From contig JAFSET010000076.1 of assembly GCA_017435615.1 (NCBI GenBank), positions 1 to 61,128 on the forward strand: a DNA stretch of 61,128 bases. Direction: 5' to 3'. Source of the DNA: Oscillospiraceae bacterium (GTDB lineage Bacteria > Bacillota > Clostridia > Oscillospirales > Oscillospiraceae). This document shows, piece by piece, positions 1-61,128 of this stretch. The notes below the pieces were generated by a model. The model was given only the letters and a program-made list of their open reading frames with translations, did not search any database and was not told where the DNA came from. How positions within the stretch are numbered: the first letter of the stretch is position 1; each line of letters begins with the position of its first letter. Made by a program: the position numbers and the translations under genes.

Positions 1-56
1 AAATATTTATTATTTAAGGTTCCCAATATCCTTTGGTAATCTGAATGAATAAAGTT

Positions 57-203
57 CCCCTTTGAGATTGCCACGCCGCCTTTTGGCGGCTCGCAATGAC
101 ACCGCTTAAGGTTTTTGGCTTTTGCATAGCTACTGCAATGCGTGGCATTGCGCCGCCCATAAGGCGGCAATTTAATGCCAGTAACAGCTCGATAAACTGA
201 AAT
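57..203. repeat. Repeat: half of a REP-like element plus a conserved tail
   Basis: Bases 66-105 hold a GC-rich stretch (TTGCCACGCC, GGCTCGCAATGACA) matching one arm of the inverted-repeat element at 27141-27322. Bases 145-203 match 27341-27399 at about 52 of 59 positions and carry the tail AACAGCTCGATAAACTGAAAT. No gene is visible in 1-254. Confidence 0.7.
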
Positions 204-221
204 TAATAGAGCACAGCAGTA

Positions 222-248
222 AGGCGCACTTCGCAAGGAAGTGCGCCT
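222..248 (-). terminator. Terminator after the thioredoxin gene
   Basis: Perfect 11-bp stem AGGCGCACTTC/GAAGTGCGCCT with a 5-base loop, directly downstream of the thioredoxin stop on the minus strand. The T-run after it is weak. Confidence 0.6.
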
Positions 249-254
249 CGATGT

Positions 255-563
255 TTAGTCCAACAGGGCCAGGATCTGGTCCTTAGGCTTGGCGCCAACG
301 CCCTGGTTGACCACCTTGCCGTCCTTTATCACGAACAGGCTGGGAATGGACATCACCTGATACTGGCTTGCCAGCTCCTGCTCTTCGTCCACGTTGATCT
401 TGCAGACCTTAATATGGGGGTTCTCCTCAGCGATCTCCTCCAAAACAGGACCTACCATCCGGCAAGGACCGCACCAGGGTGCCCAAAAGTCCAGCAGGAC
501 CGGCTTGTCACTGCGCAAAACCTCTGCTTCAAAATTGTGCTTACTGATATTCAATGCTGCCAT
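255..563 (-). CDS. trxA: Thioredoxin
   Basis: A 102-residue thioredoxin. It reduces protein disulfides in the cytoplasm and is itself recharged by thioredoxin reductase. The active site WCGPC follows the FWAP strand, and the conserved cis-proline lies in MSIPSLFV; the whole protein is one thioredoxin domain of normal length with no signal peptide. The start MAALN was chosen because AGGAG lies 9 bases upstream; an in-frame ATG two codons earlier sits too close to that site. It follows the SDR gene by about 20 bases on the same strand, so the two are probably cotranscribed. No reductase gene is nearby. Confidence 0.93.
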   Translation of the reverse strand: MAALNISKHNFEAEVLRSDKPVLLDFWAPWCGPCRMVGPVLEEIAEENPHIKVCKINVDEEQELASQYQVMSIPSLFVIKDGKVVNQGVGAKPKDQILALLD

Positions 564-582
564 AATCATATTCTCCTTTTCT

Positions 583-1329
583 TTAAGTTCTGGCCATACC
601 GTCCACGTGGAGCACCACGCCGGTAATATACGACGCATCCTCAGATGCTAAGAATACAAACGCCTTTGCGATATCCTCCGGCTGACCCAACCGCCGCAGA
701 GGGATCTGCCGGATCATGGGGTCGATCACTTCCTTGGGAACAGCCTTCATCATATCCGTTTCCGTGATGCCGGGAGCCACAGCGTTGACCCGGATGCCCT
801 TGGGTCCTAACTCCCTGGCCAGGGAAACCGTCAGACCGTTGACCGCAAATTTGCTGGTGGGATAAGCCACGCCGCTGGGCTGGCCGTAGATGCTGACCAT
901 GGAAGAGGTATTCAGGATCACCCCGGAGCCTCTTTCGATCATATCGTCCACGACACTTCCAATGGCATTGACCACGCCCTTGACATTCAGGTCCATCACC
1001 TTGTCATAAAGCTGCTCGGTATATCCGGTAATGGGTGTACTTTCCGAAACACCGGCGTTATTCACCAAAATATCCACAGGTCCGAATTGGGCCTTCACTT
1101 GGGCCATGGCCTCCTTCACCGACTGGGCCGATGTTAAATTGGGGCTAATGCCGCCGATGACAGCTTCCGGAAATTCCGCTTTCAGTCCGTTGACTGCTTT
1201 TTCCGCATTTTCAGGGCTGCTTGCTGCAATCACCACCGCAGCGCCTTCCTTTAAGAAGGCCTTGGCTGTTGCCAGCCCAATTCCACGGCTTCCACCGGTG
1301 ATTACGGCTACTTTATTCTTCAGTTTCAT
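583..1329 (-). CDS. SDR-family oxidoreductase (FabG-like)
   Basis: A 248-residue classical short-chain dehydrogenase/reductase. The N-terminal Rossmann motif is TGGSRGIG, NNAG follows in the middle, and the catalytic Ser and YxxxK lie in NTSSMVS and YPTSK. Length and motifs match 3-oxoacyl-ACP reductase (FabG), but FabG-like proteins also reduce sugars and alcohols, and no fatty-acid genes are nearby, so the substrate is uncertain. An AGGAGG site sits 8 bases before the ATG. It is the first gene of a likely two-gene operon with thioredoxin. Confidence 0.85.
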   Translation of the reverse strand: MKLKNKVAVITGGSRGIGLATAKAFLKEGAAVVIAASSPENAEKAVNGLKAEFPEAVIGGISPNLTSAQSVKEAMAQVKAQFGPVDILVNNAGVSESTPITGYTEQLYDKVMDLNVKGVVNAIGSVVDDMIERGSGVILNTSSMVSIYGQPSGVAYPTSKFAVNGLTVSLARELGPKGIRVNAVAPGITETDMMKAVPKEVIDPMIRQIPLRRLGQPEDIAKAFVFLASEDASYITGVVLHVDGMART

Positions 1330-1507
1330 ATCTCATGCCTCCTTGTTTTCTTCTTGTAGCCTTAGTATACCCTGCTCCGATCTGTTTTTCTGTGACAAAA
1401 TCACAAAACCGGCAGACAGGTTGGTATTTTTATCGATGCACGCAGGTATTTTTCCAATTCAATTCTATAAATAATCTAACAATTTGTCAATGTTTATGAC
1501 TCCGGTC

Positions 1508-1536
1508 TTTACTTTGGCGCAAAAATGTATTATGAT
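1508..1536 (+). promoter_or_regulatory. SigA-type promoter of the zinc dehydrogenase gene
   Basis: TTTACT, 17-base spacer, TATGAT, about 85 bases before the start codon. No other gene on this strand could use it. Confidence 0.65.
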
Positions 1537-1622
1537 ATAGAGGATCAGAAGGTATGCGCAAACCTGACCGCGTTGAATTTTCCGCCGGAACACCTCCGCG
1601 GATTGAATAAAGGAGAGTTTCT

Positions 1623-2885
1623 ATGAAAACAAAAGCAGTACGTATCCACGGCAAAATGGACCTTCGTCTTGACGAGTTTGATCTGCCCGAGGTAGGTCCT
1701 GACGATGTTCGCATTCGTGTGGTATCCGACAGCATCTGTATGTCTACCTACAAGGCTGCCGTTGAAGGCGGCGACCACAAGCGTGTTCCCAGCAACTGTG
1801 ACGAAAACCCCACCATCGTCGGCCACGAATTCTGCGGTGACATCGTTGAGGTTGGTGAAAACTGGAAGCACAAGTATAAGGTTGGCGACAAGTTTGTTAT
1901 TCAGCCTGCCCACTACTACAAGGGCTCCCAAGACGCCCCCGGCTACTCCTACAGCTACTGCGGCGGTAACGCTCAGTACTGCAATGTGCCGATCGAAACC
2001 CTGCTGATGAACTGCCTGCTGCCCTACAACTCCGATACTTATTACTACGGTTCCCTGGCTGAGCCTCTGAGCTGTGTTGTGGGTACCTTCCACGCCATGT
2101 ATCATACCAAGGCCGGCTCCTATGTCCACGAAATGGGCATCAAGGAAGGCGGCAAGATGGCACTGCTGGCATCCGTCGGTCCTATGGGCCTGGCTGCCAT
2201 CGACTACGCCATCCACTGTGACCGCAAGCCCAGCCTGTTGGTGGTCACCGACATTGACGAAGCTCGTCTGACCCGTGCCGCCTCCATCTACACCGTTGAG
2301 GAAGCCAAGGCCAACGGCATTGAGCTGCACTATGTCAACACCCGGATGGAGAACGCCACCGCTTATCTGCGTGAGCTGTCCGGCGGCACCGGCTATGATG
2401 ATGTGGTGTGCTTTGCCCCTGTCAAGCCTGTGATCGAGCAGGCCGACGACATTCTGGGCTTCGACGGCTGTCTGAACTTCTTCGCCGGCCCCACCGATCC
2501 TCAGTTCAAGGCCCCCTTCAACTGGTTCAATGTCCACTATCTGTACACCCACGTGGTGGGTACCTCCGGCGGCAACACCAACGATATGAGCGAGGCCATC
2601 GAAATGATGAACGCTGGCAAGCTGAACCCCTCTGCACTGGTGACCCACATTGGCGGCCTGAATGCCGTGATCGACACCACGCTGAATCTGCCCAAGATTC
2701 CCGGCGGCAAGAAGCTGATCTACACCCAGATTGACCTGCCTCTGACCGCCATCGACGAATTCGAGGAGAAGGGCAAGACCGATCCTATGTTCGCTGAGCT
2801 GGACAGAATGTGCAAGGCAAACAACGGGCTGTGGAATCCGGAAGCAGAAAAGTATCTGCTGGCCAACGCCAAGCCCATCGAATAA
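1623..2885 (+). CDS. Zinc-type medium-chain dehydrogenase, sorbose-1-phosphate reductase-like
   Basis: A 420-residue medium-chain dehydrogenase/reductase. Possible catalytic-zinc ligands are Cys39 (ICMSTYK) and His68-Glu69 (GHEFCG), followed by a nucleotide-binding fold around LLASVGPMGLAAIDYA. The length, well above the usual 340-360, and the long C-terminal part resemble L-sorbose-1-phosphate reductase (SorE-like) proteins, which interconvert phosphorylated ketose and polyol with NAD(P)H. The substrate is inferred from overall resemblance only; there is no PTS gene nearby. AAAGGAG lies upstream of the ATG. The gene stands alone between its own promoter and a strong terminator. Codon use is strongly GC-ending, suggesting high expression. 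Confidence 0.72.
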   Translation: MKTKAVRIHGKMDLRLDEFDLPEVGPDDVRIRVVSDSICMSTYKAAVEGGDHKRVPSNCDENPTIVGHEFCGDIVEVGENWKHKYKVGDKFVIQPAHYYKGSQDAPGYSYSYCGGNAQYCNVPIETLLMNCLLPYNSDTYYYGSLAEPLSCVVGTFHAMYHTKAGSYVHEMGIKEGGKMALLASVGPMGLAAIDYAIHCDRKPSLLVVTDIDEARLTRAASIYTVEEAKANGIELHYVNTRMENATAYLRELSGGTGYDDVVCFAPVKPVIEQADDILGFDGCLNFFAGPTDPQFKAPFNWFNVHYLYTHVVGTSGGNTNDMSEAIEMMNAGKLNPSALVTHIGGLNAVIDTTLNLPKIPGGKKLIYTQIDLPLTAIDEFEEKGKTDPMFAELDRMCKANNGLWNPEAEKYLLANAKPIE

Positions 2886-2896
2886 ACCAAACAGTA

Positions 2897-2928
2897 ATCC
2901 CCCTGAAACCTGTCGGTTTCAGGGGGAT
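2897..2928. terminator. Bidirectional terminator between convergent genes
   Basis: Perfect 14-bp stem (ATCCCCCTGAAACC/GGTTTCAGGGGGAT) with loop TGTC, between two convergent stop codons, so it can serve both strands. Confidence 0.8.
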
Positions 2929-2931
2929 GCT

Positions 2932-3462
2932 TTATGTCAAATCATGAAACAGCTCCATATATTCCTGACGGGTATGGTCAAAGCCTAAAAATTCATAGCT
3001 GGGCTGGCTTTTCAGCTCCGGTTCCGGAGACCACAGGGCCATGCCGGTCATGGCAAAAAACTCATGGTACAGCACATCGTCATCGATCTGAAACACCTGG
3101 TTATACTCCTGCTTTGTCAGGGGGCTTCCCAAAAACTTGTTCCAGATCATATCCTGCAGCGGCTCCTCGATCTGCCGGTACAGGGGCATTTCCTGCTTCA
3201 CCGGACGGGTCACATCGGACAGATAGGCTTCGCTGCCGTCATGGAGCAGGCAGGCAAGCTGCACCCGGCGGCTCAGGCCCCGGGCCTTTGCCTCCTTTGC
3301 GCAGCTAATGCAATGCTGACCCACAGAATGAAAAGTGGCAAAATGGCCGTTAGCCCTGCACAGCATGGAAAGAGCGTGGGCAATATCTTCAATACAGATC
3401 AGCTCCGGCTGGGGTCTGATGGGGTCGATCATAATGCCGGAAAAGGTACGGATCTGACTCAT
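2932..3462 (-). CDS. HD-domain phosphohydrolase
   Basis: A 176-residue HD-superfamily metal-dependent phosphohydrolase. The motifs are an upstream His in FHSVGQH, the HD pair in LLHDGSEAYLSD, and later acidic residues (IDDDVLYHEF). The small size resembles YfbR/phage-type nucleotide phosphohydrolases. The start was placed at MSQIRTF, where AAGGAGG lies about 7 bases upstream and the ATG overlaps the stop of the preceding gene as ATGA, implying translational coupling. The partner is a MazG-like NTP hydrolase, so a joint role in cleaning nucleotide pools is plausible but inferred. Confidence 0.82.
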   Translation of the reverse strand: MSQIRTFSGIMIDPIRPQPELICIEDIAHALSMLCRANGHFATFHSVGQHCISCAKEAKARGLSRRVQLACLLHDGSEAYLSDVTRPVKQEMPLYRQIEEPLQDMIWNKFLGSPLTKQEYNQVFQIDDDVLYHEFFAMTGMALWSPEPELKSQPSYEFLGFDHTRQEYMELFHDLT

Positions 3463-3794
3463 AAAGCTTCCTCCTTGATCACTTCTTTCAACAAAATCCG
3501 GTCCTGAAAGCCGCCCCGTTTTTGCCGTTTTTCTTCCCGGATCTGCAGCAGCTTTTCCCAACTGCACCCCCGGGCCTGGGCTGTGGCGGCAATGACCTCC
3601 AGCAGGTCTGCCAGTTCCTCCACATCCTTGCTTTGCTGATATTCGTTAAGCTCCTCGCAAAGCTTTTCCTCCAGCTTGCCAAGATACTGGTCTTTCTCCA
3701 ATACCTGTACGGTGCAATGCTGACCGGTGGCCTCAATGATCTGTGGAATTCGGTCCCGAACCAGCTTGTTGTAGATAACCGTCTGCTTTGCCAC
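3459..3794 (-). CDS. MazG/PRA-PH-like all-alpha NTP pyrophosphohydrolase
   Basis: A 111-residue protein opening with YNKLVRDRIPQIIEATG, a signature of phosphoribosyl-ATP-pyrophosphohydrolase-like proteins of the all-alpha NTP pyrophosphatase superfamily. Acidic EELxxLL motifs (KLCEELNEY, VEELADLLEV) would bind the metal. No histidine biosynthesis gene is nearby, so house-cleaning of nucleotides is more likely than HisE. It is the first gene of a two-gene operon with the HD hydrolase, behind a consensus promoter. Confidence 0.85.
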   Translation of the reverse strand: MAKQTVIYNKLVRDRIPQIIEATGQHCTVQVLEKDQYLGKLEEKLCEELNEYQQSKDVEELADLLEVIAATAQARGCSWEKLLQIREEKRQKRGGFQDRILLKEVIKEEAL

Positions 3795-3825
3795 GCTTAT
3801 CCCTCCTGTAAACCGTTATGCACCC

Positions 3826-3854
3826 ATTATACTCCCGGGCCAGCCGATTGTCAA
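3826..3854 (-). promoter_or_regulatory. Consensus SigA promoter of the MazG-like/HD operon
   Basis: Reads TTGACA, 17 bases, TATAAT on the minus strand, a perfect match to the vegetative consensus. The -10 lies about 30 bases before the start codon. Confidence 0.85.
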
Positions 3855-3890
3855 TTTCCCGGCTGCCATCTTTGGTCCGTTTATCAAGTC

Positions 3891-4049
3891 TCGTAGGGAC
3901 ATGTCCGAAACAAAACAAAACAGCTCATAAGGATGATAGCTCCTCAAGGTCCATCATCCTTTCGGACACCCGGGGACGGGTGTCCCTACGAAAAACTCTG
4001 TAAAGGCTCGAAAAATAAGAATTGTCGCTTAAGTTGACAGCATTGCCTT
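3891..4049. repeat. TCGTAGGG-type inverted-repeat element with conserved tail
   Basis: Arms TCGTAGGGACA... (3891-3910) and ...GGGTGTCCCTACGA (3960-3991) enclose a non-conserved interior. The left arm is shortened relative to the copies at 15384 and 30611. The tail ending GCTTAAGTTGACAGCATTGCC (4026-4047) recurs after the 15384 copy. Confidence 0.75.
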
Positions 4050-4066
4050 ACAGACAGAAACGATCG

Positions 4067-5434
4067 TCACTGTTTTGACCACTCTATCCTGTCTTTATTG
4101 GTCTGCAAAAGGATATGGTTTTGTCGGTAGGTCACTGCCTGTATATCCATATTCAGCCGGTCCATTTTTTCAAAATAATCCTCCTTGGAGGAATACAGCG
4201 GCTGATAGTTTTGGATTACTGCCTTGGCCTGCTGGGCATCCTCCTGCAGCAGCAGCTTCAAAAACTGTAGCTGTACCTGGGCAGAGCCGATCACGGCGGT
4301 GTCCGGGTCGGTAATCACATAGTCGCTGCCATGGCTTTTTCCGGAGGCCCCGGATACATAAGGATGGATCATTGGCATCAGGGCAGACAGGTCTCCCACA
4401 TCAGAGCAACCGGCGCGAACCGTCCCAGGCTCTACGGTCACATTGCCCAGAGTCTGTTTCATTGCCTGCTCCATCACCGGGATCAGGCCAGGTGCGTTGC
4501 GAATGGGATGGTAGCCAAGAATATCCCGGATGCGAAGCCTGGCCCCCATGGCTGCCGCCGATGCCGCTGCCGCCCGGTTGATCCGTTCATTGGCAGCAAC
4601 GATGGCGTTTATATCCGCGCCCCGGACATAGGCTTCCATTTTCACCACATCCGGAATGGCATTGACACTGTCACCACCGGCGGTAATGATGGGATGGAAC
4701 CGGATATGGTCCGAGTCCTGGAAGGTCTCACGCAGGGCATTGACGGCGTTCATGGCCAAATTAGCCGCATACAGGGCGTTGATGCCCTGGTGAGGCGCAC
4801 CACCGGCGTGGGCGGTCACACCCTCAAAGGTGTATTCCTTCACGATGCAGCCATTGCCGCCGCCGTAGATATACCCCCCTGTTTGCTGGGCGTTGGTGGT
4901 ATGGATCATCATGGCTATGTCCACGCCGTCAAACCAGCCCCGGTGCAAAAGCTCAACTTTACCGCCGAAGTAGCGGATAATTCCCTGATCCTTCAGGCTC
5001 TGACGGTAAGGAATTTCGATCAATTCCTCCGCAGGCACTGCCATTAGCCGGATCTTCCCGGAAAGGCCATCCAACGCCCCCAGCTCTTTTAAAACCGCCG
5101 CAACGCCCAACAGCGCCGCAAGCTGGGCACCGTGGCCGCAGCAGTGGACCGCTCCGGTCTCCGGATCAGCGTCCGGGTGGGTCGGACACAGCAGTCCGTC
5201 CAGCTCTGCCATGACCGCAACGGTAGGGCCAGGTCTGCCGGTGTCCGCGTCGGCGTAAAAGCCGGGAATATTGCCTGCTACGGTGACGCAGTATCCCAGC
5301 TTTTCAAAAGCATGCTTCAGGTAGGCTTCGGTTTTGTACTCTTTATAGCCGGTTTCCGGGTTTTTCCAAAAATAATCCAGGGCATCCAGCATTATATTTT
5401 TGTACTTTTTTGCCTGTTCCGCAATGTTTTCCAT
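4067..5434 (-). CDS. M20-family amidohydrolase (AbgB-like)
   Basis: A 455-residue M20/M28-like metallo-amidohydrolase resembling aminobenzoyl-glutamate utilization protein B and related aminoacylases. Possible metal-site motifs are AELDGL and HCCGHG near residue 110; a dimerisation domain begins around TFEGVTAHAGGAPHQG. The usual HxCGHD motif reads HCCGHG here. The start MENIAEQ was chosen because GAGG lies 6-7 bases upstream; an ATG eight codons earlier lacks a ribosome binding site. There is no signal peptide, so the enzyme is cytoplasmic. The substrate is unknown and no transporter adjoins it. Confidence 0.8.
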   Translation of the reverse strand: MENIAEQAKKYKNIMLDALDYFWKNPETGYKEYKTEAYLKHAFEKLGYCVTVAGNIPGFYADADTGRPGPTVAVMAELDGLLCPTHPDADPETGAVHCCGHGAQLAALLGVAAVLKELGALDGLSGKIRLMAVPAEELIEIPYRQSLKDQGIIRYFGGKVELLHRGWFDGVDIAMMIHTTNAQQTGGYIYGGGNGCIVKEYTFEGVTAHAGGAPHQGINALYAANLAMNAVNALRETFQDSDHIRFHPIITAGGDSVNAIPDVVKMEAYVRGADINAIVAANERINRAAAASAAAMGARLRIRDILGYHPIRNAPGLIPVMEQAMKQTLGNVTVEPGTVRAGCSDVGDLSALMPMIHPYVSGASGKSHGSDYVITDPDTAVIGSAQVQLQFLKLLLQEDAQQAKAVIQNYQPLYSSKEDYFEKMDRLNMDIQAVTYRQNHILLQTNKDRIEWSKQ

Positions 5435-5548
5435 GGCGCACCTCATTTTTTCTTTCATTGTATCACGAACGCCTCATTTTTCAATTGTATTTTTGTAGCG
5501 AAGTGGGACAGCCTCTTGTAAAAAACCGATTGACGTACAACAGCAAAA

Positions 5549-5574
5549 GCGGCCCTGCTGTTACGCAGGGCCGC
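5549..5574 (-). terminator. Terminator of the 29-residue peptide gene
   Basis: Perfect 10-bp GC-rich stem GCGGCCCTGC/GCAGGGCCGC with a 6-base loop, followed on the minus strand by TTTTGC. It begins about 10 bases after the small gene's stop codon. Confidence 0.8.
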
Positions 5575-5584
5575 GCGTATCCTA

Positions 5585-5674
5585 TTAGCAGCCGAAACCG
5601 CAGATCCGGCTGAGAATCTGCCAGATGGAGCTGCAAGCAGTGTTGCAATCAGTATTGCAGGAAATAAAAAACAT
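5585..5674 (-). CDS. Small Cys-rich peptide, 29 residues
   Basis: An open frame of 29 codons plus stop, too short for ordinary gene finders. It begins MFFISCNTDCNTACSS and ends RICGFGC. The five cysteines are spaced Cx3Cx3C, then CGFGC near the end. AAGGAGGT sits 7-8 bases before the ATG, a promoter (TTGAAA, 17 bases, TACAAT) lies about 45 bases upstream and a GC-rich terminator follows the stop, so it is a complete single-gene unit. No modification enzyme, transporter or immunity gene adjoins. A metal-binding or stress peptide, or a peptide natural product precursor, are possible; I do not recognise a family. Confidence 0.62.
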   Translation of the reverse strand: MFFISCNTDCNTACSSIWQILSRICGFGC

Positions 5675-5718
5675 CGTGGGACCTCCTTTTCAGATTTCGT
5701 CTCGCGAAGACAATACAG

Positions 5719-5747
5719 ATTGTAACCCTTTTGTAACTATTTTTCAA
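5719..5747 (-). promoter_or_regulatory. Promoter of the 29-residue peptide gene
   Basis: TTGAAA, 17-base spacer, TACAAT on the minus strand, about 45 bases upstream of the peptide start. Confidence 0.65.
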
Positions 5748-5825
5748 GCTGTAAATCTTACCAGTTCCCCGGCATCCGTTGCCCCCTTCAGGCAGTGACG
5801 ATTTGCATAGAGGACATAGACACAA

Positions 5826-5873
5826 AATACCTACCTCAAAGGACCGGGAACGAATCCATTCAAGGTAGGTATT
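5826..5873 (-). terminator. Hairpin after the membrane protein gene
   Basis: Perfect 11-bp stem AATACCTACCT/AGGTAGGTATT with a 26-base loop, followed on the minus strand by TTTTGTG, 20 bases beyond the stop at 5893. A related half-site (GGTAGGTATT) lies at about 6787. Confidence 0.5.
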
Positions 5874-5892
5874 GTGGCTTATATACGCCTTG

Positions 5893-6654
5893 TTAACGAA
5901 TGTATTTCCATCCACACTCATCTATTATAAATTCTTTCAATGAGCGTATAAAATCCAAATCAATGTTGTAAAATTCCAGATAAACGATTTCCCGGTCAGC
6001 ATCGGAATATCCGATCAAATATACATTCTTCGGATATCCGTATTCGGATTGTTCAATGGATAGCATCTTAAATTGATATCCGTCAATTTCGGCCGTAGGC
6101 TCACAACTTGAATTTGTATCCTTGATGGTTTCTGTCTGGAATGTATATACTGAATTTAATCTGTTCTTTTGGGTTTCATATTCCTCCTGGCTATATTGAC
6201 AAATCAGATAATCCGTTTCGGAAGAAAAAATGAAAAAGAAAGAATACACTTGGTAATGCTCAACATTTGTGGTTTCGCCCACCTGCGTCAAATCCGGCAT
6301 TATTTTGCTTTCACTTTGTACAGAGGAATACTGCTGCACAGCTTCGCTTCCTTCATAGCTTTTTACCTGCATCCAACCGGCAATCAATGCGGAATAGAAG
6401 AACAGAACCGAAAAGATCACCAATATAATCACAGATATTACAAGCTTAATCCAGGTTTTGCGATTACGGAAAACGCACAAGCCGAGCAGGCCGATGGCAA
6501 GCAGCGGCATGAGAAAATAGACAATCACAAATCCATAGTCGAGCATCACATCGTTGCTTAGCATAGAGATACCGATCCCTATTGCTATTGCAGGGAGGAT
6601 TGCACCGCAGATCAACCCAAGCAATCTGCCTTTTGTAAATGTATATTTTTTCAC
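5893..6654 (-). CDS. Hypothetical membrane protein
   Basis: A 253-residue protein that I do not recognise. Three hydrophobic segments fill the first 100 residues (around GLICGAILPAIAIGIGISML, FVIVYFLMPLLAIGLLGLCV and LVISVIILVIFSVLFFYSAL). A 150-residue soluble domain follows, rich in Ser, Gln and Tyr, with only one cysteine between its start and the last third. The start was set at a GTG with AGAAGG 8 bases upstream; a GTG three codons earlier overlaps that site. Base composition is clearly more AT-rich than in the metabolic genes around it, as for the next gene, suggesting acquired DNA beside tRNA-Leu. Confidence 0.6.
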   Translation of the reverse strand: MKKYTFTKGRLLGLICGAILPAIAIGIGISMLSNDVMLDYGFVIVYFLMPLLAIGLLGLCVFRNRKTWIKLVISVIILVIFSVLFFYSALIAGWMQVKSYEGSEAVQQYSSVQSESKIMPDLTQVGETTNVEHYQVYSFFFIFSSETDYLICQYSQEEYETQKNRLNSVYTFQTETIKDTNSSCEPTAEIDGYQFKMLSIEQSEYGYPKNVYLIGYSDADREIVYLEFYNIDLDFIRSLKEFIIDECGWKYIR

Positions 6655-6840
6655 CCGTATCACCTTCTAAACTTGGTTTCGAATTCAACATAGCACAAAA
6701 CTACACTGTTTTCAAGCAAGAAGGGCATTTTTGTCTATAATGTACAGAATATTTCCACAAATGATGCAACAGGTTATCTATTCAGGGTAGGTATTATGGT
6801 ACGGGAGTTCATAACAATCTTACTCTTGTTTTACAGGTCA

Positions 6841-7344
6841 CTATTCAACCTCTACACTGTCCGCCCACAGGTAAAATAGATCTTCCATCATAGGTGCATC
6901 GGAGGTCATACATAAAAACTGAACGATCCAAAACGCATTAGCACCTTTATAGGAATAGGAATAACTTCTGGTTCCGTTGTCATCTCTCACATAGAACCAA
7001 AGGTCATCTTGGTTTTGCGGTTCAATATCTGTATAACCGTTATTTGCAATGACATTACCTATGTACTCTTCCAAAGAACGATCTTCCAATCCTTTCTCAA
7101 GCGAAAAATCTTCCTTTAAAACAACTACGCCACAACAATCTGACACATAGTACGCATAAAAGCCCAATTCACTCTCTTTTTCTATAAATTTATCTGTAAG
7201 AATAAGCTTGATCCCGTCCTTTTCAAAAATTGTGGGTTCTCCTATGGCATCATTATTAGGTACAATCATGATTTCAGGAAAGCATCCACATAAAAAAAGA
7301 CTGCAAGATAATAACAAAGAGATTATGACAAGCAACTTTTTCAT
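6841..7344 (-). CDS. Hypothetical lipoprotein
   Basis: A 167-residue secreted lipoprotein. A Lys-Lys start and hydrophobic stretch end in the lipobox LCGC, so Cys21 would be lipidated and the protein anchored outside the membrane. The mature part is acidic with many Tyr and Asp and no family motif I know. AAGGAG lies 9 bases before the ATG. It shares AT-rich composition with the neighbouring membrane protein, from which it is separated by about 180 bases with no feature other than a GGTAGGTATT half-site. Confidence 0.65.
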   Translation of the reverse strand: MKKLLVIISLLLSCSLFLCGCFPEIMIVPNNDAIGEPTIFEKDGIKLILTDKFIEKESELGFYAYYVSDCCGVVVLKEDFSLEKGLEDRSLEEYIGNVIANNGYTDIEPQNQDDLWFYVRDDNGTRSYSYSYKGANAFWIVQFLCMTSDAPMMEDLFYLWADSVEVE

Positions 7345-7585
7345 GCTTAAATTCTCCTTTTTATTTTATTATAACAAGAACACAGAATAATTGCAATACT
7401 TTCGCACTATACCGTAACGAGCAGGGAATTTGTATGTACAAATTCCGTTTCAGTCCGTAATGCTTACGAAAAAAAGAAAACCGAGTGGGGCTGTAGCAAA
7501 AGTCCCTTGAATCTTGTTTATTTGGCAACAGCTTCTTCACTATTCACTATTGCTTATTACTTCAAAGTCCTAAAGACATTCATAG
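7345..7585. other. Intergenic, no gene seen
   Basis: AT-rich spacer. The only structure is a palindrome around 7431-7453 (GGAATTTGTATGTACAAATTCC with imperfect centre). Bases 7455-7470 (TCCGTAATGCTTACG) resemble the stretch at 13230-13247, hinting at shared repeat debris near both tRNA genes. Confidence 0.5.
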
Positions 7586-7642
7586 TGAAGAGTGAAGATG
7601 TAAGAAGTAAAAATCCCGAATGCTTTCGCATTCAGGATTTTT
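7586..7642 (-). terminator. tRNA-Leu terminator with a repeated flank
   Basis: Hairpin AAAAATCC..GAATGC/GCATTC.GGATTTTT (7609-7642) ends exactly at the tRNA 3' end. The next 23 bases (AGTGAAGAGTGAAGATGTAA) are nearly repeated beyond the tRNA-Cys terminator at 37540-37565. Confidence 0.75.
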
Positions 7643-7728
7643 GGTGCCGGTGGCCGGACTCGAACCGGCACGCTGTCGCCAGCGGTGGATTTTGAGTCCA
7701 CTACGTCTACCAATTCCATCACACCGGC
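7642..7728 (-). tRNA. tRNA-Leu, anticodon CAA
   Basis: An 87-base tRNA with encoded CCA. The acceptor stem GCCGGTG/CACCGGC, the anticodon loop CTCAAAA (anticodon CAA, reads UUG), a long variable arm typical of tRNA-Leu, and the T-loop GGTTCGAGTCC are all present. A SigA promoter lies 200 bases upstream at 7932-7960, so the precursor would run through a broken tRNA-Leu copy first. Confidence 0.95.
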
Positions 7729-7772
7729 AGGTGTGTTTCAAGCTATATAATAATTCTTCACGGGGATTTATG

Positions 7773-7916
7773 GAGTCCACTACGTCTTCCTGTTGCGGTG
7801 CCCAAAATTTCCTGCCCGCTATTCGCTCACGAAATTTTGACCGCTGCCACTCGCTCGCCTCCCTTGTCTCCGCCACTGGCGGCGGTCGGCTCGCTCCCCA
7901 ATTCCATCACACCGGC
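7773..7916 (-). pseudogene. Broken tRNA-Leu copy split by a 110-bp insertion
   Basis: Bases 7898-7916 repeat exactly the first 19 bases of the adjacent tRNA-Leu, and 7773-7787 repeat exactly 15 bases of its D-arm/anticodon side. In the intact gene these pieces are one base apart; here 110 bases separate them. Similarity continues weakly through the anticodon region (7764-7772), but the T-arm is missing. The insertion carries CAAAATTTC/GAAATTTTG inverted repeats (7803-7840) and a core, 7837-7897, shared with the broken 5S copy. Confidence 0.8.
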
Positions 7917-7931
7917 AATTGGTACTGTGGT

Positions 7932-7960
7932 ATTATACACCATCCATTTGAAAATATCAA
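7932..7960 (-). promoter_or_regulatory. SigA promoter of the tRNA-Leu unit
   Basis: TTGATA, 17 bases, TATAAT on the minus strand, just upstream of the broken copy. No other promoter is visible between it and the intact tRNA. Confidence 0.8.
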
Positions 7961-8006
7961 GTAGTTTTTCACTTATATTTTTGCTGCCGTACTATTTTTT
8001 GAGCGG

Positions 8007-8504
8007 TCAGGGCAGGATTTCGGTAATTCCGGCCTCCAAAGCCTGAGCTGTGAGCATTCCCACGTTTTTACGAACAACCTCTCCTTTTGCATTGACAAAA
8101 ACGGTAACAGGAATAGCGGAGATGTCATAGATCATTGCCGCCTCTGCCGTTGTGTCGTAGAACACGGGAAAAGTATAGCCGCCTTGGTCCAAAACTGCCT
8201 GGGCATCCTCACGGGTATCACTGGTCAGCAGGTTGACCATCATAAACTGCACCTGGGGATACGCCTCGAAGCAGGCCTGGAAATGAGGCAGCTCCGCCTT
8301 ACAGGGCGGACACCAGCTTGCCCAAAAATTGACCACAACAGGCTTCCCCTTGAAGTCGGACAGCTTTACGGAATTCCCCTGCCCGTCCTCCACGGAGAAA
8401 TCATACGCCGCTGTCTGCTCCTGGGGTGGCTGCTCTGCGGCAGCACACCCATACAAAAGCAGCATTGCAATGGCACAAACAACAACCGCAAATAGTCTTT
8501 TCAT
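8007..8504 (-). CDS. TlpA/ResA-like thioredoxin-fold lipoprotein
   Basis: A 165-residue extracytoplasmic thiol-disulfide protein. A signal sequence ends in lipobox LLYGC, then comes an AhpC/TSA-like TlpA fold with active site WASWCPPC and the cis-proline in SAIPVTVF. Such proteins reduce disulfides outside the membrane, often for cytochrome maturation or oxidative repair; no CcdA or cytochrome gene is nearby, so the partner is unknown. The start MKRLF has GGAG 11 bases upstream; an in-frame GTG four codons earlier lies on the binding site. Confidence 0.85.
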   Translation of the reverse strand: MKRLFAVVVCAIAMLLLYGCAAAEQPPQEQTAAYDFSVEDGQGNSVKLSDFKGKPVVVNFWASWCPPCKAELPHFQACFEAYPQVQFMMVNLLTSDTREDAQAVLDQGGYTFPVFYDTTAEAAMIYDISAIPVTVFVNAKGEVVRKNVGMLTAQALEAGITEILP

Positions 8505-8571
8505 CACCGGAAGCACTCCTTCATGTTAGGGTTTTCACGGCAAGAAACGACCAAAAACACAGGAAGGTTTC

Positions 8572-9594
8572 TTACCATTTGAAAGAATACACTGTTTCGC
8601 TGTGATAGCGCTGGCCAGCCTTGAAGAAGGGCTGCACCCACTTGGGATTATTGACACTATTGGGATAGAACTGGGTTTCCAGGGCCACGCCGCCCCGGTA
8701 GCAATAGCTGACACCGTCCTTGCCCTTCTCTCCGCTGAGGAAATTGCCGGAGTAGAACTGCAGGCCGGGACAATCCGTAGAAACAGACATACTGCGGCCG
8801 GACTGCGGATCTGTCAAAATAGCGCAGGGATCTGCGAACGCTTCAAAGCAGTGGTCATAGCCACCTTGCAGCTTCAGGCAGCGGTAATCCTGGTCAATAT
8901 CCCGGCCAATGGGCTTGGGCTGACGGAAGTCCATAGGTGTACCTTCCACGGATTTGTTTTCTCCCAAGGGAATGGACTGCTCATCATCCGGCAGATAATG
9001 CCGGGCAGTCAGCATCAGCACCTGATCCATAGCCTTTTCCGGATGGTCATGGCCGGCCATATTGAAATAGGCGTGGTTGGTCAGATTAAACACAGTATCC
9101 TGGTCACTAATGGCATCATAGGTCAAATGCAGCGCGCCGGGATGATCCAGGGTATAGGTTACATGGATCTTGGCATTGCCGGGCATTCCCTGATCTCCGT
9201 CAGGGCTTTCCAGGCTGAACCGGATGCTGTTTTCCGTGTGCTTCTCAACCGTCCAAAGCCGGTAGGCATAGCTGTCCGGGCCACTGTGCAGATTATTGCC
9301 ATTTTCATTGGCAGGCATTTGCACCGTTTTGTCACCAATGGTAAACTTACCGCCTGCAACACGGTTGGCATTGCGGCCCACTGTAGCGCCGAAATAGCCG
9401 CCTTTTTTCACATAATCCCGGGGAGAATCATACCCCAGGACCACATCGGCCACATTACCCTGACTGTCCGGCACATAAAGCCGCACCAGCGTTGCGCCAA
9501 AGTCACTGATCCAGGCGGACATTTCTCCCCAACGGATTTCATATATACAGGCCTTTTGGCCATTCGGCGCTGTTCCAAATGATTTTTTCTTCAT
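8572..9594 (-). CDS. galM: Aldose 1-epimerase (galactose mutarotase)
   Basis: A 340-residue cytoplasmic mutarotase that interconverts alpha and beta anomers of galactose/glucose in the Leloir pathway. Recognisable motifs are GRNANRVAGGKF, NNLHSGP, the His motif LTNHAYFNMAGH and the catalytic-Glu region GVALETQFYPNSVN. Length is normal. GGAAGG precedes the ATG. No other galactose gene lies nearby, but GH3 and GH10 glycosidases elsewhere in the window fit a plant-sugar user. Confidence 0.93.
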   Translation of the reverse strand: MKKKSFGTAPNGQKACIYEIRWGEMSAWISDFGATLVRLYVPDSQGNVADVVLGYDSPRDYVKKGGYFGATVGRNANRVAGGKFTIGDKTVQMPANENGNNLHSGPDSYAYRLWTVEKHTENSIRFSLESPDGDQGMPGNAKIHVTYTLDHPGALHLTYDAISDQDTVFNLTNHAYFNMAGHDHPEKAMDQVLMLTARHYLPDDEQSIPLGENKSVEGTPMDFRQPKPIGRDIDQDYRCLKLQGGYDHCFEAFADPCAILTDPQSGRSMSVSTDCPGLQFYSGNFLSGEKGKDGVSYCYRGGVALETQFYPNSVNNPKWVQPFFKAGQRYHSETVYSFKW

Positions 9595-9655
9595 CGCATA
9601 TCCTTCCTTTTCATTTTATCAGTAGCATTATACACCATTTGACTTAATTTGCAAA

Positions 9656-10351
9656 CTAAATAAAAAACTTTCTCTCCATCATTTCACGGGCAGGGCGGCA
9701 AATTCCCAGGAAGATCAAAAATCCTCCAAACAGCACCAGCACCGCCATGGGATAAAAGGACCAACCGGAAAAACCGATGGTGTCAAAGGTTACATACAAC
9801 AGCAGCTCCATCACCGGGATAAACAAGCCCAAAGCGGCAATCGCACCGCCATAGACATACATTCTGCCCCGGCGCACATATCGCCGCAGGGTAACCACCG
9901 TAGTTGTCAGCAGCAGGCAAAACCCGGTAACCGGAAAAGCGAAGCTTAAAAACCAATTGCCTGCCACCGCAAAATTGATATACAGCAGGTACACACCCAC
10001 TGCGGCAAAATCGATTGGGACAAAGATCACCGGATTGGGGTGACGAAACCACAGCGGCAAGATCGCCACCACATACAAAAGCACCAGTGCGCCGATAACA
10101 TAGCCGGACCAGGTAACGGTGCCGTTTAAGGGCAGGTCGCACAGCAAAACCGTGATCAGCGGCAGCAAAAAAGCAGCCAGCACGATCATCCGAATTCCCC
10201 AGGGACTGACCTCCTTTTCAGGATACAGCTCCACAGGATAGGGGCTCTGGGCCGTTTTGCGAGGCAGATTGGGGTGATAGGCCTCCAGTCCGCACAGCGG
10301 GCAACGGACCTCTGCATCTGACAGCTTGACTCCACAGGAACAACAATACAT
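9656..10351 (-). CDS. Zinc-ribbon membrane protein (DUF6320-like)
   Basis: A 231-residue membrane protein. The N-terminus carries a CxxC-x12-CxxC zinc ribbon (MYCCSCGVKLSD, RCPLCG), followed by about six hydrophobic segments from residue 55 to 220. This architecture resembles DUF6320 proteins, which are often found beside alcohol-acetyltransferase-like genes, as here. It starts two bases after the stop of the hydrolase/acyltransferase fusion, so the two are cotranscribed. Function is unknown; a role in membrane acylation is an inference from the neighbour. Confidence 0.7.
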   Translation of the reverse strand: MYCCSCGVKLSDAEVRCPLCGLEAYHPNLPRKTAQSPYPVELYPEKEVSPWGIRMIVLAAFLLPLITVLLCDLPLNGTVTWSGYVIGALVLLYVVAILPLWFRHPNPVIFVPIDFAAVGVYLLYINFAVAGNWFLSFAFPVTGFCLLLTTTVVTLRRYVRRGRMYVYGGAIAALGLFIPVMELLLYVTFDTIGFSGWSFYPMAVLVLFGGFLIFLGICRPAREMMERKFFI

Positions 10352-10353
10352 CC

Positions 10354-12528
10354 TTATCTCCTTTCCGCACTGGCCGCGTTGCTGCTGACCTGGGCCTGCA
10401 GACCCAGCTCCTGCAGCACCTTGAAAAAGGCCATTTCAAGCTGAGGCTCCTTGGTGTTACGGATAAAATTCACATAAAGCCGGTCATTGTAGGACAGCAC
10501 ACCGCAGTTATAGGGTGCTGTAGACTGTACCCCAAGAATAAAGTCCAGCCTTGTCACATATTTGCGCATCTGCTCCGGCATCTTCACCACGCCCAAATTG
10601 GACAGGCTCAAACAGGTTTTTCGCTCACCTACCGCCAAAAACACGGCTTTCATCACAAGATTTTTCACAAATAGCGGCATCAGCTTCACCGCCAGGATCC
10701 GCTCGGAATTCACATTGGTAGCGATCTTCATTCCCATCTGACGGGGGGTAATATCCAGTCCCATCCAATGATGGACCACCTGGCAGATCTCTGCAAAGCT
10801 GTATTCACCCATCCGGGGATTGATCTGCGGCGTGGTATACAGCGCAAAATTTCTCAGGGAACTGCTGGGAAATATTCTGCGCAGGTTTACCGGAAGCTGG
10901 ACTTTAATTGCCTTTCTGCGTCCTACATTGGGCACACGCTCCTTTTGAAGCTGCTGTAGTGCCTGCATCATGACCGCACATAAAAACGCCGTCACGGTCA
11001 CACCGTTGCGGTGGGCCTCCTGCAGCACCTGGGGGGCGGAAAGCTCAAAGGCTGTCCAATTCAAAAATCCGTCAGGCTCCGGTGTCCCTGTAAGCCGCCA
11101 GGCGTCATCCTCTTTTCGGCTGGCTGTGACAGGACCGGCATATTTTTGGAAGCTATCCTCCAGTTCCGCCGCAGACGGCTCCTCCAACCGACCCAACACC
11201 CCATTCTCCGCAGGAATGTGCTCTTCATATTTCTGCTGCAGATATTCCGCAACCAAGCTCTTTAAAAATACCAGTCCGCCGTTTCCGTCCGTCAGAGAAT
11301 GGAAGAATTCTGTGGCTACCCGGTTTTTATAAACGATCACACGCAAAGCACACTGTCTGGCCTCCCTCCGGGACATCCTGGCCAGCGGATAACTCAGCTC
11401 CTGCCGGACCGTGGGCGCATGCTCAAGCTGCTGTAAATAGTACCAGAAGGTACCCCGGCGCAGTCTGGCCGCGATGGACGGAAACCGCCGCACCGTTACA
11501 TCCAGTGCCGACTGCATCACCGGAACATCAATTTCTTCCGACAAGTCCATGGACAGGCGGAACACATTGCTCCAGTTTTGATTACGGGCCGCAGGATAGA
11601 TCTTGGCCGCATTGTCCAGACGCATCCAGCGGAGCTTTTTCTCCCGGCTCATACAGCGATTTAAAAATTGGTTGATGGCAGTCATATCCTGTCGGTCTTC
11701 CTCAAGACCGTAGATCACATAGGCATGCCAACGCTCATGCTTTGTCCGAAGGGTACTGGTACAGCCCTGCCGCAGCAGCTTCCCATGAAGCTCCTGAGCA
11801 TCACTGAGCAGCAGCTCCTCTTCCCCCGCTATGATCAACGAAGGTGGCATACCGGACAGATCTGCCAGCAAGGGAGAGGCAATTCCATCCGAAGGATCGG
11901 TGCAATAGCATTGCACACAGTGCCGCAAAAACTTAACGGATAACGACGGATCCGTTTTCACATTTTCCGTGTAAGATCTACCGGACATGGTCAGGTCTAC
12001 CCAGGGAGAAATGGCAACGATGCCGCAGGGCAGGTCTCTTCCCAGCTCCTTTAGCTTCAGGCACAGGCTGTAGCAAAGCCCTCCCCCGGCACTTTCGCCC
12101 AAGAGGGTAATGTGCTCCGGGCCATAGCCCTTTTGCAGAAGATACTCAAAGGCTTGCAGCACATCCTCCGGCGCTGCCGGAAAGGGGTGCTCCGGTGCCA
12201 GGCGGTAAACCGGGCAAAAAACCTTTGCACCAAACTGCTCTGCCAAAAACGAACCCACGCCTTTGGCATAATTCATATCTCCACAGGTAAAGCCACCGCC
12301 ATGCAGATACAGGATCACACCCTGACGCCGCTCATCCTTCGGAATGACCCACAGGCCTGTAAAATTCTCGAAGGTATGCTCACGCAGGACACAGCGGTCT
12401 TGCCGGGCCGCACTGATCACATTGCCTGCAAGCTCCTGTCCCCGGCGCATTCTTTCCAGGGAGCAGCTATCCAAAAAACGCTGCATAATAGAAAGCTGTC
12501 CTCGAACGGTTTTCGACGAAAGCGCCAT
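10354..12528 (-). CDS. Alpha/beta-hydrolase fused to an acyltransferase-like domain
   Basis: A 724-residue two-domain protein. Residues 1-300 form an alpha/beta-hydrolase of the hormone-sensitive-lipase type: oxyanion-hole HGGG (YLHGGGFTCGD), nucleophile elbow GESAGG, and a likely catalytic His in RWHAYV. Residues about 310-724 resemble the condensation/alcohol-acetyltransferase (WES/PapA) fold, with HSLTDGNGG in the place of the HHxxxDG motif; the first His is replaced by Phe (FFHSLTDG). AAAGGAGG lies upstream. It sits between a MarR regulator and the zinc-ribbon membrane gene. Hydrolysis and transfer of acyl groups, perhaps on lipid or cell-wall alcohols, is inferred. I know the two halves mainly as separate neighbouring genes. 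Confidence 0.75.
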   Translation of the reverse strand: MALSSKTVRGQLSIMQRFLDSCSLERMRRGQELAGNVISAARQDRCVLREHTFENFTGLWVIPKDERRQGVILYLHGGGFTCGDMNYAKGVGSFLAEQFGAKVFCPVYRLAPEHPFPAAPEDVLQAFEYLLQKGYGPEHITLLGESAGGGLCYSLCLKLKELGRDLPCGIVAISPWVDLTMSGRSYTENVKTDPSLSVKFLRHCVQCYCTDPSDGIASPLLADLSGMPPSLIIAGEEELLLSDAQELHGKLLRQGCTSTLRTKHERWHAYVIYGLEEDRQDMTAINQFLNRCMSREKKLRWMRLDNAAKIYPAARNQNWSNVFRLSMDLSEEIDVPVMQSALDVTVRRFPSIAARLRRGTFWYYLQQLEHAPTVRQELSYPLARMSRREARQCALRVIVYKNRVATEFFHSLTDGNGGLVFLKSLVAEYLQQKYEEHIPAENGVLGRLEEPSAAELEDSFQKYAGPVTASRKEDDAWRLTGTPEPDGFLNWTAFELSAPQVLQEAHRNGVTVTAFLCAVMMQALQQLQKERVPNVGRRKAIKVQLPVNLRRIFPSSSLRNFALYTTPQINPRMGEYSFAEICQVVHHWMGLDITPRQMGMKIATNVNSERILAVKLMPLFVKNLVMKAVFLAVGERKTCLSLSNLGVVKMPEQMRKYVTRLDFILGVQSTAPYNCGVLSYNDRLYVNFIRNTKEPQLEMAFFKVLQELGLQAQVSSNAASAERR

Positions 12529-12565
12529 GGTCGCACACCTCCTTTGCGTTTATGCTGTAATCGTC

Positions 12566-13012
12566 TTACTCCGGCAATCCGTCCCTGCTTAATTGTGATA
12601 GATTATCCGTAATGGCTGCAAGTACCTCATAAAAAGTTGCCCGTTTTTGCGCGTCATATCCCTGACCGGCGCAGGTAACTGCCACATCTACGCGACGACG
12701 CACCTGGTCCGCAGCCTGCGTCCCAAGCTCAGTCAGCTTCAGCCGTGCTCTGTAGGAATTAGGGGCATCACGGTAAACCAGTTTTTTCTCCTCCAGCGCC
12801 GCAACAGAACGGGATACATCCGCTTTATCCCGGCCGCACAGGCTGCTAAGCTCCGCAGCAGTAAGGCCATCCGGACATTCCAGCAGAGCCACCAAATAGA
12901 TAGCATAGGGTCCTTTCAGTCCGTAACGGGCCATTTCCTGCGTTGCCAGCTTGTGCCAGCAGCGGTATATTTCAAAAATGGAAAAGGAAAACTGTTTAAA
13001 ACGGTCTACCAT
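12566..13012 (-). CDS. MarR-family transcriptional regulator
   Basis: A 148-residue winged-helix regulator. The DNA-binding part is LTAAELSSLCGRDKADVSRSVAALEEKKLVYR, which fits the MarR helix-turn-helix and wing. GGAG lies 9 bases before the chosen ATG; an ATG two codons upstream is too close to it. The gene is first in the operon with the hydrolase/acyltransferase fusion (37-base gap) and the zinc-ribbon membrane protein, so it probably controls them and itself. The palindrome over its promoter is the likely operator. Confidence 0.85.
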   Translation of the reverse strand: MVDRFKQFSFSIFEIYRCWHKLATQEMARYGLKGPYAIYLVALLECPDGLTAAELSSLCGRDKADVSRSVAALEEKKLVYRDAPNSYRARLKLTELGTQAADQVRRRVDVAVTCAGQGYDAQKRATFYEVLAAITDNLSQLSRDGLPE

Positions 13013-13046
13013 AATCATTCACTCCATCAGATCAAATGATACAAAA

Positions 13047-13076
13047 ATTATACACAAAAATCGTTGAATTGTCAAC
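13047..13076 (-). promoter_or_regulatory. Consensus promoter with overlapping palindromic operator
   Basis: TTGACA, 17 bases, TATAAT on the minus strand. The palindrome GTTGAATTGTCAAC (13063-13076, GTTGA-N4-TCAAC) covers the -35, a position expected for autorepression by the MarR protein. Confidence 0.78.
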
Positions 13077-13146
13077 ATTTCTCATTTGTCATATAAGTAT
13101 TTTGACAGACTGAAACAGGATATCCCGGATGGGACGCCCTGTTTCA

Positions 13147-13167
13147 TGGTACGCCGGAAGGGACTCG
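13147..13167 (-). pseudogene. tRNA-Arg 3'-end fragment, same orientation as the gene
   Basis: Matches the 3' end of the intact tRNA-Arg (13432-13452), CCA included, at 20 of 21 positions. Sequence diverges abruptly at 13168. It resembles an attachment-site remnant or partial duplication. Confidence 0.65.
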
Positions 13168-13368
13168 TTTGCATTTTCGCCTTTGGCGAAATTTAGGGTT
13201 CCGCTGCGTCCAGTCACAGTGGGCAGTTCGTCTGTAACCCTTACGTAAAACAAAATAGAAGAAAGTCATCATCCCTTGCAGGATGCGACTTTCTTCTATG
13301 GACTCTCCCACGGGCTAAAAGCAGTCCACCGGACTGTTTTTGCACCAGTCTGCGGACTGGTGCCGCCC

Positions 13369-13395
13369 TTTCGAGTCCATCCTTCCAATGTACCA
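13369..13395 (+). pseudogene. Inverted tRNA-Arg 3'-end copy
   Basis: Reads TTCGAGTCC..CTTCC..TGTACCA on the plus strand, the T-arm to CCA of tRNA-Arg with a 2-base insertion and two changes. It faces the intact gene head to head across the palindrome 13390-13437. No complete tRNA fold is visible upstream of it. Confidence 0.65.
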
Positions 13396-13437
13396 ATAAT
13401 AAAAGGGAGGCTATTGCCTCCCTTTTATTATTGGTAC
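13390..13437 (-). terminator. Long palindromic hairpin at the tRNA-Arg 3' end
   Basis: A perfect 21-bp stem with loop CTATTG; arms run from GTACCAATAATAAAAGGGAGG. The arm nearest the tRNA includes its terminal UACCA, so the hairpin would pair with the tRNA's own 3' end. It likely acts as the terminator, although the T-rich tract lies within the stem. Confidence 0.7.
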
Positions 13438-13507
13438 ACCGGAAGGGACTCGAACCCCCAACCCTCGGAACCGGAATCCGATGCTCTATCCATTGAGCCA
13501 CCGGTGC
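13432..13507 (-). tRNA. tRNA-Arg, anticodon CCG
   Basis: A 76-base tRNA with encoded CCA. The anticodon loop is TTCCGGT between TCGGA and TCCGA (anticodon CCG, reads CGG). T-loop GGTTCGAGTCC and D-arm GGCTCAATGGATAGAGC are intact. Position 1 pairs with position 72 as G-U. Confidence 0.95.
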
Positions 13508-13527
13508 ATGTGCCTTACAGCCCAGTT

Positions 13528-13556
13528 ATTATAGCAGGCTTTGCTCCATTTGTAAA
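13528..13556 (-). promoter_or_regulatory. SigA promoter of tRNA-Arg
   Basis: TTTACA, 17 bases, TATAAT on the minus strand, 20 bases upstream of the tRNA. Confidence 0.8.
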
Positions 13557-13609
13557 GAGGTGATTTTTGAAATTTTACAAAGCATTTTGCGGTTTTCACA
13601 CGAAAAAGG

Positions 13610-13638
13610 TTGTTTTCTCAAAAAAGCTGTGCTATAAT
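13610..13638 (+). promoter_or_regulatory. Promoter of the DivIVA-like gene
   Basis: TTGTTT, 17 bases, TATAAT. The -10 lies in GCTGTGCTATAAT, an extended -10 shape found at several promoters in this window. Confidence 0.75.
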
Positions 13639-13668
13639 CGTAAAAAAGATTTGTTGGAGGGGTCAAAT

Positions 13669-14178
13669 ATGGCCGGAATTCAAAATTTTCGTTCTGCAAT
13701 GGGCGGCTTTAACCGTCAGGATGTAGTCAATTATATTGAGTATATGAACAACAAGCACAATGCCCAGGTGGAACAATTAAACAACCAGCTCCAGGCAGCG
13801 TTATCCCGCCCCGGTGATCCGGCACTTCAGGCTCAGCTTGAAGCGGCTCAGGCCCGTATTCAGGAATTGGAGGCCCAACTGGCCCAGGGCAGCGGCAGCC
13901 CCATCAACTGCACCGAGCAGGAGCTGGAAGCCTATCGCCGTGCAGAACGGACAGAGCGTCAGGCTCAGGAGCGTGCCCAGCAGATCTATGATCAGGCCAA
14001 CGCCGTCCTGGCAGAAGCCACCGTCAAAGCTGAGGCTCTCTCTTCCCAGATCCGCACCGTTGCCGACAACGCCTCCCAGCGGCTGAAGGAGTATCAGCAG
14101 ACCATCGACGAAACAAAGGAAGCCTTCTCCCAGGCGGTAGCCACCCTGTATGCCATCCGTCCGGAGGCGCAGAAATAA
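13669..14178 (+). CDS. DivIVA-domain coiled-coil protein
   Basis: A 169-residue coiled-coil protein. The N-terminus FRSAMGGFNRQDVVNYIEYM matches the membrane-binding start of DivIVA-like proteins (FNRxxVxxYI), followed by a long Gln/Glu/Ala-rich coiled coil. DivIVA proteins sense curved membrane at poles and septa and recruit division or sporulation factors. TTGGAGGGG lies upstream of the chosen ATG; the frame extends farther upstream but without a binding site. It is a single-gene unit with promoter and terminator. It is shorter than B. subtilis DivIVA-type proteins with C-terminal domains. Confidence 0.82.
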   Translation: MAGIQNFRSAMGGFNRQDVVNYIEYMNNKHNAQVEQLNNQLQAALSRPGDPALQAQLEAAQARIQELEAQLAQGSGSPINCTEQELEAYRRAERTERQAQERAQQIYDQANAVLAEATVKAEALSSQIRTVADNASQRLKEYQQTIDETKEAFSQAVATLYAIRPEAQK

Positions 14179-14191
14179 GCATATTTCAGCT

Positions 14192-14222
14192 ACAAGCTCT
14201 CCCTTTGGGGGAGCTTGTTTCG
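14192..14222 (+). terminator. Terminator of the DivIVA-like gene
   Basis: 12-bp stem ACAAGCTCTCCC/GGGGGAGCTTGT with one G-T pair and a TTT loop, followed by a T-rich tract, 14 bases after the stop codon. Confidence 0.8.
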
Positions 14223-14320
14223 TTTTCAGCAATAGCTTTATCCGCTCCCGTTAAATACTGACAGCTCAAGCCGCAGGTTGCCAATTTCCAATTAATTGAG
14301 CTATATCAACCGTACAACAC

Positions 14321-14455
14321 CGTAGGGCGGGGGCTTGCTCCTGCCGTCTGTGAGCGTGAATGAATACGATAGAAACGGCGGGAGTAAGCCCCCGCCCTAC
14401 GCATATCTGTGTCGTCAAATAACTCAACAAACTGAAGTTTTCGTTTAAGCTGACA
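14321..14455. repeat. CGTAGGG-type inverted-repeat element with conserved tail
   Basis: Arms 14321-14346 and 14376-14401 (CGTAGGGCGGGGGCTTGCTC... and its near complement) enclose a 29-base loop. The arms share only the terminal CGTAGGG/CCCTACG with the other family members. The tail ACTCAACAAACTGAAGTT.. ..CGTTTAAGCTGACA (14421-14453) corresponds to tails of the 3891 and 15384 copies. Confidence 0.7.
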
Positions 14456-14575
14456 AAAATTCCCCTACAAGGGGAGCCTGTGCGTGTTTGCAACAAGGGT
14501 GCGACAGAAAGCACTGCTATGTTTTGGGCATAAAAAAAGCTCCCCCATAGGGAGAGAAAACACATACAAAAAGCG

Positions 14576-14641
14576 AAATGACCCTTGATTGCTGCCTCTT
14601 GTCTGACTCAAGAAACATTTTTGTGCAATCAAGGGTCATTT
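14576..14641. repeat. 16-bp perfect inverted repeat around a 34-base loop
   Basis: AAATGACCCTTGATTG at 14576 and its complement at 14626-14641. It lies alone inside the gene-poor stretch. It could be a terminator-like RNA hairpin or the ends of a lost mobile element; there is no T-run on either side. Confidence 0.65.
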
Positions 14642-15200
14642 CTGTTCACTCTTATTATCTAACATCATTGATTAACCTCTCTTTCTACAAAATACACGGT
14701 CACCTGTTGTCGAAATCCATTCCGCAGCATCCGTAACTTCCAAAAATTCAATCCATAGGCTCGAAAAGCGAGCTTCTTTGTATGTGCCGGAACATTCCCC
14801 TTGGAAGGCAACCGCTTAAAAAGACCCGTACTTCAACTTTGAAGGATCAATCTCAAAGGCAGGTATCGTTTTCGATCTTCTGCATTCTTGCAATACTTAA
14901 AGCACTTATGAAAGAAGTTTATTGTAGTAACAGCTAATATTCAAACGATGATTTTGCTATAACACAGGGGTTTCACCTGATTTTCCGCTATAACACAAAG
15001 TTTCTAAGCTTGTTGCTACCGGCTTTTGAATTGCACTTCAAAGTGATGTTTGGATCTTTATTTACGTGTACATTGGTATCACCCTTTCTGTCTATAAATT
15101 AGCACATTTCTCCCGGAAAATCAACTTGGGATAGTTCACAAAGTAAACGCCTTGTATTTGTGCAAAATACAGAAATACGCACCACGGGGACATTTCATGA
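14642..15200. other. Gene-poor DNA, possibly decayed coding sequence
   Basis: No intact gene. On the minus strand around 14690-14830 an open stretch of about 50 codons (residues such as PAHTKKLAFRAYG) ends in TGA near 14660 but has no start or upstream continuation in frame, and stops interrupt neighbouring frames. This could be the remnant of a lost gene. I cannot identify it. Confidence 0.35.
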
Positions 15201-15229
15201 TTGACACGAAGATTAAGCTGTGATATGCT
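15201..15229 (+). promoter_or_regulatory. Promoter without an obvious gene
   Basis: TTGACA, 17 bases, TATGCT. A hairpin-terminator follows within 20-50 bases (15250-15284), so any transcript would be about 50 bases long. Candidate small RNA or leftover of a deleted gene. Confidence 0.5.
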
Positions 15230-15249
15230 GAACCTGTTGGGGTCATGAA

Positions 15250-15284
15250 ACAGCCGGTGCAGAAGTATTCTGTGCCGGCTGTTT
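15250..15284 (+). terminator. Hairpin with T-run behind the orphan promoter
   Basis: Stem ACAGCCGG..CAGAA/TTCTG..CCGGCTGT with a 2-bp internal mismatch and a 3-base loop, then TTTTCTC. It has the form of a good intrinsic terminator. Confidence 0.6.
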
Positions 15285-15383
15285 TCTCTACCGCAGCAAA
15301 AAAGCAGCCTCCCTTGCGGAGCAATGCCATAACTTAAGCGGCAAGTCGTTTAAGTTCAGTTTATCACGCCGTAACAGAATTTT

Positions 15384-15595
15384 TCGTAGGGACACCCGTC
15401 CCCGGGTGTCCCCAAGGAGTATGAATCTCAATGAGTCATACTCCGTATTGTGTACTTTTTACGCAGGAAAAGAACAAAATTGACATATTGGGTCACAAAT
15501 TTATTTCGGACACCCGGGGACGGGTGTCCCTACGAGTTTGATATACAGCTTTAGAAATATGAATTTTCGCTTAAATTGACAGCATTGCCTACAGG
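15384..15595. repeat. TCGTAGGG-type inverted-repeat element with conserved tail
   Basis: The left arm 15384-15411 and right arm 15508-15535 are exact 28-base complements bounded by TCGTAGGG and CCCTACGA, enclosing about 96 bases of unique DNA with a smaller AGTATGA/TCATACT hairpin. The tail (15569-15594) matches that of the 3891 copy, ending CTTAAATTGACAGCATTGCC. Confidence 0.8.
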
Positions 15596-15641
15596 GGAAC
15601 CTTTATTCGGTTTTAAACATGTAGACGAAGGGACCTGTTGT

Positions 15642-15651
15642 GTGCTATACT
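15642..15651 (+). promoter_or_regulatory. Extended -10 promoter of the CDF gene
   Basis: GTGCTATACT, an extended -10 (TGC before TATACT), 27 bases before the start codon. No convincing -35 is visible. Confidence 0.45.
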
Positions 15652-15678
15652 ATATAAAACATTTTTCAGGAGGATGCT

Positions 15679-16851
15679 ATGACAAAACTGCTTCTTCGCC
15701 TGTTTGCCCAGGGTGATCCGGAGAGTCCCCAGGTCCGTGCCAAAACCGGTAAGCTGTCCGGCGGCGTGGGGATCTTCTGTAATGTACTGCTTTTTGGATT
15801 AAAGCTGCTGGTGGGTATGCTTTCCGGCTCTGTATCCATCACCGCGGACGCTATGAACAACCTTTCCGACGCTACCAGCTCGGTGGTGACACTGCTGGGC
15901 TTTAAGCTGGCGGAAAAGCCCGCCGACGAGGACCATCCCTATGGCCACGCGCGATATGAGTATCTGTCCGGCCTGGCGGTAGCGGCTATGATCATCGTCA
16001 TCGGCTTTGAGCTGGCCAAAACCTCTGTGGAAAAAATTCTCGCACCCACTGCGGTGAGCTTTTCTATACCGGTGGTGCTGGTGCTGTGCGGCTCGATTTT
16101 AGTCAAGCTGTGGCTGAGCGTCTTCAACCGCCATTTGGGCAAGCGCATCCGTTCCCAGGCGTTGCTGGCAGCCTCCGCGGACAGCCGCAACGATGTGATC
16201 GCCACCGCAGTGGTGCTGCTTGCCATTTTGGTGGAGCATTTCACTCATTGGAAGGTGGACGGCTTTATGGGCCTTGCCGTGGCCCTGTTTATTCTCTACA
16301 GCGGCGTGGGAATGGCTAAGCAGACCATCAGTCCCCTGCTGGGAGAAACGGCGAGTCCGGAGCTGCGTGAGCTGATCATCAGCGTGGTCCGCAGCGAGCC
16401 GAAGATTTTGGGATATCACGACCTGATGGTCCACGATTACGGCCCCGGTCAGCGGTTTGCCAGCATCCATGTGGAAATGGATCAGAAAGAGGATGCCTTA
16501 CATTGCCACGAAATCATTGATAATTTAGAGCGTCTGTGTCTGAGCAGCCATAATGTACATTTGGTGATCCATTACGACCCGGTGATCACCGGGGATGCGG
16601 AGCTGGAACGGCTGAAAGCACTGGTCCAGCAGCTTCTTGCCCAGCAGGACAGCCGCATCACCATCCACGATTTTCGGATGGTCCGGGCCACCGGCCACAC
16701 CAACCTGATTTTTGACGCCGCCCTGCCTGCGGACCTGATGCCCCAAAAGAAAGCTATCAAGACCCGTTTGGACGAGGCTCTGAACGCACGGAAGGAAACC
16801 ACATACTATACGGTGATCACCTTTGATCTTGCCAGCTTTAACGAGGAATGA
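15679..16851 (+). CDS. Cation diffusion facilitator (metal exporter)
   Basis: A 390-residue CDF-family antiporter that exports divalent metal in exchange for protons. Six membrane segments fill residues 25-215. The site-A residues are Asn60/Asp64 (NNLSD) in TM2 and Asp168/Asp172 (DSRND) in TM5; an N-D/D-D site, lacking His, is more like manganese/iron members than zinc exporters, though that is an inference. A cytoplasmic domain (residues 220-300) follows, and the last 80 residues repeat a ferredoxin-like metal-domain pattern (ITIHDFRMVRATGHTNLIFDAAL). AGGAGG precedes the ATG. The GH3 gene begins six bases after its stop. Confidence 0.88.
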   Translation: MTKLLLRLFAQGDPESPQVRAKTGKLSGGVGIFCNVLLFGLKLLVGMLSGSVSITADAMNNLSDATSSVVTLLGFKLAEKPADEDHPYGHARYEYLSGLAVAAMIIVIGFELAKTSVEKILAPTAVSFSIPVVLVLCGSILVKLWLSVFNRHLGKRIRSQALLAASADSRNDVIATAVVLLAILVEHFTHWKVDGFMGLAVALFILYSGVGMAKQTISPLLGETASPELRELIISVVRSEPKILGYHDLMVHDYGPGQRFASIHVEMDQKEDALHCHEIIDNLERLCLSSHNVHLVIHYDPVITGDAELERLKALVQQLLAQQDSRITIHDFRMVRATGHTNLIFDAALPADLMPQKKAIKTRLDEALNARKETTYYTVITFDLASFNEE

Positions 16852-16857
16852 CCGCCT

Positions 16858-19203
16858 ATGGGTATGGAAGAAATCATGAATAAACTGACCCTGAAGGAGA
16901 AAATCGCACTGTGCTCCGGCGGAGATTTTTGGCACACCAGGGATTTATCCCAATACGGTCTGCCGAAGATGATGATGTGCGACGGGCCACACGGCCTGCG
17001 CTGTCAGAAGGGCAAAGCGGACATTTTGGGCGTGCACAGCTCACAGGAGGCCACCTGCTTTCCCACTGCCTGTACCACCGCCTGCAGCTTTGACGAGGCT
17101 CTGTTAAAAAAAATCGGTCAGGCCATCGGGCAGGAGGCCCGGGCCAACGGCGTCGGTCTTGTGCTGGGCCCCGGGGTGAACATCAAGCGTGATCCTCTGT
17201 GCGGCCGAAATTTTGAATACTTTTCCGAAGACCCCTACCTGGCAGGAAGCCTTGCCACCGCCTTTATCCAGGGCCTGCAGTCCACCGGTACCGGTGCCTG
17301 CATCAAGCATTTTGCCCTGAACAATCAGGAGTACAAGCGGTGCAGCGGCAATTCTCAGGTAGATGAACGCACCATGCATGAAGTGTACTTATCTGCCTTT
17401 GAAGGCCCTGTCCGTCAGGGAAAGCCATGGGCGCTGATGTGCGCCTACAACCAGGTAAACGGCGAATTTTGCTCCGACAGCCCAGTGCTTTTAACCAATA
17501 TTCTCCGCCAGCAGTGGGGCTTTGAGGGCCTGGTGGTCACCGATTGGGGTGCCATGCACGATCGCATCCGGGCTATGGAGGCAGGCTGTGACCTGTTGAT
17601 GCCCGGCGGTAGTGACTACATGGAGCAGGAGCTGCTCCGGGCGGTCCGGGAGGGCAAGCTGGCAGAACAAGATATTGACCGGTGCGCTATGCGTGTTTTG
17701 AAGCTGATGGCGCAAAGAGCAAACCTACCGCAGCAGCCTTACGATCAGCAGGCCCATCATGACTTAGCTGTCAAAGTCGCCGCCCAAAGCGCTGTGCTGT
17801 TAAAAAACGACGGCAGTCTGCTGCCGTTGCGGAACAATCAGAAAGTGGCCCTGATCGGCGTGATGGCCCAGAAGCCACGGTATCAGGGCTCCGGCTCCAG
17901 TCATATCAATCCCCACCGGTTAGTCAGTCCCCTGCAGGCAATGGACGGCTGTGCCTATGCCCCCGGCTGCCGGGAGGACGGCTCTACCGACGAAGCATTG
18001 CTGACCCAGGCGGCAGTTACCGCCGGGCAGGCTGAGGTGGCTGTGGTCTTTGCAGGACTGCCTGCGGTCTGCGAAAGCGAAGGCTTTGACAGAGCGCACC
18101 TGCGGATGCCCGATGGTCACGTGCAAATGATCGAGGCCGTTGCCCGGGCCAACGCTAACACGGTGGTGGTGCTGTGCTGCGGCGGCGTGGTGGAATGTCC
18201 CTGGGCAGACCGGGTACAGGCCATCGTATATATGGGACTGGCCGGCCAGGCCGTCGGTGAGGCGGTCCGGGATGTGCTTTACGGCATGGAAGATCCCGGC
18301 GGCAGACTGGCAGAAAGCTGGCCCTATGAATACGAGGACTGCCCCACAGCAGAAAATTACCGGGGTATGCGTGACCCGGAGTACCGGGAGGGCCTTTATG
18401 TCGGCTACCGGTACTATGACAAGGCCAAGGCTGCGGTGCGCTGGCCCTTTGGCTATGGCCTGTCCTACACAAGCTTTTCCTTCTCGGAGCTGCAGGTACA
18501 GGACCGGGTGGTGACATGTACAGTCACAAACACCGGCAGCCGCCCCGGCAGTCAGGTGGCGCAGCTATACATTGCTGCCCCTCAGGAGGGATTGCACCGG
18601 CCCTTACAGGAGCTGAAAGGCTTCCGGAAGGTCTTTTTGCAGCCGGGACAATCCGAGCTTCTGCGCTTTGAACTGGACGACCGCTGCTTTGCCCTGTGGC
18701 AGGACGGCTGGAAAACAGCGTCCGGTACTTATGATATCCGCATCAGCACCGACAGCCGCACGATCGTGCTTCGGCAAAGTATTGATGTGGAGGGTGTGCA
18801 CATCCCTGCGCCCCGGTGGCAGCCAGGAAGCTGGTATGAACGCCCTTCCGGCACACCAAGCCGGGAGCAGTGGCAGGTGCTGTATTCCCATATCCGGCAG
18901 GAACAGCCCCTCCAAAAAGGAAGCTTCACCATGGACAGCACTGTGGTGGAAATGATGCCCCACAGCGGCTTCATGCGGCTTCTGTACCGGGGGATTTACA
19001 CGGTGCTGAAGATCACCTACGGCGGCAAAAAAGCCGACGACGGTGCCTTCCTGATGCTGCTGGCGTCCTCTACCGACACACCTTTGCGGAATATGCAGAT
19101 GTGCGGCGGCATGAAGGGCCATTTTGTCAAGGGCATGCTTGCCATTGCCAACGGACACCTCTTCCGGGGTATGCTGAGCATGCTCGGCCTGAAAAAAGAA
19201 TAA
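16858..19203 (+). CDS. Glycoside hydrolase family 3 beta-glucosidase-like enzyme
   Basis: A 781-residue GH3 enzyme without signal peptide, so intracellular. The (beta/alpha)8 domain carries the nucleophile Asp229 in VTDWGAM and the substrate-binding KHFALNNQEYKR; the second domain has AVVFAGLPAVCESEGFDRAHL with the Glu that usually supplies the acid/base. A fibronectin-III-like domain follows (YGLSYTSFSFSEL onward), then an extra C-terminal helical tail of about 90 residues (MDSTVVEMMPHSGFM onward). Members release glucose or xylose from plant oligosaccharides. It is cotranscribed with the CDF gene, an odd pairing with no obvious shared role. Confidence 0.9.
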   Translation: MGMEEIMNKLTLKEKIALCSGGDFWHTRDLSQYGLPKMMMCDGPHGLRCQKGKADILGVHSSQEATCFPTACTTACSFDEALLKKIGQAIGQEARANGVGLVLGPGVNIKRDPLCGRNFEYFSEDPYLAGSLATAFIQGLQSTGTGACIKHFALNNQEYKRCSGNSQVDERTMHEVYLSAFEGPVRQGKPWALMCAYNQVNGEFCSDSPVLLTNILRQQWGFEGLVVTDWGAMHDRIRAMEAGCDLLMPGGSDYMEQELLRAVREGKLAEQDIDRCAMRVLKLMAQRANLPQQPYDQQAHHDLAVKVAAQSAVLLKNDGSLLPLRNNQKVALIGVMAQKPRYQGSGSSHINPHRLVSPLQAMDGCAYAPGCREDGSTDEALLTQAAVTAGQAEVAVVFAGLPAVCESEGFDRAHLRMPDGHVQMIEAVARANANTVVVLCCGGVVECPWADRVQAIVYMGLAGQAVGEAVRDVLYGMEDPGGRLAESWPYEYEDCPTAENYRGMRDPEYREGLYVGYRYYDKAKAAVRWPFGYGLSYTSFSFSELQVQDRVVTCTVTNTGSRPGSQVAQLYIAAPQEGLHRPLQELKGFRKVFLQPGQSELLRFELDDRCFALWQDGWKTASGTYDIRISTDSRTIVLRQSIDVEGVHIPAPRWQPGSWYERPSGTPSREQWQVLYSHIRQEQPLQKGSFTMDSTVVEMMPHSGFMRLLYRGIYTVLKITYGGKKADDGAFLMLLASSTDTPLRNMQMCGGMKGHFVKGMLAIANGHLFRGMLSMLGLKKE

Positions 19204-19238
19204 CAATTGGGGATGCATCAGCACCCCCAATTGTTATT
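19199..19238 (+). terminator. Terminator of the CDF-GH3 operon
   Basis: Perfect 14-bp stem AATAACAATTGGGG/CCCCAATTGTTATT that includes the GH3 stop codon. Confidence 0.8.
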
Positions 19239-19496
19239 CTATCAGAAAACATTTTTGACAGACGGAAGAGGTCAAAAGAGCGACAAAGACAAACAGCTCG
19301 ACTCCGTCGGCGTACAGATGGTACAGTAGGAGTCGAGCCTAAGCGGTAAGTCAAACGCCTTACGCAGCAAGCTTTTTTACTTTTTACCCCACATCTGTCA
19401 AAAATCAAAGATTATTGACACCTTCTCCTTGGTGAGAAGGCTATTTTTCATTACGCATTTTGACGGTTGGCGGCTTTTTTGACACTCTGGAACAAA
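19239..19496. other. Intergenic with hairpins, no gene
   Basis: Contains a 10-bp inverted repeat GCTCGACTCC/GGAGTCGAGC (19295-19338) and a hairpin CCTTCTCC..GGTGAGAAGG at 19421-19440 that resembles 34981-35000. No open frame has a ribosome binding site. Confidence 0.5.
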
Positions 19497-19515
19497 CCGG
19501 CACGTTTCGTGCCGG
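19497..19515. terminator. Terminator between GH3 and DHHW genes
   Basis: 8-bp stem CCGGCACG/CGTGCCGG with a TTT loop and T-rich sequence on both strands (CTTTGTTTC on plus, TTTGTTCC on minus). It probably serves the minus-strand DHHW gene. Confidence 0.7.
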
Positions 19516-19537
19516 CTTTGTTTCTTAATTACAGTTC

Positions 19538-20680
19538 TTACCCCATCAGGGGGGTAGTGTTGAGCACCTGGGTGTTAAACAGGAACAGCACCTGCGCGCC
19601 CCGGAAGCTCACAAACTGCTCCAGCATCCGGTAATCCACATAACGCAGGTCCACCACTGTCACCGTGGCGTAATCCTGCACCAGCAGCGGCACCATGGAG
19701 CTGCCGAAGGAGTCCCGGATCACGATCAAATTTTTCTTGGTAGCGGCATTGGGATTTTCGATCCGCAGCACCGCCTTGGCACCGGACAAAAACACATCGT
19801 AAGGATCCTTGCCGCTGAGCTTTTCCATGTCATACACCGGCGTGTAAGACTTGGTCTGGACATCAAAGACCCGGCAGCCCTCCAGCAGATCACTGCGCAG
19901 CAGATACATCGGTTCCGGATTCATAGGCAAGGCCGCCTGACCGTAGTACACGCCGTAGAACCGGTCAGAAACCTGCTCCTGGGTAAAATCCGCCTGCTGG
20001 GGCGGGGTAACGCCCAGAGCCTGGGAAATGGTCTGCGCCGCCGGCAGGATACACTCCTGACGCCAGTGGGTATCGGTGGCATAGTAGTCAGCAATCTCCA
20101 GGCTTTGGGTCAGGTCAATATGGGTAGCCCAGGGCATCCCCTCCTGCACAAGGCTAAACATCCGGTCATAGTCCAGCGACAGATAGCCGTTGTTTTTCGC
20201 CAGGTGGAAGCCCTTGTCCGGCACCACAGCCATAAAGCTTTTACACTGATTTTTCAGCAGATAATTCTTTTGGATATAGTCAAATACTGACAGATTGCCC
20301 TTGACCATGGTTTCATTCAGGGGGTAGAGCATTTTGGCAGCCTGATCGCCTACGATATAGATATCGTTGTTATCCTTTTGCCGCATCACATTGTAATGAA
20401 ACAAAGCCTTGATCTGCCGGAAGCCGTCACGCATGGGAAACTGGTCCAGGCTGTAGTCCTCAAACAGGGTCATATAGGACAGCTTTTCCTTGATAGAGCC
20501 GTCACGGTTGTATTTATTCTCTGCCAGCAGGGATTGGACGCTTAATTCCGGTGCCTGAGCCAGCTTGCGCCGCTCCGCGCCGGAGTATTCCTCCGCAGGG
20601 CCAAACCAGGCTGCGGCAGTCAGTGTCACCCACAGGGCCACCAGCAGGCCAATGCCTACTGCACTGATTTTCTTATTCAC
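19538..20680 (-). CDS. DHHW-type protein (AlgX-like, extracytoplasmic)
   Basis: A 380-residue exported protein with an N-terminal membrane anchor (residues 5-27) followed by an SGNH/AlgX-like domain. The signature TDTHW (after ADYYA) and RDSFGSS near residue 320 match the DHHW family that partners MBOAT acyltransferases. These pairs move acyl groups across the membrane and attach them to polysaccharides or teichoic polymers. The MBOAT gene lies 12 bases upstream on the same strand, so the two are translated from one message. The acceptor polymer is unknown. Confidence 0.85.
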   Translation of the reverse strand: MNKKISAVGIGLLVALWVTLTAAAWFGPAEEYSGAERRKLAQAPELSVQSLLAENKYNRDGSIKEKLSYMTLFEDYSLDQFPMRDGFRQIKALFHYNVMRQKDNNDIYIVGDQAAKMLYPLNETMVKGNLSVFDYIQKNYLLKNQCKSFMAVVPDKGFHLAKNNGYLSLDYDRMFSLVQEGMPWATHIDLTQSLEIADYYATDTHWRQECILPAAQTISQALGVTPPQQADFTQEQVSDRFYGVYYGQAALPMNPEPMYLLRSDLLEGCRVFDVQTKSYTPVYDMEKLSGKDPYDVFLSGAKAVLRIENPNAATKKNLIVIRDSFGSSMVPLLVQDYATVTVVDLRYVDYRMLEQFVSFRGAQVLFLFNTQVLNTTPLMG

Positions 20681-20692
20681 GGTATTACCTCC

Positions 20693-22153
20693 TTAGAACC
20701 GGAAATACAGGAAAGGACTGAAGGACCCATCCACCAAATAGCCGGTGCATACCAGCAGCAAAACGATCAGCAGCACCGTCTCTGCCACAGCCACCGCCGG
20801 TCCCAGCTTTTTGCTTTCATACAGCCGGTTTGCGGTATCTCGTACCAGGGGTGTGGCACCGATGATACCCATGAGGAACAGCGCACCGTAGCTGCGCAGA
20901 TAGTACCAGGTGGCGGTGCTTGCCACCGGCAGACCGCCGAAGCCGAAGAGGCCTGCAAAGTCTGTTCCCACCTGGGCCATGGTGTCCGCATTGAAAAGCA
21001 CAAAGCCTAAGGTCACCACCAGCATGGTGTAGAAGTGACGGAAAAAGGCCGGCAGCTTTTGGATGGCCGGGACCCACTTTTCGATCAGAAGGCACACGGC
21101 ATACAGCAGGCCCCACAGGATAAAGTTCCAGCTCGCGCCGTGCCACATACCGGTAAGCATCCACACCACCAGGGTGTTAAACAGCCAGCGGCCCTTGCTG
21201 ACCCGGTTGCCGCCCAGGGGGATATACACATAATCCCGGAACCAGGAGCCCAGGCTCATATGCCAGCGGCGCCAAAATTCCGCCACAGACTTGGACATAT
21301 AGGGATAGTTGAAGTTTTCGATAAAGTTGAAGCCAAAGAGCTTGCCCAGGCCAATGGCCATATCACTGTAGCCGGAGAAGTCAAAGTAGATGTTGAACAG
21401 GAAGGCAATGGCGTACATCCAGTAAAACAGCACCGACTGCTCGGAAGAATCCCGGAAAATGCTCATCAGCAAGGCAAAATTGTCCGCCAAAATGATCTTT
21501 TTGGACATACCGATCACAAACCGCCGCAGGCCCAAATGTACCCGTTCCCAGTTGTGCTCCCGGTCCTTCAGCTCCCGGGCCACATCCACATACCGGACAA
21601 TAGGACCGGCGATCAATTGGGGAAACAGGGAAACATAGGCACCAAAGGCAACGATATCCTTTTGTGACTGGGCATTACCCCGGTACACATCGATGGTGTA
21701 GCTCAGGCACTGGAAGGTGTAAAAGCTGATGCCGATGGGCAGTGCCAGCTTCAGAAGTGGAACACTCAGGCCTGTCAGGGCGTTAAAGTTTTCCACAAAG
21801 AAATCGGCGTATTTGAATACCGCCAGCAGAGCCAGGCTCACCACGACGGAAACCGTCAGCCACAGCCGCTTCAGGCCCTGGCTTTGGGCTTTGCCGATAG
21901 CCAGGCCGCACAGCCAAAACATCAAAATAGAGCCGATCATCAAAAACAAATAAACCGGTTCGCCCCAGCCGTAGAACACCAGGCTGAACAGAAGCAGGGT
22001 CAGGTTTTTGGTGAAGATGGACGCCCGGTGGCTCTTTTCCTGACCCAAACCCAGCTTTTTGCCGATCATCTCTACCAGCCAGGAGACCAGAAAATAGCTG
22101 ATCACCACTGCCGGCAGAAAGTAGTATAAAAATGGAATGCTTGAAAACAGCAT
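20693..22153 (-). CDS. MBOAT-family O-acyltransferase (AlgI/DltB-like)
   Basis: A 486-residue polytopic membrane protein. The family core WRRWHMSLGSWFRDYVYIPL is followed by the conserved His in MWHGASWNFILWGLLY. It would transfer acetyl or another acyl group from a cytoplasmic donor to an extracytoplasmic acceptor together with the DHHW protein encoded just downstream. GGAGGAG lies before the ATG. It is first in a two-gene operon and divergent from dnaD. Confidence 0.92.
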   Translation of the reverse strand: MLFSSIPFLYYFLPAVVISYFLVSWLVEMIGKKLGLGQEKSHRASIFTKNLTLLLFSLVFYGWGEPVYLFLMIGSILMFWLCGLAIGKAQSQGLKRLWLTVSVVVSLALLAVFKYADFFVENFNALTGLSVPLLKLALPIGISFYTFQCLSYTIDVYRGNAQSQKDIVAFGAYVSLFPQLIAGPIVRYVDVARELKDREHNWERVHLGLRRFVIGMSKKIILADNFALLMSIFRDSSEQSVLFYWMYAIAFLFNIYFDFSGYSDMAIGLGKLFGFNFIENFNYPYMSKSVAEFWRRWHMSLGSWFRDYVYIPLGGNRVSKGRWLFNTLVVWMLTGMWHGASWNFILWGLLYAVCLLIEKWVPAIQKLPAFFRHFYTMLVVTLGFVLFNADTMAQVGTDFAGLFGFGGLPVASTATWYYLRSYGALFLMGIIGATPLVRDTANRLYESKKLGPAVAVAETVLLIVLLLVCTGYLVDGSFSPFLYFRF

Positions 22154-22193
22154 GACTTTCTCCTCCGTACTGCTATGATGTCACTAAACAGGT

Positions 22194-22222
22194 ATTATAG
22201 CACACCTTCATTCCAATGTATA
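22194..22222 (-). promoter_or_regulatory. Promoter of the MBOAT-DHHW operon
   Basis: Extended -10 TGTGCTATAAT on the minus strand with a poor -35 (TATACA) 17 bases upstream. Confidence 0.55.
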
Positions 22223-22240
22223 GTCCTTTTGCGGAAAACC

Positions 22241-22267
22241 TTGTGGTCAAAATTTGGGTTTTCCACA
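22241..22267. promoter_or_regulatory. DnaA-box-like pair in the dnaD/MBOAT divergent region
   Basis: TTTTCCACA (22259-22267) differs from the DnaA box TTATCCACA at one base, and TGTGGTCAA (22242-22250) from its complement at two. They form the arms of CTTGTGG/CCACAAG. This could link the primosome genes downstream to DnaA; untested. Confidence 0.35.
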
Positions 22268-22328
22268 AGATGCTGTGAGGTGACAAAAAATAGGGCATAT
22301 TTTCTCAAAAAACTTTTTGCACAAGCCG

Positions 22329-22357
22329 TTGCCTGTGACCAAAAGCTGTGCTATAAT
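22329..22357 (+). promoter_or_regulatory. Promoter of the dnaD-dnaI-gph operon
   Basis: TTGCCT, 17 bases, TATAAT. The -10 context AAAAGCTGTGCTATAAT equals that of the DivIVA-like gene. Confidence 0.72.
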
Positions 22358-22410
22358 GACTCCATATGGTCAAATTCGGCACAAAGTGCTTTTTGAAAGG
22401 AGGCCCATGC

Positions 22411-23289
22411 ATGAACGCCACGGCTTACACAATGGACGAGACCGCCATCCGGAAGCTGCTGTCCGCTGCCAACGGAGACGCGGCACTGATATACCTCTAT
22501 ATCCAAAGCGGCAACGACCCTTCCCAGGCTCAGCAAGCATTGCGCCTGAGCAACAGCCGGTACCAGTGCGCCGCCGCAACTCTGCGGCAAATGGGTCTCT
22601 GGCCGGAGGAAAAGCCCCGGCAATTCCTGTCCGGTCTGTCTCCGCAATACTCCGGGCAGGATGTGCAGACGGCTATGGAACAGGATCAGGACTTTCCCAG
22701 CCTGCGAGCAGAGCTGGAGCGGCTTTTGGGCCGTTCCCTGAACACGGAGGAACTGAAGATCATTTTAGGCTTTGTGCGCTATTTGGGGCTGCCGGCGGAT
22801 GTGATCTGCATCCTGGTCTGCTACTGCAAGGACCGGGCAAAGCAGCGCGGCAGTCTGCGTGCGCCTTCTCTGCGGTCTATTGAAAAGGAAGCCTATCACT
22901 GGGCAGAGCAAGGTATTGACACCATTGAAGAGGCCGGTGCCTACATCCAGGCCCAAAATCTGCGCCACAGCAAGCTGCGGAAGATCATGGATATTCTGCA
23001 GATCCACGGCCGTACCCTGACTGCGGCAGAGCAGCGCTATGCCACTGCCTGGATGGATATGGGCTTTCAGGGGGACGCCATTTCCATGGCCTACGAGCGC
23101 ACCTGTTTAAATACCGGCGGCATGAATTGGGCCTATATGAACAAAATTCTCCTTCGGTGGCATGAGGCCGGGCTGCATACGCCTCAGCAGATCCGCACCG
23201 GAGATACGAAGAAATCGCCCCAGGGTGGACCCCGTCAGTTGGACGCGGACGAATTGGCAGCCATTGAGCGGCTGATGCAGGAGGGATAA
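22411..23289 (+). CDS. DnaD-domain replication initiation protein
   Basis: A 292-residue protein with an N-terminal winged-helix-like part and two DnaD-like repeats: residues ~95-175 (NTEELKIILGFVRYLGLPAD) and ~195-265, the second ending in the YMNKILLRWHEAG motif (YxxxILxxW) typical of DnaD C-terminal domains. DnaD/DnaB-type proteins remodel DNA at origins and load the helicase loader. AAGGAGG lies 7 bases before the ATG. The helicase loader gene follows 3 bases after the stop, which supports the assignment. Confidence 0.85.
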   Translation: MNATAYTMDETAIRKLLSAANGDAALIYLYIQSGNDPSQAQQALRLSNSRYQCAAATLRQMGLWPEEKPRQFLSGLSPQYSGQDVQTAMEQDQDFPSLRAELERLLGRSLNTEELKIILGFVRYLGLPADVICILVCYCKDRAKQRGSLRAPSLRSIEKEAYHWAEQGIDTIEEAGAYIQAQNLRHSKLRKIMDILQIHGRTLTAAEQRYATAWMDMGFQGDAISMAYERTCLNTGGMNWAYMNKILLRWHEAGLHTPQQIRTGDTKKSPQGGPRQLDADELAAIERLMQEG

Positions 23290-23292
23290 CAA

Positions 23293-24282
23293 ATGTCATA
23301 CAACGCACAGGTGGTCATCCGTGCCCGTCAGCGGCTGGAGCAGGCCAAGGCGGAAAAGGAGGCTTTGCAGCAGCAGCGGCTGCAGCAGGTCTATCAGGCC
23401 ATTCCCAGGGTGCGGGAAATCGACCGCCAGCTTCGTCAAAGCATGGTGCTGGCTGCCCAGGCAGTTTTTGCCAAGGGTGAGGAAGCCATCGAAGCTATGG
23501 AGCAGGTGAAAAAAGCAAATCAGCTTTTACAGCAGCAGCGTCAGGCGCTGATCACAGAAGTCTTCGGTCCGGATTTTCTGGACGAAAGCCCTATCTGCGA
23601 CAAATGTCAGGGCGTGGGCTATGTAGGCAGCCAAATGTGCACCTGCCTGCAGGAGCTGTGCCGCCAGGAGCAGAAAAAGGAGCTGAGCCTGTTGTCCTGC
23701 GGCGAAGGTGATTTTCAGGATTTCCGCCTGGATTACTATCCGGACAGAGTGATGGCCGGCAGCGGTGTCAATGTGCGCCGGTTTATGGAAAAGACCTTCT
23801 GCGACTGCCGCAAATATGCCGAGGAATTTGACGGCTCCGGCAAAAATCTGCTGTTTTCCGGTGACACCGGCCTGGGCAAGACCTTTCTTTCTGCCTGTAT
23901 TGCCCGGTGCGTGGCGGATAAGGGCTATTCCGTTGCCTACGAAAGCGCCGTCCACCTGATTGAAAAGCTGGAGCGTGCCCGGTTCTCCGACGATCCTCAG
24001 GCTGTGCAGGAGGCCCGACGTGTTGCCGGCGTGGATCTTTTGATCATTGACGACCTGGGCACGGAGCTGAGCGGTCAGTTTGTTAACACCGCCCTGTATA
24101 CCCTTCTCAACGACCGCCTGCTGGCGGGACTGTCCACGGTGATCTCCACCAATTTGACCTCCGATGAACTGCAAAAGCGGTATTCACCTCAAATTCTGTC
24201 CCGTCTGCGTGGCAGCTACAAACGGGTGCCCTTCATCGGAGAGGATATCCGTATTTTAAAGAGCCGGGAGGAAAAGCTGTGA
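23293..24282 (+). CDS. DnaI/DnaC-type helicase loader ATPase
   Basis: A 329-residue AAA+ protein. A coiled N-terminus leads to a zinc-binding motif (CDKCQGVGYVGSQMCTC), then Walker A SGDTGLGKT and Walker B LLIIDDLG, with sensor-1 Asn in STNLTSDEL and a box-VII-like arginine in LSRLRGSYKR. It would load the replicative helicase, assisted by the DnaD-like protein encoded just before it. The next gene's GTG start overlaps its TGA stop. Confidence 0.88.
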   Translation: MSYNAQVVIRARQRLEQAKAEKEALQQQRLQQVYQAIPRVREIDRQLRQSMVLAAQAVFAKGEEAIEAMEQVKKANQLLQQQRQALITEVFGPDFLDESPICDKCQGVGYVGSQMCTCLQELCRQEQKKELSLLSCGEGDFQDFRLDYYPDRVMAGSGVNVRRFMEKTFCDCRKYAEEFDGSGKNLLFSGDTGLGKTFLSACIARCVADKGYSVAYESAVHLIEKLERARFSDDPQAVQEARRVAGVDLLIIDDLGTELSGQFVNTALYTLLNDRLLAGLSTVISTNLTSDELQKRYSPQILSRLRGSYKRVPFIGEDIRILKSREEKL

Positions 24283-24917
24283 GTATCGGAATTTTATTTG
24301 ATTTGGACGGCACGCTGCTGGATACCTTGCAGGATCTGACTGACAGCGTCAACGCCACTATGGATCATTACGGCTGTCCCCACCGGACAGTGGCTGAGGT
24401 CCGGGATTTTATCGGAAACGGTGCCCGGCGGCTGATCCAGCTCTCTCTGCCCGGAAAGGATGACGATCCGGATGTGGAGGAGGCACTGGCCTATTATCAG
24501 AGTTATTATAAGGCCCACAGCAAGATCAAGACCCGGCCCTATGAGGGCATTGTCCAGGCCTTGCAGACCTTGGCGGAAAAGCACCCAGTCGCTATTGTGT
24601 CCAACAAGCCGGATGCCGCCACCAAGGCTCTGTGCCGGGAATTTTTCCCGGGAATCAACGCCCGGGGCGAACAGCCGGACTGCCCCCGGAAGCCTGCGCC
24701 GGATATGCTGCTGCGTGCCATGCAGGATATTGGCGTGGAGCGCGGCATCTATGTGGGCGACAGCGAGGTGGATGTGATCACCGCCGAACGGGCCGGATGC
24801 CGGTGCCTGAGTGTGCTGTGGGGCTTCCGGGACCGGGATGTGCTGGAAAAAGCCGGCGGCAAGCACTTCTGCCCTGCCCCGGACCAGATTCTTGCCTGTA
24901 TCGAACAGCTTCTGTAA
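24279..24917 (+). CDS. HAD-family phosphatase (phosphoglycolate phosphatase-like)
   Basis: A 212-residue HAD hydrolase. Motif I is FDLDGTLLDT, motif II SNKP, motif III the Lys in CPRKPAPD, motif IV GDSEVDV. A helical C1 cap (residues 15-80) matches Gph/PgpP-type phosphatases. It starts with GTG overlapping the preceding TGA, so it is coupled to the helicase loader. Removal of 2-phosphoglycolate arising from DNA repair is a plausible reason for that pairing, but the substrate is unproven. Confidence 0.85.
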   Translation: MSIGILFDLDGTLLDTLQDLTDSVNATMDHYGCPHRTVAEVRDFIGNGARRLIQLSLPGKDDDPDVEEALAYYQSYYKAHSKIKTRPYEGIVQALQTLAEKHPVAIVSNKPDAATKALCREFFPGINARGEQPDCPRKPAPDMLLRAMQDIGVERGIYVGDSEVDVITAERAGCRCLSVLWGFRDRDVLEKAGGKHFCPAPDQILACIEQLL

Positions 24918-24937
24918 AATTTCCCGCAGATCATTGC

Positions 24938-24966
24938 TTGACGGAACTGAAAAAGTATGATAGTAT
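24938..24966 (+). promoter_or_regulatory. Promoter of tRNA-Leu(UAA)
   Basis: TTGACG, 17 bases, TAGTAT, ending 16 bases before the tRNA. Confidence 0.65.
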
Positions 24967-24982
24967 CTATCAGAAGCCACTT

Positions 24983-25069
24983 GCTGGTGTGGTGGAATAG
25001 GTAGACACCAGGGACTTAAAATCCCTTGGAGGCGACTCCGTACCGGTTCGAGTCCGGTCACCAGCACCA
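24983..25069 (+). tRNA. tRNA-Leu, anticodon TAA
   Basis: An 87-base tRNA with encoded CCA. Acceptor GCTGGTG/CACCAGC, anticodon loop CTTAAAA (TAA, reads UUA), long variable arm and T-loop GGTTCGAGTCC are present. Unlike tRNA-Leu(CAA) at 7642, I see no broken copy beside it. Confidence 0.95.
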
Positions 25070-25070
25070 G

Positions 25071-25096
25071 AAAAAGCACGCCGAGGCGTGCTTTTT
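25071..25096 (+). terminator. tRNA-Leu(UAA) terminator
   Basis: 12-bp stem AAAAAGCACGCC/GGCGTGCTTTTT starting one base after CCA. Confidence 0.85.
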
Positions 25097-25097
25097 C

Positions 25098-25255
25098 AGC
25101 TATATTCGCCTTCGGCGAGCTAAATTTGCTCTGCAAGCTAAATTGGCTATCGCCAGCTAAATTGCCTGCGGGCAGCTAAGAGCGACTATATTTTAGCTCT
25201 GTGCGCAACACAGAATTTAGCTATGAAATAATTTCGCTGCGTAGCAATTTAGCTA
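25098..25255. repeat. Cluster of AGCTAAATT repeats punctuating mini-hairpins
   Basis: At least six copies of AGCTAAAT/AATTTAGCT separated by short palindromes (TTCGCC..GGCGA, GGC..GCC, GCTGCGTAGC, CTGTGCGCAACACAG). It behaves like a micro-repeat array behind tRNA-Leu. No open frame is evident. Confidence 0.65.
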
Positions 25256-25306
25256 ATGACAATCTTACACGTTTGTGGTTTACTCAACGCAAAGGAGATG
25301 TTAATT

Positions 25307-25357
25307 ATGGCCGAAAGCATTATCGCTCCATTGCCATCATCCCCTCAGGTGCTGTGA
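25307..25357 (+). CDS. Possible 16-residue leader peptide
   Basis: ATG-to-TGA frame encoding MAESIIAPLPSSPQVL, with AAAGGAG 9 bases upstream. A terminator-like hairpin begins at the stop codon, the layout of an attenuator leader. No gene follows on this strand, so it may be a leftover of a deleted operon or chance. Confidence 0.3.
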   Translation: MAESIIAPLPSSPQVL

Positions 25358-25384
25358 AAAACTGCCCGTGGCGGTTTTCTTTTC
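25358..25384 (+). terminator. Hairpin with T-run after the short frame
   Basis: 9-bp stem AAAACTGCC/GGCGGTTTT with one wobble pair and a 3-base loop, followed by CTTTTCT. Confidence 0.5.
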
Positions 25385-25698
25385 TGCCCTATAACTTATA
25401 CTAATACTTATACTTTATCTTTATCTACATCTTTTTCTTGTTCGAACAAGTTGGCTGCAGTACCGGTGACAGGTTGTCACCAGTGCAGGCCGATTTTTTA
25501 TTTGTAAAAGCAATTATTTCATAAATACGTGAGGGCATGAAAGTTACTGGGACAGAAGGACTTTCAGACTTTCGGACTTGACGGACGGGGTTCCTTTTTT
25601 CCCAAGCCTAAAAATCAGTTTTTGGAAACTTTTTTTCATTTTGTTGAAAGTATTTGGGATGTAACTGATCAAAAAGTGCATAAAAAGTATATAAAAAC
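25385..25698. other. Intergenic, no gene
   Basis: AT-rich with one hairpin GGTGACAGGTTGTCACC (25466-25482). The rest shows no ribosome binding site with a frame of useful length. Confidence 0.5.
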
Positions 25699-25731
25699 GT
25701 CAGGCACAGTTTATACCTTTCTGTGCCTGAC
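25699..25731 (-). terminator. Terminator downstream of ctpA
   Basis: Perfect 11-bp stem GTCAGGCACAG/CTGTGCCTGAC with an 11-base loop, followed on the minus strand by GTTTTTATA. It lies 135 bases beyond the ctpA stop. Confidence 0.75.
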
Positions 25732-25866
25732 CGATTACTTTATGGTTACAGTATACCACATTATTTTTGGTTTGTCTTCCCGCTTTTTTACCGACCTGGC
25801 GAAATTGGCCCAAAATGTGAAAAACTCTGTGGAAAACGGTTTTCTTTTTCCCCAGGGGTGTTAAAT

Positions 25867-27060
25867 TCAGGAAAGCTCTTTTTGGACAGCCTCCAAGGCA
25901 GCCTGGATCTGGACATCCTGCTCTATCTCCAGCAGCTCACCGTAGATCAGGGCGGCGGTTTCCTCGTCTACCTCCACCGGGATCTGGGGCTCAAGGCCGC
26001 CTACCTCCGCCAGGCTGACGCCGTTGGGCGTAAAGTACTTGCCTACAGACAGATTGACCGCTGAGCCGTCGGACAGCTCAAAGGTATTCTGAAAATAGCC
26101 TTTACCGGTGGTTGCTTGGCCCACGGTCACCGCATAGTCATACTCCTGCAGTGCCGCCGCAAAGAACTCGGCCGCAGAGTAGCTGTCGGCGTTGATCAGC
26201 ACCGCCATAGGCACATCCTTGCAGGATGCGTCGGAAGTATCCTCCGCGGTAAATCCCAAGTAATTCTCACTGCGGAACAAAACACCCTCCGGCAGCAGGA
26301 AGTCTAAGATCTGCACCATTTCGTCCTTATAGCCGCCGGGGTTGAACCGCACATCGAACACAAAGGCCTTTGCTCCCTGCTGCTCCAATTCCTCATACAG
26401 GGCAATGGTCTCCTGGGCGCAGCGGCTGTCAAAGTTTTTGATGCGGATATAGCCCACATCCTCGGTGAGCATCTGTCCGGAAGCCACCTGGACCATGATC
26501 TCCTGACGGGTCAGCGTGACCGTCTGCTCCCGGCCCTGACGCACAAAGGTAATGTCAACGGTGGTGCCGATATCTCCCACCACAATGCTTTTGGTAGCCT
26601 CCACATCCTTGCCGACCACCGACTGACCGTCTACCGCGACAATCACATCTCCGGGCAGAATTCCGCCCTCCTTGGCAGGACCGCCCGGCTCAACCTGCAA
26701 AATTTCAAAGCCCTGCTCATTTTCCTCGGAGCGAATGGTCACGCCGATGCCCACATAGGCATTGGCCATTACGTCCTTATGCTCCTGAAGCTGGTCCGCA
26801 GGGATATAATAGCTCCACTGATCACCGGTGCCGGCAACCATACCGGCCGCCGCCATATCCTCCAAAAGGGTTTCGTCCACATCCCCAATATACTTGTCGA
26901 CGATCAGCTTTTTAAGCTCCTGAAGCTTTCCGCTTTGGGCTGTGGGGAGACCTCCGTCAGTGTAATAGGCCAGGGTCATAGCTGTTGCCAACGCCGCAAC
27001 CAAAATATAGGAGCCGATCCGCAAAAGCAGCTTGATAAGCCCCTTGTTCCGTTCATCCAT
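25867..27060 (-). CDS. S41-family C-terminal processing peptidase (CtpA-like)
   Basis: A 397-residue membrane-anchored serine protease. One N-terminal membrane segment (residues ~12-32), a PDZ domain (around GILPGDVIVAVDGQSV), and the S41 core with nucleophile Ser in NADSYSAAEF and the general-base Lys in TTGKGYF. Such enzymes trim or degrade extracytoplasmic proteins and in Firmicutes are often encoded beside ftsEX, where they can control the cell-wall hydrolase. The start MDERNKG has GGAGG 7 bases upstream. It lies downstream of the ftsEX-M23 genes on the same strand with 390 bases of repeat DNA between. Confidence 0.9.
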   Translation of the reverse strand: MDERNKGLIKLLLRIGSYILVAALATAMTLAYYTDGGLPTAQSGKLQELKKLIVDKYIGDVDETLLEDMAAAGMVAGTGDQWSYYIPADQLQEHKDVMANAYVGIGVTIRSEENEQGFEILQVEPGGPAKEGGILPGDVIVAVDGQSVVGKDVEATKSIVVGDIGTTVDITFVRQGREQTVTLTRQEIMVQVASGQMLTEDVGYIRIKNFDSRCAQETIALYEELEQQGAKAFVFDVRFNPGGYKDEMVQILDFLLPEGVLFRSENYLGFTAEDTSDASCKDVPMAVLINADSYSAAEFFAAALQEYDYAVTVGQATTGKGYFQNTFELSDGSAVNLSVGKYFTPNGVSLAEVGGLEPQIPVEVDEETAALIYGELLEIEQDVQIQAALEAVQKELS

Positions 27061-27140
27061 TTTCATTCCTCCAGTGACATACATTCCGATTTATCGAGCA
27101 GATTGCCCTAATGGGCAATGGCATTCTGCGAATGCCGGGG

Positions 27141-27322
27141 AACGGATTGCCACGCCACTTAAGCGCACTGGCTCGCAATGACATGCTGGTAGGTTTCTGT
27201 CGTTTTGTTAAACAGGAAAATCACTAATACGCAACAATTTTGCACCATTTAAAGCAAGACAAAAAACCAAAAGCGGTGTCATTGCGAACCAGTGACCGAT
27301 GTCACTGGTGTGGCAATCCGTT
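27141..27322. repeat. REP-like element with long imperfect inverted repeats
   Basis: Ends AACGGATTGCCAC and GTGGCAATCCGTT bound a 182-base element; inner arms GGCTCGCAATGACA and TGTCATTGCGA also pair. The interior of about 80 bases is AT-rich and unlike the arms. Half an element occurs at 66-105. Confidence 0.75.
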
Positions 27323-27340
27323 ACCTCTTGCAATGCTTAA

Positions 27341-27399
27341 GCATTGCGCCGCCCATAGGGCGGCAATTTGATACCAACAACAGCTCGATAAATTGGAAT
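27341..27399. repeat. 59-base conserved tail shared with 145-203
   Basis: About 52 of 59 positions match 145-203, including the hairpin GCCGCCCATAGGGCGGC and AACAGCTCGATAAA. It follows the REP-like element in both places. Confidence 0.75.
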
Positions 27400-27416
27400 A
27401 GGATATGATGCAATTT

Positions 27417-27440
27417 GGGCGTGCCGAATGCGGCACGCCC
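27417..27440 (-). terminator. Terminator of the ftsEX-M23-small peptide operon
   Basis: Perfect 10-bp stem GGGCGTGCCG/CGGCACGCCC with loop AATG, about 8 bases after the stop of the small peptide. Confidence 0.75.
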
Positions 27441-27447
27441 GTAGTTT

Positions 27448-27546
27448 TTAGCCAAACAAGGTGTAGATCACACCGGTAAACAGGCTCAGCAGCATAACAA
27501 TTGCCATCACGCCGGCCAAAACAGAAACAAACTTTTTACTGTTCAT
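27448..27546 (-). CDS. Small single-span membrane peptide, 32 residues
   Basis: ATG to TAA, 32 residues: a basic start MNSKKF followed by one hydrophobic helix and a short tail ending TLFG. AAGGAG lies 10 bases upstream of the ATG. It is placed 14 bases after the M23 hydrolase gene and just before the operon terminator, so it is the last gene of ftsE-ftsX-M23. Single-span peptides of this kind may regulate a membrane complex, here perhaps FtsEX; that is inference from position only. Confidence 0.6.
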   Translation of the reverse strand: MNSKKFVSVLAGVMAIVMLLSLFTGVIYTLFG

Positions 27547-27560
27547 GGTGTCCATTCTCC

Positions 27561-28817
27561 TTAATAGATATTGATGTAGTCAGCAGGGTTCACATAGACC
27601 CCGTTATAGCTGATGCCAAAGTGCAGGTGCACACCGGTCGATCCGCCGGTGGAACCCATATAGCCAATGACCTGGCCGGCATCCACATACTGGCCGGGGC
27701 TGACGATGTAGTGGGTCATATGCATATAGATGGAGCCGTAGCCGTCACCGTGGCTCAGGGCCACATAGTGGCCCGCGCCGCCGTACTGATAGGCTGCCAC
27801 CGTCACATAGCCGCTTCTGGTAGCGTAGATCGGCGTACCCTCAGAGCCTGCCAGATCCACGCCGTTGTGCATTTTCCACTGGCCGCTGATGGGATGCCAG
27901 CGGTAGCCAAAGGGGCTGGTAAAGGCGCTGTAGGAGCAGGGCATCAGCCAGGTGGCATTGCCTACGGTGTTGCCGGTGCCCACGCCTGCAGGCACTGTGG
28001 GGGGCTTGGAGGTGGCCAGCCATTCCTGGTACTTGGCGTCCTCGTATTCATCGGTCTTCGCCGCGATATCCGCAGCCAGGTCCTCCTGGAGCTGCTCGGA
28101 TTCCAGGATCATGGCTTCGTATTCCTCGCCACGGGCCTTGAGCTGGATCAGCAGCTCATCGGTTTCCGCGCGTTTTTCTCCAAGCTGAAGCTCAACGGCA
28201 TCCAATTCATCACGCTTGGCCTGAAGAGAGGCCTGCTGCTCCACCATTTGTTCCTTGGTGGCAGCCACTTCCTTGGCCGCCTGATCCATTTCCTGCAGGC
28301 ACAGCATATCGGCCTTGGCGATCTCCTGGATCATCTCCATCCGGTCCAGCATCTCATTGAAGCTGCTGGCCTGGAACAGCACCGACCAGTAGGACAGCTC
28401 GCCGTTTTCCTCCATGGCACGGATCCGGGCCTTATTCTTGATCTGAAGCTGGGTCAGCCTGTCCTGGGCCTGTTCCAGCTCCTCCTGCTTGTCCGCGATC
28501 AGCAGCCGATAGCCGGAGATCTGCACATTCAGGTTTTCCATCTGCTGATGCAGCAGAGCGATTTCCTGATCCACCAGGTCCTTTTGGGCAACCATGGCAG
28601 TCAGCTCATCCAAATTATCGGAAAGCTGTCCACGCAGGCCGTCGATCTCAGCCTGCAGCTCATCATTCTGCGCTTCCAGTTCCTCTAACTGCTCCTTCAG
28701 CTCGCTGGAGGAAGCCGCCCGGGCATGCTCGGAAAAACTGTTTCCCACAGCGCCCACCAGCAACAGCACACTCAGCACCGCCGCTAAAATCGAAATAAGT
28801 TGTTTTTTCTGTTTCAT
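27561..28817 (-). CDS. Murein hydrolase activator/M23 peptidase (EnvC/PcsB-like)
   Basis: A 418-residue secreted protein. Signal peptide to about residue 34 (AVLSVLLLVGAVGNS..ARA), a long coiled coil from 38 to 260, then a LytM/M23 domain (290-418) with the zinc residues in HNGVDLAG and VHLHFG; both are intact, so the enzyme may cut peptidoglycan itself. FtsEX, encoded directly upstream, would gate it through the coiled coil at the division site. Confidence 0.92.
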   Translation of the reverse strand: MKQKKQLISILAAVLSVLLLVGAVGNSFSEHARAASSSELKEQLEELEAQNDELQAEIDGLRGQLSDNLDELTAMVAQKDLVDQEIALLHQQMENLNVQISGYRLLIADKQEELEQAQDRLTQLQIKNKARIRAMEENGELSYWSVLFQASSFNEMLDRMEMIQEIAKADMLCLQEMDQAAKEVAATKEQMVEQQASLQAKRDELDAVELQLGEKRAETDELLIQLKARGEEYEAMILESEQLQEDLAADIAAKTDEYEDAKYQEWLATSKPPTVPAGVGTGNTVGNATWLMPCSYSAFTSPFGYRWHPISGQWKMHNGVDLAGSEGTPIYATRSGYVTVAAYQYGGAGHYVALSHGDGYGSIYMHMTHYIVSPGQYVDAGQVIGYMGSTGGSTGVHLHFGISYNGVYVNPADYINIY

Positions 28818-28838
28818 GATTACATCCTTTTATTTGTC

Positions 28839-29726
28839 TTACACATCCATAAACTTACGAATGGAGGTCCAGCTACCGACGATGCCCACAAACATGCCGG
28901 CACCGGCGAAGATAGCAACCATCACGCCCAGCAGCTCCTGGAAGGGCACCAGGGTGAAGAAGCCAAAGGTATCCACCTCATGAATTCTTGCCACCACAGC
29001 GTCATACATCACCCATTCCAGTCCAAAGGCGATCCCTGCGCCGATCATACCCAGGATAAAACCCTGGACCACAAAGGGCAGCCGGATAAAGCCGTTGGTC
29101 GCGCCCACCATTTTCATAATGGCGATCTCATCCTTGCGGTCGTACATTGCCAGCTTGACCGTATTGGAAATGATCAGCAGGCTGACGATCAAAAGTACCA
29201 CAATGATCAGCATGGACACCATCTCCACCACATCCTGCATCATAATGAAGCCGGCAGCGATCTCCTCCGTGGCTTTGACCTTGACGACACCTGGCACGTT
29301 TTCCAGATCCGCCTTGGTCTGCTCCAGCAGACGGGGGTCGGTGAGCATCACACGGAAACGGTGACGGAAGGTGTCGGCACTGGTGCCTTCAAAGGCTTCG
29401 GTCTCAGAATGGTCCGCAATAAAGTTCTGCAGGGCTTCCTCACGGGAGATAAACTCCGCTTCCGCGATATTGCTGACCCGGTTGATCTTGGTACCTACGC
29501 TGCGAGCCTCCGCATCTGTCAGCGTCTCGTCCACATAGGCGGTGACCTCGTTGGTTTTATTCAGTTCGGTGATCATCAGGCTCAAATTGTAGGTCACCGC
29601 GGAAAAGGTGCCGACGATCAGCAGGCAGGCCACCGTTACGCACACGGCGGCAAAGGACATAAAGCCGTGGAGGAAAATACCGCGGATGCCCTCTTTGAAC
29701 AAATATCCGATATTATTGATCTTCAT
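28839..29726 (-). CDS. ftsX: Cell-division ABC transporter permease FtsX
   Basis: A 295-residue membrane protein of the FtsX type: cytoplasmic N-terminus, one membrane segment near residue 25, an extracellular loop (residues 50-165), then three membrane segments including the stretch starting MLIIVVLLIVSLLIISNTVK. The start MKINNIG overlaps the end of ftsE by about 14 bases with no separate ribosome binding site, implying coupling. It transmits FtsE ATP hydrolysis to the extracellular M23 hydrolase. Confidence 0.92.
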   Translation of the reverse strand: MKINNIGYLFKEGIRGIFLHGFMSFAAVCVTVACLLIVGTFSAVTYNLSLMITELNKTNEVTAYVDETLTDAEARSVGTKINRVSNIAEAEFISREEALQNFIADHSETEAFEGTSADTFRHRFRVMLTDPRLLEQTKADLENVPGVVKVKATEEIAAGFIMMQDVVEMVSMLIIVVLLIVSLLIISNTVKLAMYDRKDEIAIMKMVGATNGFIRLPFVVQGFILGMIGAGIAFGLEWVMYDAVVARIHEVDTFGFFTLVPFQELLGVMVAIFAGAGMFVGIVGSWTSIRKFMDV

Positions 29727-30402
29727 AGCTGAAATACCCATCCATTCCGTCACTGACGATCAATCCTTCGTCGATGGCAATGACTCTTCTGTGGAACCGC
29801 TGCACCAGATCCTTTTCGTGGGTGACCACCAGCATAGTGGTGCCCAGATTGTTGATCTCCTGCAGCAGACTCATGATCTCCAGCGAACGGGCCGGATCCA
29901 GGTTACCGGTAGGCTCGTCAGCAATGATGGTAGAGGGATTGTTCACCAGGGCTCTTGCGATGGCAAGACGCTGCTGCTCACCGCCGGACAGCTCCTTGGG
30001 GTGGCGGCGGCTCTTGGTCTCCAGTCCCACCAGCTCCAGCACATAAGGCACACGCTCCCGGATCTCCTTCTCCCGTGCGCCGATGACACGCATGGCAAAC
30101 GCCACATTTTCATACACCGTCATATCCTGGATCAGGCGGAAATCCTGAAACACGACGCCGACTGTGCGGCGCATAAAGGGCAGCTCTCTTTTACGGATAC
30201 GCTCCAGGGAATAACCGTTGACATGGACCGTTCCGGAGGTGGGCTTCAGCTCACCGGTAATCAGCTTGATGATGGTGGACTTTCCGGAACCGGAAGGGCC
30301 TACCAAATAGGCAAATTCGCCGTCCTCGATCTGCATGGAAATGCCACGCAACGCATGGGTTCCCACGGAATAGGACTTGACCACATCGGTAAATTCGATC
30401 AT
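29713..30402 (-). CDS. ftsE: Cell-division ATP-binding protein FtsE
   Basis: A 229-residue ABC ATPase. Walker A GPSGSGKST, signature LSGGEQQRLAIARA, Walker B IIADEPTGNLD and the switch His in VVTHEKDL are intact. It partners FtsX. GGAGAG lies before the ATG. It is the first gene of ftsE-ftsX-M23-small peptide. Confidence 0.94.
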   Translation of the reverse strand: MIEFTDVVKSYSVGTHALRGISMQIEDGEFAYLVGPSGSGKSTIIKLITGELKPTSGTVHVNGYSLERIRKRELPFMRRTVGVVFQDFRLIQDMTVYENVAFAMRVIGAREKEIRERVPYVLELVGLETKSRRHPKELSGGEQQRLAIARALVNNPSTIIADEPTGNLDPARSLEIMSLLQEINNLGTTMLVVTHEKDLVQRFHRRVIAIDEGLIVSDGMDGYFSYEDQ

Positions 30403-30610
30403 ATTGATACTCTCCGTTAAAGCCTGAAAAGGCTATATATGTTATCATAGCGGTACTACGCCACTGTATCCCACTATAGGGTAACAGAATTGTAACACAT
30501 TGGGAAAGTTATGTCAATCTATCCGAGGCCAAAAAACAGCGAATTCCAAAAATTTCACATTTTGCACAATCGGCCTTCAAAGTCCGGTTTATACATCCGT
30601 TGCGGTTTTT
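30403..30610. other. Region upstream of ftsE, no gene
   Basis: Includes two TGTTACA/CTGTTAC-like sequences near 30480-30500 and TATGAT at about 30441 on the minus strand that may be the ftsE promoter; I could not assign a convincing -35. Confidence 0.35.
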
Positions 30611-30755
30611 TCGTAGGGACACCCCTCCTGGGGTGTCCGAAACAAAATTGGATCTCGATGGGCTAATTTTGTTCCCGTGCATAAACGAATAAAAAGATTT
30701 TGGTGCATCGAGCCCCAAAATCTTTGCGGACACCCGGGGACGGGTGTCCCTACGA
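30611..30755. repeat. TCGTAGGG-type inverted-repeat element
   Basis: Left arm TCGTAGGGACACCCCTCC.. and right arm 30728-30755, which is identical to the right arm at 15508-15535, enclose about 85 bases with their own AAAATTGG..CCAAAATC-like inner pairing. Followed by GCTCGAAAAATCGGAATTT (30774-30787), matching tails of the other copies. Confidence 0.8.
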
Positions 30756-30787
30756 GTTTTAATAAACTGCTCGAAAAATCGGAATTT

Positions 30788-30821
30788 AAAAGGGGCGTCG
30801 CAAAACGGCAACGCCCCTTTG
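30788..30821 (-). terminator. Terminator of the M18 aminopeptidase gene
   Basis: Stem AAAGGGGCGT.GC/GC.ACGCCCCTTT, with T-run on the minus strand, eight bases after the stop codon. Confidence 0.8.
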
Positions 30822-30828
30822 GGGTATA

Positions 30829-32214
30829 TTATGCCAGGTAGATGGCCTTGCAGGCCAGCATGGTCATATAGCAGTCGTACTTGCTGACCACCTCGATGGG
30901 AGCGTGCATAGACAGCACCGGTACACCGGCATCCACCGTCACGATGTTGCGGTTTGCCATATAGGCCGCCACGGTACCGCCGCCGCCCTGGTCCACCTTG
31001 CCCAGGGTAGCGATCTGCCAGCGGACACCGGCCGCGTCGAAGGTCTTGCGGATGTGGCCCATAGCCTCCGCGGAGGCATCAGACGCGCCGCCCTTGCCAC
31101 GGGAGCCGGTATACTTGCAGATGGAAACGCCATAGTTGAGCTGGCTGTTGTTCCGGCGGTCAGAAACCTCCGGGAAGTTGGGATCAAAGGCATTGGAAAC
31201 GTCTGCGGACAGGCAGAAGGAATTCTCGAAGCAGCGGTTCAGGCTGGCACCGGTGCTGTCGCACAGGTCCTGCATAAAGGTATCGAAGGCCTGGCTCTGC
31301 ATACCGGAGATGCCCACGGAGCCGATCTCCTCCTTGTCTGCCAGGATGCAAACTGCGGTATGCTTAGGAACACCCATGGTCAGCAACGGCTCGATCTCCG
31401 CAAAGGCGCACACCCGGTCATCATGGCCGTAGGCTGCCAGCAGGCTGCAGTCAAAGCCAACCTCACGGCATTTGCCTGCAGGAACCATGGTCAGCTCGGC
31501 GGTGAGGAAGTCTTCCTCGATCAGGCCGTATTTTTCGTTGAGCAGCTTCATCACATTCAGCTTCACCAGATCCGCGCCCTCGCCTTCGATGGGCTCGGTG
31601 CCCAAAATTACATTGAGCTGCTCACCGGCAACGCCCTCTGCCAGGGTCTTTTTCATCTGGTCGGCAGACAGATGGATCAGCAGGTCGGACACATAGAAAA
31701 TGGGGTCATTGTCATCCTCACCCACGGTCACAGTGACCACAGAGCCGTCCTTGCGGTATACCACGCCGTGCAGCGCCAGCGGCACAGCCGTCCACTGGTA
31801 CTTCTTGATGCCGCCGTAGTAGTGGGTCTTGAAGTAGGCAATTTCAGAGTCCTCGTACAACGGATTTGGCTTCAGGTCCATCCGGGGGGAGTCCACGTGG
31901 GCAGCGCAAATATTGGCACCCTCGTTCAAGGAGGCACTGCCGATCACTGCCAGCATCAGGCTCTTGTCCCGGTTGTTCTTGTAAACCTTGTCACCGGGCT
32001 GCAGCTTCATACCGGGCACTATCGCCTTAAAGCCGTGCTTTTCGGCCAGCTCCACCGTCCAGGTGGTAGCCTCCCGTTCTGTCTTGCAGGCATCCATAAA
32101 GGCGGCATAGCGCTTGCAGTAGCTTTCCATTTCCGCGCGCTGCGCCTCTGTCAGGCCCACATAACCGTTCTTGGGACTGCTCAGCAGCTTTTCTCTCAAT
32201 TCATCGTTTGTCAT
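30829..32214 (-). CDS. M18-family aminopeptidase
   Basis: A 461-residue M18 metallo-aminopeptidase (aspartyl-aminopeptidase type). Metal/catalytic motifs are AHVDSPRMD, AYGHDDRV, DKEEIGS, SADVSNAFDP and the C-terminal MHAPIE. It is cytoplasmic with no signal peptide and removes N-terminal, often acidic, residues from peptides. AAAAGGAG lies before the ATG. It is probably a single-gene unit. Confidence 0.92.
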   Translation of the reverse strand: MTNDELREKLLSSPKNGYVGLTEAQRAEMESYCKRYAAFMDACKTEREATTWTVELAEKHGFKAIVPGMKLQPGDKVYKNNRDKSLMLAVIGSASLNEGANICAAHVDSPRMDLKPNPLYEDSEIAYFKTHYYGGIKKYQWTAVPLALHGVVYRKDGSVVTVTVGEDDNDPIFYVSDLLIHLSADQMKKTLAEGVAGEQLNVILGTEPIEGEGADLVKLNVMKLLNEKYGLIEEDFLTAELTMVPAGKCREVGFDCSLLAAYGHDDRVCAFAEIEPLLTMGVPKHTAVCILADKEEIGSVGISGMQSQAFDTFMQDLCDSTGASLNRCFENSFCLSADVSNAFDPNFPEVSDRRNNSQLNYGVSICKYTGSRGKGGASDASAEAMGHIRKTFDAAGVRWQIATLGKVDQGGGGTVAAYMANRNIVTVDAGVPVLSMHAPIEVVSKYDCYMTMLACKAIYLA

Positions 32215-32239
32215 AGTTCATTCTCCTTTTTCAAGCATC

Positions 32240-32818
32240 TTATTGTATTATACCCAACCCCTGCCAAAATGCAAGGCATTTTATCCGGAAGGCTTCCGGC
32301 GTGCTGTCGTTGGACAGATGGTGGTGGCACAAATTGATAAATTCCTCCTGGGAGCGCTGGGCGTCCAGCCGCTGCAAGATTTGCTCCCGGGTCAGGCCGT
32401 CACGGCGCATCAGTCGTTCGACCCGGTCCTCCCGGGGTGCTGTAATGGCCACCGTAGTATCGCACAGCTCTGCCAGGCCGCCTTCAAACAGGCCGATGGC
32501 ATCAATGGCAACATGGCCGGCCGTCTGGGTCAGCACCTGCCGGACCTTTTGCTTCACAGCACTGTGGGTGATCTGATTTAAGTCCAAAAGGGCGTTTTTG
32601 TCGGAAAATACGATGGCTGCCAGTTTTTGCCTGTTCAGGCTCCCCTGCTCCACCGTTCCGGGAAAACGGTCCTCAATAGCGCGGAGCATGGCAGTATCGG
32701 TTTTCAGCAGTTCGTGATAAACCGCATCACAGTCCAGCACAGTCCCTCCCAGGCTTTCAAAGGTTTTCAGGGCGGTGGTTTTTCCGCAGCCGCTTCCGCC
32801 GGTAATTCCGATGATCAT
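32240..32818 (-). CDS. coaE: Dephospho-CoA kinase
   Basis: A 192-residue P-loop kinase catalysing the last step of coenzyme A synthesis. N-terminal Walker A GITGGSGCGKTT, DCDAVYHELL and the DAIGLFEGG region are diagnostic. The start MIIGITGG overlaps the stop of the upstream gene as ATGA and has GGAGGAG 6 bases upstream, so it is coupled to the Sua5-type gene. Length is normal. Confidence 0.92.
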   Translation of the reverse strand: MIIGITGGSGCGKTTALKTFESLGGTVLDCDAVYHELLKTDTAMLRAIEDRFPGTVEQGSLNRQKLAAIVFSDKNALLDLNQITHSAVKQKVRQVLTQTAGHVAIDAIGLFEGGLAELCDTTVAITAPREDRVERLMRRDGLTREQILQRLDAQRSQEEFINLCHHHLSNDSTPEAFRIKCLAFWQGLGIIQ

Positions 32819-33849
32819 AGCTGCTCCTCCCCGTTGACGATCTGAAACGCCGCCGCCTTTTTCAGCCGGTTTTGCACCGCATAGGCCACGCCATCCCCCA
32901 CCGGGCACCGGGCGTAAACCATATGCACCGCCGGGTCATCCAGCTCCCGCAGCGCCGCAAACAGGCCTGCGGAGAGGGTCTGCACATCTGCCTCCAGGCC
33001 GTAGGACAGCGGATCGCAGTCCCGGTACAGGGGCAGCTCCTCTTCAAAGCACAGCACCCGGTCCCCTTTTTGGTAATGCCGGTGGATGTACCGGGCCGCA
33101 GCCTCCCGGCTGCCGTCCACGATCACCACCTGACACTGGGGTGCGTAATGCTTATATTTCATACCCGGAGCTTTTGCCACCTCATCCGCAGACAGCTCCG
33201 CCGTTACCGCCTTATCCACCGTCAGGGAGCCCAGCACACTGCGAAGCTGGGCCGGGGTGATACCGCCGGGACGCAGCAGTATGGCAGGCTCCTGGGTCAG
33301 GTCCACAATGGTGGACTCCACCCCTACACGGCAGGCACCACCATCGATCACCGCCTCTATATGGCCGTCGTGGTCGTGGAGCACATGCTGGGCCGTGGTG
33401 GTGGAAGGCTTGCCGGATAAATTAGCAGACGGTGCCGCAATAGGCACTCCGGAAAGGGCGATCACCTGCCGGGTAATGGCACTGTCCGGGCAGCGCACCG
33501 CTACAGTGGACAGGCCGCCGGTGGTACGCTTGGGGATATGGTCCTTCGCGGGCAGGATCATGGTCAAAGGTCCCGGCCAGAATTTTTCCGCCAGGGTATA
33601 GGCGCACCGGGGAATATGGTGGCAAAGAGCCTCCACCTGCTCCATCCCGGTGACATGCAGGATCATGGGGTTATCCTTGGGCCGCCCTTTGGCCTCATAA
33701 ATGCGGTCCACCGCCGCTTCACTCAGGCCATCGGCACCCAGTCCGTAGACCGTTTCGGTGGGCAGCGCCACCAGGCCGCCGGACCGAATGATCTGTGCCG
33801 CCACCCGGGCGGTATCCGGGGCATTTTCCGATAATACAAGGGTCTTCAT
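32815..33849 (-). CDS. L-threonylcarbamoyladenylate synthase (Sua5 type)
   Basis: A 344-residue two-domain Sua5/YrdC protein making threonylcarbamoyl-AMP for the t6A37 tRNA modification. The YrdC domain (residues 1-205) shows the KRSTxR-equivalent region TETVYGLGADG, KGRPKDNPM and the PSANLSGKPS motif; the linker reads ILLRPGGI, and the Sua5-specific C-terminal domain starts at PGMKYKHYAP. GGAGG lies 7 bases before MKTLVL. It is first in an operon with coaE. Confidence 0.92.
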   Translation of the reverse strand: MKTLVLSENAPDTARVAAQIIRSGGLVALPTETVYGLGADGLSEAAVDRIYEAKGRPKDNPMILHVTGMEQVEALCHHIPRCAYTLAEKFWPGPLTMILPAKDHIPKRTTGGLSTVAVRCPDSAITRQVIALSGVPIAAPSANLSGKPSTTTAQHVLHDHDGHIEAVIDGGACRVGVESTIVDLTQEPAILLRPGGITPAQLRSVLGSLTVDKAVTAELSADEVAKAPGMKYKHYAPQCQVVIVDGSREAAARYIHRHYQKGDRVLCFEEELPLYRDCDPLSYGLEADVQTLSAGLFAALRELDDPAVHMVYARCPVGDGVAYAVQNRLKKAAAFQIVNGEEQL

Positions 33850-33953
33850 AGCTACGCCTCCAAACATTGCCCCTATCATATCACACTGCGTTCCATATTT
33901 CCACAACAATCCCACAATTATTTTATTTTTTCACATCACTATGCGTGAAAGCA

Positions 33954-33983
33954 TTGACATACCTAAGAGGAAACCTGTATAAT
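33954..33983 (+). promoter_or_regulatory. SigA promoter of the ROK gene
   Basis: TTGACA, 18-base spacer, TATAAT, 34 bases before the start codon. Confidence 0.8.
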
Positions 33984-34016
33984 GATTTCGTATGTTTCAA
34001 CCGAAGGAGGAAAGTC

Positions 34017-34964
34017 ATGCTTTTATTGGGTTTTGACATTGGCGGCACAAAATGTGCCGTGATCACCGCCCACTGGGACGGTCAAACCATCAACCTGTTA
34101 AATAAAGACAAATGCGCCACCGATCACACCGTTTCCCCACAGCAAATGATCGAAAAGCTGATAGTGATGGCTGACGGGATCCTGGAGGACAAGCCGGAGG
34201 CCATCGGCATTTCCTGCGGCGGACCTTTGGACTCCCAAAAGGGTATCATTATGAGTCCCCCCAACCTGCCCGGCTGGGATGATGTGCATATTGTGGAGCA
34301 ACTCAAGGCTCACTACGGCGTGCCGGTCCACCTGCAAAACGATGCCAACGCCTGTGCGGTGGCGGAGTGGAAATTCGGTGCCGGTCAGGGCACCAAAAAC
34401 ATGGTCTTTATGACCTTCGGCACCGGTCTTGGTGCCGGTCTGATTTTGGACGGAAAGCTATATTCCGGCACCAACGACAATGCCGGTGAGCTGGGCCATA
34501 TCCGACTGGACCGTTTTGGCCCTGTAGGCTTTGGCAAAGCAGGCTCCTTTGAAGGCTTCTGCAGTGGCGGCGGACTGGCTCAATTGGGCTACCTAAAAGC
34601 CCTGGAGCTGGCACAGATGGGTAAATACCCCCTGTATTTCCAAAAAGGCATGACCCAGCAGGACATTACCGCCAAGTCCATTGCCGATGCGGCCCACGCC
34701 GGTGACGAAACAGCCCGAGAAGTATTCCGCATTTGCGGTGAGTATTTAGGCAAGGGCCTTTCCATCGTCATTGACCTGCTAAACCCGGAGGCTGTGGTCA
34801 TCGGCAGTGTATTTGCGCGTAGCCGGGATCTGCTGTGGGATGCCGCTGCGGCTGAGATCGAAAAAGAGGCGCTTTCCGCCGCTGCCGCCTGCTGCAAGGT
34901 ACTCCCTGCGGCCTTAGGCGAGCAAATCGGTGACTACGCCGCCATTGCCACCGCTTTATTGTAA
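34017..34964 (+). CDS. ROK-family sugar kinase
   Basis: A 315-residue ROK protein. The N-terminal phosphate loop DIGGTKCAV and the catalytic Asp in LQNDANACAVAEWKFG are conserved, and GTGLGAGLILDG and AGELGHIRLD give the second phosphate motif and the zinc-His region. The usual CxCGxxGCxE zinc cluster is missing: the site reads FCSGGGLA. It may thus belong to a zinc-less ROK branch; there is no helix-turn-helix, so it is a kinase rather than repressor. AAGGAGG precedes the ATG. The SIS isomerase gene follows on the same strand. Confidence 0.85.
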   Translation: MLLLGFDIGGTKCAVITAHWDGQTINLLNKDKCATDHTVSPQQMIEKLIVMADGILEDKPEAIGISCGGPLDSQKGIIMSPPNLPGWDDVHIVEQLKAHYGVPVHLQNDANACAVAEWKFGAGQGTKNMVFMTFGTGLGAGLILDGKLYSGTNDNAGELGHIRLDRFGPVGFGKAGSFEGFCSGGGLAQLGYLKALELAQMGKYPLYFQKGMTQQDITAKSIADAAHAGDETAREVFRICGEYLGKGLSIVIDLLNPEAVVIGSVFARSRDLLWDAAAAEIEKEALSAAAACCKVLPAALGEQIGDYAAIATALL

Positions 34965-34973
34965 TGGTTATAA

Positions 34974-35035
34974 AAAAGCCTTCTCCTTGAGGAGAAGGTG
35001 GCAGCCCGAATGGGCTGACGGATGTGGTGGCGTAA
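34974..35035. repeat. Hairpin repeat between the ROK and SIS genes
   Basis: CCTTCTCC..GGAGAAGG (34982-35000), then GGCAGCCCGAATGGGCTGAC, forming two hairpins. A related first hairpin sits at 19421. I read it as a dispersed repeat that also may act as a weak terminator. Confidence 0.5.
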
Positions 35036-35066
35036 TAAACACCCGGTAATGATAAGGAGAATGAAT

Positions 35067-35693
35067 ATGTTAAAGGAATTGATGACACGCTATCCGCAGT
35101 TAACGATCTGCCAGGAGCAAATCGAAGCTGCCGCAAAGGCAATGATCGCCTGCTACGAAGCAGGCGGAAAAATACTCATCTGCGGCAACGGCGGAAGCTG
35201 CTCCGACAGTGACCATATTGTGGGTGAGCTGATGAAGGGCTTTTTGAAGAAACGGCCTCTTTCTCAGGAGCTGAAAGCAAAAATGAAGGCCTCCACAGAG
35301 CTGGTAGATGACGAGCTGCTGTCCCGGCTGCAAGGAGGCCTCCCGGCCATTGCGCTGCCTGCCATCCCGGCCCTGAACAGCGCGTTTTGCAACGATGTAG
35401 ACCCGGAGCTGGTGTATGCACAGCCCCTGATGGGCCTGGGCCGTCCGGGAGATATCTTAATTGCCATCAGCACCTCCGGCAATTCCAAAAATGTCTTCGG
35501 CGCGGTAAAGGTTGCCAAAGCGCTGGGCCTGACCGTCATCGGTCTGACAGGCTCCACCGGCGGCAAGCTGAAGGCTCATGCGGATATTCCTATCTGCGTA
35601 CCGGAAACAGAAACCTATAAGATCCAGGAGCTGCACCTACCGGTGTACCACTACCTGTGCGCCGCCACCGAGGCCCATTTTTATCAGGAGTAA
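35067..35693 (+). CDS. SIS-domain sugar isomerase (GmhA-like)
   Basis: A 208-residue single SIS domain. The motifs GNGGSCSDSDHIVGEL and ISTSGNSKNV fit the phosphoheptose isomerase (GmhA) family, which converts sedoheptulose-7-phosphate to a heptose phosphate, but a Gram-positive without obvious heptose genes may use it for another sugar phosphate. GGAG lies 7 bases before MLKELM. It follows the ROK kinase after 102 bases and may work with it on one sugar. Confidence 0.82.
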   Translation: MLKELMTRYPQLTICQEQIEAAAKAMIACYEAGGKILICGNGGSCSDSDHIVGELMKGFLKKRPLSQELKAKMKASTELVDDELLSRLQGGLPAIALPAIPALNSAFCNDVDPELVYAQPLMGLGRPGDILIAISTSGNSKNVFGAVKVAKALGLTVIGLTGSTGGKLKAHADIPICVPETETYKIQELHLPVYHYLCAATEAHFYQE

Positions 35694-35730
35694 CGGCTCA
35701 TTTCAAAAAGACCGTCTTTCATTCGAACGA

Positions 35731-35765
35731 AAAATCCCGCTCGTTTATACGAACGGGATTTTTTT
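35731..35765 (+). terminator. Terminator after the SIS gene
   Basis: Stem AAATCCCG..TCGT/ACGA.CGGGATTT followed by TTTTT. Confidence 0.85.
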
Positions 35766-35805
35766 GCATCATTTTTCAAATTGAACTTGTTAACTTATAT
35801 GAATA

Positions 35806-36387
35806 TTATACGGATTCGTATGTTTTTCTCATTGTTTCCCGGTCATAATCCAAGAAATACTGCTCCAGCTTTATATAGAATTCTTTATATTTCTCCACAT
35901 CGAAAAACACGATATCGCAGCCTCTGTCATCGTAAACAGAAAAAATACACTGATTTTCAAAGGATACAAAACTCATCAACGGATGAACCTGACATTCTAT
36001 TTGGCTTTTCAATATATTTTCGAACGTAACGAAATCAATGTTATAAGAAATGTATCTTTTCACAGCCGATGTGTCATCATCAATCTCTTGTAAATCAAGA
36101 AGCATACTTCTATCGAGCTCAACTATCTCATCAATATTCAGCCCAAAACCGGCCCCATCGTATGCGTATCCATCCTTATCAAAATACCTATGGTAAAACG
36201 CCGCATCCATTCTTTTATTGTCAAACAAGATATTTGCAATATTTATGGCTCTGCGAAATGCGTTATCCATGTATTCTTTGTCCTCACCAATTCCCAATTC
36301 ACATCTCAAAGCCAATTTGTTATTGTAAAACCACGGTTGCTGATAAAGAAAGGAACCATCTAATATTTGTTTACTAACACGACACAC
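35806..36387 (-). CDS. DUF3885-like protein
   Basis: A 193-residue cytoplasmic protein. The N-terminal part WFYNNKLALRCELGIG and C-terminal DDRGCDIVFFDVEKYKEFY are typical of DUF3885 proteins, whose function is unknown. I placed the start at a GTG seven bases after AAAGGAG; the frame is open for ten further codons upstream. It lies in an AT-rich block with the next two genes, beside a tRNA cluster. Confidence 0.65.
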   Translation of the reverse strand: MCRVSKQILDGSFLYQQPWFYNNKLALRCELGIGEDKEYMDNAFRRAINIANILFDNKRMDAAFYHRYFDKDGYAYDGAGFGLNIDEIVELDRSMLLDLQEIDDDTSAVKRYISYNIDFVTFENILKSQIECQVHPLMSFVSFENQCIFSVYDDRGCDIVFFDVEKYKEFYIKLEQYFLDYDRETMRKTYESV

Positions 36388-36522
36388 AGGTTTACTCCTT
36401 TCGGCGCAACTCACCATAACTTAAATTCATTTTTGTCAGAATAATTATATCACACACGGTATGATTTTGCAATTGGGTGCGGTAGGTCAACAAATCAATG
36501 GGAAGTGTTGTATATGGACAGA

Positions 36523-36927
36523 CTACTTATTCTTCCTAAACACGAATATCGTTCCCATTGCCGCAAAAACAACGCCGAACAATGAAACTATCATGTAAAA
36601 AATATCAGAACCATCTTCATATACAATATACGTATCGTTTGCAAAATAGTATATATCTATTTGATCACCTATTTTAAAGCTTGACTTATAGGTATTTAGT
36701 TTCGTTGTTATTCTTTCTCCGTTCACTTCCAACTCAACATAAGTTGTATGGTCTAAAGGAAACTCAGGGTCACCCGTTTCTTGATCTTCTATTCTGACAA
36801 TTTTTGCAGTTGTATATATCCGCTCGTCTTTTTCCGTGAGTATGGAAATATATTTGGCTATTCCAAAGATTGCAAACGATAATCCGATCAAAATAAAAAG
36901 CGCACCAATCGCTTTTGTTACTTTCAC
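36523..36927 (-). CDS. Small membrane protein, DUF3592-like
   Basis: A 134-residue protein with a membrane segment near each end (residues ~5-27 and ~107-127) and a beta-rich extracytoplasmic domain between, where HTTYVELEVNGERI and KIGDQIDIYYF fit DUF3592. The GTG start was preferred because AGGGGG lies 9 bases upstream; an ATG eight codons earlier lacks one. AT-rich, function unknown. Confidence 0.6.
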   Translation of the reverse strand: MKVTKAIGALFILIGLSFAIFGIAKYISILTEKDERIYTTAKIVRIEDQETGDPEFPLDHTTYVELEVNGERITTKLNTYKSSFKIGDQIDIYYFANDTYIVYEDGSDIFYMIVSLFGVVFAAMGTIFVFRKNK

Positions 36928-37053
36928 TGTAATGATCCCCCTATTTTTCAATCATATCTTGGTCATGTTCTAATATAAGCTAAATCTTTCCTGATAATAA
37001 ATCTATATTTTTATAAACTTCATGCCAGTCTTTCATAAGATAACCGCCTGTGA

Positions 37054-37404
37054 TTACTTATTTAATTTACTTTTCGCAGTATTTATCGAGGAAATAAGTA
37101 ATTTCTTAACTTCAATACACTTGTCAAGAATATCTCTATTATCGTAATATCCACTTTCAATTAAAAGTTCTAACCAATATTCACTTTCAGAGCACTCTTT
37201 AAGTGCAATCTGAAGTTTGGCAATAAAATCAGCAGTACCGTGTCCGTAAAAAGCCTCACGGATATTCGCACCAACTGATGTGCCCGAACGGATAAGTTGA
37301 TTTGTAAGTACACTTTCCTTTTTGCTCTGTTTTATATAATTGCAAACCTTGATTATCTGTAAAGCAAATTCTTTAGATTTTGTGATCAACGGACTATCTG
37401 CCAT
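37054..37404 (-). CDS. Four-helix-bundle protein (S23-like)
   Basis: A 116-residue helical protein of the type once called 23S rRNA intervening-sequence or four-helix-bundle protein. LIRSGTSVGANIREA and ECSESEYWLELL are the family hallmarks. Such genes occur as intervening sequences in rRNA and as stand-alone genes of unknown function. Here it is next to five tRNA genes and in an AT-rich block. Confidence 0.85.
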   Translation of the reverse strand: MADSPLITKSKEFALQIIKVCNYIKQSKKESVLTNQLIRSGTSVGANIREAFYGHGTADFIAKLQIALKECSESEYWLELLIESGYYDNRDILDKCIEVKKLLISSINTAKSKLNK

Positions 37405-37539
37405 AATATTACCACCCTTCTTAATAAAACAATATCATTTTAAAAATAAAAATGCAAGGCAAAGCCTTGCAAAAAAACTTATTACTTCTTACCTATTACT
37501 TATTACTTCCCAAAAAATCCTGAATGCAATTTTAGGTAA

Positions 37540-37599
37540 GAGTGAAGAGGTAAGAGGTAATAAGTAAAAATCCTGAACGCTGTCGCATTCAGGATTTTT
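37540..37599 (-). terminator. tRNA-cluster terminator with repeated flank
   Basis: Hairpin AAAAATCCTGAA/TTCAGGATTTTT (37566-37599) ends at the tRNA-Cys 3' end. The flank GAGTGAAGAGGTAAGAGGTAA nearly repeats that of tRNA-Leu(CAA) at 7586. Confidence 0.8.
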
Positions 37600-37674
37600 T
37601 GGAGGTACCGCCCAGATTTGAACTGGGGAATGAGAGTTTTGCAGACTCTTGCCTTACCACTTGGCCACGGTACC
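37600..37674 (-). tRNA. tRNA-Cys, anticodon GCA
   Basis: A 75-base tRNA with encoded CCA. Acceptor GGTACCG/CGGTACC, discriminator U as in tRNA-Cys, loop CTGCAAA (GCA). Last of the five tRNAs. Confidence 0.95.
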
Positions 37675-37686
37675 ATTTATAAAAAC

Positions 37687-37706
37687 AGGAACGCAAATGC
37701 GTTCCT
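37687..37706 (-). terminator. Hairpin between tRNA-Gly and tRNA-Cys
   Basis: 8-bp stem AGGAACGC/GCGTTCCT with loop AAAT and a T-run (GTTTTT) on the minus strand. It may limit tRNA-Cys expression or serve as a processing site. Confidence 0.65.
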
Positions 37707-37718
37707 ATTTTATTTTAT

Positions 37719-37794
37719 TGGAGCGGGTGACGAGGCTCGAACTCGCTACCTCCACCTTGGCAAGGTGGCGCTCTACCGGATGAGCTACACCCGC
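37719..37794 (-). tRNA. tRNA-Gly, anticodon GCC
   Basis: A 76-base tRNA with encoded CCA. Loop TTGCCAA between CCACC and GGTGG gives GCC. Confidence 0.95.
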
Positions 37795-37818
37795 ATCTCG
37801 GTCCCCGATTGGGAACCG

Positions 37819-37894
<76 letters not shown>

Positions 37895-37935
37895 ATATTG
37901 AGCAGAGCATTCAGCTCTGCTCAGATGCTTTTATA

Positions 37936-38012
37936 TGGCGACCCGGAACGGACTCGAACCGTCGACCTCCAGCGTGACAGGCTGGCGTGCTAACCGACTG
38001 CACCACCGGGCC
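37936..38012 (-). tRNA. tRNA-Asp, anticodon GTC
   Basis: A 77-base tRNA with encoded CCA. Loop CTGTCAC between CCAGC and GCTGG gives GTC; discriminator G as expected for tRNA-Asp. Confidence 0.95.
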
Positions 38013-38017
38013 AAATT

Positions 38018-38093
38018 TGGTGGGAACAACAGGGCTCGAACCTGTGACCCCATGCTTGTAAGGCATGTGCTCTCCCAGCTGAGCTATGCTCCC
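38018..38093 (-). tRNA. tRNA-Val, anticodon TAC
   Basis: A 76-base tRNA with encoded CCA. Loop CTTACAA between CATGC and GCATG gives TAC. First in the cluster, five bases before tRNA-Asp. Confidence 0.95.
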
Positions 38094-38137
38094 CTACCTT
38101 ACCGCATTGATGCTTGCGCACCTCAGCGACGGGTTTC

Positions 38138-38166
38138 ATTATACACAGCACTCCCCATTTTGTCAA
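38138..38166 (-). promoter_or_regulatory. Consensus promoter of the five-tRNA cluster
   Basis: TTGACA, 17 bases, TATAAT on the minus strand, 45 bases upstream of tRNA-Val. Confidence 0.88.
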
Positions 38167-38273
38167 GTGCTTTTTTTAACTTTTTTACATTTTTATTTTG
38201 TCTGAAATTAGCAAGGTTTCAATCCTATTTATTATAACGATATTTCATTTTATAGAGTCCCTATCTTACGGTA

Positions 38274-38346
38274 TCGTAGGGGCGGATGTCCACATCCGCC
38301 CCCAAAACCTATATAGCAGGATCGATGTGGGTATCGACCCCTACGA
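38274..38346. repeat. TCGTAGGG-type inverted-repeat element
   Basis: TCGTAGGGGCGGATGTCCAC... and ...GATGTGGGTATCGACCCCTACGA form a two-hairpin element of 73 bases. It is followed by CCACAAACTGAAATCATCTT (38366-38385), like the tails of the other copies. Confidence 0.7.
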
Positions 38347-38383
38347 ATATGATTTTTAAATGATTCCACAAACTGAAATCATC

Positions 38384-39880
38384 TTAAAGCACCGGGATCA
38401 GGAGCAATTGGTCCTTTTCCGGGTCTTGCTGCAAATTGTTAGCCTCCCGGATGGACTGGACGGTAGAGCCGTTTTCTTTTGCCAGCTCCCAAAGGCTCTT
38501 TGTGCCCGGCTTTCTCAAAATCACGCTGGGCCGCAAGGGGTCTTTTTCCGTCTGCTCTGCCACTGTCAGCCCGGTGACCGTACAGATCTGCTGCATACCA
38601 TACACCCCGGTATCCAACAGCACCTCCCCACGCAGCATGGTAGACTCCTGGGTCGGCACTGCCTGAAGCTTTCCGGAATTACCGCACACCACATCCAGGG
38701 CGCTTCCCTCCGGCAATTCCATGGAAAGCTCCTCCTGCCAATGGGTTATCCCGGACTGCAAAACCCCTTCGGTGTCGTAATACAGGACCTGAAAATGCCC
38801 GGGGATCTCCAGGATGACCTCCTGAGGCTTTCTCTGCTTATGTCCAAAGCCCGGATAGAATGTAACATCAGCCACCCGGCTGCCGCCAAAGGGTGCCGTC
38901 TGCTCCGCACGCAGCCGCTGGCTTTGTCTTTGACTGACCGCCGGCACTGACAGTTCCTGGGTATGGACCGTAACCTCTCGGTCCGGACTGTAGGCGTCCT
39001 CAACCACCGGGATCTGACACAGCTTATAGATCATATACTGCCCGGACAGGCCTGCCTTTAACCGCAGACGGCCATCCATACAGTCTAATTCCATAGCGGT
39101 CACCAGGGGCATGACCTGGGCCTGGGCTTCTGTATCATATTGCTCCTGCAGCTCCGCATACTGGGAGAAGGGAATTTCAAAATCCCAGGATGACAAAGCC
39201 CCCTCCTGTGTGCGGTACAAGATATGCAGCCAGGTACTGCCACGGAATATGACCTTATCCCCCAAAACCTTTTGCTCCCGCACCTCCGGCTGCAAGCTGT
39301 AACGGATCAGCTTTTCCAGTTCAGGGGCTGAGGTAGGCACACTCAGCTCCTCATCCAGCATAAACGCCTTCTCCCCTGCCTCAGCAGCCATAGAGATCGG
39401 CTCTTGCTTCTGCAAAAGCTGGATATCCTCCGGAAGTCCCGCCGGTGTGTAGAGCGTCAATTGCTCCGGCAGCCACACCTGGGCCATCACACTGGCTGTT
39501 GCCCGGACCATCAGCTTCCTGCCGGACACTGTACGGGCATCCACCGACCGGACCAGGCCGTGACACAGGATATCGCCGTCCACATCCGTTTGGGGAATAT
39601 CCCACTTAAAGGTCATAGGGATCCAGGTTTCCACGCACTGGGCCTGCGAGCCATCCTCCGGCGCGTACAGCACCCAAACCATTACGCCGCAGCTCACGCC
39701 TACCGTATCACTTTGCCATTCCTTACCCCGGATCAGCACCTGGGCCCACGCCGAAAGCACCCGTCCCACATCCGGCATCCCATCCGGAAGCCGCAGCTCC
39801 TGGGTCTGTTCCTGGGTCAACACCTCCGACTTTACTTTCTGCATACAACGGGTATTGCCGGTTTCAAACTGCAATTGCAT
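38384..39880 (-). CDS. SPOCS (DUF3794) and LysM domain protein, spore-coat type
   Basis: A 498-residue protein. Residues ~30-440 contain repeated SPOCS/DUF3794-type beta domains (for example RLPDGMPDVGRVL and GGSRVADVTFYPG), and the C-terminal 50 residues are a LysM module (KSLWELAKENGSTVQSIREANN). The architecture resembles SpoVID/SafA-type spore-envelope morphogenesis proteins of clostridia, which attach coat layers to the cortex. There is no signal peptide, as expected for a mother-cell protein. AAGGAG lies 9 bases before the ATG. Confidence 0.85.
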   Translation of the reverse strand: MQLQFETGNTRCMQKVKSEVLTQEQTQELRLPDGMPDVGRVLSAWAQVLIRGKEWQSDTVGVSCGVMVWVLYAPEDGSQAQCVETWIPMTFKWDIPQTDVDGDILCHGLVRSVDARTVSGRKLMVRATASVMAQVWLPEQLTLYTPAGLPEDIQLLQKQEPISMAAEAGEKAFMLDEELSVPTSAPELEKLIRYSLQPEVREQKVLGDKVIFRGSTWLHILYRTQEGALSSWDFEIPFSQYAELQEQYDTEAQAQVMPLVTAMELDCMDGRLRLKAGLSGQYMIYKLCQIPVVEDAYSPDREVTVHTQELSVPAVSQRQSQRLRAEQTAPFGGSRVADVTFYPGFGHKQRKPQEVILEIPGHFQVLYYDTEGVLQSGITHWQEELSMELPEGSALDVVCGNSGKLQAVPTQESTMLRGEVLLDTGVYGMQQICTVTGLTVAEQTEKDPLRPSVILRKPGTKSLWELAKENGSTVQSIREANNLQQDPEKDQLLLIPVL

Positions 39881-39936
39881 TTTCAGTCACTCCTTATCCT
39901 GTTTCGCTGTTATACAGTATGTTGTACCGGACAAGG

Positions 39937-40086
39937 TTATGACCGTCTGATCACACACAGTCCTAAAATTCCTATTCCGATGGCAAAGCACTTGCTCAAA
40001 AAACCACCCTCGATCCACATTCCGATCAGAAGCCCCAGGCCAAAGGCGATCAAGATACAGCCCCAAAGCTGATCCCGTCTGCACAT
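39937..40086 (-). CDS. Small two-span membrane protein, 49 residues
   Basis: ATG to TAA, 49 residues beginning MCRRDQLWGCILIAFG and ending CVIRRS, with two hydrophobic helices around a short Glu/Gly turn. The presumed ribosome binding site GGGGGTG is the 3' arm of the liv terminator hairpin, and the terminator's T-run directly adjoins the ATG. Gene order livF-small protein-SPOCS on one strand suggests that it is read by read-through or its own weak promoter. Function unknown. Confidence 0.55.
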   Translation of the reverse strand: MCRRDQLWGCILIAFGLGLLIGMWIEGGFLSKCFAIGIGILGLCVIRRS

Positions 40087-40090
40087 AAAA

Positions 40091-40122
40091 ACACCCCCTG
40101 CAAAAGCTTATGCAGGGGGTGT
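40091..40122 (-). terminator. Terminator of livHMGF
   Basis: Perfect 12-bp stem ACACCCCCTGCA/TGCAGGGGGTGT with an 8-base loop and TTTTT on the minus strand, six bases after the livF stop. The U-tract ends at the next start codon. Confidence 0.85.
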
Positions 40123-40128
40123 GTGAAA

Positions 40129-40827
40129 TTATCCGCCCAAGTAGGCCTTGCGGACCTCGTCACTGCGTGCAAGCTCCGGACCGGTACCGCTGAGGGTAAT
40201 ACTGCCGGTTTCCAGCACGTAGGCACGGTCTGCGATCTGCAGAGCCTTACTGGCATTTTGCTCCACCAGCAAAATGGTGGTGCCTGCCTTATGCAGGTCT
40301 TTGATAATGGAGAAGATCTGATCCACCAAAATCGGTGCAAGGCCCATGGAAGGCTCGTCCAGCATCATCAGCTTGGGATGACTCATCAGCGCGCGGCTCA
40401 TGGCCAGCATCTGCTGCTCACCGCCGGACAAGGTTCCGGCCACCTGATGTCGCCGTTCCTTCAAACGGGGGAACAGATCAAACACCATATCCAGGTCCTC
40501 TTTGGACACATTCTTCTGGGTAAACGCACCCATATCCAGGTTTTCCTGAACACTCATTTGCAGGAAAATACGCCGTCCCTCCGGCACATGGGCCAGTCCG
40601 TGACGAACCAGCTTATAGGCATCGGTATGCGAAATGCTCTCCCCCATAAAGGTGATCGAGCCGCTGCGGGGATGCATCAAACCGGAAACGGTCTTCAAAA
40701 TGGTGCTTTTACCGGCACCGTTGGCACCGATCAGGGCCACAATCTCGCCTTCGTTGACCTCAAAGGACACGCCCTTAATGGCGTGAATGGCGCCGTAATA
40801 CACATGGATATCATCGATTTTCAGCAT
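40129..40827 (-). CDS. livF: Branched-chain amino acid ABC transporter ATPase
   Basis: A 232-residue ABC ATPase. Walker A GANGAGKST, signature LSGGEQQML, Walker B LMMLDEPSMGLAP and VEQN in place of the switch-His region identify LivF. It pairs with LivG to drive uptake of Leu/Ile/Val or related solutes. Its start overlaps the livG stop by seven bases. Confidence 0.93.
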   Translation of the reverse strand: MLKIDDIHVYYGAIHAIKGVSFEVNEGEIVALIGANGAGKSTILKTVSGLMHPRSGSITFMGESISHTDAYKLVRHGLAHVPEGRRIFLQMSVQENLDMGAFTQKNVSKEDLDMVFDLFPRLKERRHQVAGTLSGGEQQMLAMSRALMSHPKLMMLDEPSMGLAPILVDQIFSIIKDLHKAGTTILLVEQNASKALQIADRAYVLETGSITLSGTGPELARSDEVRKAYLGG

Positions 40828-41672
40828 GCAGCACCATCCTCCTTTTTACCCAAATAAGCCTCGATCACCGCAGGATCATCCTTGATCTGCTCCGGTGTAC
40901 CCTTGGCAATGATCTTGCCGTAGTTGACCACCACGATACCCTCACAGACATTCATAACCAGGTTCATATCGTGCTCAATGAGGATGATCGCGATCTGGAA
41001 TGTATCACGAATTCTGCGGATCTGCTCTGTCAGCTCCGCTGTTTCGCTGGGATTCATACCGGCTGCAGGCTCGTCCAGCAGCAGCACAGAGGGGTTGGTT
41101 GCCAATGCACGGGCAATCTCCAAACGGCGCTGCACGCCGTAGGGCAGGCTGCCGGCCTTCACATCCGCCACATCTGCCAGGCCCATGAACTCCAAAAGCT
41201 CCATAGCCTTTTTATCCGCTGCCTTTTCTGCCTTATAGTAGGACGGCAGGCGCAGCAAGGAGGAAAGGAACGAGCATTTGATATCCTTATGCATGCCCAC
41301 CTTCACATTGTCCATAGCGGTCATATCCGTAAACAGACGAATATTCTGGAAGGTACGGGCAATGCCCATCCGGGTCACCTTGTGGGTGGACATTCCCTTG
41401 GTATCGATGCCCCGCAGCAAAATGGAGCCACGGGTAGGCTGGTAGACACTGGTCAGCAGGTTAAAAATGGTGGTCTTACCGGCACCGTTGGGGCCGATCA
41501 GGCCGGAGATCTCCGTAGGACCGATGGTCATATTAAAGCTGTCCACAGCGGTCAGGCCGCCGAAGTCAATACCCAGGTTCCGTACATCCAGCACAGGCAG
41601 CTTATCCGCGTCCTGCTCCCGGAGGTAGCTATAGGTGGGTACCTTCACCATTTTTTTGGAATACTCAGCCAT
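40821..41672 (-). CDS. livG: Branched-chain amino acid ABC transporter ATPase
   Basis: A 283-residue ABC ATPase. Walker A GPNGAGKTT, a LivG-specific insertion (residues ~125-165), signature LPYGVQRRLEIARAL, Walker B LLLDEPAAGMNP and switch IEHD are present. An N-terminal extension of about 25 residues precedes the ATPase fold. AAGGAGG lies before the ATG. It overlaps livM by eight bases. Confidence 0.93.
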   Translation of the reverse strand: MAEYSKKMVKVPTYSYLREQDADKLPVLDVRNLGIDFGGLTAVDSFNMTIGPTEISGLIGPNGAGKTTIFNLLTSVYQPTRGSILLRGIDTKGMSTHKVTRMGIARTFQNIRLFTDMTAMDNVKVGMHKDIKCSFLSSLLRLPSYYKAEKAADKKAMELLEFMGLADVADVKAGSLPYGVQRRLEIARALATNPSVLLLDEPAAGMNPSETAELTEQIRRIRDTFQIAIILIEHDMNLVMNVCEGIVVVNYGKIIAKGTPEQIKDDPAVIEAYLGKKEDGAAC

Positions 41673-42783
41673 TGGTGCCCACCTCCTTCTTATTGGTCAA
41701 CTTGCCTAACCATTCCTTCAGGTTGCCGGTCACTACCTCGATGGCTCCCTTCAGCTTGGGAGACCAGGTGAAGAGCATGACAACGATGAGAACAATGGCG
41801 TACATGATCATCCGATAGTCTGCCAATGGGCGCATCAGCTCCGGCAGCAGTGTCAGGATCGTGGCCGCGATCACGGAGCCCAGAATGTTGCCCATACCGC
41901 CCAAAACCACAAACACCAGAATGTCAATGGAGGTGGTGAAACTGAACTTCACAGAGGTAACGTTAGACATACTCAGGCCGTATAACGCACCGGCCATACC
42001 GGCTAAGATTGCAGAGATTACAAAAGCCTTCAGCTTGAAGGACATCACATTGATACCCACAGATTCCGCAGCGATCCGGTTGTCCCGTATAGCCTTGATG
42101 GCACGACCTTCTTTAGAGTTGACCAAGTTCAGCACGATGAACAATGTGATCAGGATCAGTATAAAGCCTGTCAGAAATGTAGCAATGGGAGTAATGTTGA
42201 CTGTGCCGCGAGGACCAGCCATAACCAGCTTGCCAGCATCGGACATATGCAGTCCTTCCTCGCTAAGAAACGCAAAATGTAACCCTTTTTCATCCATACC
42301 TACGTAAAGGTTATTGGCAATATTACGAATAATCTCACCAAAGGCCAGGGTCACGATCGCCAAATAGTCCCCTCGAAGCCGAAGTACAGGAATACCAATG
42401 ATCAGGCCCATAATAGCGGCAAATATCCCGCCAAGGACCATAGAAAACACCAGCCGCAATGTAGCATCAGGAATCAGTCCCTGCAGTGCAGTGGATGTCA
42501 CCGCCCCCACAAAAGCACCTACACCCATAAAGCCGGCGTGACCCAAGCTTAATTCGCCGGAAATACCCACCACAAGGTTTAATGAAATAGCCAAAACGAT
42601 GTATACGCAAATAGGGATCAATTGTCCGCGCATAGCATAGGAAAGCATGCCTGCAGAGTCCAAAAGCTGCATGATAACAAACGCCACGATCACCACTGCA
42701 TAGGTTGAAAATGTGGTGCGGCGTGTTTTATTGTTCCACAGGGAACGAATCGGATTATTCATGGAATGAATGTTCTTTTTCAT
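41665..42783 (-). CDS. livM: Branched-chain amino acid ABC transporter permease
   Basis: A 372-residue permease with about ten membrane segments; the family motif SLGHAGFMGVGAF and LRLRGDYLAIVTLAFGEI are clear. The start MKKNIHS was chosen for GAGGTG 6 bases upstream; the frame reaches farther into livH without a binding site. It starts 10 bases after the livH stop. Confidence 0.92.
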   Translation of the reverse strand: MKKNIHSMNNPIRSLWNNKTRRTTFSTYAVVIVAFVIMQLLDSAGMLSYAMRGQLIPICVYIVLAISLNLVVGISGELSLGHAGFMGVGAFVGAVTSTALQGLIPDATLRLVFSMVLGGIFAAIMGLIIGIPVLRLRGDYLAIVTLAFGEIIRNIANNLYVGMDEKGLHFAFLSEEGLHMSDAGKLVMAGPRGTVNITPIATFLTGFILILITLFIVLNLVNSKEGRAIKAIRDNRIAAESVGINVMSFKLKAFVISAILAGMAGALYGLSMSNVTSVKFSFTTSIDILVFVVLGGMGNILGSVIAATILTLLPELMRPLADYRMIMYAIVLIVVMLFTWSPKLKGAIEVVTGNLKEWLGKLTNKKEVGTNG

Positions 42784-42793
42784 CGCAAGCACC

Positions 42794-43675
42794 TCACACC
42801 TTCTCCTGAATCTGCTTACCCAGCAATCCCGTAGGCTTGACAAGCAGAACGATGATCAGCACACCGAAAACAATAGCATCACTAAATTGCGTAGAGATCA
42901 GGCCCTTGCAAAGCTCCTCGATCACACCAAGCAGGATGCCACCCAGCATTGCGCCAGGAACAGAACCAATACCGCCAAAAACCGCAGCGGTAAAAGCACG
43001 TATACCGGGCATAGAGCCAGTCGTTGGTTTCAGTGCCGGGGATGCGGAGCAAAGCAGCACACCCGCAATGGCCGCCAATGCCGAACCAATGGCAAAGGTC
43101 ACAGCAATGGTACGGTTTACATTAATACCCATAAGCTGTGCGGCATCCCGGTCCTCAGATACAGCCCGCATAGCCTTTCCTGTACGGGTCTTGCTTGTAA
43201 ACAGAGTCAGGCACACCATCACAACCGCGGAAGTGATGATCGTAACGATCACCTCGCCAGTGATCAGGATCTTGCCATCAAACAGATGAACAGACTCCAT
43301 AGTGACCACGCTGGAATAGGTTTTTTGGGCAACGCCCCAGATTAGCTGTGCTGCATTTTGCAGAAAGTAACTAACGCCGATTGCGGTGATCAAAACAGCC
43401 AAGCTTGAGGTGCCGCGCAAGGGTCTGTATGCCAGTGCCTCGATCAGCACACCGAGCACTGTACAAACCACAATTGCCGCAAGGATTGCAACCACAGGAG
43501 GCATTTTCAGATAGATCATTACGCAGTATGATATGTAAGCACCTACCATAATGACATCACCGTGTGCAAAGTTCAGCATCTTGGCGATACCGTAAACCAT
43601 CGTATAGCCCAATGCGATTATGGCGTAGATAGAGCCAATACTCAGGCCGTTGATCAAATATTGCAATACTGCCAT
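42794..43675 (-). CDS. livH: Branched-chain amino acid ABC transporter permease
   Basis: A 293-residue permease, eight membrane segments. IALGYTMVYGIAKMLNFAHGD and VFGGIGSVPGAMLGG are LivH signatures. The start MAVLQYL has AAGGAG 9 bases upstream. First gene of livHMGF, with its own consensus promoter, separated from livK by the livK terminator. Confidence 0.93.
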   Translation of the reverse strand: MAVLQYLINGLSIGSIYAIIALGYTMVYGIAKMLNFAHGDVIMVGAYISYCVMIYLKMPPVVAILAAIVVCTVLGVLIEALAYRPLRGTSSLAVLITAIGVSYFLQNAAQLIWGVAQKTYSSVVTMESVHLFDGKILITGEVIVTIITSAVVMVCLTLFTSKTRTGKAMRAVSEDRDAAQLMGINVNRTIAVTFAIGSALAAIAGVLLCSASPALKPTTGSMPGIRAFTAAVFGGIGSVPGAMLGGILLGVIEELCKGLISTQFSDAIVFGVLIIVLLVKPTGLLGKQIQEKV

Positions 43676-43761
43676 TTCTCTTTTCTCCTTCAAACAGTCA
43701 TTAACAGTCTATGACAGGGTCTTTAGACAAGCCCCTCTCATAGGCCGTCAATCGGTGTCAT

Positions 43762-43790
43762 ATTATACAGGAAATTATAAATACTGTCAA
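43762..43790 (-). promoter_or_regulatory. Consensus promoter of livHMGF
   Basis: TTGACA, 17 bases, TATAAT on the minus strand, giving a leader of about 80 bases before livH. Confidence 0.85.
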
Positions 43791-43837
43791 CGCATAAATC
43801 TTCCCGAGGCATTCTTTTTACATCTTCCTGTAGCATT

Positions 43838-43875
43838 CTTTTTGGGATGGGGAGCGTTCTCCCCATCCCAAAAAG
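43838..43875 (-). terminator. livK terminator
   Basis: Perfect 17-bp palindrome CTTTTTGGGATGGGGAG with loop CGTT, seven bases beyond the livK stop; T-runs on both strands. Confidence 0.88.
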
Positions 43876-43881
43876 ATCAAA

Positions 43882-45036
43882 TCACTTGGATACGTATGTA
43901 CCGTTCTGGACCTCAACAGCAGTGGGGACCTTGGAGACCATACCGGTCTCATCCCAAGTCATGTTTGTGCCGGTCAGACCGTTGAAGGTAGCCGTTGCGA
44001 AGTACTCCTTCAGTGCTGCGCAAGTATCTGCATTGGAGGTCTTGCCGGTAATACCCTTGGCAACACAGCCCTCGTAGATCGCATAAATCACGTCGTAGCC
44101 GTCAGCTGCGAATTGGTTGGGGGCTTCACCGCCAGACTTTTCCTTATACTTTTCAACGAAAGCAACATTGGCAGGATCATCGTTGTCAGCCGCATAAGGA
44201 GTCATCATAATCAGGCCCTCAGCCAAAGAGGTGTCGAAGTTCTCCTGCGTCAGCACACCATCCATACCGTCGCAACCCAGGAAGACAGGCTTGTAACCCA
44301 TTTCGTTGGCATTGGTCAGGACCGTAACTGCCTGAGCCGCGTAGATGGGCATAAACACGATATCACACTCCGCGCTCTGCAACTGCTGCAGCTGGGTCTT
44401 ATAATCCGTCGTGTTGGCATCGAAGGAGGTAACGGCAGCGATTTCCATCTGGAGTTCCGAAGCAGCATTCTCGAAGCTCTTCTTGATGCCGTTAGAGTAA
44501 TCGGTAGTGGAATCGTACAAAACACCGATCTTGGTGCCCATTTTCTGGCTGTTGATCAGCTCGGCAGATGCAGCGCCTTGGTTGGGATCAGTAAAACACA
44601 TCTGGAACACGTTGTCGCCAGCCTTGGGAATATCCTCGTTAGAACCAGAGGGTGTCATCATAAAGATATTGTCTGTAACAGTCTTTGGAGCAAGCGTCAG
44701 GCAGGGGCCGGTAGTAACAGCGCCGGCAAATATCTGCATATTATTGTCCATCAGTGTCGCATAGGCAGTACCTGCCTTTTCATTATCAGAAACATCGTCT
44801 TCAGACATAAAATGGATTTGAACACCGCCCTTGGCGTTGATCTCTTCCACGGCCACTTCCATGCCCCACTTTACGGCGTTGCCGTAAACAGCATTATCAC
44901 CGGTAAAAGGTCCGGACAGGCCAATGCGTATTGCATCACCCTTATCGGATGCGTTGCCGCCTGCATCGCCGCCGCAGCCGGCGAACAGACCTACGACCAT
45001 CATAACGGCCATAACAAATGCGAATAACTTTTTCAT
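43882..45036 (-). CDS. livK: Branched-chain amino acid ABC transporter substrate-binding lipoprotein
   Basis: A 384-residue periplasmic-binding-protein-fold lipoprotein. Signal sequence with lipobox LFAGC (Cys21), then a Leu/Ile/Val-binding fold opening IRIGLSGPFTGDNAVYG. It would deliver solute to LivHMGF, encoded downstream as a separate unit. AAGGAG lies 9 bases before the ATG. Its separate promoter and strong terminator allow it to be made in excess over the transporter. Confidence 0.92.
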   Translation of the reverse strand: MKKLFAFVMAVMMVVGLFAGCGGDAGGNASDKGDAIRIGLSGPFTGDNAVYGNAVKWGMEVAVEEINAKGGVQIHFMSEDDVSDNEKAGTAYATLMDNNMQIFAGAVTTGPCLTLAPKTVTDNIFMMTPSGSNEDIPKAGDNVFQMCFTDPNQGAASAELINSQKMGTKIGVLYDSTTDYSNGIKKSFENAASELQMEIAAVTSFDANTTDYKTQLQQLQSAECDIVFMPIYAAQAVTVLTNANEMGYKPVFLGCDGMDGVLTQENFDTSLAEGLIMMTPYAADNDDPANVAFVEKYKEKSGGEAPNQFAADGYDVIYAIYEGCVAKGITGKTSNADTCAALKEYFATATFNGLTGTNMTWDETGMVSKVPTAVEVQNGTYVSK

Positions 45037-45064
45037 AATCTTTTCTCCTTTTTTGAAATGCTTG

Positions 45065-45093
45065 ATTATATAAAGAAGCGGCTGCTCTTACAA
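45065..45093 (-). promoter_or_regulatory. livK promoter overlapping a terminator loop
   Basis: TTGTAA, 17 bases, TATAAT on the minus strand. The -35 TTGTAA is the loop of the upstream hairpin at 45075-45103. Confidence 0.6.
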
Positions 45094-45103
45094 CAGCCGC
45101 TTC
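45075..45103 (-). terminator. Terminator of the 53-residue protein gene
   Basis: Perfect 10-bp stem GAAGCGGCTG/CAGCCGCTTC with a 9-base loop, about 22 bases after the small gene's stop; TTTATATAAT follows on the minus strand. Confidence 0.75.
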
Positions 45104-45124
45104 CTCATTACAAAAAACGGCTTT

Positions 45125-45286
45125 TTACATCCCTAAAATCAAAATACCCAGCAGGGATACAAACAAAATGGACACCGCGCATAGAGCAGTGTCCAACAAA
45201 ACAGCAATACGGGCGCAGGAAGTAGCCACGGCAGAATAACCGCAGCAGCTATTGGAATTGGACATCATGTTGAAGCTGTGCATCAT
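45125..45286 (-). CDS. Small Cys-containing membrane protein, 53 residues
   Basis: ATG to TAA, 53 residues: a polar Met/Asn/Ser-rich start MMHSFNMMSNSNSCCGYSA, cysteines at 14, 15, 24 and 36, then a strongly hydrophobic C-terminal helix ending LGILILGM. AGGAGG lies 8 bases before the ATG, with a near-consensus promoter 30 bases farther up and a terminator after it, so it is an independent, probably well-expressed gene. No homologue is known to me; a membrane-active or metal/thiol-binding small protein is possible. Confidence 0.62.
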   Translation of the reverse strand: MMHSFNMMSNSNSCCGYSAVATSCARIAVLLDTALCAVSILFVSLLGILILGM

Positions 45287-45315
45287 AGTGGTTACCTCCT
45301 GTAAGATTTGAGCCT

Positions 45316-45344
45316 ATTGTATCTCAGCGGCGCACATTTGTCAA
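45316..45344 (-). promoter_or_regulatory. Promoter of the 53-residue protein gene
   Basis: TTGACA, 17 bases, TACAAT on the minus strand. Confidence 0.78.
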
Positions 45345-45442
45345 CGGCGCAAATACACCAAATTAGGCAGCAGGATATGCACTGTTTTTGTATAAACCAT
45401 ACAAATGACAAAATTTTCGGTTGATAATCCGCAGGATCACAA

Positions 45443-45475
45443 AAGAAAACGGCCGATTTTCATGGCCGTTTTCTT
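45443..45475 (-). terminator. Terminator of the FtsW-PBP operon
   Basis: Perfect 12-bp stem AAGAAAACGGCC/GGCCGTTTTCTT with a 9-base loop, 15 bases beyond the PBP stop; T-run (TTTTG) on the minus strand. Confidence 0.82.
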
Positions 45476-45489
45476 GTTATTTTGCATAA

Positions 45490-46854
45490 TCAGTGATCCA
45501 GCACTTCCTTGCAGGCAGTCAGAACAGCAGAGGCGATCGGCACACAGGTTGCACGGCCATAACCGCCTTCTTCCACGCACACGATAAATGCCAGCGGATA
45601 TTTCGCATCCGTGACAAATCCGGCAAACATAGCGTTTGACGCTCTGTCTCCGTCCATTTCTCCTGTGCCGGTCTTGGCGCAGACCGTCAGTCCGGGGAAA
45701 TTGTCATCACCGTATTTGCTCAACACATTGTTGCGCATATATTCCTGCACGATCTGCGCCACTTCCGTACTCATCACACGCTGTGTATATTGGGTTTTTG
45801 CCTGATAGCCGGACAGTCCGTTTCCTACCTGCTCCACAACATAGGGAACCGCACCCTCTCCCCCACCGGCAATGGCGCCCATCAGGGTCAGAAAGCTGCA
45901 GGGGTTTACCAGGTCTGTATACTGGCCGATGGCACTCCAGGCAAGGTTGACCGGCTCGGCAGGTGCCTGATAGTTTCCGGCCACAGTGGTGATCCCGTCA
46001 AAGCTGACAGGCTCTGTGACCCGAAGCTTTTCCACATAGTCCTGCAGCGCCTGCTGTCCCAGCAGGCCGGAAAGCTGGGCAAAGGCACAGTTGCAGGAAT
46101 TGCAGAAGGCGTCCTTCAGGCTTTGGGTGCCGTGGACATCCTCGCAGGTGATTTGATCCACACCGTAGACCTGCGATCCGGAACAGACAAACTCCATCTG
46201 CTCCACGCCCTCGATCTGCTCCAGTGCCGCTGCCAGTGTAACGATCTTAAAAATAGAACCGGGGGTATATGCCGACTGGGTAAATCGGTTCATATACACG
46301 CCTTCATAGCGGCCTTCCGGATCGTTTTCCAGGTCCGGCTCATTCAGCGGATCATAGGTAGGCGTTGTGACTGCGCACAAAAGCTGTCCGGTTTTGTAGT
46401 TATACACCGCCACTGTGCCTTTGTAGCTGCCCAATGCCTCCAAAGCCGTTTTCTGCACCGATGCCGACAACGTCAGCTCCGCCACATTGCCTGCGCCACC
46501 GTAGGAATACAGGCCGTTTACCAGATCAAAGCCCACCATTTGGGAAGAATAGTTAGGCACTGCAGGCGCACTGATATTTCCGTTTTCGTCACCGATCCAA
46601 TGCAGCGTAGACTTGCGAATGGCTTCGCTGGAGGAATACTCCCGCTGATCGTTCATATCCAGCAGCAAAATGCCGTCCCGGTCCGTTACCGCACCGATTC
46701 CCATATTGCCTGCGTAGTACACATGGGGCGATCCGGGGAACACCGCCCAATCCGCCGCCTGCATCACGTACTCCGTTACGAAGAAGGTCAGTCCTGCCAG
46801 CAGCAGGACCACCAAAAGGATCACTGCGCCGGCCCGTTTTGCGACTCTATTCAT
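45490..46854 (-). CDS. Class B penicillin-binding protein (transpeptidase)
   Basis: A 454-residue PBP with one N-terminal membrane anchor (residues ~8-30) and a transpeptidase domain with SxxK at Ser200-Lys203 (TPGSIFK), SxN as SCN in NSCNCAF, and KTG in CAKTGTGE. It is short, lacking the large N-terminal dimerisation domain of B. subtilis PBP2b, like the PbpA type encoded beside RodA/FtsW. GGAGG lies 5 bases before the ATG. It overlaps the end of the FtsW fusion gene by eight bases; the two probably form a glycosyltransferase-transpeptidase pair. Confidence 0.9.
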   Translation of the reverse strand: MNRVAKRAGAVILLVVLLLAGLTFFVTEYVMQAADWAVFPGSPHVYYAGNMGIGAVTDRDGILLLDMNDQREYSSSEAIRKSTLHWIGDENGNISAPAVPNYSSQMVGFDLVNGLYSYGGAGNVAELTLSASVQKTALEALGSYKGTVAVYNYKTGQLLCAVTTPTYDPLNEPDLENDPEGRYEGVYMNRFTQSAYTPGSIFKIVTLAAALEQIEGVEQMEFVCSGSQVYGVDQITCEDVHGTQSLKDAFCNSCNCAFAQLSGLLGQQALQDYVEKLRVTEPVSFDGITTVAGNYQAPAEPVNLAWSAIGQYTDLVNPCSFLTLMGAIAGGGEGAVPYVVEQVGNGLSGYQAKTQYTQRVMSTEVAQIVQEYMRNNVLSKYGDDNFPGLTVCAKTGTGEMDGDRASNAMFAGFVTDAKYPLAFIVCVEEGGYGRATCVPIASAVLTACKEVLDH

Positions 46855-48565
46855 CCTGGCCTCCTTTTCGGCGAACAAGCTTCACAGCAAAGCTGGCGTT
46901 CTGCCGGGTATCCGCGGCTTTGATAAAGCCCAAAAGTCCCCAGGCGCACAGCATGCTGGAGCCACCGTTTGAAAGAAATGGGAAGGTCACACCGGTCAGG
47001 GGTACCACATCCACCGTTCCCAAGGCATTGAGGATCACCTGCACGATCAAGATGGCAGCAGCGGTACAGCTTCCAATGGTATAAAAGCTGCTGCGGCCCA
47101 TCGCCGCACAGCGCACACTGAACAGGCCCAGTGCCGCAATGCTGACGATCAGCAGGACCACCATGATCAGCCCCCACTCCTCACCCACTGTGGCAATAAC
47201 CATATCCGAGTCTGCCGCAAAGAGATTTCGCATCCAGCCCTGTCCGGTTCCCAGGCCCACAAGGCCGCCGGAAGCCATACACATCAGCGCTCTTGTCTGC
47301 TGATAGCCGCCGTCCAGCGGTGCTTCCCATATATGTCGCCAGTTGGCAAAGCGGCGCAAGGCATGGGGCGCGATCTTCAGGGCCAGCACACCGGCAAAGC
47401 CCAAGCCTGTACAGGCCAGGGCAATGGTGCCCATATTGCCGGAGCGCATATAAGCGATCACCAAAAAGGCCATAAAAAAGATCAGGGCCGTACCGAAATC
47501 GTTCATCAGTGCCAGGCAGCCGCAGACCACCACAGAATAGACGATGAACATGAAGATATTGCGTTTGGTCATGATCCGGTCCATAGCCGATGCGCCTACA
47601 AAGACAAAGCAGATCTTACTCAGCTCTGAAGGCTGCATGGAAAGGCCGCCAATGACGATCCAGTTTTTTGCGCCGTTGATCTGACGGCCAAACACCAGCG
47701 TCAGCAGCAAAAAGCCGATGCCGGCCACCGCAGCCACATAGCGCATTTGCTTTGCCCGTTCCAAATCACGCAAGGACCATCCCACGCACAAAAACAGCAC
47801 AATCCCCATGACCATACTGGCAAACTGCTTGACGGCCTCTCCGGGGACCACGGTGCAGATAGATGCCATGCCCATAGTACAGATAAAAAAGGCAATGGTC
47901 TCCACTTCAAAGGAGGGTCGGCGGATAAAGCAATAGAACACAAACAGCAGCCACTGGGACAGCATAATACCGCCAAAGCCGATGAGATAATTCTGTCCGT
48001 TACCCTCTGCGCCGGTCATCAAAAAGCCGATGCAGCAAAGCACCTGGAAAATGGTCAGCATTAAAATATTGGCCACACTGGCAGAAAAACTGGATGCCTT
48101 CGTCCGAAGCTGTGCCAAATGACGGGCCTGCTTTTGGGATATCGGCTGCAAGGTCATATCCATGCCGCCAACAGTGATCACGTCCTCTTCCTTCAGGGCC
48201 CGGATGCGGACTTTTTTGCCGTTCACATAAACGCCGCCGGGACTGTCGGTGTCGGAGATGGTCCAGCTTCCGTCATCGTACCGGGTCAAAACCGCGTGGC
48301 TTCTGGACACCGTCGCCAGGTCGATCACCACATCGCTGCGCTTGCTGCGTCCGATCACATTTTCCCAGTGGGTAATGGCGTGCTTTTTCCCGTCCGCCAT
48401 ACACAGCCACGCCCAGATCTCAGGCTCCCGGCGAAAGCTGATCAGGGGCCAAATCGCGCGCAACAGGATCAGTAGCGCCAAAGCCGGTGCCAAATAGCGG
48501 AACACGGCAATATATACATTTACATAGGTTGGAAGGGCGTGTTGCAAGGATTCTACCAGCTCCAC
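46847..48565 (-). CDS. FHA domain fused to an FtsW/RodA/SpoVE-type glycosyltransferase
   Basis: A 572-residue SEDS-family protein with an extra N-terminus. One membrane segment (residues ~18-40) leads to a complete FHA domain (~50-140) with GRS at 72-74, SRSH at 87-90 and NG at 115-116; FHA domains bind phosphothreonine. About ten membrane segments follow (150-555) with SEDS motifs such as KNWIVIGGLSMQPSELSK and PLTGVTFPFLSNGGSS. The SEDS half polymerises lipid II, with the downstream PBP as crosslinking partner. The fusion implies control by a Ser/Thr kinase, not encoded in this window. The start is a GTG after AGGAGG. Confidence 0.92.
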   Translation of the reverse strand: MELVESLQHALPTYVNVYIAVFRYLAPALALLILLRAIWPLISFRREPEIWAWLCMADGKKHAITHWENVIGRSKRSDVVIDLATVSRSHAVLTRYDDGSWTISDTDSPGGVYVNGKKVRIRALKEEDVITVGGMDMTLQPISQKQARHLAQLRTKASSFSASVANILMLTIFQVLCCIGFLMTGAEGNGQNYLIGFGGIMLSQWLLFVFYCFIRRPSFEVETIAFFICTMGMASICTVVPGEAVKQFASMVMGIVLFLCVGWSLRDLERAKQMRYVAAVAGIGFLLLTLVFGRQINGAKNWIVIGGLSMQPSELSKICFVFVGASAMDRIMTKRNIFMFIVYSVVVCGCLALMNDFGTALIFFMAFLVIAYMRSGNMGTIALACTGLGFAGVLALKIAPHALRRFANWRHIWEAPLDGGYQQTRALMCMASGGLVGLGTGQGWMRNLFAADSDMVIATVGEEWGLIMVVLLIVSIAALGLFSVRCAAMGRSSFYTIGSCTAAAILIVQVILNALGTVDVVPLTGVTFPFLSNGGSSMLCAWGLLGFIKAADTRQNASFAVKLVRRKGGQDE

Positions 48566-48592
48566 AGCCTCACCTCCTGACTTTTCGTAACT

Positions 48593-49420
48593 TTAATCCT
48601 GAAGCTGACGCAGCAGGGCGATCTCCCGTGCATAACCCGGCAGCTCATTGGGTGTCTCCAAAATCATAGGCAGCTTGCTGAGCACCGGATGATTGACGAT
48701 TGCCTTGAATGTATTCTCCCCCAAATGGCCCTGGCCCAAAAGCTCATGGCGGTCTTTGTGGCTTTCATAGGGATTTTTGGAGTCGTTCAGATGCAGAGCC
48801 TTCAGCCGATTCAGGCCGATCACCCGGTCAAATTCCGCCAGCACACCGTCCAGGTCATTGACAATGTCATAGCCTCCATCGTGAACGTGGCAGCTATCCA
48901 GGCATACGCCAAGGGTGCTGTCACCAACACCGTCGATGATGGCCTTCAGCTCCTCAAAGCGTCCGCCGATCTCACTGCCCTTTCCGGCCATGGTTTCCAG
49001 CAGGACAGTCACCGGGTATCCCGGCTCCAGTGCTTTTTTCAAAGCCTTGACAATATGATCAATGCCTGCCTCCACGCCCTGGCCCACATGGCTGCCGGGG
49101 TGGAAATTATAGTAATTGCCGGGCAAGTAGGACATCCGACGCAGATCATCACAGAGCACACTTGCTGCAAATTCCCTGGCGGAAGCCTCAGCGGTACACA
49201 AGTTCATGGTATACGCGCCGTGGGCCACCAGCGGACCGAAGCCGTGCTCCCGCAACGCCTCCACTGCCCGGGCGCAATCCTGAGGGTCCTCCGGCTTGGC
49301 CTTGCTGCCCCGGGGATTTCTTGTAAAAAACGCAAAGGTGTTGGCCCCGATGGAAAGGGCAGTTTCCACCATGGCCATATTCCCTGCGGAGTTGGATAAA
49401 TGACAACCGGCATAAAGCAT
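48593..49420 (-). CDS. nfo: Endonuclease IV (AP endonuclease)
   Basis: A 275-residue TIM-barrel AP endonuclease that cuts DNA at abasic sites. Zinc-site motifs include NFHPGSHVG, ETMAGKGSEIG, LDSCHVHDGGYD, LNDSKNPYESHKDRHE and the final ETP in MILETPNE. GGAGG lies 8 bases before MLYAGCH. A TTGCTT-17-TATTGT promoter lies just upstream. Confidence 0.93.
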   Translation of the reverse strand: MLYAGCHLSNSAGNMAMVETALSIGANTFAFFTRNPRGSKAKPEDPQDCARAVEALREHGFGPLVAHGAYTMNLCTAEASAREFAASVLCDDLRRMSYLPGNYYNFHPGSHVGQGVEAGIDHIVKALKKALEPGYPVTVLLETMAGKGSEIGGRFEELKAIIDGVGDSTLGVCLDSCHVHDGGYDIVNDLDGVLAEFDRVIGLNRLKALHLNDSKNPYESHKDRHELLGQGHLGENTFKAIVNHPVLSKLPMILETPNELPGYAREIALLRQLQD

Positions 49421-49499
49421 AGTTTTGTCCTCCTGACTTTCAGATCTTTTCATTACAATACCACATTGTGCCCAAAAAAGCAATTTAATAATAAATGAA

Positions 49500-49525
49500 C
49501 ACGCCCTCTGTCCAAAGAGGGCGTG
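49500..49525 (-). terminator. rex terminator
   Basis: 10-bp stem CACGCCCTCT/AGAGGGCGTG with a 6-base loop, five bases beyond the rex stop. Confidence 0.78.
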
Positions 49526-49530
49526 AGCAA

Positions 49531-50160
49531 TTATTCCTTGATCTTCATCTGCGCCTGCAGGTGCATGGACAGCACCGCCAGGGAGGTGGCCATGTTCTCA
49601 TTCTGTACCAGTGTATTCTTCGGCACATCCAAATGGGTGGGAGCAAAGTTCCAAATTGCCCGGATGCCGCACTGGATCAGCCGGTCACAAACCTGCTGTG
49701 CGTGCTCCTTCGGAACGGTGATGATGCCCACGTGGACATTGTTCTCCCGGCAGAATTTTTCCATATCCTCCATGGGTAAGATCGGCTTATCCTGTCCCTT
49801 GGCAGGCTGCACATCAAAGGCCGCCAGGATATTCAGGCCGTAGGCTTCAAAGCCGGAGTATCCCAGCAAAGCCTGACCTAACTTGCCTGCGCCAACCAAA
49901 ATGGCATCGTTGGTATTGTCATAGCAAAGATACCGGCTGATGGTCTCGATCAGTTCCAATCGAGGGTAGCCGATCTTGGGCTTTCCGGCATTGGAGACCA
50001 CTGCCAAATCCTTCCGGACCTGGACTTCACCCATGCCCAGGGCATTGGCAATACAAGTAGCGGAAATATGGGACGGGCCGTCCTCCGGCAGACTTTGCAG
50101 ATAAGAAAGATAGCTGGGCAGCCGTTTGAGTACTGCTTTGGAAAGAGCGCTGCGCTTCAT
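49531..50160 (-). CDS. rex: Redox-sensing repressor Rex
   Basis: A 209-residue Rex repressor. The winged helix (residues 1-80) includes SATCIANALGMGEVQVRKDL, and the Rossmann domain starts AILVGAGKLGQALLGYSGF, the NADH-binding site. High NADH releases it from genes for fermentation and respiration. A TATAAT promoter (50214-50242) precedes it, with clustered TCGATA motifs in the leader. Confidence 0.94.
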   Translation of the reverse strand: MKRSALSKAVLKRLPSYLSYLQSLPEDGPSHISATCIANALGMGEVQVRKDLAVVSNAGKPKIGYPRLELIETISRYLCYDNTNDAILVGAGKLGQALLGYSGFEAYGLNILAAFDVQPAKGQDKPILPMEDMEKFCRENNVHVGIITVPKEHAQQVCDRLIQCGIRAIWNFAPTHLDVPKNTLVQNENMATSLAVLSMHLQAQMKIKE

Positions 50161-50187
50161 GATCTGTCTCCTCGCTTTCGATACGGT

Positions 50188-50242
50188 TTTTTATCGATAT
50201 TATTTCTGTATCGATTATAGCACCGTCTTCCAAAAAAAGCAA
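50188..50242 (-). promoter_or_regulatory. rex promoter with TCGATA cluster
   Basis: TTGCTT (50237-50242), 17 bases, TATAAT (50214-50219) on the minus strand. Three TATCGA/TCGATA sequences (about 50188, 50192 and 50209) lie at and just downstream of the -10. They do not match the usual Rex site (TTGTGAA-N4-TTCACAA), so the regulator is unknown. Confidence 0.6.
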
Positions 50243-50251
50243 GTCCTACCT

Positions 50252-50962
50252 TTAAACGCAGCTTGTCTGCCGCAGCAGCTCCTTACGCAAGCGTAGCATG
50301 ATCCGCTTTTCCAGCCGGGATATGTAGGACTGGGATATTTCCAGCTTTTGGGCAACCTCCTTTTGTGTCAGCTCCTTTTGTCCGTTCAGACCAAAGCGCA
50401 TGGTCACGATCTGCCGTTCACGCTCCGGCAATTCCTTCACCGCCTGCCGCAGCAGGCACAGGTCCACATCATCCTCCATAGGACGTAGGATCACATCCTC
50501 TTCCGTACCCAAAATATCCGACAAAAGCAGCTCATTCCCATCATAATCCATATTGATTGGCTCGTCCAGGGATACCTCATTTTTTTGATTGGCAATTTTT
50601 CGAATATGCATCAAGATCTCATTTTCAATACACCGGGAGGCGTAGGTCGCCAATTTGATATTTTTATCCCGGCGGTAGGTATTGATACCCTTGATCAGGC
50701 CGATGGTGCCAATGGAGATCAGGTCTTCGATGTTGACCCCGGTGTTTTCAAACCGCCGGGCAATAAATACCACCAGGCGTAGATTTCGTTCGATCAAAAG
50801 CTGGCGGGCATCCTCATCGCCCTGCTCCAATGCCTCCAGTGTCTGCTGCTCCTGCTTTCCCTTAAGCGGTGCCGGCAGCACGTCCGCGCCGCCAATATAA
50901 TAGATCGTCCCAACACCCACCGCGCACAGTCTTTTCATAAGCATTTGCATTTTTTCCTTCAT
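50252..50962 (-). CDS. sigE: Sporulation sigma factor SigE
   Basis: A 236-residue sigma-70-type factor. Region 2 includes [34 protein letters not shown]; region 4 [23 protein letters not shown]. An N-terminal pro-sequence (residues 1-~28, hydrophobic around [13 protein letters not shown]) is expected to be removed by SpoIIGA, encoded immediately upstream and overlapping by four bases. It directs early mother-cell transcription in sporulation. Confidence 0.95.
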
Positions 50963-51717
50963 ACCGTTCCTCCAATCAAAGCCTGATATGTTCCGTTCCC
51001 ATCCAGCACCTCCGGCGCAAAGGCCACCAGGGCACTTCCCTTTTTCTTTCCGATTTTTGTATACTTTAGCTGCAGTGCCAGCAAAAAGCGGCCGGATTGA
51101 TCCACCGTCCGGTAAGGAATCAGCCGCAGCCCGGGAATGGCTCCCAGGGCATCCACAGGCTGCTGAAGCTGCTGTTTTGTCAGCCCTGTCAACTGCCTTG
51201 CCACATCCGCGCCGACCACCATCACGTATTTTCCGGTGACCGGGTCACGGAGGGTATTGCCGGTATCATGCAGTGCCGTCAGCTTTAACTGATGGGTTCC
51301 ATACTGCAATTCCACCGGAACGAACCGGCGCAGCGCTTCCCCACTGCGATAGATCAGAAAGCATCCCACACAGAGCACTGCCGCCCACAGGATTTCCATC
51401 AGTGCGGTTGCACCGCCTGCCAGGGCGTCCAGCGCCAGCCGCAGCAAACAATACATACCGCCCCGCCGCAGCGCCCCGGTGCCGAATCCAAAGGCAGCCA
51501 TTGCTGTCAGGGCGATGCTGACCACGTACCAAAACCGATGCTCCAAAAACCACAGCCGTTCCACCGTGCAGGCCGCGGCATACAGGCTGCTGAGCACCGC
51601 ACCAAGGAGTGGACCTAACCAGCCGCTGTCTGATTCTGTATACCGCGCCACAGCGAACAGCAGTAAAAAAGTCACCAAAAAGTTCAAAACAATTGCAAGT
51701 TTCATGTAATTCGCCAC
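50959..51717 (-). CDS. spoIIGA: Sporulation sigma-E processing protease SpoIIGA
   Basis: A 252-residue membrane aspartic protease. Five membrane segments lie in residues 1-128; the C-terminal domain has the active-site Asp151 in HDTGN. It cleaves pro-SigE at the sporulation septum. The start is a GTG seven bases after GGAGG. A TATACT -10 lies about 30 bases upstream, without a normally spaced -35, which would fit Spo0A-type activation (inference). Confidence 0.92.
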
Positions 51718-51856
51718 TTTTTTACCTCCTTGATGTTCGGTGCTTTCAGTATATCCGGCTCATGCCCAAAAATCCGTCGCAACGGTGTCCGGGTCTTGTC
51801 CCAGAAAACGCCCCTTCCCCACTGCCCTTCTGCCCGGACCTGCCGGGAAACAAAAA

Positions 51857-51887
51857 ATCCGGCAGATGAATTACTCAACTGCCGGAT
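51857..51887 (-). terminator. Terminator of rarA-DUF951
   Basis: 9-bp stem ATCCGGCAG/CTGCCGGAT with TTTTTTG on the minus strand. The 5' part overlaps the last codons of the DUF951 gene. Confidence 0.82.
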
Positions 51888-52084
51888 GTATCTGTCGATA
51901 TGTTTTCTTGTCTTACAATTTGCCGAATATTCTTCTCTGCCTTAAACCGGGCTACCATGATCTCATGGCCGCAGCCGGTACACCTGAGGCGAAAATCCGC
52001 ACCGGTGCGCAGCACCTTCCAGTTTTTTTCACCACAGGGGTGAGCTTTTTTCATCACCAGGATATCCCCTACCTGCACATCCAT
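51875..52084 (-). CDS. DUF951 protein
   Basis: A 69-residue protein. GDILVMKKAHPCGEKNWKVL and RCTGCGHEIMVAR match DUF951; a single CxxC plus upstream Cys suggests nucleic-acid or metal binding. Function unknown. The ATG overlaps the rarA stop by one base (TAATG), so it is coupled to rarA. Confidence 0.88.
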   Translation of the reverse strand: MDVQVGDILVMKKAHPCGEKNWKVLRTGADFRLRCTGCGHEIMVARFKAEKNIRQIVRQENISTDTSGS

Positions 52085-53349
52085 TATTTCTCCCCCTTTA
52101 CGGCATCCCAGTACTGCTTTGCCGCCTGTTCCACCTTGTTGGGACCGTAAGCATAGTACCGGGCGTTTTTCAGGCCGTCAGGCAAATATTGCTGTGCTAC
52201 CCAATGACCGGGGTAATCATGGGGGTATTTGTAGCCCTGTTCCCGTTCCATGGTATAGGTATCGGCGTGGACATTCTGCAAATGTCTGGGGAAATCTCCC
52301 CCTAAGCCTTTTCGCACATCCTCCAGGGCCATATCCAGTGCAATGTGGCCGGAATTGGACTTGGGAGCCGTAGCCATCAGCACTGCCGCGTCTCCCAGGG
52401 GGATCCGGGCCTCAGGCATTCCCAGCATCAGGGCCATATCCACGCAGGATTTGACAATGGGTAAAATCATGGGATAGGCAAGGCCCACATCCTCGGCTGC
52501 GATCACCATCAACCGGCGGCAGGCAGACTGCATCTGTCCAACCTCCAAAAGCCGTGCCAAATAGTGACAGGCTGCATCCGGGTCTGAGCCACGGATGGAT
52601 TTTTGCAGTGCGGACAGCAAGTCATAGTGGTTATCTCCGTCCCGGTCGGCACGCATGGCGCTTTTTTGGGAAACTACCTTGGCATCTGCCAGGGTCAAAA
52701 GCAGCTTGCCCTCCGCAGGTACACCGGCGGAGAACAAAACCTCCACCGCATTCATAGCCTTGCGGATATCTCCGCCGCAGGCACCGGCAATATATTCCAG
52801 CGCCCCTTCCTCCGGAGCTGCCTGCAAGGCTGTGCGCTGTTCCAAATAGGAGACCGCGCGGCGGATGGCCTGCAGCACCGCATCACTGGAGATCTGCTTA
52901 AACTCAAAAACCGTGGACCGGCTCAGGATGGCGTTGAATACATAAAAGTACGGATTTTCCGTAGTGGAAGCGATCAGCGTGATCTTGCCGTTTTCAATAT
53001 GCTCCAGCAGGGACTGCTGCTGCTTTTTATTAAAGGACTGGATCTCATCCAAATACAGCAGCACCCCCTCCGGGGCCATCAGGGTATCGAGCTGGGCAAC
53101 GATGTTCTTAATATCCGCAGTAGAGGCTGTGGTGGCATTGAGCTGATATAAGGTCCTGTTGGTCTGCTTTGCAATGATCTTAGCCACGGTGGTTTTGCCC
53201 GTTCCGCTTGGACCGTAAAAAATCATATTGGGGATATTGCCGGACTCTACCAAACGCCGCAGAATAGCTCCTTCACCCAAAATATGCTCCTGACCGTACA
53301 CCTGGTCCAGCGTTTCCGGCCGCAGCAGGTCTGCCAAAGGCTGATACAT
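52084..53349 (-). CDS. rarA: Replication-associated recombination protein RarA (MgsA)
   Basis: A 421-residue AAA+ ATPase related to clamp loaders. Walker A YGPSGTGKTT, Walker B LYLDEIQSFNKKQ, sensor-1 STTENPYF, and a C-terminal tetramerisation domain (SNSGHIALDMALEDV) are present. It acts on stalled replication forks and single-strand gaps. AAGGAGGGG lies before the ATG, and an extended -10 promoter precedes it. Confidence 0.93.
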   Translation of the reverse strand: MYQPLADLLRPETLDQVYGQEHILGEGAILRRLVESGNIPNMIFYGPSGTGKTTVAKIIAKQTNRTLYQLNATTASTADIKNIVAQLDTLMAPEGVLLYLDEIQSFNKKQQQSLLEHIENGKITLIASTTENPYFYVFNAILSRSTVFEFKQISSDAVLQAIRRAVSYLEQRTALQAAPEEGALEYIAGACGGDIRKAMNAVEVLFSAGVPAEGKLLLTLADAKVVSQKSAMRADRDGDNHYDLLSALQKSIRGSDPDAACHYLARLLEVGQMQSACRRLMVIAAEDVGLAYPMILPIVKSCVDMALMLGMPEARIPLGDAAVLMATAPKSNSGHIALDMALEDVRKGLGGDFPRHLQNVHADTYTMEREQGYKYPHDYPGHWVAQQYLPDGLKNARYYAYGPNKVEQAAKQYWDAVKGEK

Positions 53350-53374
53350 ACCACCCCTCCTTTCAGATTTTTCT

Positions 53375-53403
53375 ATTATAGCACATCCTTTTCATAATTG
53401 CAC
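53375..53403 (-). promoter_or_regulatory. Promoter of rarA-DUF951
   Basis: Extended -10 ATGTGCTATAAT on the minus strand with a weak -35 GTGCAA at 17 bases. Confidence 0.6.
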
Positions 53404-53446
53404 CTGATATTTGAAAAAAATCGAAAAAGCTTCATTGCGCACACAA

Positions 53447-53488
53447 AGGGACGGTTCCTTACGTAGTACTACACCAGGAACCGTCCCT
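53447..53488. repeat. AGGGACGGTTCCT hairpin behind rpe
   Basis: Perfect 13-bp inverted repeat AGGGACGGTTCCT/AGGAACCGTCCCT with a 16-base loop. The sequence resembles a hairpin that recurs in many clostridial genomes. It may terminate the rpe message, but the T-run is weak. Confidence 0.65.
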
Positions 53489-53503
53489 CTGTTTAGATAC
53501 TGA

Positions 53504-54154
53504 TTATGCTTCTATCTGCCGGACAAAGGCCGGTTTGTCCGCGGCCTTATAAAATGCCGAGCCGGCCACCAGTACATTGGCGCCGTTTTCTTTACAGATC
53601 ACACCGGTTTCCAAATCCACGCCGCCGTCTACCTCCAGATAGCACTGGGGATTGACTTCATCGATCATCTGACGCAGCTTCTTCACCTTCGGCATCATAT
53701 CCGCCATGAACTTCTGTCCGCCAAATCCCGGCTCCACAGTCATAACCAGCACCAAATCCACCATAGACAGGTAGGGTGCGACCGCTTCGGCCGGTGTCTT
53801 GGGTTTTACCACAATACCGGGCTTTACACCCATTGCGCGAATCATTTCCAATGCCTTTTTGGTATTTTCGGCGGTGTCCGCCTCAACATGGATGGTCAGA
53901 ATATCCGATCCGGCTTTGCAAAATTCTTCCACATAACGGATGGGTCTGTCGATCATCAAATGTACATCCAGCACCAAATCGGAAAAGCCCCGGATTCCTT
54001 TCACTGTGGAGTAGCCAAAGGACAAATTGGGCACAAAATGTCCGTCCATAATATCAATATGCAGCCATTTTGCGCCATTTTGCGCTGTTTGGGTCAGATC
54101 ACGCTGTAAATTCATGGCATCCGCTGCCAGGATCGAGGGAGATAAAATAGCCAT
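53504..54154 (-). CDS. rpe: Ribulose-phosphate 3-epimerase
   Basis: A 216-residue TIM-barrel epimerase interconverting ribulose-5- and xylulose-5-phosphate. Motifs are SPSILAAD, HIDIMDGHFVPN with metal-binding residues, VHLMIDRP, VEPGFGGQKF and EVDGGVDLETG. It lies 12 bases after the SIS isomerase gene on the same strand, suggesting joint pentose-phosphate work. Confidence 0.94.
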   Translation of the reverse strand: MAILSPSILAADAMNLQRDLTQTAQNGAKWLHIDIMDGHFVPNLSFGYSTVKGIRGFSDLVLDVHLMIDRPIRYVEEFCKAGSDILTIHVEADTAENTKKALEMIRAMGVKPGIVVKPKTPAEAVAPYLSMVDLVLVMTVEPGFGGQKFMADMMPKVKKLRQMIDEVNPQCYLEVDGGVDLETGVICKENGANVLVAGSAFYKAADKPAFVRQIEA

Positions 54155-54166
54155 CGTTATGCCTCC

Positions 54167-54772
54167 TTAAAGTGCTTTATTGTTCAGCCGTTCCCCTACC
54201 GCACCGCCGGGGTGGATCAGGGCAAATTGCTCGGCTTGGTATCCTGTGTGTTCGATCATTGCCGCCTGCAATGCGTGGAAGATCACGCAAAGGGCTGTGG
54301 TGCTGGTAGTGCCCTGGGCGTTCCATTTATCTGTTTCCCGGTTCACATACTGCTTGAGAACCACATCCGCAGCCTGGGCCAGCGGAGACTCCAAATTTTC
54401 TGTGACGGTGATAATCGATACGCCTTTAGCCTTGCAAATATCCACGATCGGCAGCAGCTCCCTGGTCTTGCCGCCACGGGACGCAAATACCATCACATCC
54501 CCCTTTTGGAGAAAGCCGGTGGCGCCGTGAACCGCCTCTGCCGGGGAAATAAACCGGGCAGGACGCTCAATGCAGCACATCAAGTGAGCAAAGTGCTGAC
54601 AGATAATGCCGCTGTGACCGCTGCCGGCCGCACCGATCCGGGGTGCTGCGCACAGAAGCTCCACAGCTTTTGAAAACTGTTCCTCGTCCACAAAGGACTT
54701 CATTTCACGAATACAGGCTTCCTCGATATCATAGGCTTCTTTGGCCGCCTGCAATGCTTCTTTGGAAATCAT
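54167..54772 (-). CDS. SIS-domain sugar-phosphate isomerase (KpsF/GutQ-like, no CBS)
   Basis: A 201-residue single SIS domain. AGSGHSGIICQHFAHL, SPAEAVHGATGFLQKGDV and HPGGAVGERL match arabinose-5-phosphate isomerases (KdsD/KpsF/GutQ), but the two CBS domains of the 320-residue enzymes are absent. It could isomerise a ketopentose or hexulose phosphate, feeding the rpe product encoded next. Substrate unknown. GGAGGAG precedes the ATG. Confidence 0.82.
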   Translation of the reverse strand: MISKEALQAAKEAYDIEEACIREMKSFVDEEQFSKAVELLCAAPRIGAAGSGHSGIICQHFAHLMCCIERPARFISPAEAVHGATGFLQKGDVMVFASRGGKTRELLPIVDICKAKGVSIITVTENLESPLAQAADVVLKQYVNRETDKWNAQGTTSTTALCVIFHALQAAMIEHTGYQAEQFALIHPGGAVGERLNNKAL

Positions 54773-54922
54773 AAGACTCCTCCTGATCTGTTACTGTATG
54801 TAGCATACTATTTTTGCTTCTATATTTCAAGTCGCATTTTTCACAATTTGTGTTTAAATCGTCTGTAGTTTGCACTTTTTTATCGCAATAAAAAATGTTC
54901 CATCCGGAAATGTCAAAAACGG

Positions 54923-54951
54923 TTGACGCACCAAAAACCCTTTGATATAAT
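54923..54951 (+). promoter_or_regulatory. SigA promoter of the YjbQ-family gene
   Basis: TTGACG, 17 bases, TATAAT, 47 bases before the start codon. Confidence 0.8.
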
Positions 54952-54997
54952 AGCCCCGGCTAAAAGCATTTATAAAGGTTTTAAGGAGGAATTTACT

Positions 54998-55618
54998 ATG
55001 GAATTGACAATGATTCAAAAAGAGCTACAATTGCAGTCCCGGGGTTGGATCCCCACCTTCCACGACATCTCCATCGATGTGCACAAGATCGTTGAGGAGT
55101 CCGGCATTAAGAACGGTACAGTTTCCGTGGTCTCTCACCACACCACCTGCTCCGTTATGATCCAGGAGTGCTCCCACGACTTTGACTCCTTCGATTTGGA
55201 GTATCTGCAGCACGATTTGCTGGACATTATGCGGAAAATGATCCCTGACTATGTGAACGAAGGCGACTACCGTCACCCCGGCCCTGTTCACGCACAGTTT
55301 GGCCGCTATGTGGATGAGCCCGGCAACTTTACATCCATGAACACCGACGGTCACCTGCGCAGTGTCTTCTTCGGCCGCAGCGAGACTCTGACCATCAAGG
55401 ACGGCAAGCTGGATCTGGGCGAATTTGCTCACATCTACTTCATCGACTGGGACCACGTTCGCGCACGCCCCCGTCAGGTCAACCTGACCCTGTTCGGCAC
55501 CACCGAGGATGTGGGCGACCGCAAGTACAACGGCGGCGAGGTGATCAACACTCTGCGTAAGTTCCCTGCAGAGGAAAAGGCCTATATGGCTCAGTACGAC
55601 GAGTGGAAGATTCGCTAA
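54998..55618 (+). CDS. YjbQ/UPF0047-family protein
   Basis: A 206-residue protein of the YjbQ (UPF0047) family. GTVSVVSHHTTCSVMIQE is the conserved core, and HLRSVFFGRSETLTIKDGKLDLGEF followed by FIDWDHVRARPRQVNLTLFG is the family end. Family members have reported thiamin-phosphate-synthase-like activity in vitro, but the role is unclear. At 206 residues it is longer than the common 130-140, with an insertion near ECSHDFDSFDLEYLQHDLL and a C-terminal tail. AAGGAGG lies before the ATG. GC-ending codons suggest high expression. Confidence 0.85.
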   Translation: MELTMIQKELQLQSRGWIPTFHDISIDVHKIVEESGIKNGTVSVVSHHTTCSVMIQECSHDFDSFDLEYLQHDLLDIMRKMIPDYVNEGDYRHPGPVHAQFGRYVDEPGNFTSMNTDGHLRSVFFGRSETLTIKDGKLDLGEFAHIYFIDWDHVRARPRQVNLTLFGTTEDVGDRKYNGGEVINTLRKFPAEEKAYMAQYDEWKIR

Positions 55619-55628
55619 TCCCATACAT

Positions 55629-55665
55629 AAAAATCCTGCGGCTGCAATCAGCCGCAGGATTTTTT
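55629..55665. terminator. Bidirectional terminator between convergent genes
   Basis: 16-bp stem AAAAATCCTGCGGCTG/CAGCCGCAGGATTTTT with loop CAAT, T-runs on both strands. Confidence 0.9.
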
Positions 55666-57016
55666 ATACAACAATTATGATTTCAGGCGTGGTCTTTGCA
55701 AGGACGCCACTATATTTCTGCGCTGTTTCTCCCAAATATATATCGTACTCTCCTAAAAACCCGTTAAACCGGACCTGGCCATTGACATCGGTCACTGCTT
55801 CAATTTCCGTATGCCACTTGTTCTGTATCAGGTCCTTCAGCGTATAATAAGCAGGCTTTGGAGTCATATCGAAGCGCAGCAGGCCGCCGTAAAACCGGTT
55901 CTCTCCCACCTTCATATTGCCCTGAGAAGCACCGATCACCTCCGGATCGTTAGAAGGTACATAGGCATACCCGTCCACCAAGTTCCAATAAATGATCTGC
56001 TCCACATTGGGATGGGCAAACCAGGTAGTGTACAACCCCTCCAGCAGTTCTGCCTGGATCTGCTCATTCTCCGGTTCCGGTCCGGCAGCGGATATGGTGA
56101 CCTCTGTAATTTGAAGGGGTTTCCCAAATCGGCTGTACAGGTCCAATCTGCTGAGTATCTTTTTAGGATTGTACATCACCGGACTCATACGCTTATATTC
56201 CGTAGAAATCATATCCTTACTGGTCAGAGCGTGGAACTGCATACCGATGGCATCAATGCGACAGCCTTTCAACAGCAGATTTTCAACGTATGCATAATAA
56301 ATATCCGTTACTCTGCCTCGTTGCAGCCAGCTTTCATTCACTGCCTCGTTGATCGCAATTTGATTGCCGGAAAAGTATTTTTCTGCCATTTGATAACACC
56401 AGGTAAGGTATTCCGGATCTTCATAGAAGCTCGTGACATTCATCCCTTCCGGCCAATTCATTTCATTGGTCACTTCAATGGTGCGAATTTCGCTCCCGTA
56501 ACGCTCAGATATTTCCTGATACCGGCGTTCCAGCTCCTGTTTAACAGTTTCCACTGGGAGATCTTTCAGCCATTTTGGAAATTGGAAATCATAGGCAAGT
56601 GCGTGTTCCCGCGGCTCGATACCATACTGTCGGCAAAAGTCCATGCACCGGTCAATCGGCGGACGGCGGTACATGGGACTGCTGCCCTTTTTATACCGCA
56701 AATGCCCCTTCTCCGGCTCTGTGGCATTCCAATAAAAGGGAAGGGTCGCCATTGTAAAAACTTCTGAAAAGTACTTTTTATACAGTTCGTTTTTTAAGTC
56801 ACTTTCCATTTCATCCAGCATAAATAAATTTGCACCGAATTTACATTCGTGCTTTTTGTGGACAAGCTTCACGGAAACACCAGTCACAGGATTTCCGGCG
56901 GCATCCAGAATTCTTAATACGCCATCGCCCTTTCTGTATTTTTCAATGTTTTTTTCCAGCAATTTTTTGGTTTCCGGATCACGCAGATGCTCCAGACACT
57001 TTTCTCTTTCCCTCAC
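55664..57016 (-). CDS. Glycoside hydrolase family 10 endo-beta-1,4-xylanase
   Basis: A 450-residue GH10 enzyme. The acid/base is Glu185 in VTNEMNW and the nucleophile Glu305 in LQITEVTIS; the N-terminal ~60 residues and C-terminal ~60 residues look like small beta domains flanking the barrel. No signal peptide, so it acts in the cytoplasm, probably on imported xylo-oligosaccharides. It starts with GTG after AGAAGGGGG. It is divergent from an AraC-type regulator that may control it. Confidence 0.9.
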   Translation of the reverse strand: MREREKCLEHLRDPETKKLLEKNIEKYRKGDGVLRILDAAGNPVTGVSVKLVHKKHECKFGANLFMLDEMESDLKNELYKKYFSEVFTMATLPFYWNATEPEKGHLRYKKGSSPMYRRPPIDRCMDFCRQYGIEPREHALAYDFQFPKWLKDLPVETVKQELERRYQEISERYGSEIRTIEVTNEMNWPEGMNVTSFYEDPEYLTWCYQMAEKYFSGNQIAINEAVNESWLQRGRVTDIYYAYVENLLLKGCRIDAIGMQFHALTSKDMISTEYKRMSPVMYNPKKILSRLDLYSRFGKPLQITEVTISAAGPEPENEQIQAELLEGLYTTWFAHPNVEQIIYWNLVDGYAYVPSNDPEVIGASQGNMKVGENRFYGGLLRFDMTPKPAYYTLKDLIQNKWHTEIEAVTDVNGQVRFNGFLGEYDIYLGETAQKYSGVLAKTTPEIIIVV

Positions 57017-57096
57017 GGTATTGCCCCCTTCTGTATAGATGACTTATATATACCACAGTTTTTGGTGAATAGATACCGCCAAAACGATAAAGAATG

Positions 57097-57126
57097 TTGA
57101 CTTTTCGAAACTACACAATGTATAAT
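57097..57126 (+). promoter_or_regulatory. Promoter of the AraC-type regulator
   Basis: TTGACT, 18 bases, TATAAT in the 135-base divergent region shared with the xylanase gene. Confidence 0.72.
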
Positions 57127-57151
57127 GTAACATAATCAGGTGGTGAGTTTT

Positions 57152-57919
57152 ATGCTATTTCAGCAAGATGCATTGGCTTTTCAGCTTTTTGATGTACTGC
57201 ACCTTCAGCAAGGTTATTCCAAAACCCGAAACACCAACAGGCACTATGATGCCCTTTCTTTCCGGCTACGATCAGACACTGTGATCGATGACGGGAAAAC
57301 TGTTTCCCATCTGAAAGACGGCTCTATTGCCTACTTCCCATCCAATTTTGAATACACTCGGATCGCTAATCACGATGATTTGATCGTTGTGCATTTTAAA
57401 TGTTTCAATTTTACTGGCAGCGGTTTTTCCCACTTTCCGCCCAAAGATCCCCCTTCTTATGAAGTACTTTTTCAACAGCTTTTAGATGTTTGGAACCAAA
57501 ACGAACTGGACCGGCATTATCAATGCTCCGCTATTTTTTGTCAGATCCTATCCAAAATCTACAAAGAAAACCTTCCTGAAAGAATTTTACAAACAAAAAT
57601 CGAGCCATCGATACGCTATATCCGTCAAAATATGTTAAACCAAGATTTTTCGCTGACAAAAGCTTCCAAGCGTTCCTATATCAGCGACGTGTATTTCCGT
57701 AAACTTTTTAAAGAAGCTTATGGGATTTCCCCAAAGCAATATGTCATTCAGCACCGGATCCAACACGCCGCATCTCTCATTCTATCCGGTTGTTGTCCTC
57801 TGCAGGAAGTTGCCCAGCGGTGCGGTTACAGTGACTATAAGCACTTCACAACGGAATTCAAACGCATAATGGGTATTTCTCCTTCTCATTACGAATATAA
57901 TCATATTTCATTATTATAA
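57152..57919 (+). CDS. AraC-family transcriptional regulator
   Basis: A 255-residue regulator. The N-terminal cupin-like sensing part (residues 1-145) includes HYDALSFRLRSDTVI; the C-terminal AraC DNA-binding domain has SLTKASKRSYISDVYFRKLFKEAYGISPKQYV and the second helix-turn-helix PLQEVAQRCGYSDYKHFTTEFKRIMG. Start MLFQQD with AGGTGG 8 bases upstream; in-frame GTGs lie on that site. It probably senses a plant-sugar product and activates the divergent xylanase gene. The gene is more AT-rich than its surroundings. Confidence 0.88.
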   Translation: MLFQQDALAFQLFDVLHLQQGYSKTRNTNRHYDALSFRLRSDTVIDDGKTVSHLKDGSIAYFPSNFEYTRIANHDDLIVVHFKCFNFTGSGFSHFPPKDPPSYEVLFQQLLDVWNQNELDRHYQCSAIFCQILSKIYKENLPERILQTKIEPSIRYIRQNMLNQDFSLTKASKRSYISDVYFRKLFKEAYGISPKQYVIQHRIQHAASLILSGCCPLQEVAQRCGYSDYKHFTTEFKRIMGISPSHYEYNHISLL

Positions 57920-57930
57920 GGGAGTAAAAA

Positions 57931-58557
57931 ATGAAAAATATCAAGCATTTTATTTGGGATTTCGACGGCACATTGGCTGACAGCTATCCCAATCTCATTC
58001 GGTATATGCAGCAGTCTCTTGCAGACTTCGGAAAAACTGCAGATCCGGTAGAAATTCTGGAGAAAATGATGGAGACCGTGGGTCACGCTATCCGGTGGTA
58101 CGATGCACTTTACGATCTCCCCCAATTAAGTGAACGGTTTGACTATTACCATGAGCTGGGACGAAACGATCCTGTTTGCGCCTTTGAAAATGTAACCGAA
58201 GTATTGAGCAGAATTCAGCAGATGGGTGCATACAACTACATTTATACAAACCGTGGGGAAACAGTTGACGGCATGCTGGACCAAATGGGTTTGCGTAGTT
58301 ACTTCAGAGAGATTGTCAAGGCAGGAGACCCGGAATTTGAATTCAAACCCTCTCCCAGGTCTATCCTGTACTTGATGCAAAAATACGGCGGAACACCGGA
58401 CAACACCGTTATGATCGGAGACCGGAAATGTGACTTGGAATCCGGCTACCTGGCCGGCTGCAAAACAATTCATCTGCAGACCCCCTCCGTTTTGCAGTAT
58501 CCCCCCTGCAACTGGCGCATTACAAATTACCAGGAAATGTTGGATAAATTACAGTAA
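57931..58557 (+). CDS. HAD-superfamily phosphatase
   Basis: A 208-residue HAD hydrolase. Motif I WDFDGTLADS, motif II YTNRGE, motif III Lys in EFKPSPRS, motif IV GDRKCDLESG; a small helical cap follows motif I. It lies 11 bases after the AraC regulator gene on the same strand, so it is cotranscribed with it. It may dephosphorylate a sugar phosphate; substrate unknown. Confidence 0.85.
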   Translation: MKNIKHFIWDFDGTLADSYPNLIRYMQQSLADFGKTADPVEILEKMMETVGHAIRWYDALYDLPQLSERFDYYHELGRNDPVCAFENVTEVLSRIQQMGAYNYIYTNRGETVDGMLDQMGLRSYFREIVKAGDPEFEFKPSPRSILYLMQKYGGTPDNTVMIGDRKCDLESGYLAGCKTIHLQTPSVLQYPPCNWRITNYQEMLDKLQ

Positions 58558-58560
58558 ACA

Positions 58561-58600
58561 AACAGCGAGTCGGTTTTCAATTTGAAACCGACTCGCTGTT
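58561..58600 (+). terminator. Terminator of araC-HAD
   Basis: Stem AACAGCGAGTCGGTTT.C/.GAAACCGACTCGCTGTT, about 18 bp with a small loop. Confidence 0.8.
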
Positions 58601-58794
58601 ATTATATAGAATAAATTCCGTCCATTTCTGGTTTTCGATATGATATTTTTGAAAATAGTAGTCAAATGATATCATTTCCATAAAGCAACCTTTGGGGAGA
58701 ACTTGAACGAAATACTTGGATTTTCGGGACAGATCGTGCGATTCATCTCGTAGCATCTGTTCCCTTTTTCTTTTTGACGCCCTTACAGTTTCTG

Positions 58795-58824
58795 TTGACA
58801 AAAATATATACTTCGTGTTATGAT
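58795..58824 (+). promoter_or_regulatory. Promoter of the PadR operon
   Basis: TTGACA, 18 bases, TATGAT, 25 bases before the PadR start. PadR proteins commonly repress their own promoters; an imperfect ATATATACTTCGTGTTATGATGTAT dyad surrounds the -10 (58804-58828). Confidence 0.75.
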
Positions 58825-58848
58825 GTATGTCGCATAAGGAGGTATGGT

Positions 58849-59169
58849 ATGGATACTCAGTTAAAACGAGGTCTTTTAGATGTATGTGTGTTGGCTGCGA
58901 TTAAAAGCGAGGATTCATATGGATATAAGATCATCAAAGATATGATGCCGTATATCGAACTTTCTGAATCCACCTTATATACCATTTTAAAACGCTTAGA
59001 AACTGCAAATATGCTGACCGTCCGCACCACAGAACATGGTGGCAGACTTCGGAAATATTACCGGATAACCGGATTGGGACTGAAACGCATTGAGGATTTC
59101 AAGGATGAGTGGAAAGAAATTCTGTCAATATATCGATTCGTAACTAGGGAGGACAATGAAAATGAGTAA
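58849..59169 (+). CDS. PadR-family transcriptional regulator
   Basis: A 106-residue winged-helix repressor. LKRGLLDVCVLAAIKSEDSYGYKI is the PadR opening; SESTLYTILKRLETANMLTV is the recognition helix; GLKRIEDFKDEWKEI the C-terminal helix. AAGGAGG lies 6 bases before the ATG. It overlaps the next gene (14 bases), forming the common PadR-DUF1700-DUF4097 order. Confidence 0.9.
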   Translation: MDTQLKRGLLDVCVLAAIKSEDSYGYKIIKDMMPYIELSESTLYTILKRLETANMLTVRTTEHGGRLRKYYRITGLGLKRIEDFKDEWKEILSIYRFVTREDNENE

Positions 59170-59761
59170 ACAAGAGTTTATTGAGCAATTACGCAAGGGC
59201 CTGGCGGACCTCCCCCGGGAAGACATTAAGGAACGCTTAACATTTTACAGTGAAATGATAGATGACCGAATGGAAGAAGGTATTACGGAGGAGGATGCGG
59301 TTAGCAGGATTGGACCAGTCGATACGATTATATCTCAGATCAAGGCAGATATCCCACCTGCCAAACTCGTAAGAGAAAGTATCACGCCAAAGAAGCAACT
59401 AAAAACATGGGAAATCATACTTTTGGTGCTCGGCTCTCCAATTTGGCTTTCTCTTCTGATTGCGGCATTTGCTGTAATTCTTTCGCTTTATATTTCGTTA
59501 TGGTCTGTGGTAATTTCCTTGTGGGCTGTTTTCAGTTCACTTATTGGCTGTGCGTTTAGCGGTGTGATAGCAGGAATTATCTTTGCTTGCAGCAACAATG
59601 TTCTTTCGGCTATTGCTATGCATGCTGCAGGAATCATCTGTGCCGGACTTTCCATTTTTATGTTCTACGGATGCAAAGCAGCAACAAAAGGCACTTTGAT
59701 ACTTGCAAAGAAATTTGTTGCGTGTATTAAAAACTGCTTTCATAAAAAGGAGAATGTGTAA
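59162..59761 (+). CDS. DUF1700 membrane protein
   Basis: A 199-residue protein. The N-terminal ~60 residues (QEFIEQLRKGLADLPREDIKERL, EGITEEDAVSRIG) are the DUF1700 cytoplasmic domain; two to three membrane segments follow from residue 80. Start MSKQEF has GGAGG 9 bases upstream; an ATG two codons earlier is closer. Associated by operon with PadR and DUF4097; these operons have been linked to cell-envelope stress, but the role here is inferred. Confidence 0.85.
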   Translation: MSKQEFIEQLRKGLADLPREDIKERLTFYSEMIDDRMEEGITEEDAVSRIGPVDTIISQIKADIPPAKLVRESITPKKQLKTWEIILLVLGSPIWLSLLIAAFAVILSLYISLWSVVISLWAVFSSLIGCAFSGVIAGIIFACSNNVLSAIAMHAAGIICAGLSIFMFYGCKAATKGTLILAKKFVACIKNCFHKKENV

Positions 59762-60726
59762 TGAAAAAATCAACAAAAATATGGATGACCATAGCAGCTT
59801 CTTTTGTGTTGGTTGCGGGTATCATTTTCGGAGGTGTGATGACGATGCTCAAATGGGATTTTACGAAATTGTCAACGGTTAAATATGAAACCCATGATTA
59901 CGAAATTGCTGAATATTTTAATAACATATCGATTATAACCGATACAGCCGATGTTGTATTTATACCTTCTGAAAACCAAAAAACATCCGTTGTCTGCCAC
60001 GAACGAGAAAACAGAAAACATTCGGTTGCGGTGCAGAACGGTAATCTTGTAATCGAGATTGTTGATACACAAAAATGGTATGAGTATATCGGTATAAACA
60101 TCGGCAAGCCGAAAATAACAGTATATATTCCGCAGGACAAATACGGTGCTCTTTTTGTAAAATCCACTACCGGTAATATAGAAATACCCAAAGAATTCAA
60201 ATTCGAAAACATTGATATCTCGGAAAGCACAGGCAATGTAACGAACTATGCTTCCGCTTCGGAAAATATCATAATTAAGACAAGTACAGGCAAAATTCGT
60301 GTAGAGAATGTATCCGCAAACACACTGGATCTTTCCGTTTCAACGGGTGGGATTACGGTTTCTAATGTAACCTGCGAAAATGATGTTAAAATTTATGTTT
60401 CTACCGGGAAGACGAATCTGACTAATATCGAGTGTAAAAATGTCGTGTCGGAAGGAAACACTGGAGCCATATTCTTGGAAAATGTTATTGCAGCAGAGAA
60501 TTTTTCTATTGAAAGAAGTACAGGTGATGTAAAGTTTGATAGTTGCAATGCTGCCGAGATTTTTGTCGAAACAGATACTGGTGCTGTCAGAGGCAGCTTG
60601 CTTACTGACAAGATATTTATTGTTCAGAGTGATACAGGCAATGTGGATGTCCCAAAATCGGTAGCCGGTGGAAAATGTGAGATCACAACCTCAACCGGTG
60701 ATATTAGCATAAGCATAAAGCAGTAA
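59761..60726 (+). CDS. DUF4097 beta-helix protein
   Basis: A 321-residue protein with one N-terminal membrane anchor (residues ~8-30) and an extracytoplasmic right-handed beta-helix-like domain. About ten turns, each near 20 residues, carry an STG-type motif (TTGNIEI, STGNVTN, STGKIRV, STGGITV, STGKTNL, NTGAIFL, STGDVKF, DTGAVRG, DTGNVDV, STGDISI). This is the DUF4097 pattern of putative adhesin or scaffold proteins. The start overlaps the preceding stop by one base (TAATG). Confidence 0.85.
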   Translation: MKKSTKIWMTIAASFVLVAGIIFGGVMTMLKWDFTKLSTVKYETHDYEIAEYFNNISIITDTADVVFIPSENQKTSVVCHERENRKHSVAVQNGNLVIEIVDTQKWYEYIGINIGKPKITVYIPQDKYGALFVKSTTGNIEIPKEFKFENIDISESTGNVTNYASASENIIIKTSTGKIRVENVSANTLDLSVSTGGITVSNVTCENDVKIYVSTGKTNLTNIECKNVVSEGNTGAIFLENVIAAENFSIERSTGDVKFDSCNAAEIFVETDTGAVRGSLLTDKIFIVQSDTGNVDVPKSVAGGKCEITTSTGDISISIKQ

Positions 60727-60785
60727 ACAAGCCATATCTTTTAGGTTATTATAAAACAGGTGGACCGGTCAACCTGTTCCAAACA

Positions 60786-60817
60786 ACAAACCCCCGGCCT
60801 TTCGGTCGGGGGTTTGT
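60786..60817 (-). terminator. Terminator behind the broken 5S copy
   Basis: 14-bp stem ACAAACCCCCGgCC/GGtCGGGGGTTTGT with loop TTTC, ending two bases from the 5S-like sequence. Confidence 0.75.
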
Positions 60818-60818
60818 C

Positions 60819-60955
60819 TTCGCGTTACCTATCTTCCCAGGGAGTGACACGAGCGCTGCCAGTGGCGGATGAAGCGAGGTGAGCGAGTGGCAGTGATCAG
60901 CAGATGACGCAGCCGCCCCGAAAAGGAAACTGATGGACCCGCAAGACATGAGGGC
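60819..60955 (-). pseudogene. Broken 5S rRNA copy with inserted core
   Basis: Bases 60819-60841 equal exactly the 3' end of the intact 5S gene (60993-61015). Bases 60841-60900 are an unrelated insert whose ~60 bases match the core in the broken tRNA-Leu at about 80 percent by eye. Bases 60925-60955 weakly resemble the 5S 5' side (GGAAAC.G.TGGACCC). The copy therefore keeps its end and terminator but lost the centre. Confidence 0.7.
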
Positions 60956-60961
60956 ATAAGA

Positions 60962-60989
60962 AAAGCCTCGACTTTTCAGTCGAGGCTTT
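60962..60989 (-). terminator. 5S rRNA terminator
   Basis: Perfect 12-bp stem AAAGCCTCGACT/AGTCGAGGCTTT with loop TTTC; TTTTCTT follows on the minus strand. Confidence 0.85.
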
Positions 60990-60992
60990 GTG

Positions 60993-61105
<113 letters not shown>

Positions 61106-61128
61106 CTCATTTGGATGGCTGTTAACCA

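What the first reader, a model, noticed from the sequence alone, without database searches (positions are those of the whole stretch)
7837..60900. Same ~60-bp core inside both broken RNA genes, in opposite orientation
7837-7897 (plus) and 60841-60900 (minus) align along their length with roughly 80 percent identity by eye, sharing GCCACTCGCTC and CCGCCACTGGC. Relative to the disrupted RNA gene the two lie in opposite directions. Both sit inside a broken copy of a structural RNA adjoining an intact copy. A small element class that lives in duplicated tRNA/rRNA genes would be new to me.
Basis: partly seen in the sequence, partly recalled or inferred. Interest (0 to 1): 0.72.

Follow-up and report, generated by a model that had tools for sequence, protein, structure and literature searches.

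The report
Tiny mobile hairpins in spare tRNAs
The two matching stretches are copies of an apparently undescribed, gene-less piece of DNA about 112 letters long, with a strictly kept fold, that is scattered through many gut Clostridia and is found again and again inside broken spare copies of tRNA genes (and sometimes 5S rRNA genes).

Summary
The core is the 5' half of a longer element, E (about 112 nt): window 7789-7899 (-) and a decayed copy at 60839-60948 (+). The own genome has 5 copies, each within 105 bp of an intact tRNA or 5S gene. E is in 37 of 99 genomes of the relatives search and 19 of 118 across the class (own included in both), and 37 times on one replicon of the isolate Vescimonas fastidiosa. 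Compensatory changes support the fold; no Rfam match in the loci searched. Of 215 copies, 88 lie within 200 bp of an intact tRNA (85 same-strand), 27 more have tRNA fragments in their flanks, 5 adjoin 5S. In a separate class-wide set 16 of 44 adjoin a tRNA, all same-strand. E usually follows a GG, most often the tRNA D-loop GG, in truncated copies; rejoining the flanks never gives a tRNA (0 of 205). Nearest relatives mostly lie at other sites, so E is probably mobile. Mobilising enzyme unknown.

The parts
7789..7899 (-). element E, full length, GGGGAGCG...CCGCAACAGG
   Evidence: R1 covariance model 101.9 bits, model positions 1-114 (the copy was in the training set)
7900..7917 (-). 5' end of the broken tRNA-Leu copy (acceptor strand to D-loop); the D-loop GG (7898-7899) coincides with the element's first two bases
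   Evidence: left flank matches the intact tRNA up to linear position 19, ending at the element
7773..7788 (-). continuation of the broken tRNA-Leu copy (AGACGTAGTGGACTC); the base at 7788 next to the element is A on the minus strand where the intact tRNA has T
   Evidence: sequence; right-flank match to the tRNA (row L003)
7642..7728 (-). intact tRNA-Leu(caa)
   Evidence: ARAGORN; Rfam RF00005 52.8 bits for 7645-7728
60839..60948 (+). element E, decayed second copy, antisense to 5S
   Evidence: R1 56.6 bits, model positions 1-114 (not in the training set)
60817..60841 (-). remnant of a second 5S rRNA 3' end
   Evidence: direct repeat 60788-60845 / 60962-61019, 84%
60788..60815 (-). terminator-like hairpin of the broken 5S copy
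   Evidence: sequence; part of the repeat; the terminator scan was not run
60962..60989 (-). terminator-like hairpin of the intact 5S gene
   Evidence: sequence; part of the repeat; the terminator scan was not run
60991..61106 (-). intact 5S rRNA
   Evidence: RF00001 88.6 bits

Best explanation
E is a non-autonomous, gene-less mobile element of about 112 nt that is recognised through its fold (a 5' hairpin with GA-rich internal loops and a 3' hairpin GCGGT...ACCGC). It is moved in trans by a recombinase or transposase not identified here, and enters after a GG, most often the invariant GG of tRNA D-loops (G18-G19 in standard numbering). Insertions persist where a redundant copy of the target exists: truncated upstream (5') or downstream (3') duplicates of tRNA genes, 5S 3' ends, fragments of other gene ends, and loops of other palindromes. 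Shown: the fold, copies at unrelated sites and in different species, the GG junction of the commonest subfamily, the truncated host copies. Inferred: mobility itself, the trans-acting enzyme, recognition of the folded single DNA strand, and selective survival in spare copies.
For: Fold: 18 of 26 pairs with changes on both sides, 183 such cells against 57 in shuffles, 0/500; repeated on 118 distinct other rows (435 against 157) and 63 more (304 against 103), two alignments that were fitted to the model. Dispersal: for 45 of 204 copies of 100-125 nt is the nearest relative labelled as the same genome; for tRNA-site copies 11 of 86, with the same tRNA type in 23 of 86 (a lower bound, since genome codes and record names cannot be matched). 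The window's tRNA-Leu(caa) copy is nearest (92%) to one at tRNA-Leu(taa) of another species. Copies on IMG/VR contigs (5 by the full pattern). 24 copies of 115 nt at 94-106 bits on one complete replicon of an isolate. Tandem copies sharing the GG (L021, L038). Site: of 52 upstream-type tRNA cases 32 end at linear tRNA position 17-20 (counted); the base after the element is a purine in 93% of 115 unique sites (only the 147 copies with canonical ends were used) where the intact tRNA mostly has T (by eye). Host copy truncated: 0 of 205 rejoined sites give a tRNA. DNA-level fold: G.U is 5 of 1120 pairs in E (21 best-aligned pairs) against 78 of 1220 in tRNA stems of the same loci.
Against: No autonomous relative, dedicated enzyme or transposition event was seen. 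Orientation with tRNA is 85:3 but all 5 copies next to 5S are antisense, which no simple rule explains. The G.U deficit is weaker in the broader set (36 of 2721) and much of the fold is invariant G-C. One of five measures does not beat the shuffles (further pair types, 58/500). No insertion was caught in a still full-length duplicate, which plain insertion into a spare copy should sometimes give. Single-sequence folds are not always better than shuffles (L021 z = 0.5 as RNA). Most copies are in MAGs, and sister species may share a copy by descent.
Confidence: 0.62

Rival explanations
1. E is a functional structured RNA domain of composite tRNA-derived transcripts (tRNA 5' or 3' piece + E + hairpin), kept by selection for a cellular role such as control of tRNA expression or processing.
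For: Same strand as the tRNA in 85 of 88 and 16 of 16 cases; upstream-type composites lie directly before the intact tRNA; in 26 of 37 tRNAs with E downstream an inverted copy of the tRNA 3' part follows the terminator, against 8 of 581 mismatched pairs; composites at tRNA-Ser recur in many species.
Against: Antisense in all 5 copies next to 5S; copies on IMG/VR contigs, in gene fragments and in other repeats; 62 of 99 genomes lack a match; G.U pairs are rare; nearest relatives are usually at other sites. The inverted copy is not special to E: it is also scored for 12 of 47 tRNAs with no counted E within 200 bp (some of these are repeat views of E loci) and 8 of 42 with E upstream.
Confidence: 0.18
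2. E is a relic of integrative elements or gene cassettes that use tRNA and gene ends as attachment sites; the truncated copies are attL/attR scars and E is the leftover recombination site.
For: Truncated tRNA copies are 5' or 3' ends. spoVT, spoIVB and spoVA fragments recur up to four times within 8 kb, with genes between them in the two loci whose ORFs I listed.
Against: E sits inside the fragment, not at its junction with the next genes; most fragments in those arrays have no E; at tRNAs of the upstream type only 25-100 bp lie between most E copies and the tRNA; one element uses very different targets.
Confidence: 0.12
3. E is a tiny intron or IStron-like insert removed at the RNA level.
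For: Precise insertion after GG inside tRNA and spoVT/spoIVB sequence; structured; mostly sense in tRNAs.
Against: 0 of 205 rejoined sites give a tRNA; no match to an Rfam family other than tRNA or 5S in the window and 31 loci; the host fragments are truncated.
Confidence: 0.03
4. The duplicated tRNA pieces come from an independent process (snap-back or slippage), and E merely collects in any non-essential palindromic or repeated DNA.
For: A decayed full-length second tRNA-Leu copy without E (L301) and another insert family at the same position (L296, L300, L307, from genomes without a match) exist; most Vescimonas copies read sit in palindrome loops.
Against: A test of insertion points for enclosing hairpins gave 55% for E against 70% for random GG sites; the tRNA excess holds against intergenic controls.
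Confidence: 0.2

Closest known systems
Rickettsia palindromic elements (RPE)
   Same: 100-150 nt, gene-less, palindromic, dispersed, reported inside genes including RNA genes (recalled; a passage seen in PMC3733652 mentions an RPE-1 in a Rickettsia tRNA pseudouridine synthase gene)
   Different: Different phylum; E is often in truncated spare tRNA copies; no sequence or structure relation was tested
REP sequences with RAYT (Y1) transposases
   Same: Folded, short, gene-less, probably moved in trans
   Different: E is ~112 nt with two hairpins; PF01797 was not found in E-rich near-complete genomes G059 (15 copies) and G054 (10)
MITEs of DNA transposons
   Same: Small, non-autonomous, multi-copy
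   Different: No gene-bearing relative with these ends was recognised in the loci searched; at most a 2-bp GG at the junction
Integron attC sites
   Same: Fold conserved more than sequence, few G.U pairs, variable terminal stem (attC features recalled)
   Different: Two hairpins; no cassette at the element's edge; integron integrase was not searched for
Group I/II introns and IStrons
   Same: Insert inside tRNA sequence, mostly sense strand
   Different: No intact host tRNA after removal; no Rfam match

Membership tests
REP/RAYT | Y1 (HUH) transposase in the genome | tested here: not met
   no PF01797 match in G011, G054, G059, G078, G091, all with E; 50 of 99 genomes have one
REP/RAYT | 20-40 nt GTAG/CGTC-tagged hairpin | tested here: not met
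   aligned copies are 109-116 nt and nearly all begin GGGGA; size from the abstract and tags from the title of PMC3733652
MITE | parent transposon with the same ends | tested here: inconclusive
   halves 31-41 nt apart in all 199 paired matches (repeat views included); 10 unpaired 5' and 33 unpaired 3' halves, two 5' halves (L126, L184) with a 3' half 154-2851 nt further on that I did not follow; whole genomes were not scanned for unpaired halves
MITE | target-site duplication | tested here: inconclusive
   GG on both sides, but GG could belong to the element
IS110 and TnpB-bearing elements | their transposase or nuclease present | tested here: not met
   PF02371 in 1 of 12, PF07282 in 1 of 12 near-complete E genomes
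Retroelement (group II intron, retron) | reverse transcriptase present | tested here: not met
   PF00078 in 5 of 12 near-complete E genomes
Self-splicing intron | host RNA complete after removal | tested here: not met
   0 of 205
Rfam families | match above gathering score | tested here: not met
   window and 31 loci; permissive search of 4 loci (L021, L038, L009, L063)
RPE | sequence or structure homology | not tested
   recalled only
Integron attC | RYYYAAC/GTTRRRY cores and an integron integrase | not tested
   recalled features; not searched

The most novel reading that the evidence does not exclude
Insertion of E and partial duplication of its target happen in one event: the element makes its own spare target, leaving the host tRNA whole, so that even a single-copy essential tRNA gene can be colonised. 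This would explain why no copy was found in a full-length duplicate (0 of 205) and why the broken copy mostly begins near the tRNA 5' end or ends at its 3' end. Against it: tRNA duplicates without E exist.
Probability: 0.2. Interest if true: 0.88.

Novelty: new variant of a known kind. Interest (0 to 1): 0.64.

Why it matters
It is a class-wide family of folded, probably mobile repeats, undescribed as far as my searches went, that is drawn to copies of the most conserved and essential genes of the cell while the working gene stays whole. It offers a natural system for asking how tiny elements without genes move, how tRNA genes duplicate and decay, and why tRNA loci are integration hot spots in gut Clostridia. 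A covariance model and an isolate replicon with 37 matches make it directly testable.

Tried and rejected
Intron: rejected. Y1, RT, IS110 and TnpB as required residents: rejected. Gene-bearing version inside the 3' hairpin: none recognised in the loci held (two odd spacings, L126 and L184, not followed). Insertion into hairpin loops as a general rule: not supported, 55% of 209 E sites against 70% of 832 random GG sites. Complementary flanks around non-tRNA copies: no difference, mean duplex energy -18.5 against -18.2 at random positions. Finding the orthologous empty site of the window locus through the neighbouring TlpA-like gene: orthologues at 36-52% identity, loci not read further; tRNA-Leu(caa) loci of relatives were read instead. 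Rfam at permissive threshold: tRNA and chance-level matches only. Papers: searches gave no description of this element; I saw listings with abstract starts, plus passages of PMC3733652. The library lacks most subscription journals. The 215 copies are distinct by their flanks, but orthologous copies of sister species still count separately; this was not corrected.
Full report
WHAT IS THERE. The two stretches match at 80% (E = 3e-8 in the own genome). A BLAST of the longer window copy hit 25 of 99 genomes (own included), in long (~111 nt) and short (~61 nt) alignments. Where I looked, the short ones were the conserved 5' half of a complete element. Read on the strand that begins GGGGAGCG, the commonest form of the element E is about 112 nt: GGGGAGCGA-NNN-GASCG-CYGCC-loop-GGCRG-ANNAA-GSGA-NNN-GAGCGAGTGGC-NGCGGTCG-variable stem-CGGGCACCGCAACAGG. 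In the window it is 7789-7899 (-) and, decayed, 60839-60948 (+).

FOLD. On 54 aligned copies (A1) a 26-pair structure that I drew from the alignment has 89.4% standard pairs. 18 pairs and 183 cells have changes on both sides; shuffled cells average 57 and 0 of 500 shuffles reach the observed value; slid versions fall to 28-54% paired. One of the five measures, the number of further pair types, is reached by 58 of 500 shuffles. Further matches repeat this: 118 distinct rows with 435 double-change cells against 157, 63 rows with 304 against 103; those alignments are fitted to the model, so they lean towards it. The inner part of the 3' stem is poorly aligned (half of its cells paired). In other subfamilies the outer 5' stem has a quite different sequence yet still pairs by eye (L239, L243-L245, L250, L251, L255). 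Between stems lie repeated GA/GA mismatches. G.U makes up 5 of 1120 pairs in E (21 best-aligned pairs) and 78 of 1220 in tRNA acceptor and T stems of the same loci (36 of 2721 in the broader set of 26 pairs), which hints that the fold is selected as DNA. Folding single sequences is unremarkable for some copies. No Rfam family other than tRNA and 5S matches in the window and 31 loci; a permissive search of 4 loci gave tRNAs and chance-level matches.

WHERE IT OCCURS. Own genome: 5 copies, next to tRNA-Leu(caa) and 5S (window), tRNA-His (L031, 98 bp), tRNA-Leu(tag) (L002, 28 bp) and tRNA-Met (L251, 104 bp). Relatives: 37 of 99 genomes, up to 15 copies. Class-wide sample: 19 of 118 genomes. Both counts include the own genome. 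A pattern scan of GTDB contigs stopped at its limit with 119 stretches; by their titles 118 are from Clostridia and one is only named Bacillota. IMG/VR: 5 contigs by the full pattern; the half patterns hit 9 and 16 (the new ones were not read). Phage records: 2 partial matches in human gut phages. In the isolate Vescimonas fastidiosa MM35, replicon NZ_AP023416.1 (860,917 bp) has 37 matches, 24 of them 115 nt at 94-106 bits.

LINK TO tRNA GENES. Of 215 copies with distinct immediate flanks, 88 lie within 200 bp of an intact tRNA, 85 on the same strand; 5 adjoin 5S (within 300 bp), all antisense. Of the other 122, 27 have a 13-mer of a known tRNA in their flanks; the rate at random positions is 3.4%. 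Of 99 copies in 6-8 kb loci 43 are near a tRNA, against 8.6% of intergenic positions of the same loci and 3.9% in loci whose copy is not near one. As a separate check I took 44 of the 59 copies outside the own genome and G077 from the class-wide search (the best-scoring ones; 15 weaker ones were not fetched): 16 of 44 have a tRNA within 200 bp, 16 of 16 on the same strand. By eye several more of the 44 carry tRNA 3' ends, but I did not count them formally. Sister species can share a copy by descent, so these are not all independent events.

ANATOMY OF THE SITES. Upstream type (52 of the 85 same-strand cases): a truncated 5' copy of the tRNA, beginning in most cases within about 15 nt of the mature 5' end, runs to a GG; then E; often a short piece of the following tRNA sequence; then the intact tRNA. 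In 32 of the 52 the break is at linear tRNA position 17-20, the D-loop GG; other positions are 9-13 (6), 22 (1), 31 (4), 43-45 (4) and 75 (1); 4 gave no adjacent match (counted). 22 of the 32 are tRNA-Ser and probably partly share descent. Downstream type (33 of 85): after the tRNA terminator the reverse complement of the tRNA 3' part is found; in 30 of 33 this match reaches into the tRNA, in 3 (L055, L129, L216) it covers only the trailer. Then follows a direct 3' piece with E and, in several, the CCA end and a second terminator (by eye). A search for the inverted copy in the trailer succeeds for 26 of 37 tRNAs with E downstream, 8 of 42 with E upstream, 12 of 47 with no counted E nearby (some of these are repeat views of E loci), and 8 of 581 mismatched pairs. 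Among the 147 copies with canonical ends, the base after E is a purine in 93% of 115 unique sites where the intact tRNA mostly has T. Removing E and rejoining never gives a tRNA: 0 of 205. Tandem E copies share the GG (L021, L038), and whole units of tRNA piece plus E repeat (L108, L135, L170).

OTHER SITES. Several copies sit in fragments of protein-gene ends that recur in the same locus: SpoIVB C-terminal part 3 times in L139 and 4 in L118, SpoVT N-terminal part 4 times in L091, a SpoVA C-terminal part 3 times in L173 (the names rest on my reading of the translations, not on a family search). Flanks repeated within 400 bp were found for 39 of 93 copies against 2 of 92 controls; flanks repeated anywhere in the 6-10 kb locus for 37 of 102 against 28 of 306. 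In Vescimonas most of the 30 loci read (of 37 matches) show E inside the loop of another palindrome (GGGCCGATGT[E]AYCATCGGCCCCTACG and relatives), whose E-free form is also there; one locus has a tRNA within 200 bp. I read that as amplification of a composite. A test for hairpin loops at insertion points in general was negative.

MOBILITY AND MECHANISM. The nearest relative of a copy is labelled as the same genome for 45 of 204; for tRNA-site copies it has the same tRNA type in 23 of 86 and the same genome in 11 of 86 (genome codes and record names cannot be matched, so the same-genome counts are lower bounds). The window's tRNA-Leu(caa) copy is nearest (92%) to a tRNA-Leu(taa) copy of another species; a tRNA-Pro copy is nearest (93%) to one on an IMG/VR contig. 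So E is dispersed across sites and species, and I infer mobility; no transposition has been observed. A copy has no room for a gene: the two halves are 31-41 nt apart in all 199 paired matches, repeat views included; 10 unpaired 5' and 33 unpaired 3' halves remain, mostly with a variant other half, and two odd spacings (L126, L184) were not followed. In 12 near-complete E-bearing genomes RVT_1 is found in 5, IS110 in 1, TnpB in 1; Y1 transposases were not found in E-rich G054 and G059. Tyrosine and serine recombinases were not searched for. I favour recognition of a folded single DNA strand by a recombinase acting in trans, entry after GG, and survival in redundant copies. Only the anatomy and the dispersal are shown; the enzyme and the steps are inferred.

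AGAINST THIS READING. The strand rule for tRNAs (85:3) is not matched by 5S (0:5). No insertion in a full-length duplicate was seen, which plain insertion should sometimes give; this is why I keep the one-event reading as the novel case. E-free duplicates also exist: a decayed second tRNA-Leu copy in L301, and a different insert family at the same position in L296, L300 and L307, from genomes where one search found no E. The link to tRNA genes is lost in Vescimonas.

NOVELTY. Eight paper searches found no account of it, in a library that lacks most subscription journals. Small folded mobile repeats are a known kind; the fold, the class-wide spread and the preference for broken spare tRNA genes appear new.

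Noticed in passing
L296, L300, L304, L307, L046, L050, L121 (after tRNAs): A second insert family (hairpins such as AGTGTCCGGTGGACACT and ACCAGT..ACTGGTGG, then TTTTTGCC..GGCAAAAATGCAA) sits between an inverted and a direct copy of the tRNA 3' end, 68-82 nt after the tRNA in 10 loci found by a loose pattern (22 pattern matches, 11 near a tRNA), also in genomes without E; E is nested in it in some loci.
   Followed up: partly
L091, L111, L118, L139, L173: Truncated gene ends (spoVT 5', spoIVB 3', a spoVA 3') recur within 8 kb, in L091 and L139 with other genes between them (in L091 a Fic-like and a nuclease-like protein by my reading), as if small cargo were serially integrated at sporulation genes.
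   Followed up: partly
window 3929-3991, 15380-15535, 30607-30755: Palindromic repeats with a constant end (..GTCCCTACGA) and variable stems; a similar family (..CCCCTACG) is abundant around the Vescimonas fastidiosa copies.
   Followed up: no
window 13381-13446: The trailer of tRNA-Arg(ccg) is part of a 94% inverted repeat that includes an inverted copy of the tRNA 3' end, without E.
   Followed up: no
L351-L356 (NZ_AP023416.1): Variant element sharing the 5' hairpin domain of E but with a different 3' domain.
   Followed up: no
L202 (IMG/VR contig): Contig with phage-like genes by my reading, one E and several copies of another repeat of ~180 bp between its genes.
   Followed up: no
window 145-203 and 27341-27399: 88% identical 59-nt direct repeat of another kind.
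   Followed up: no
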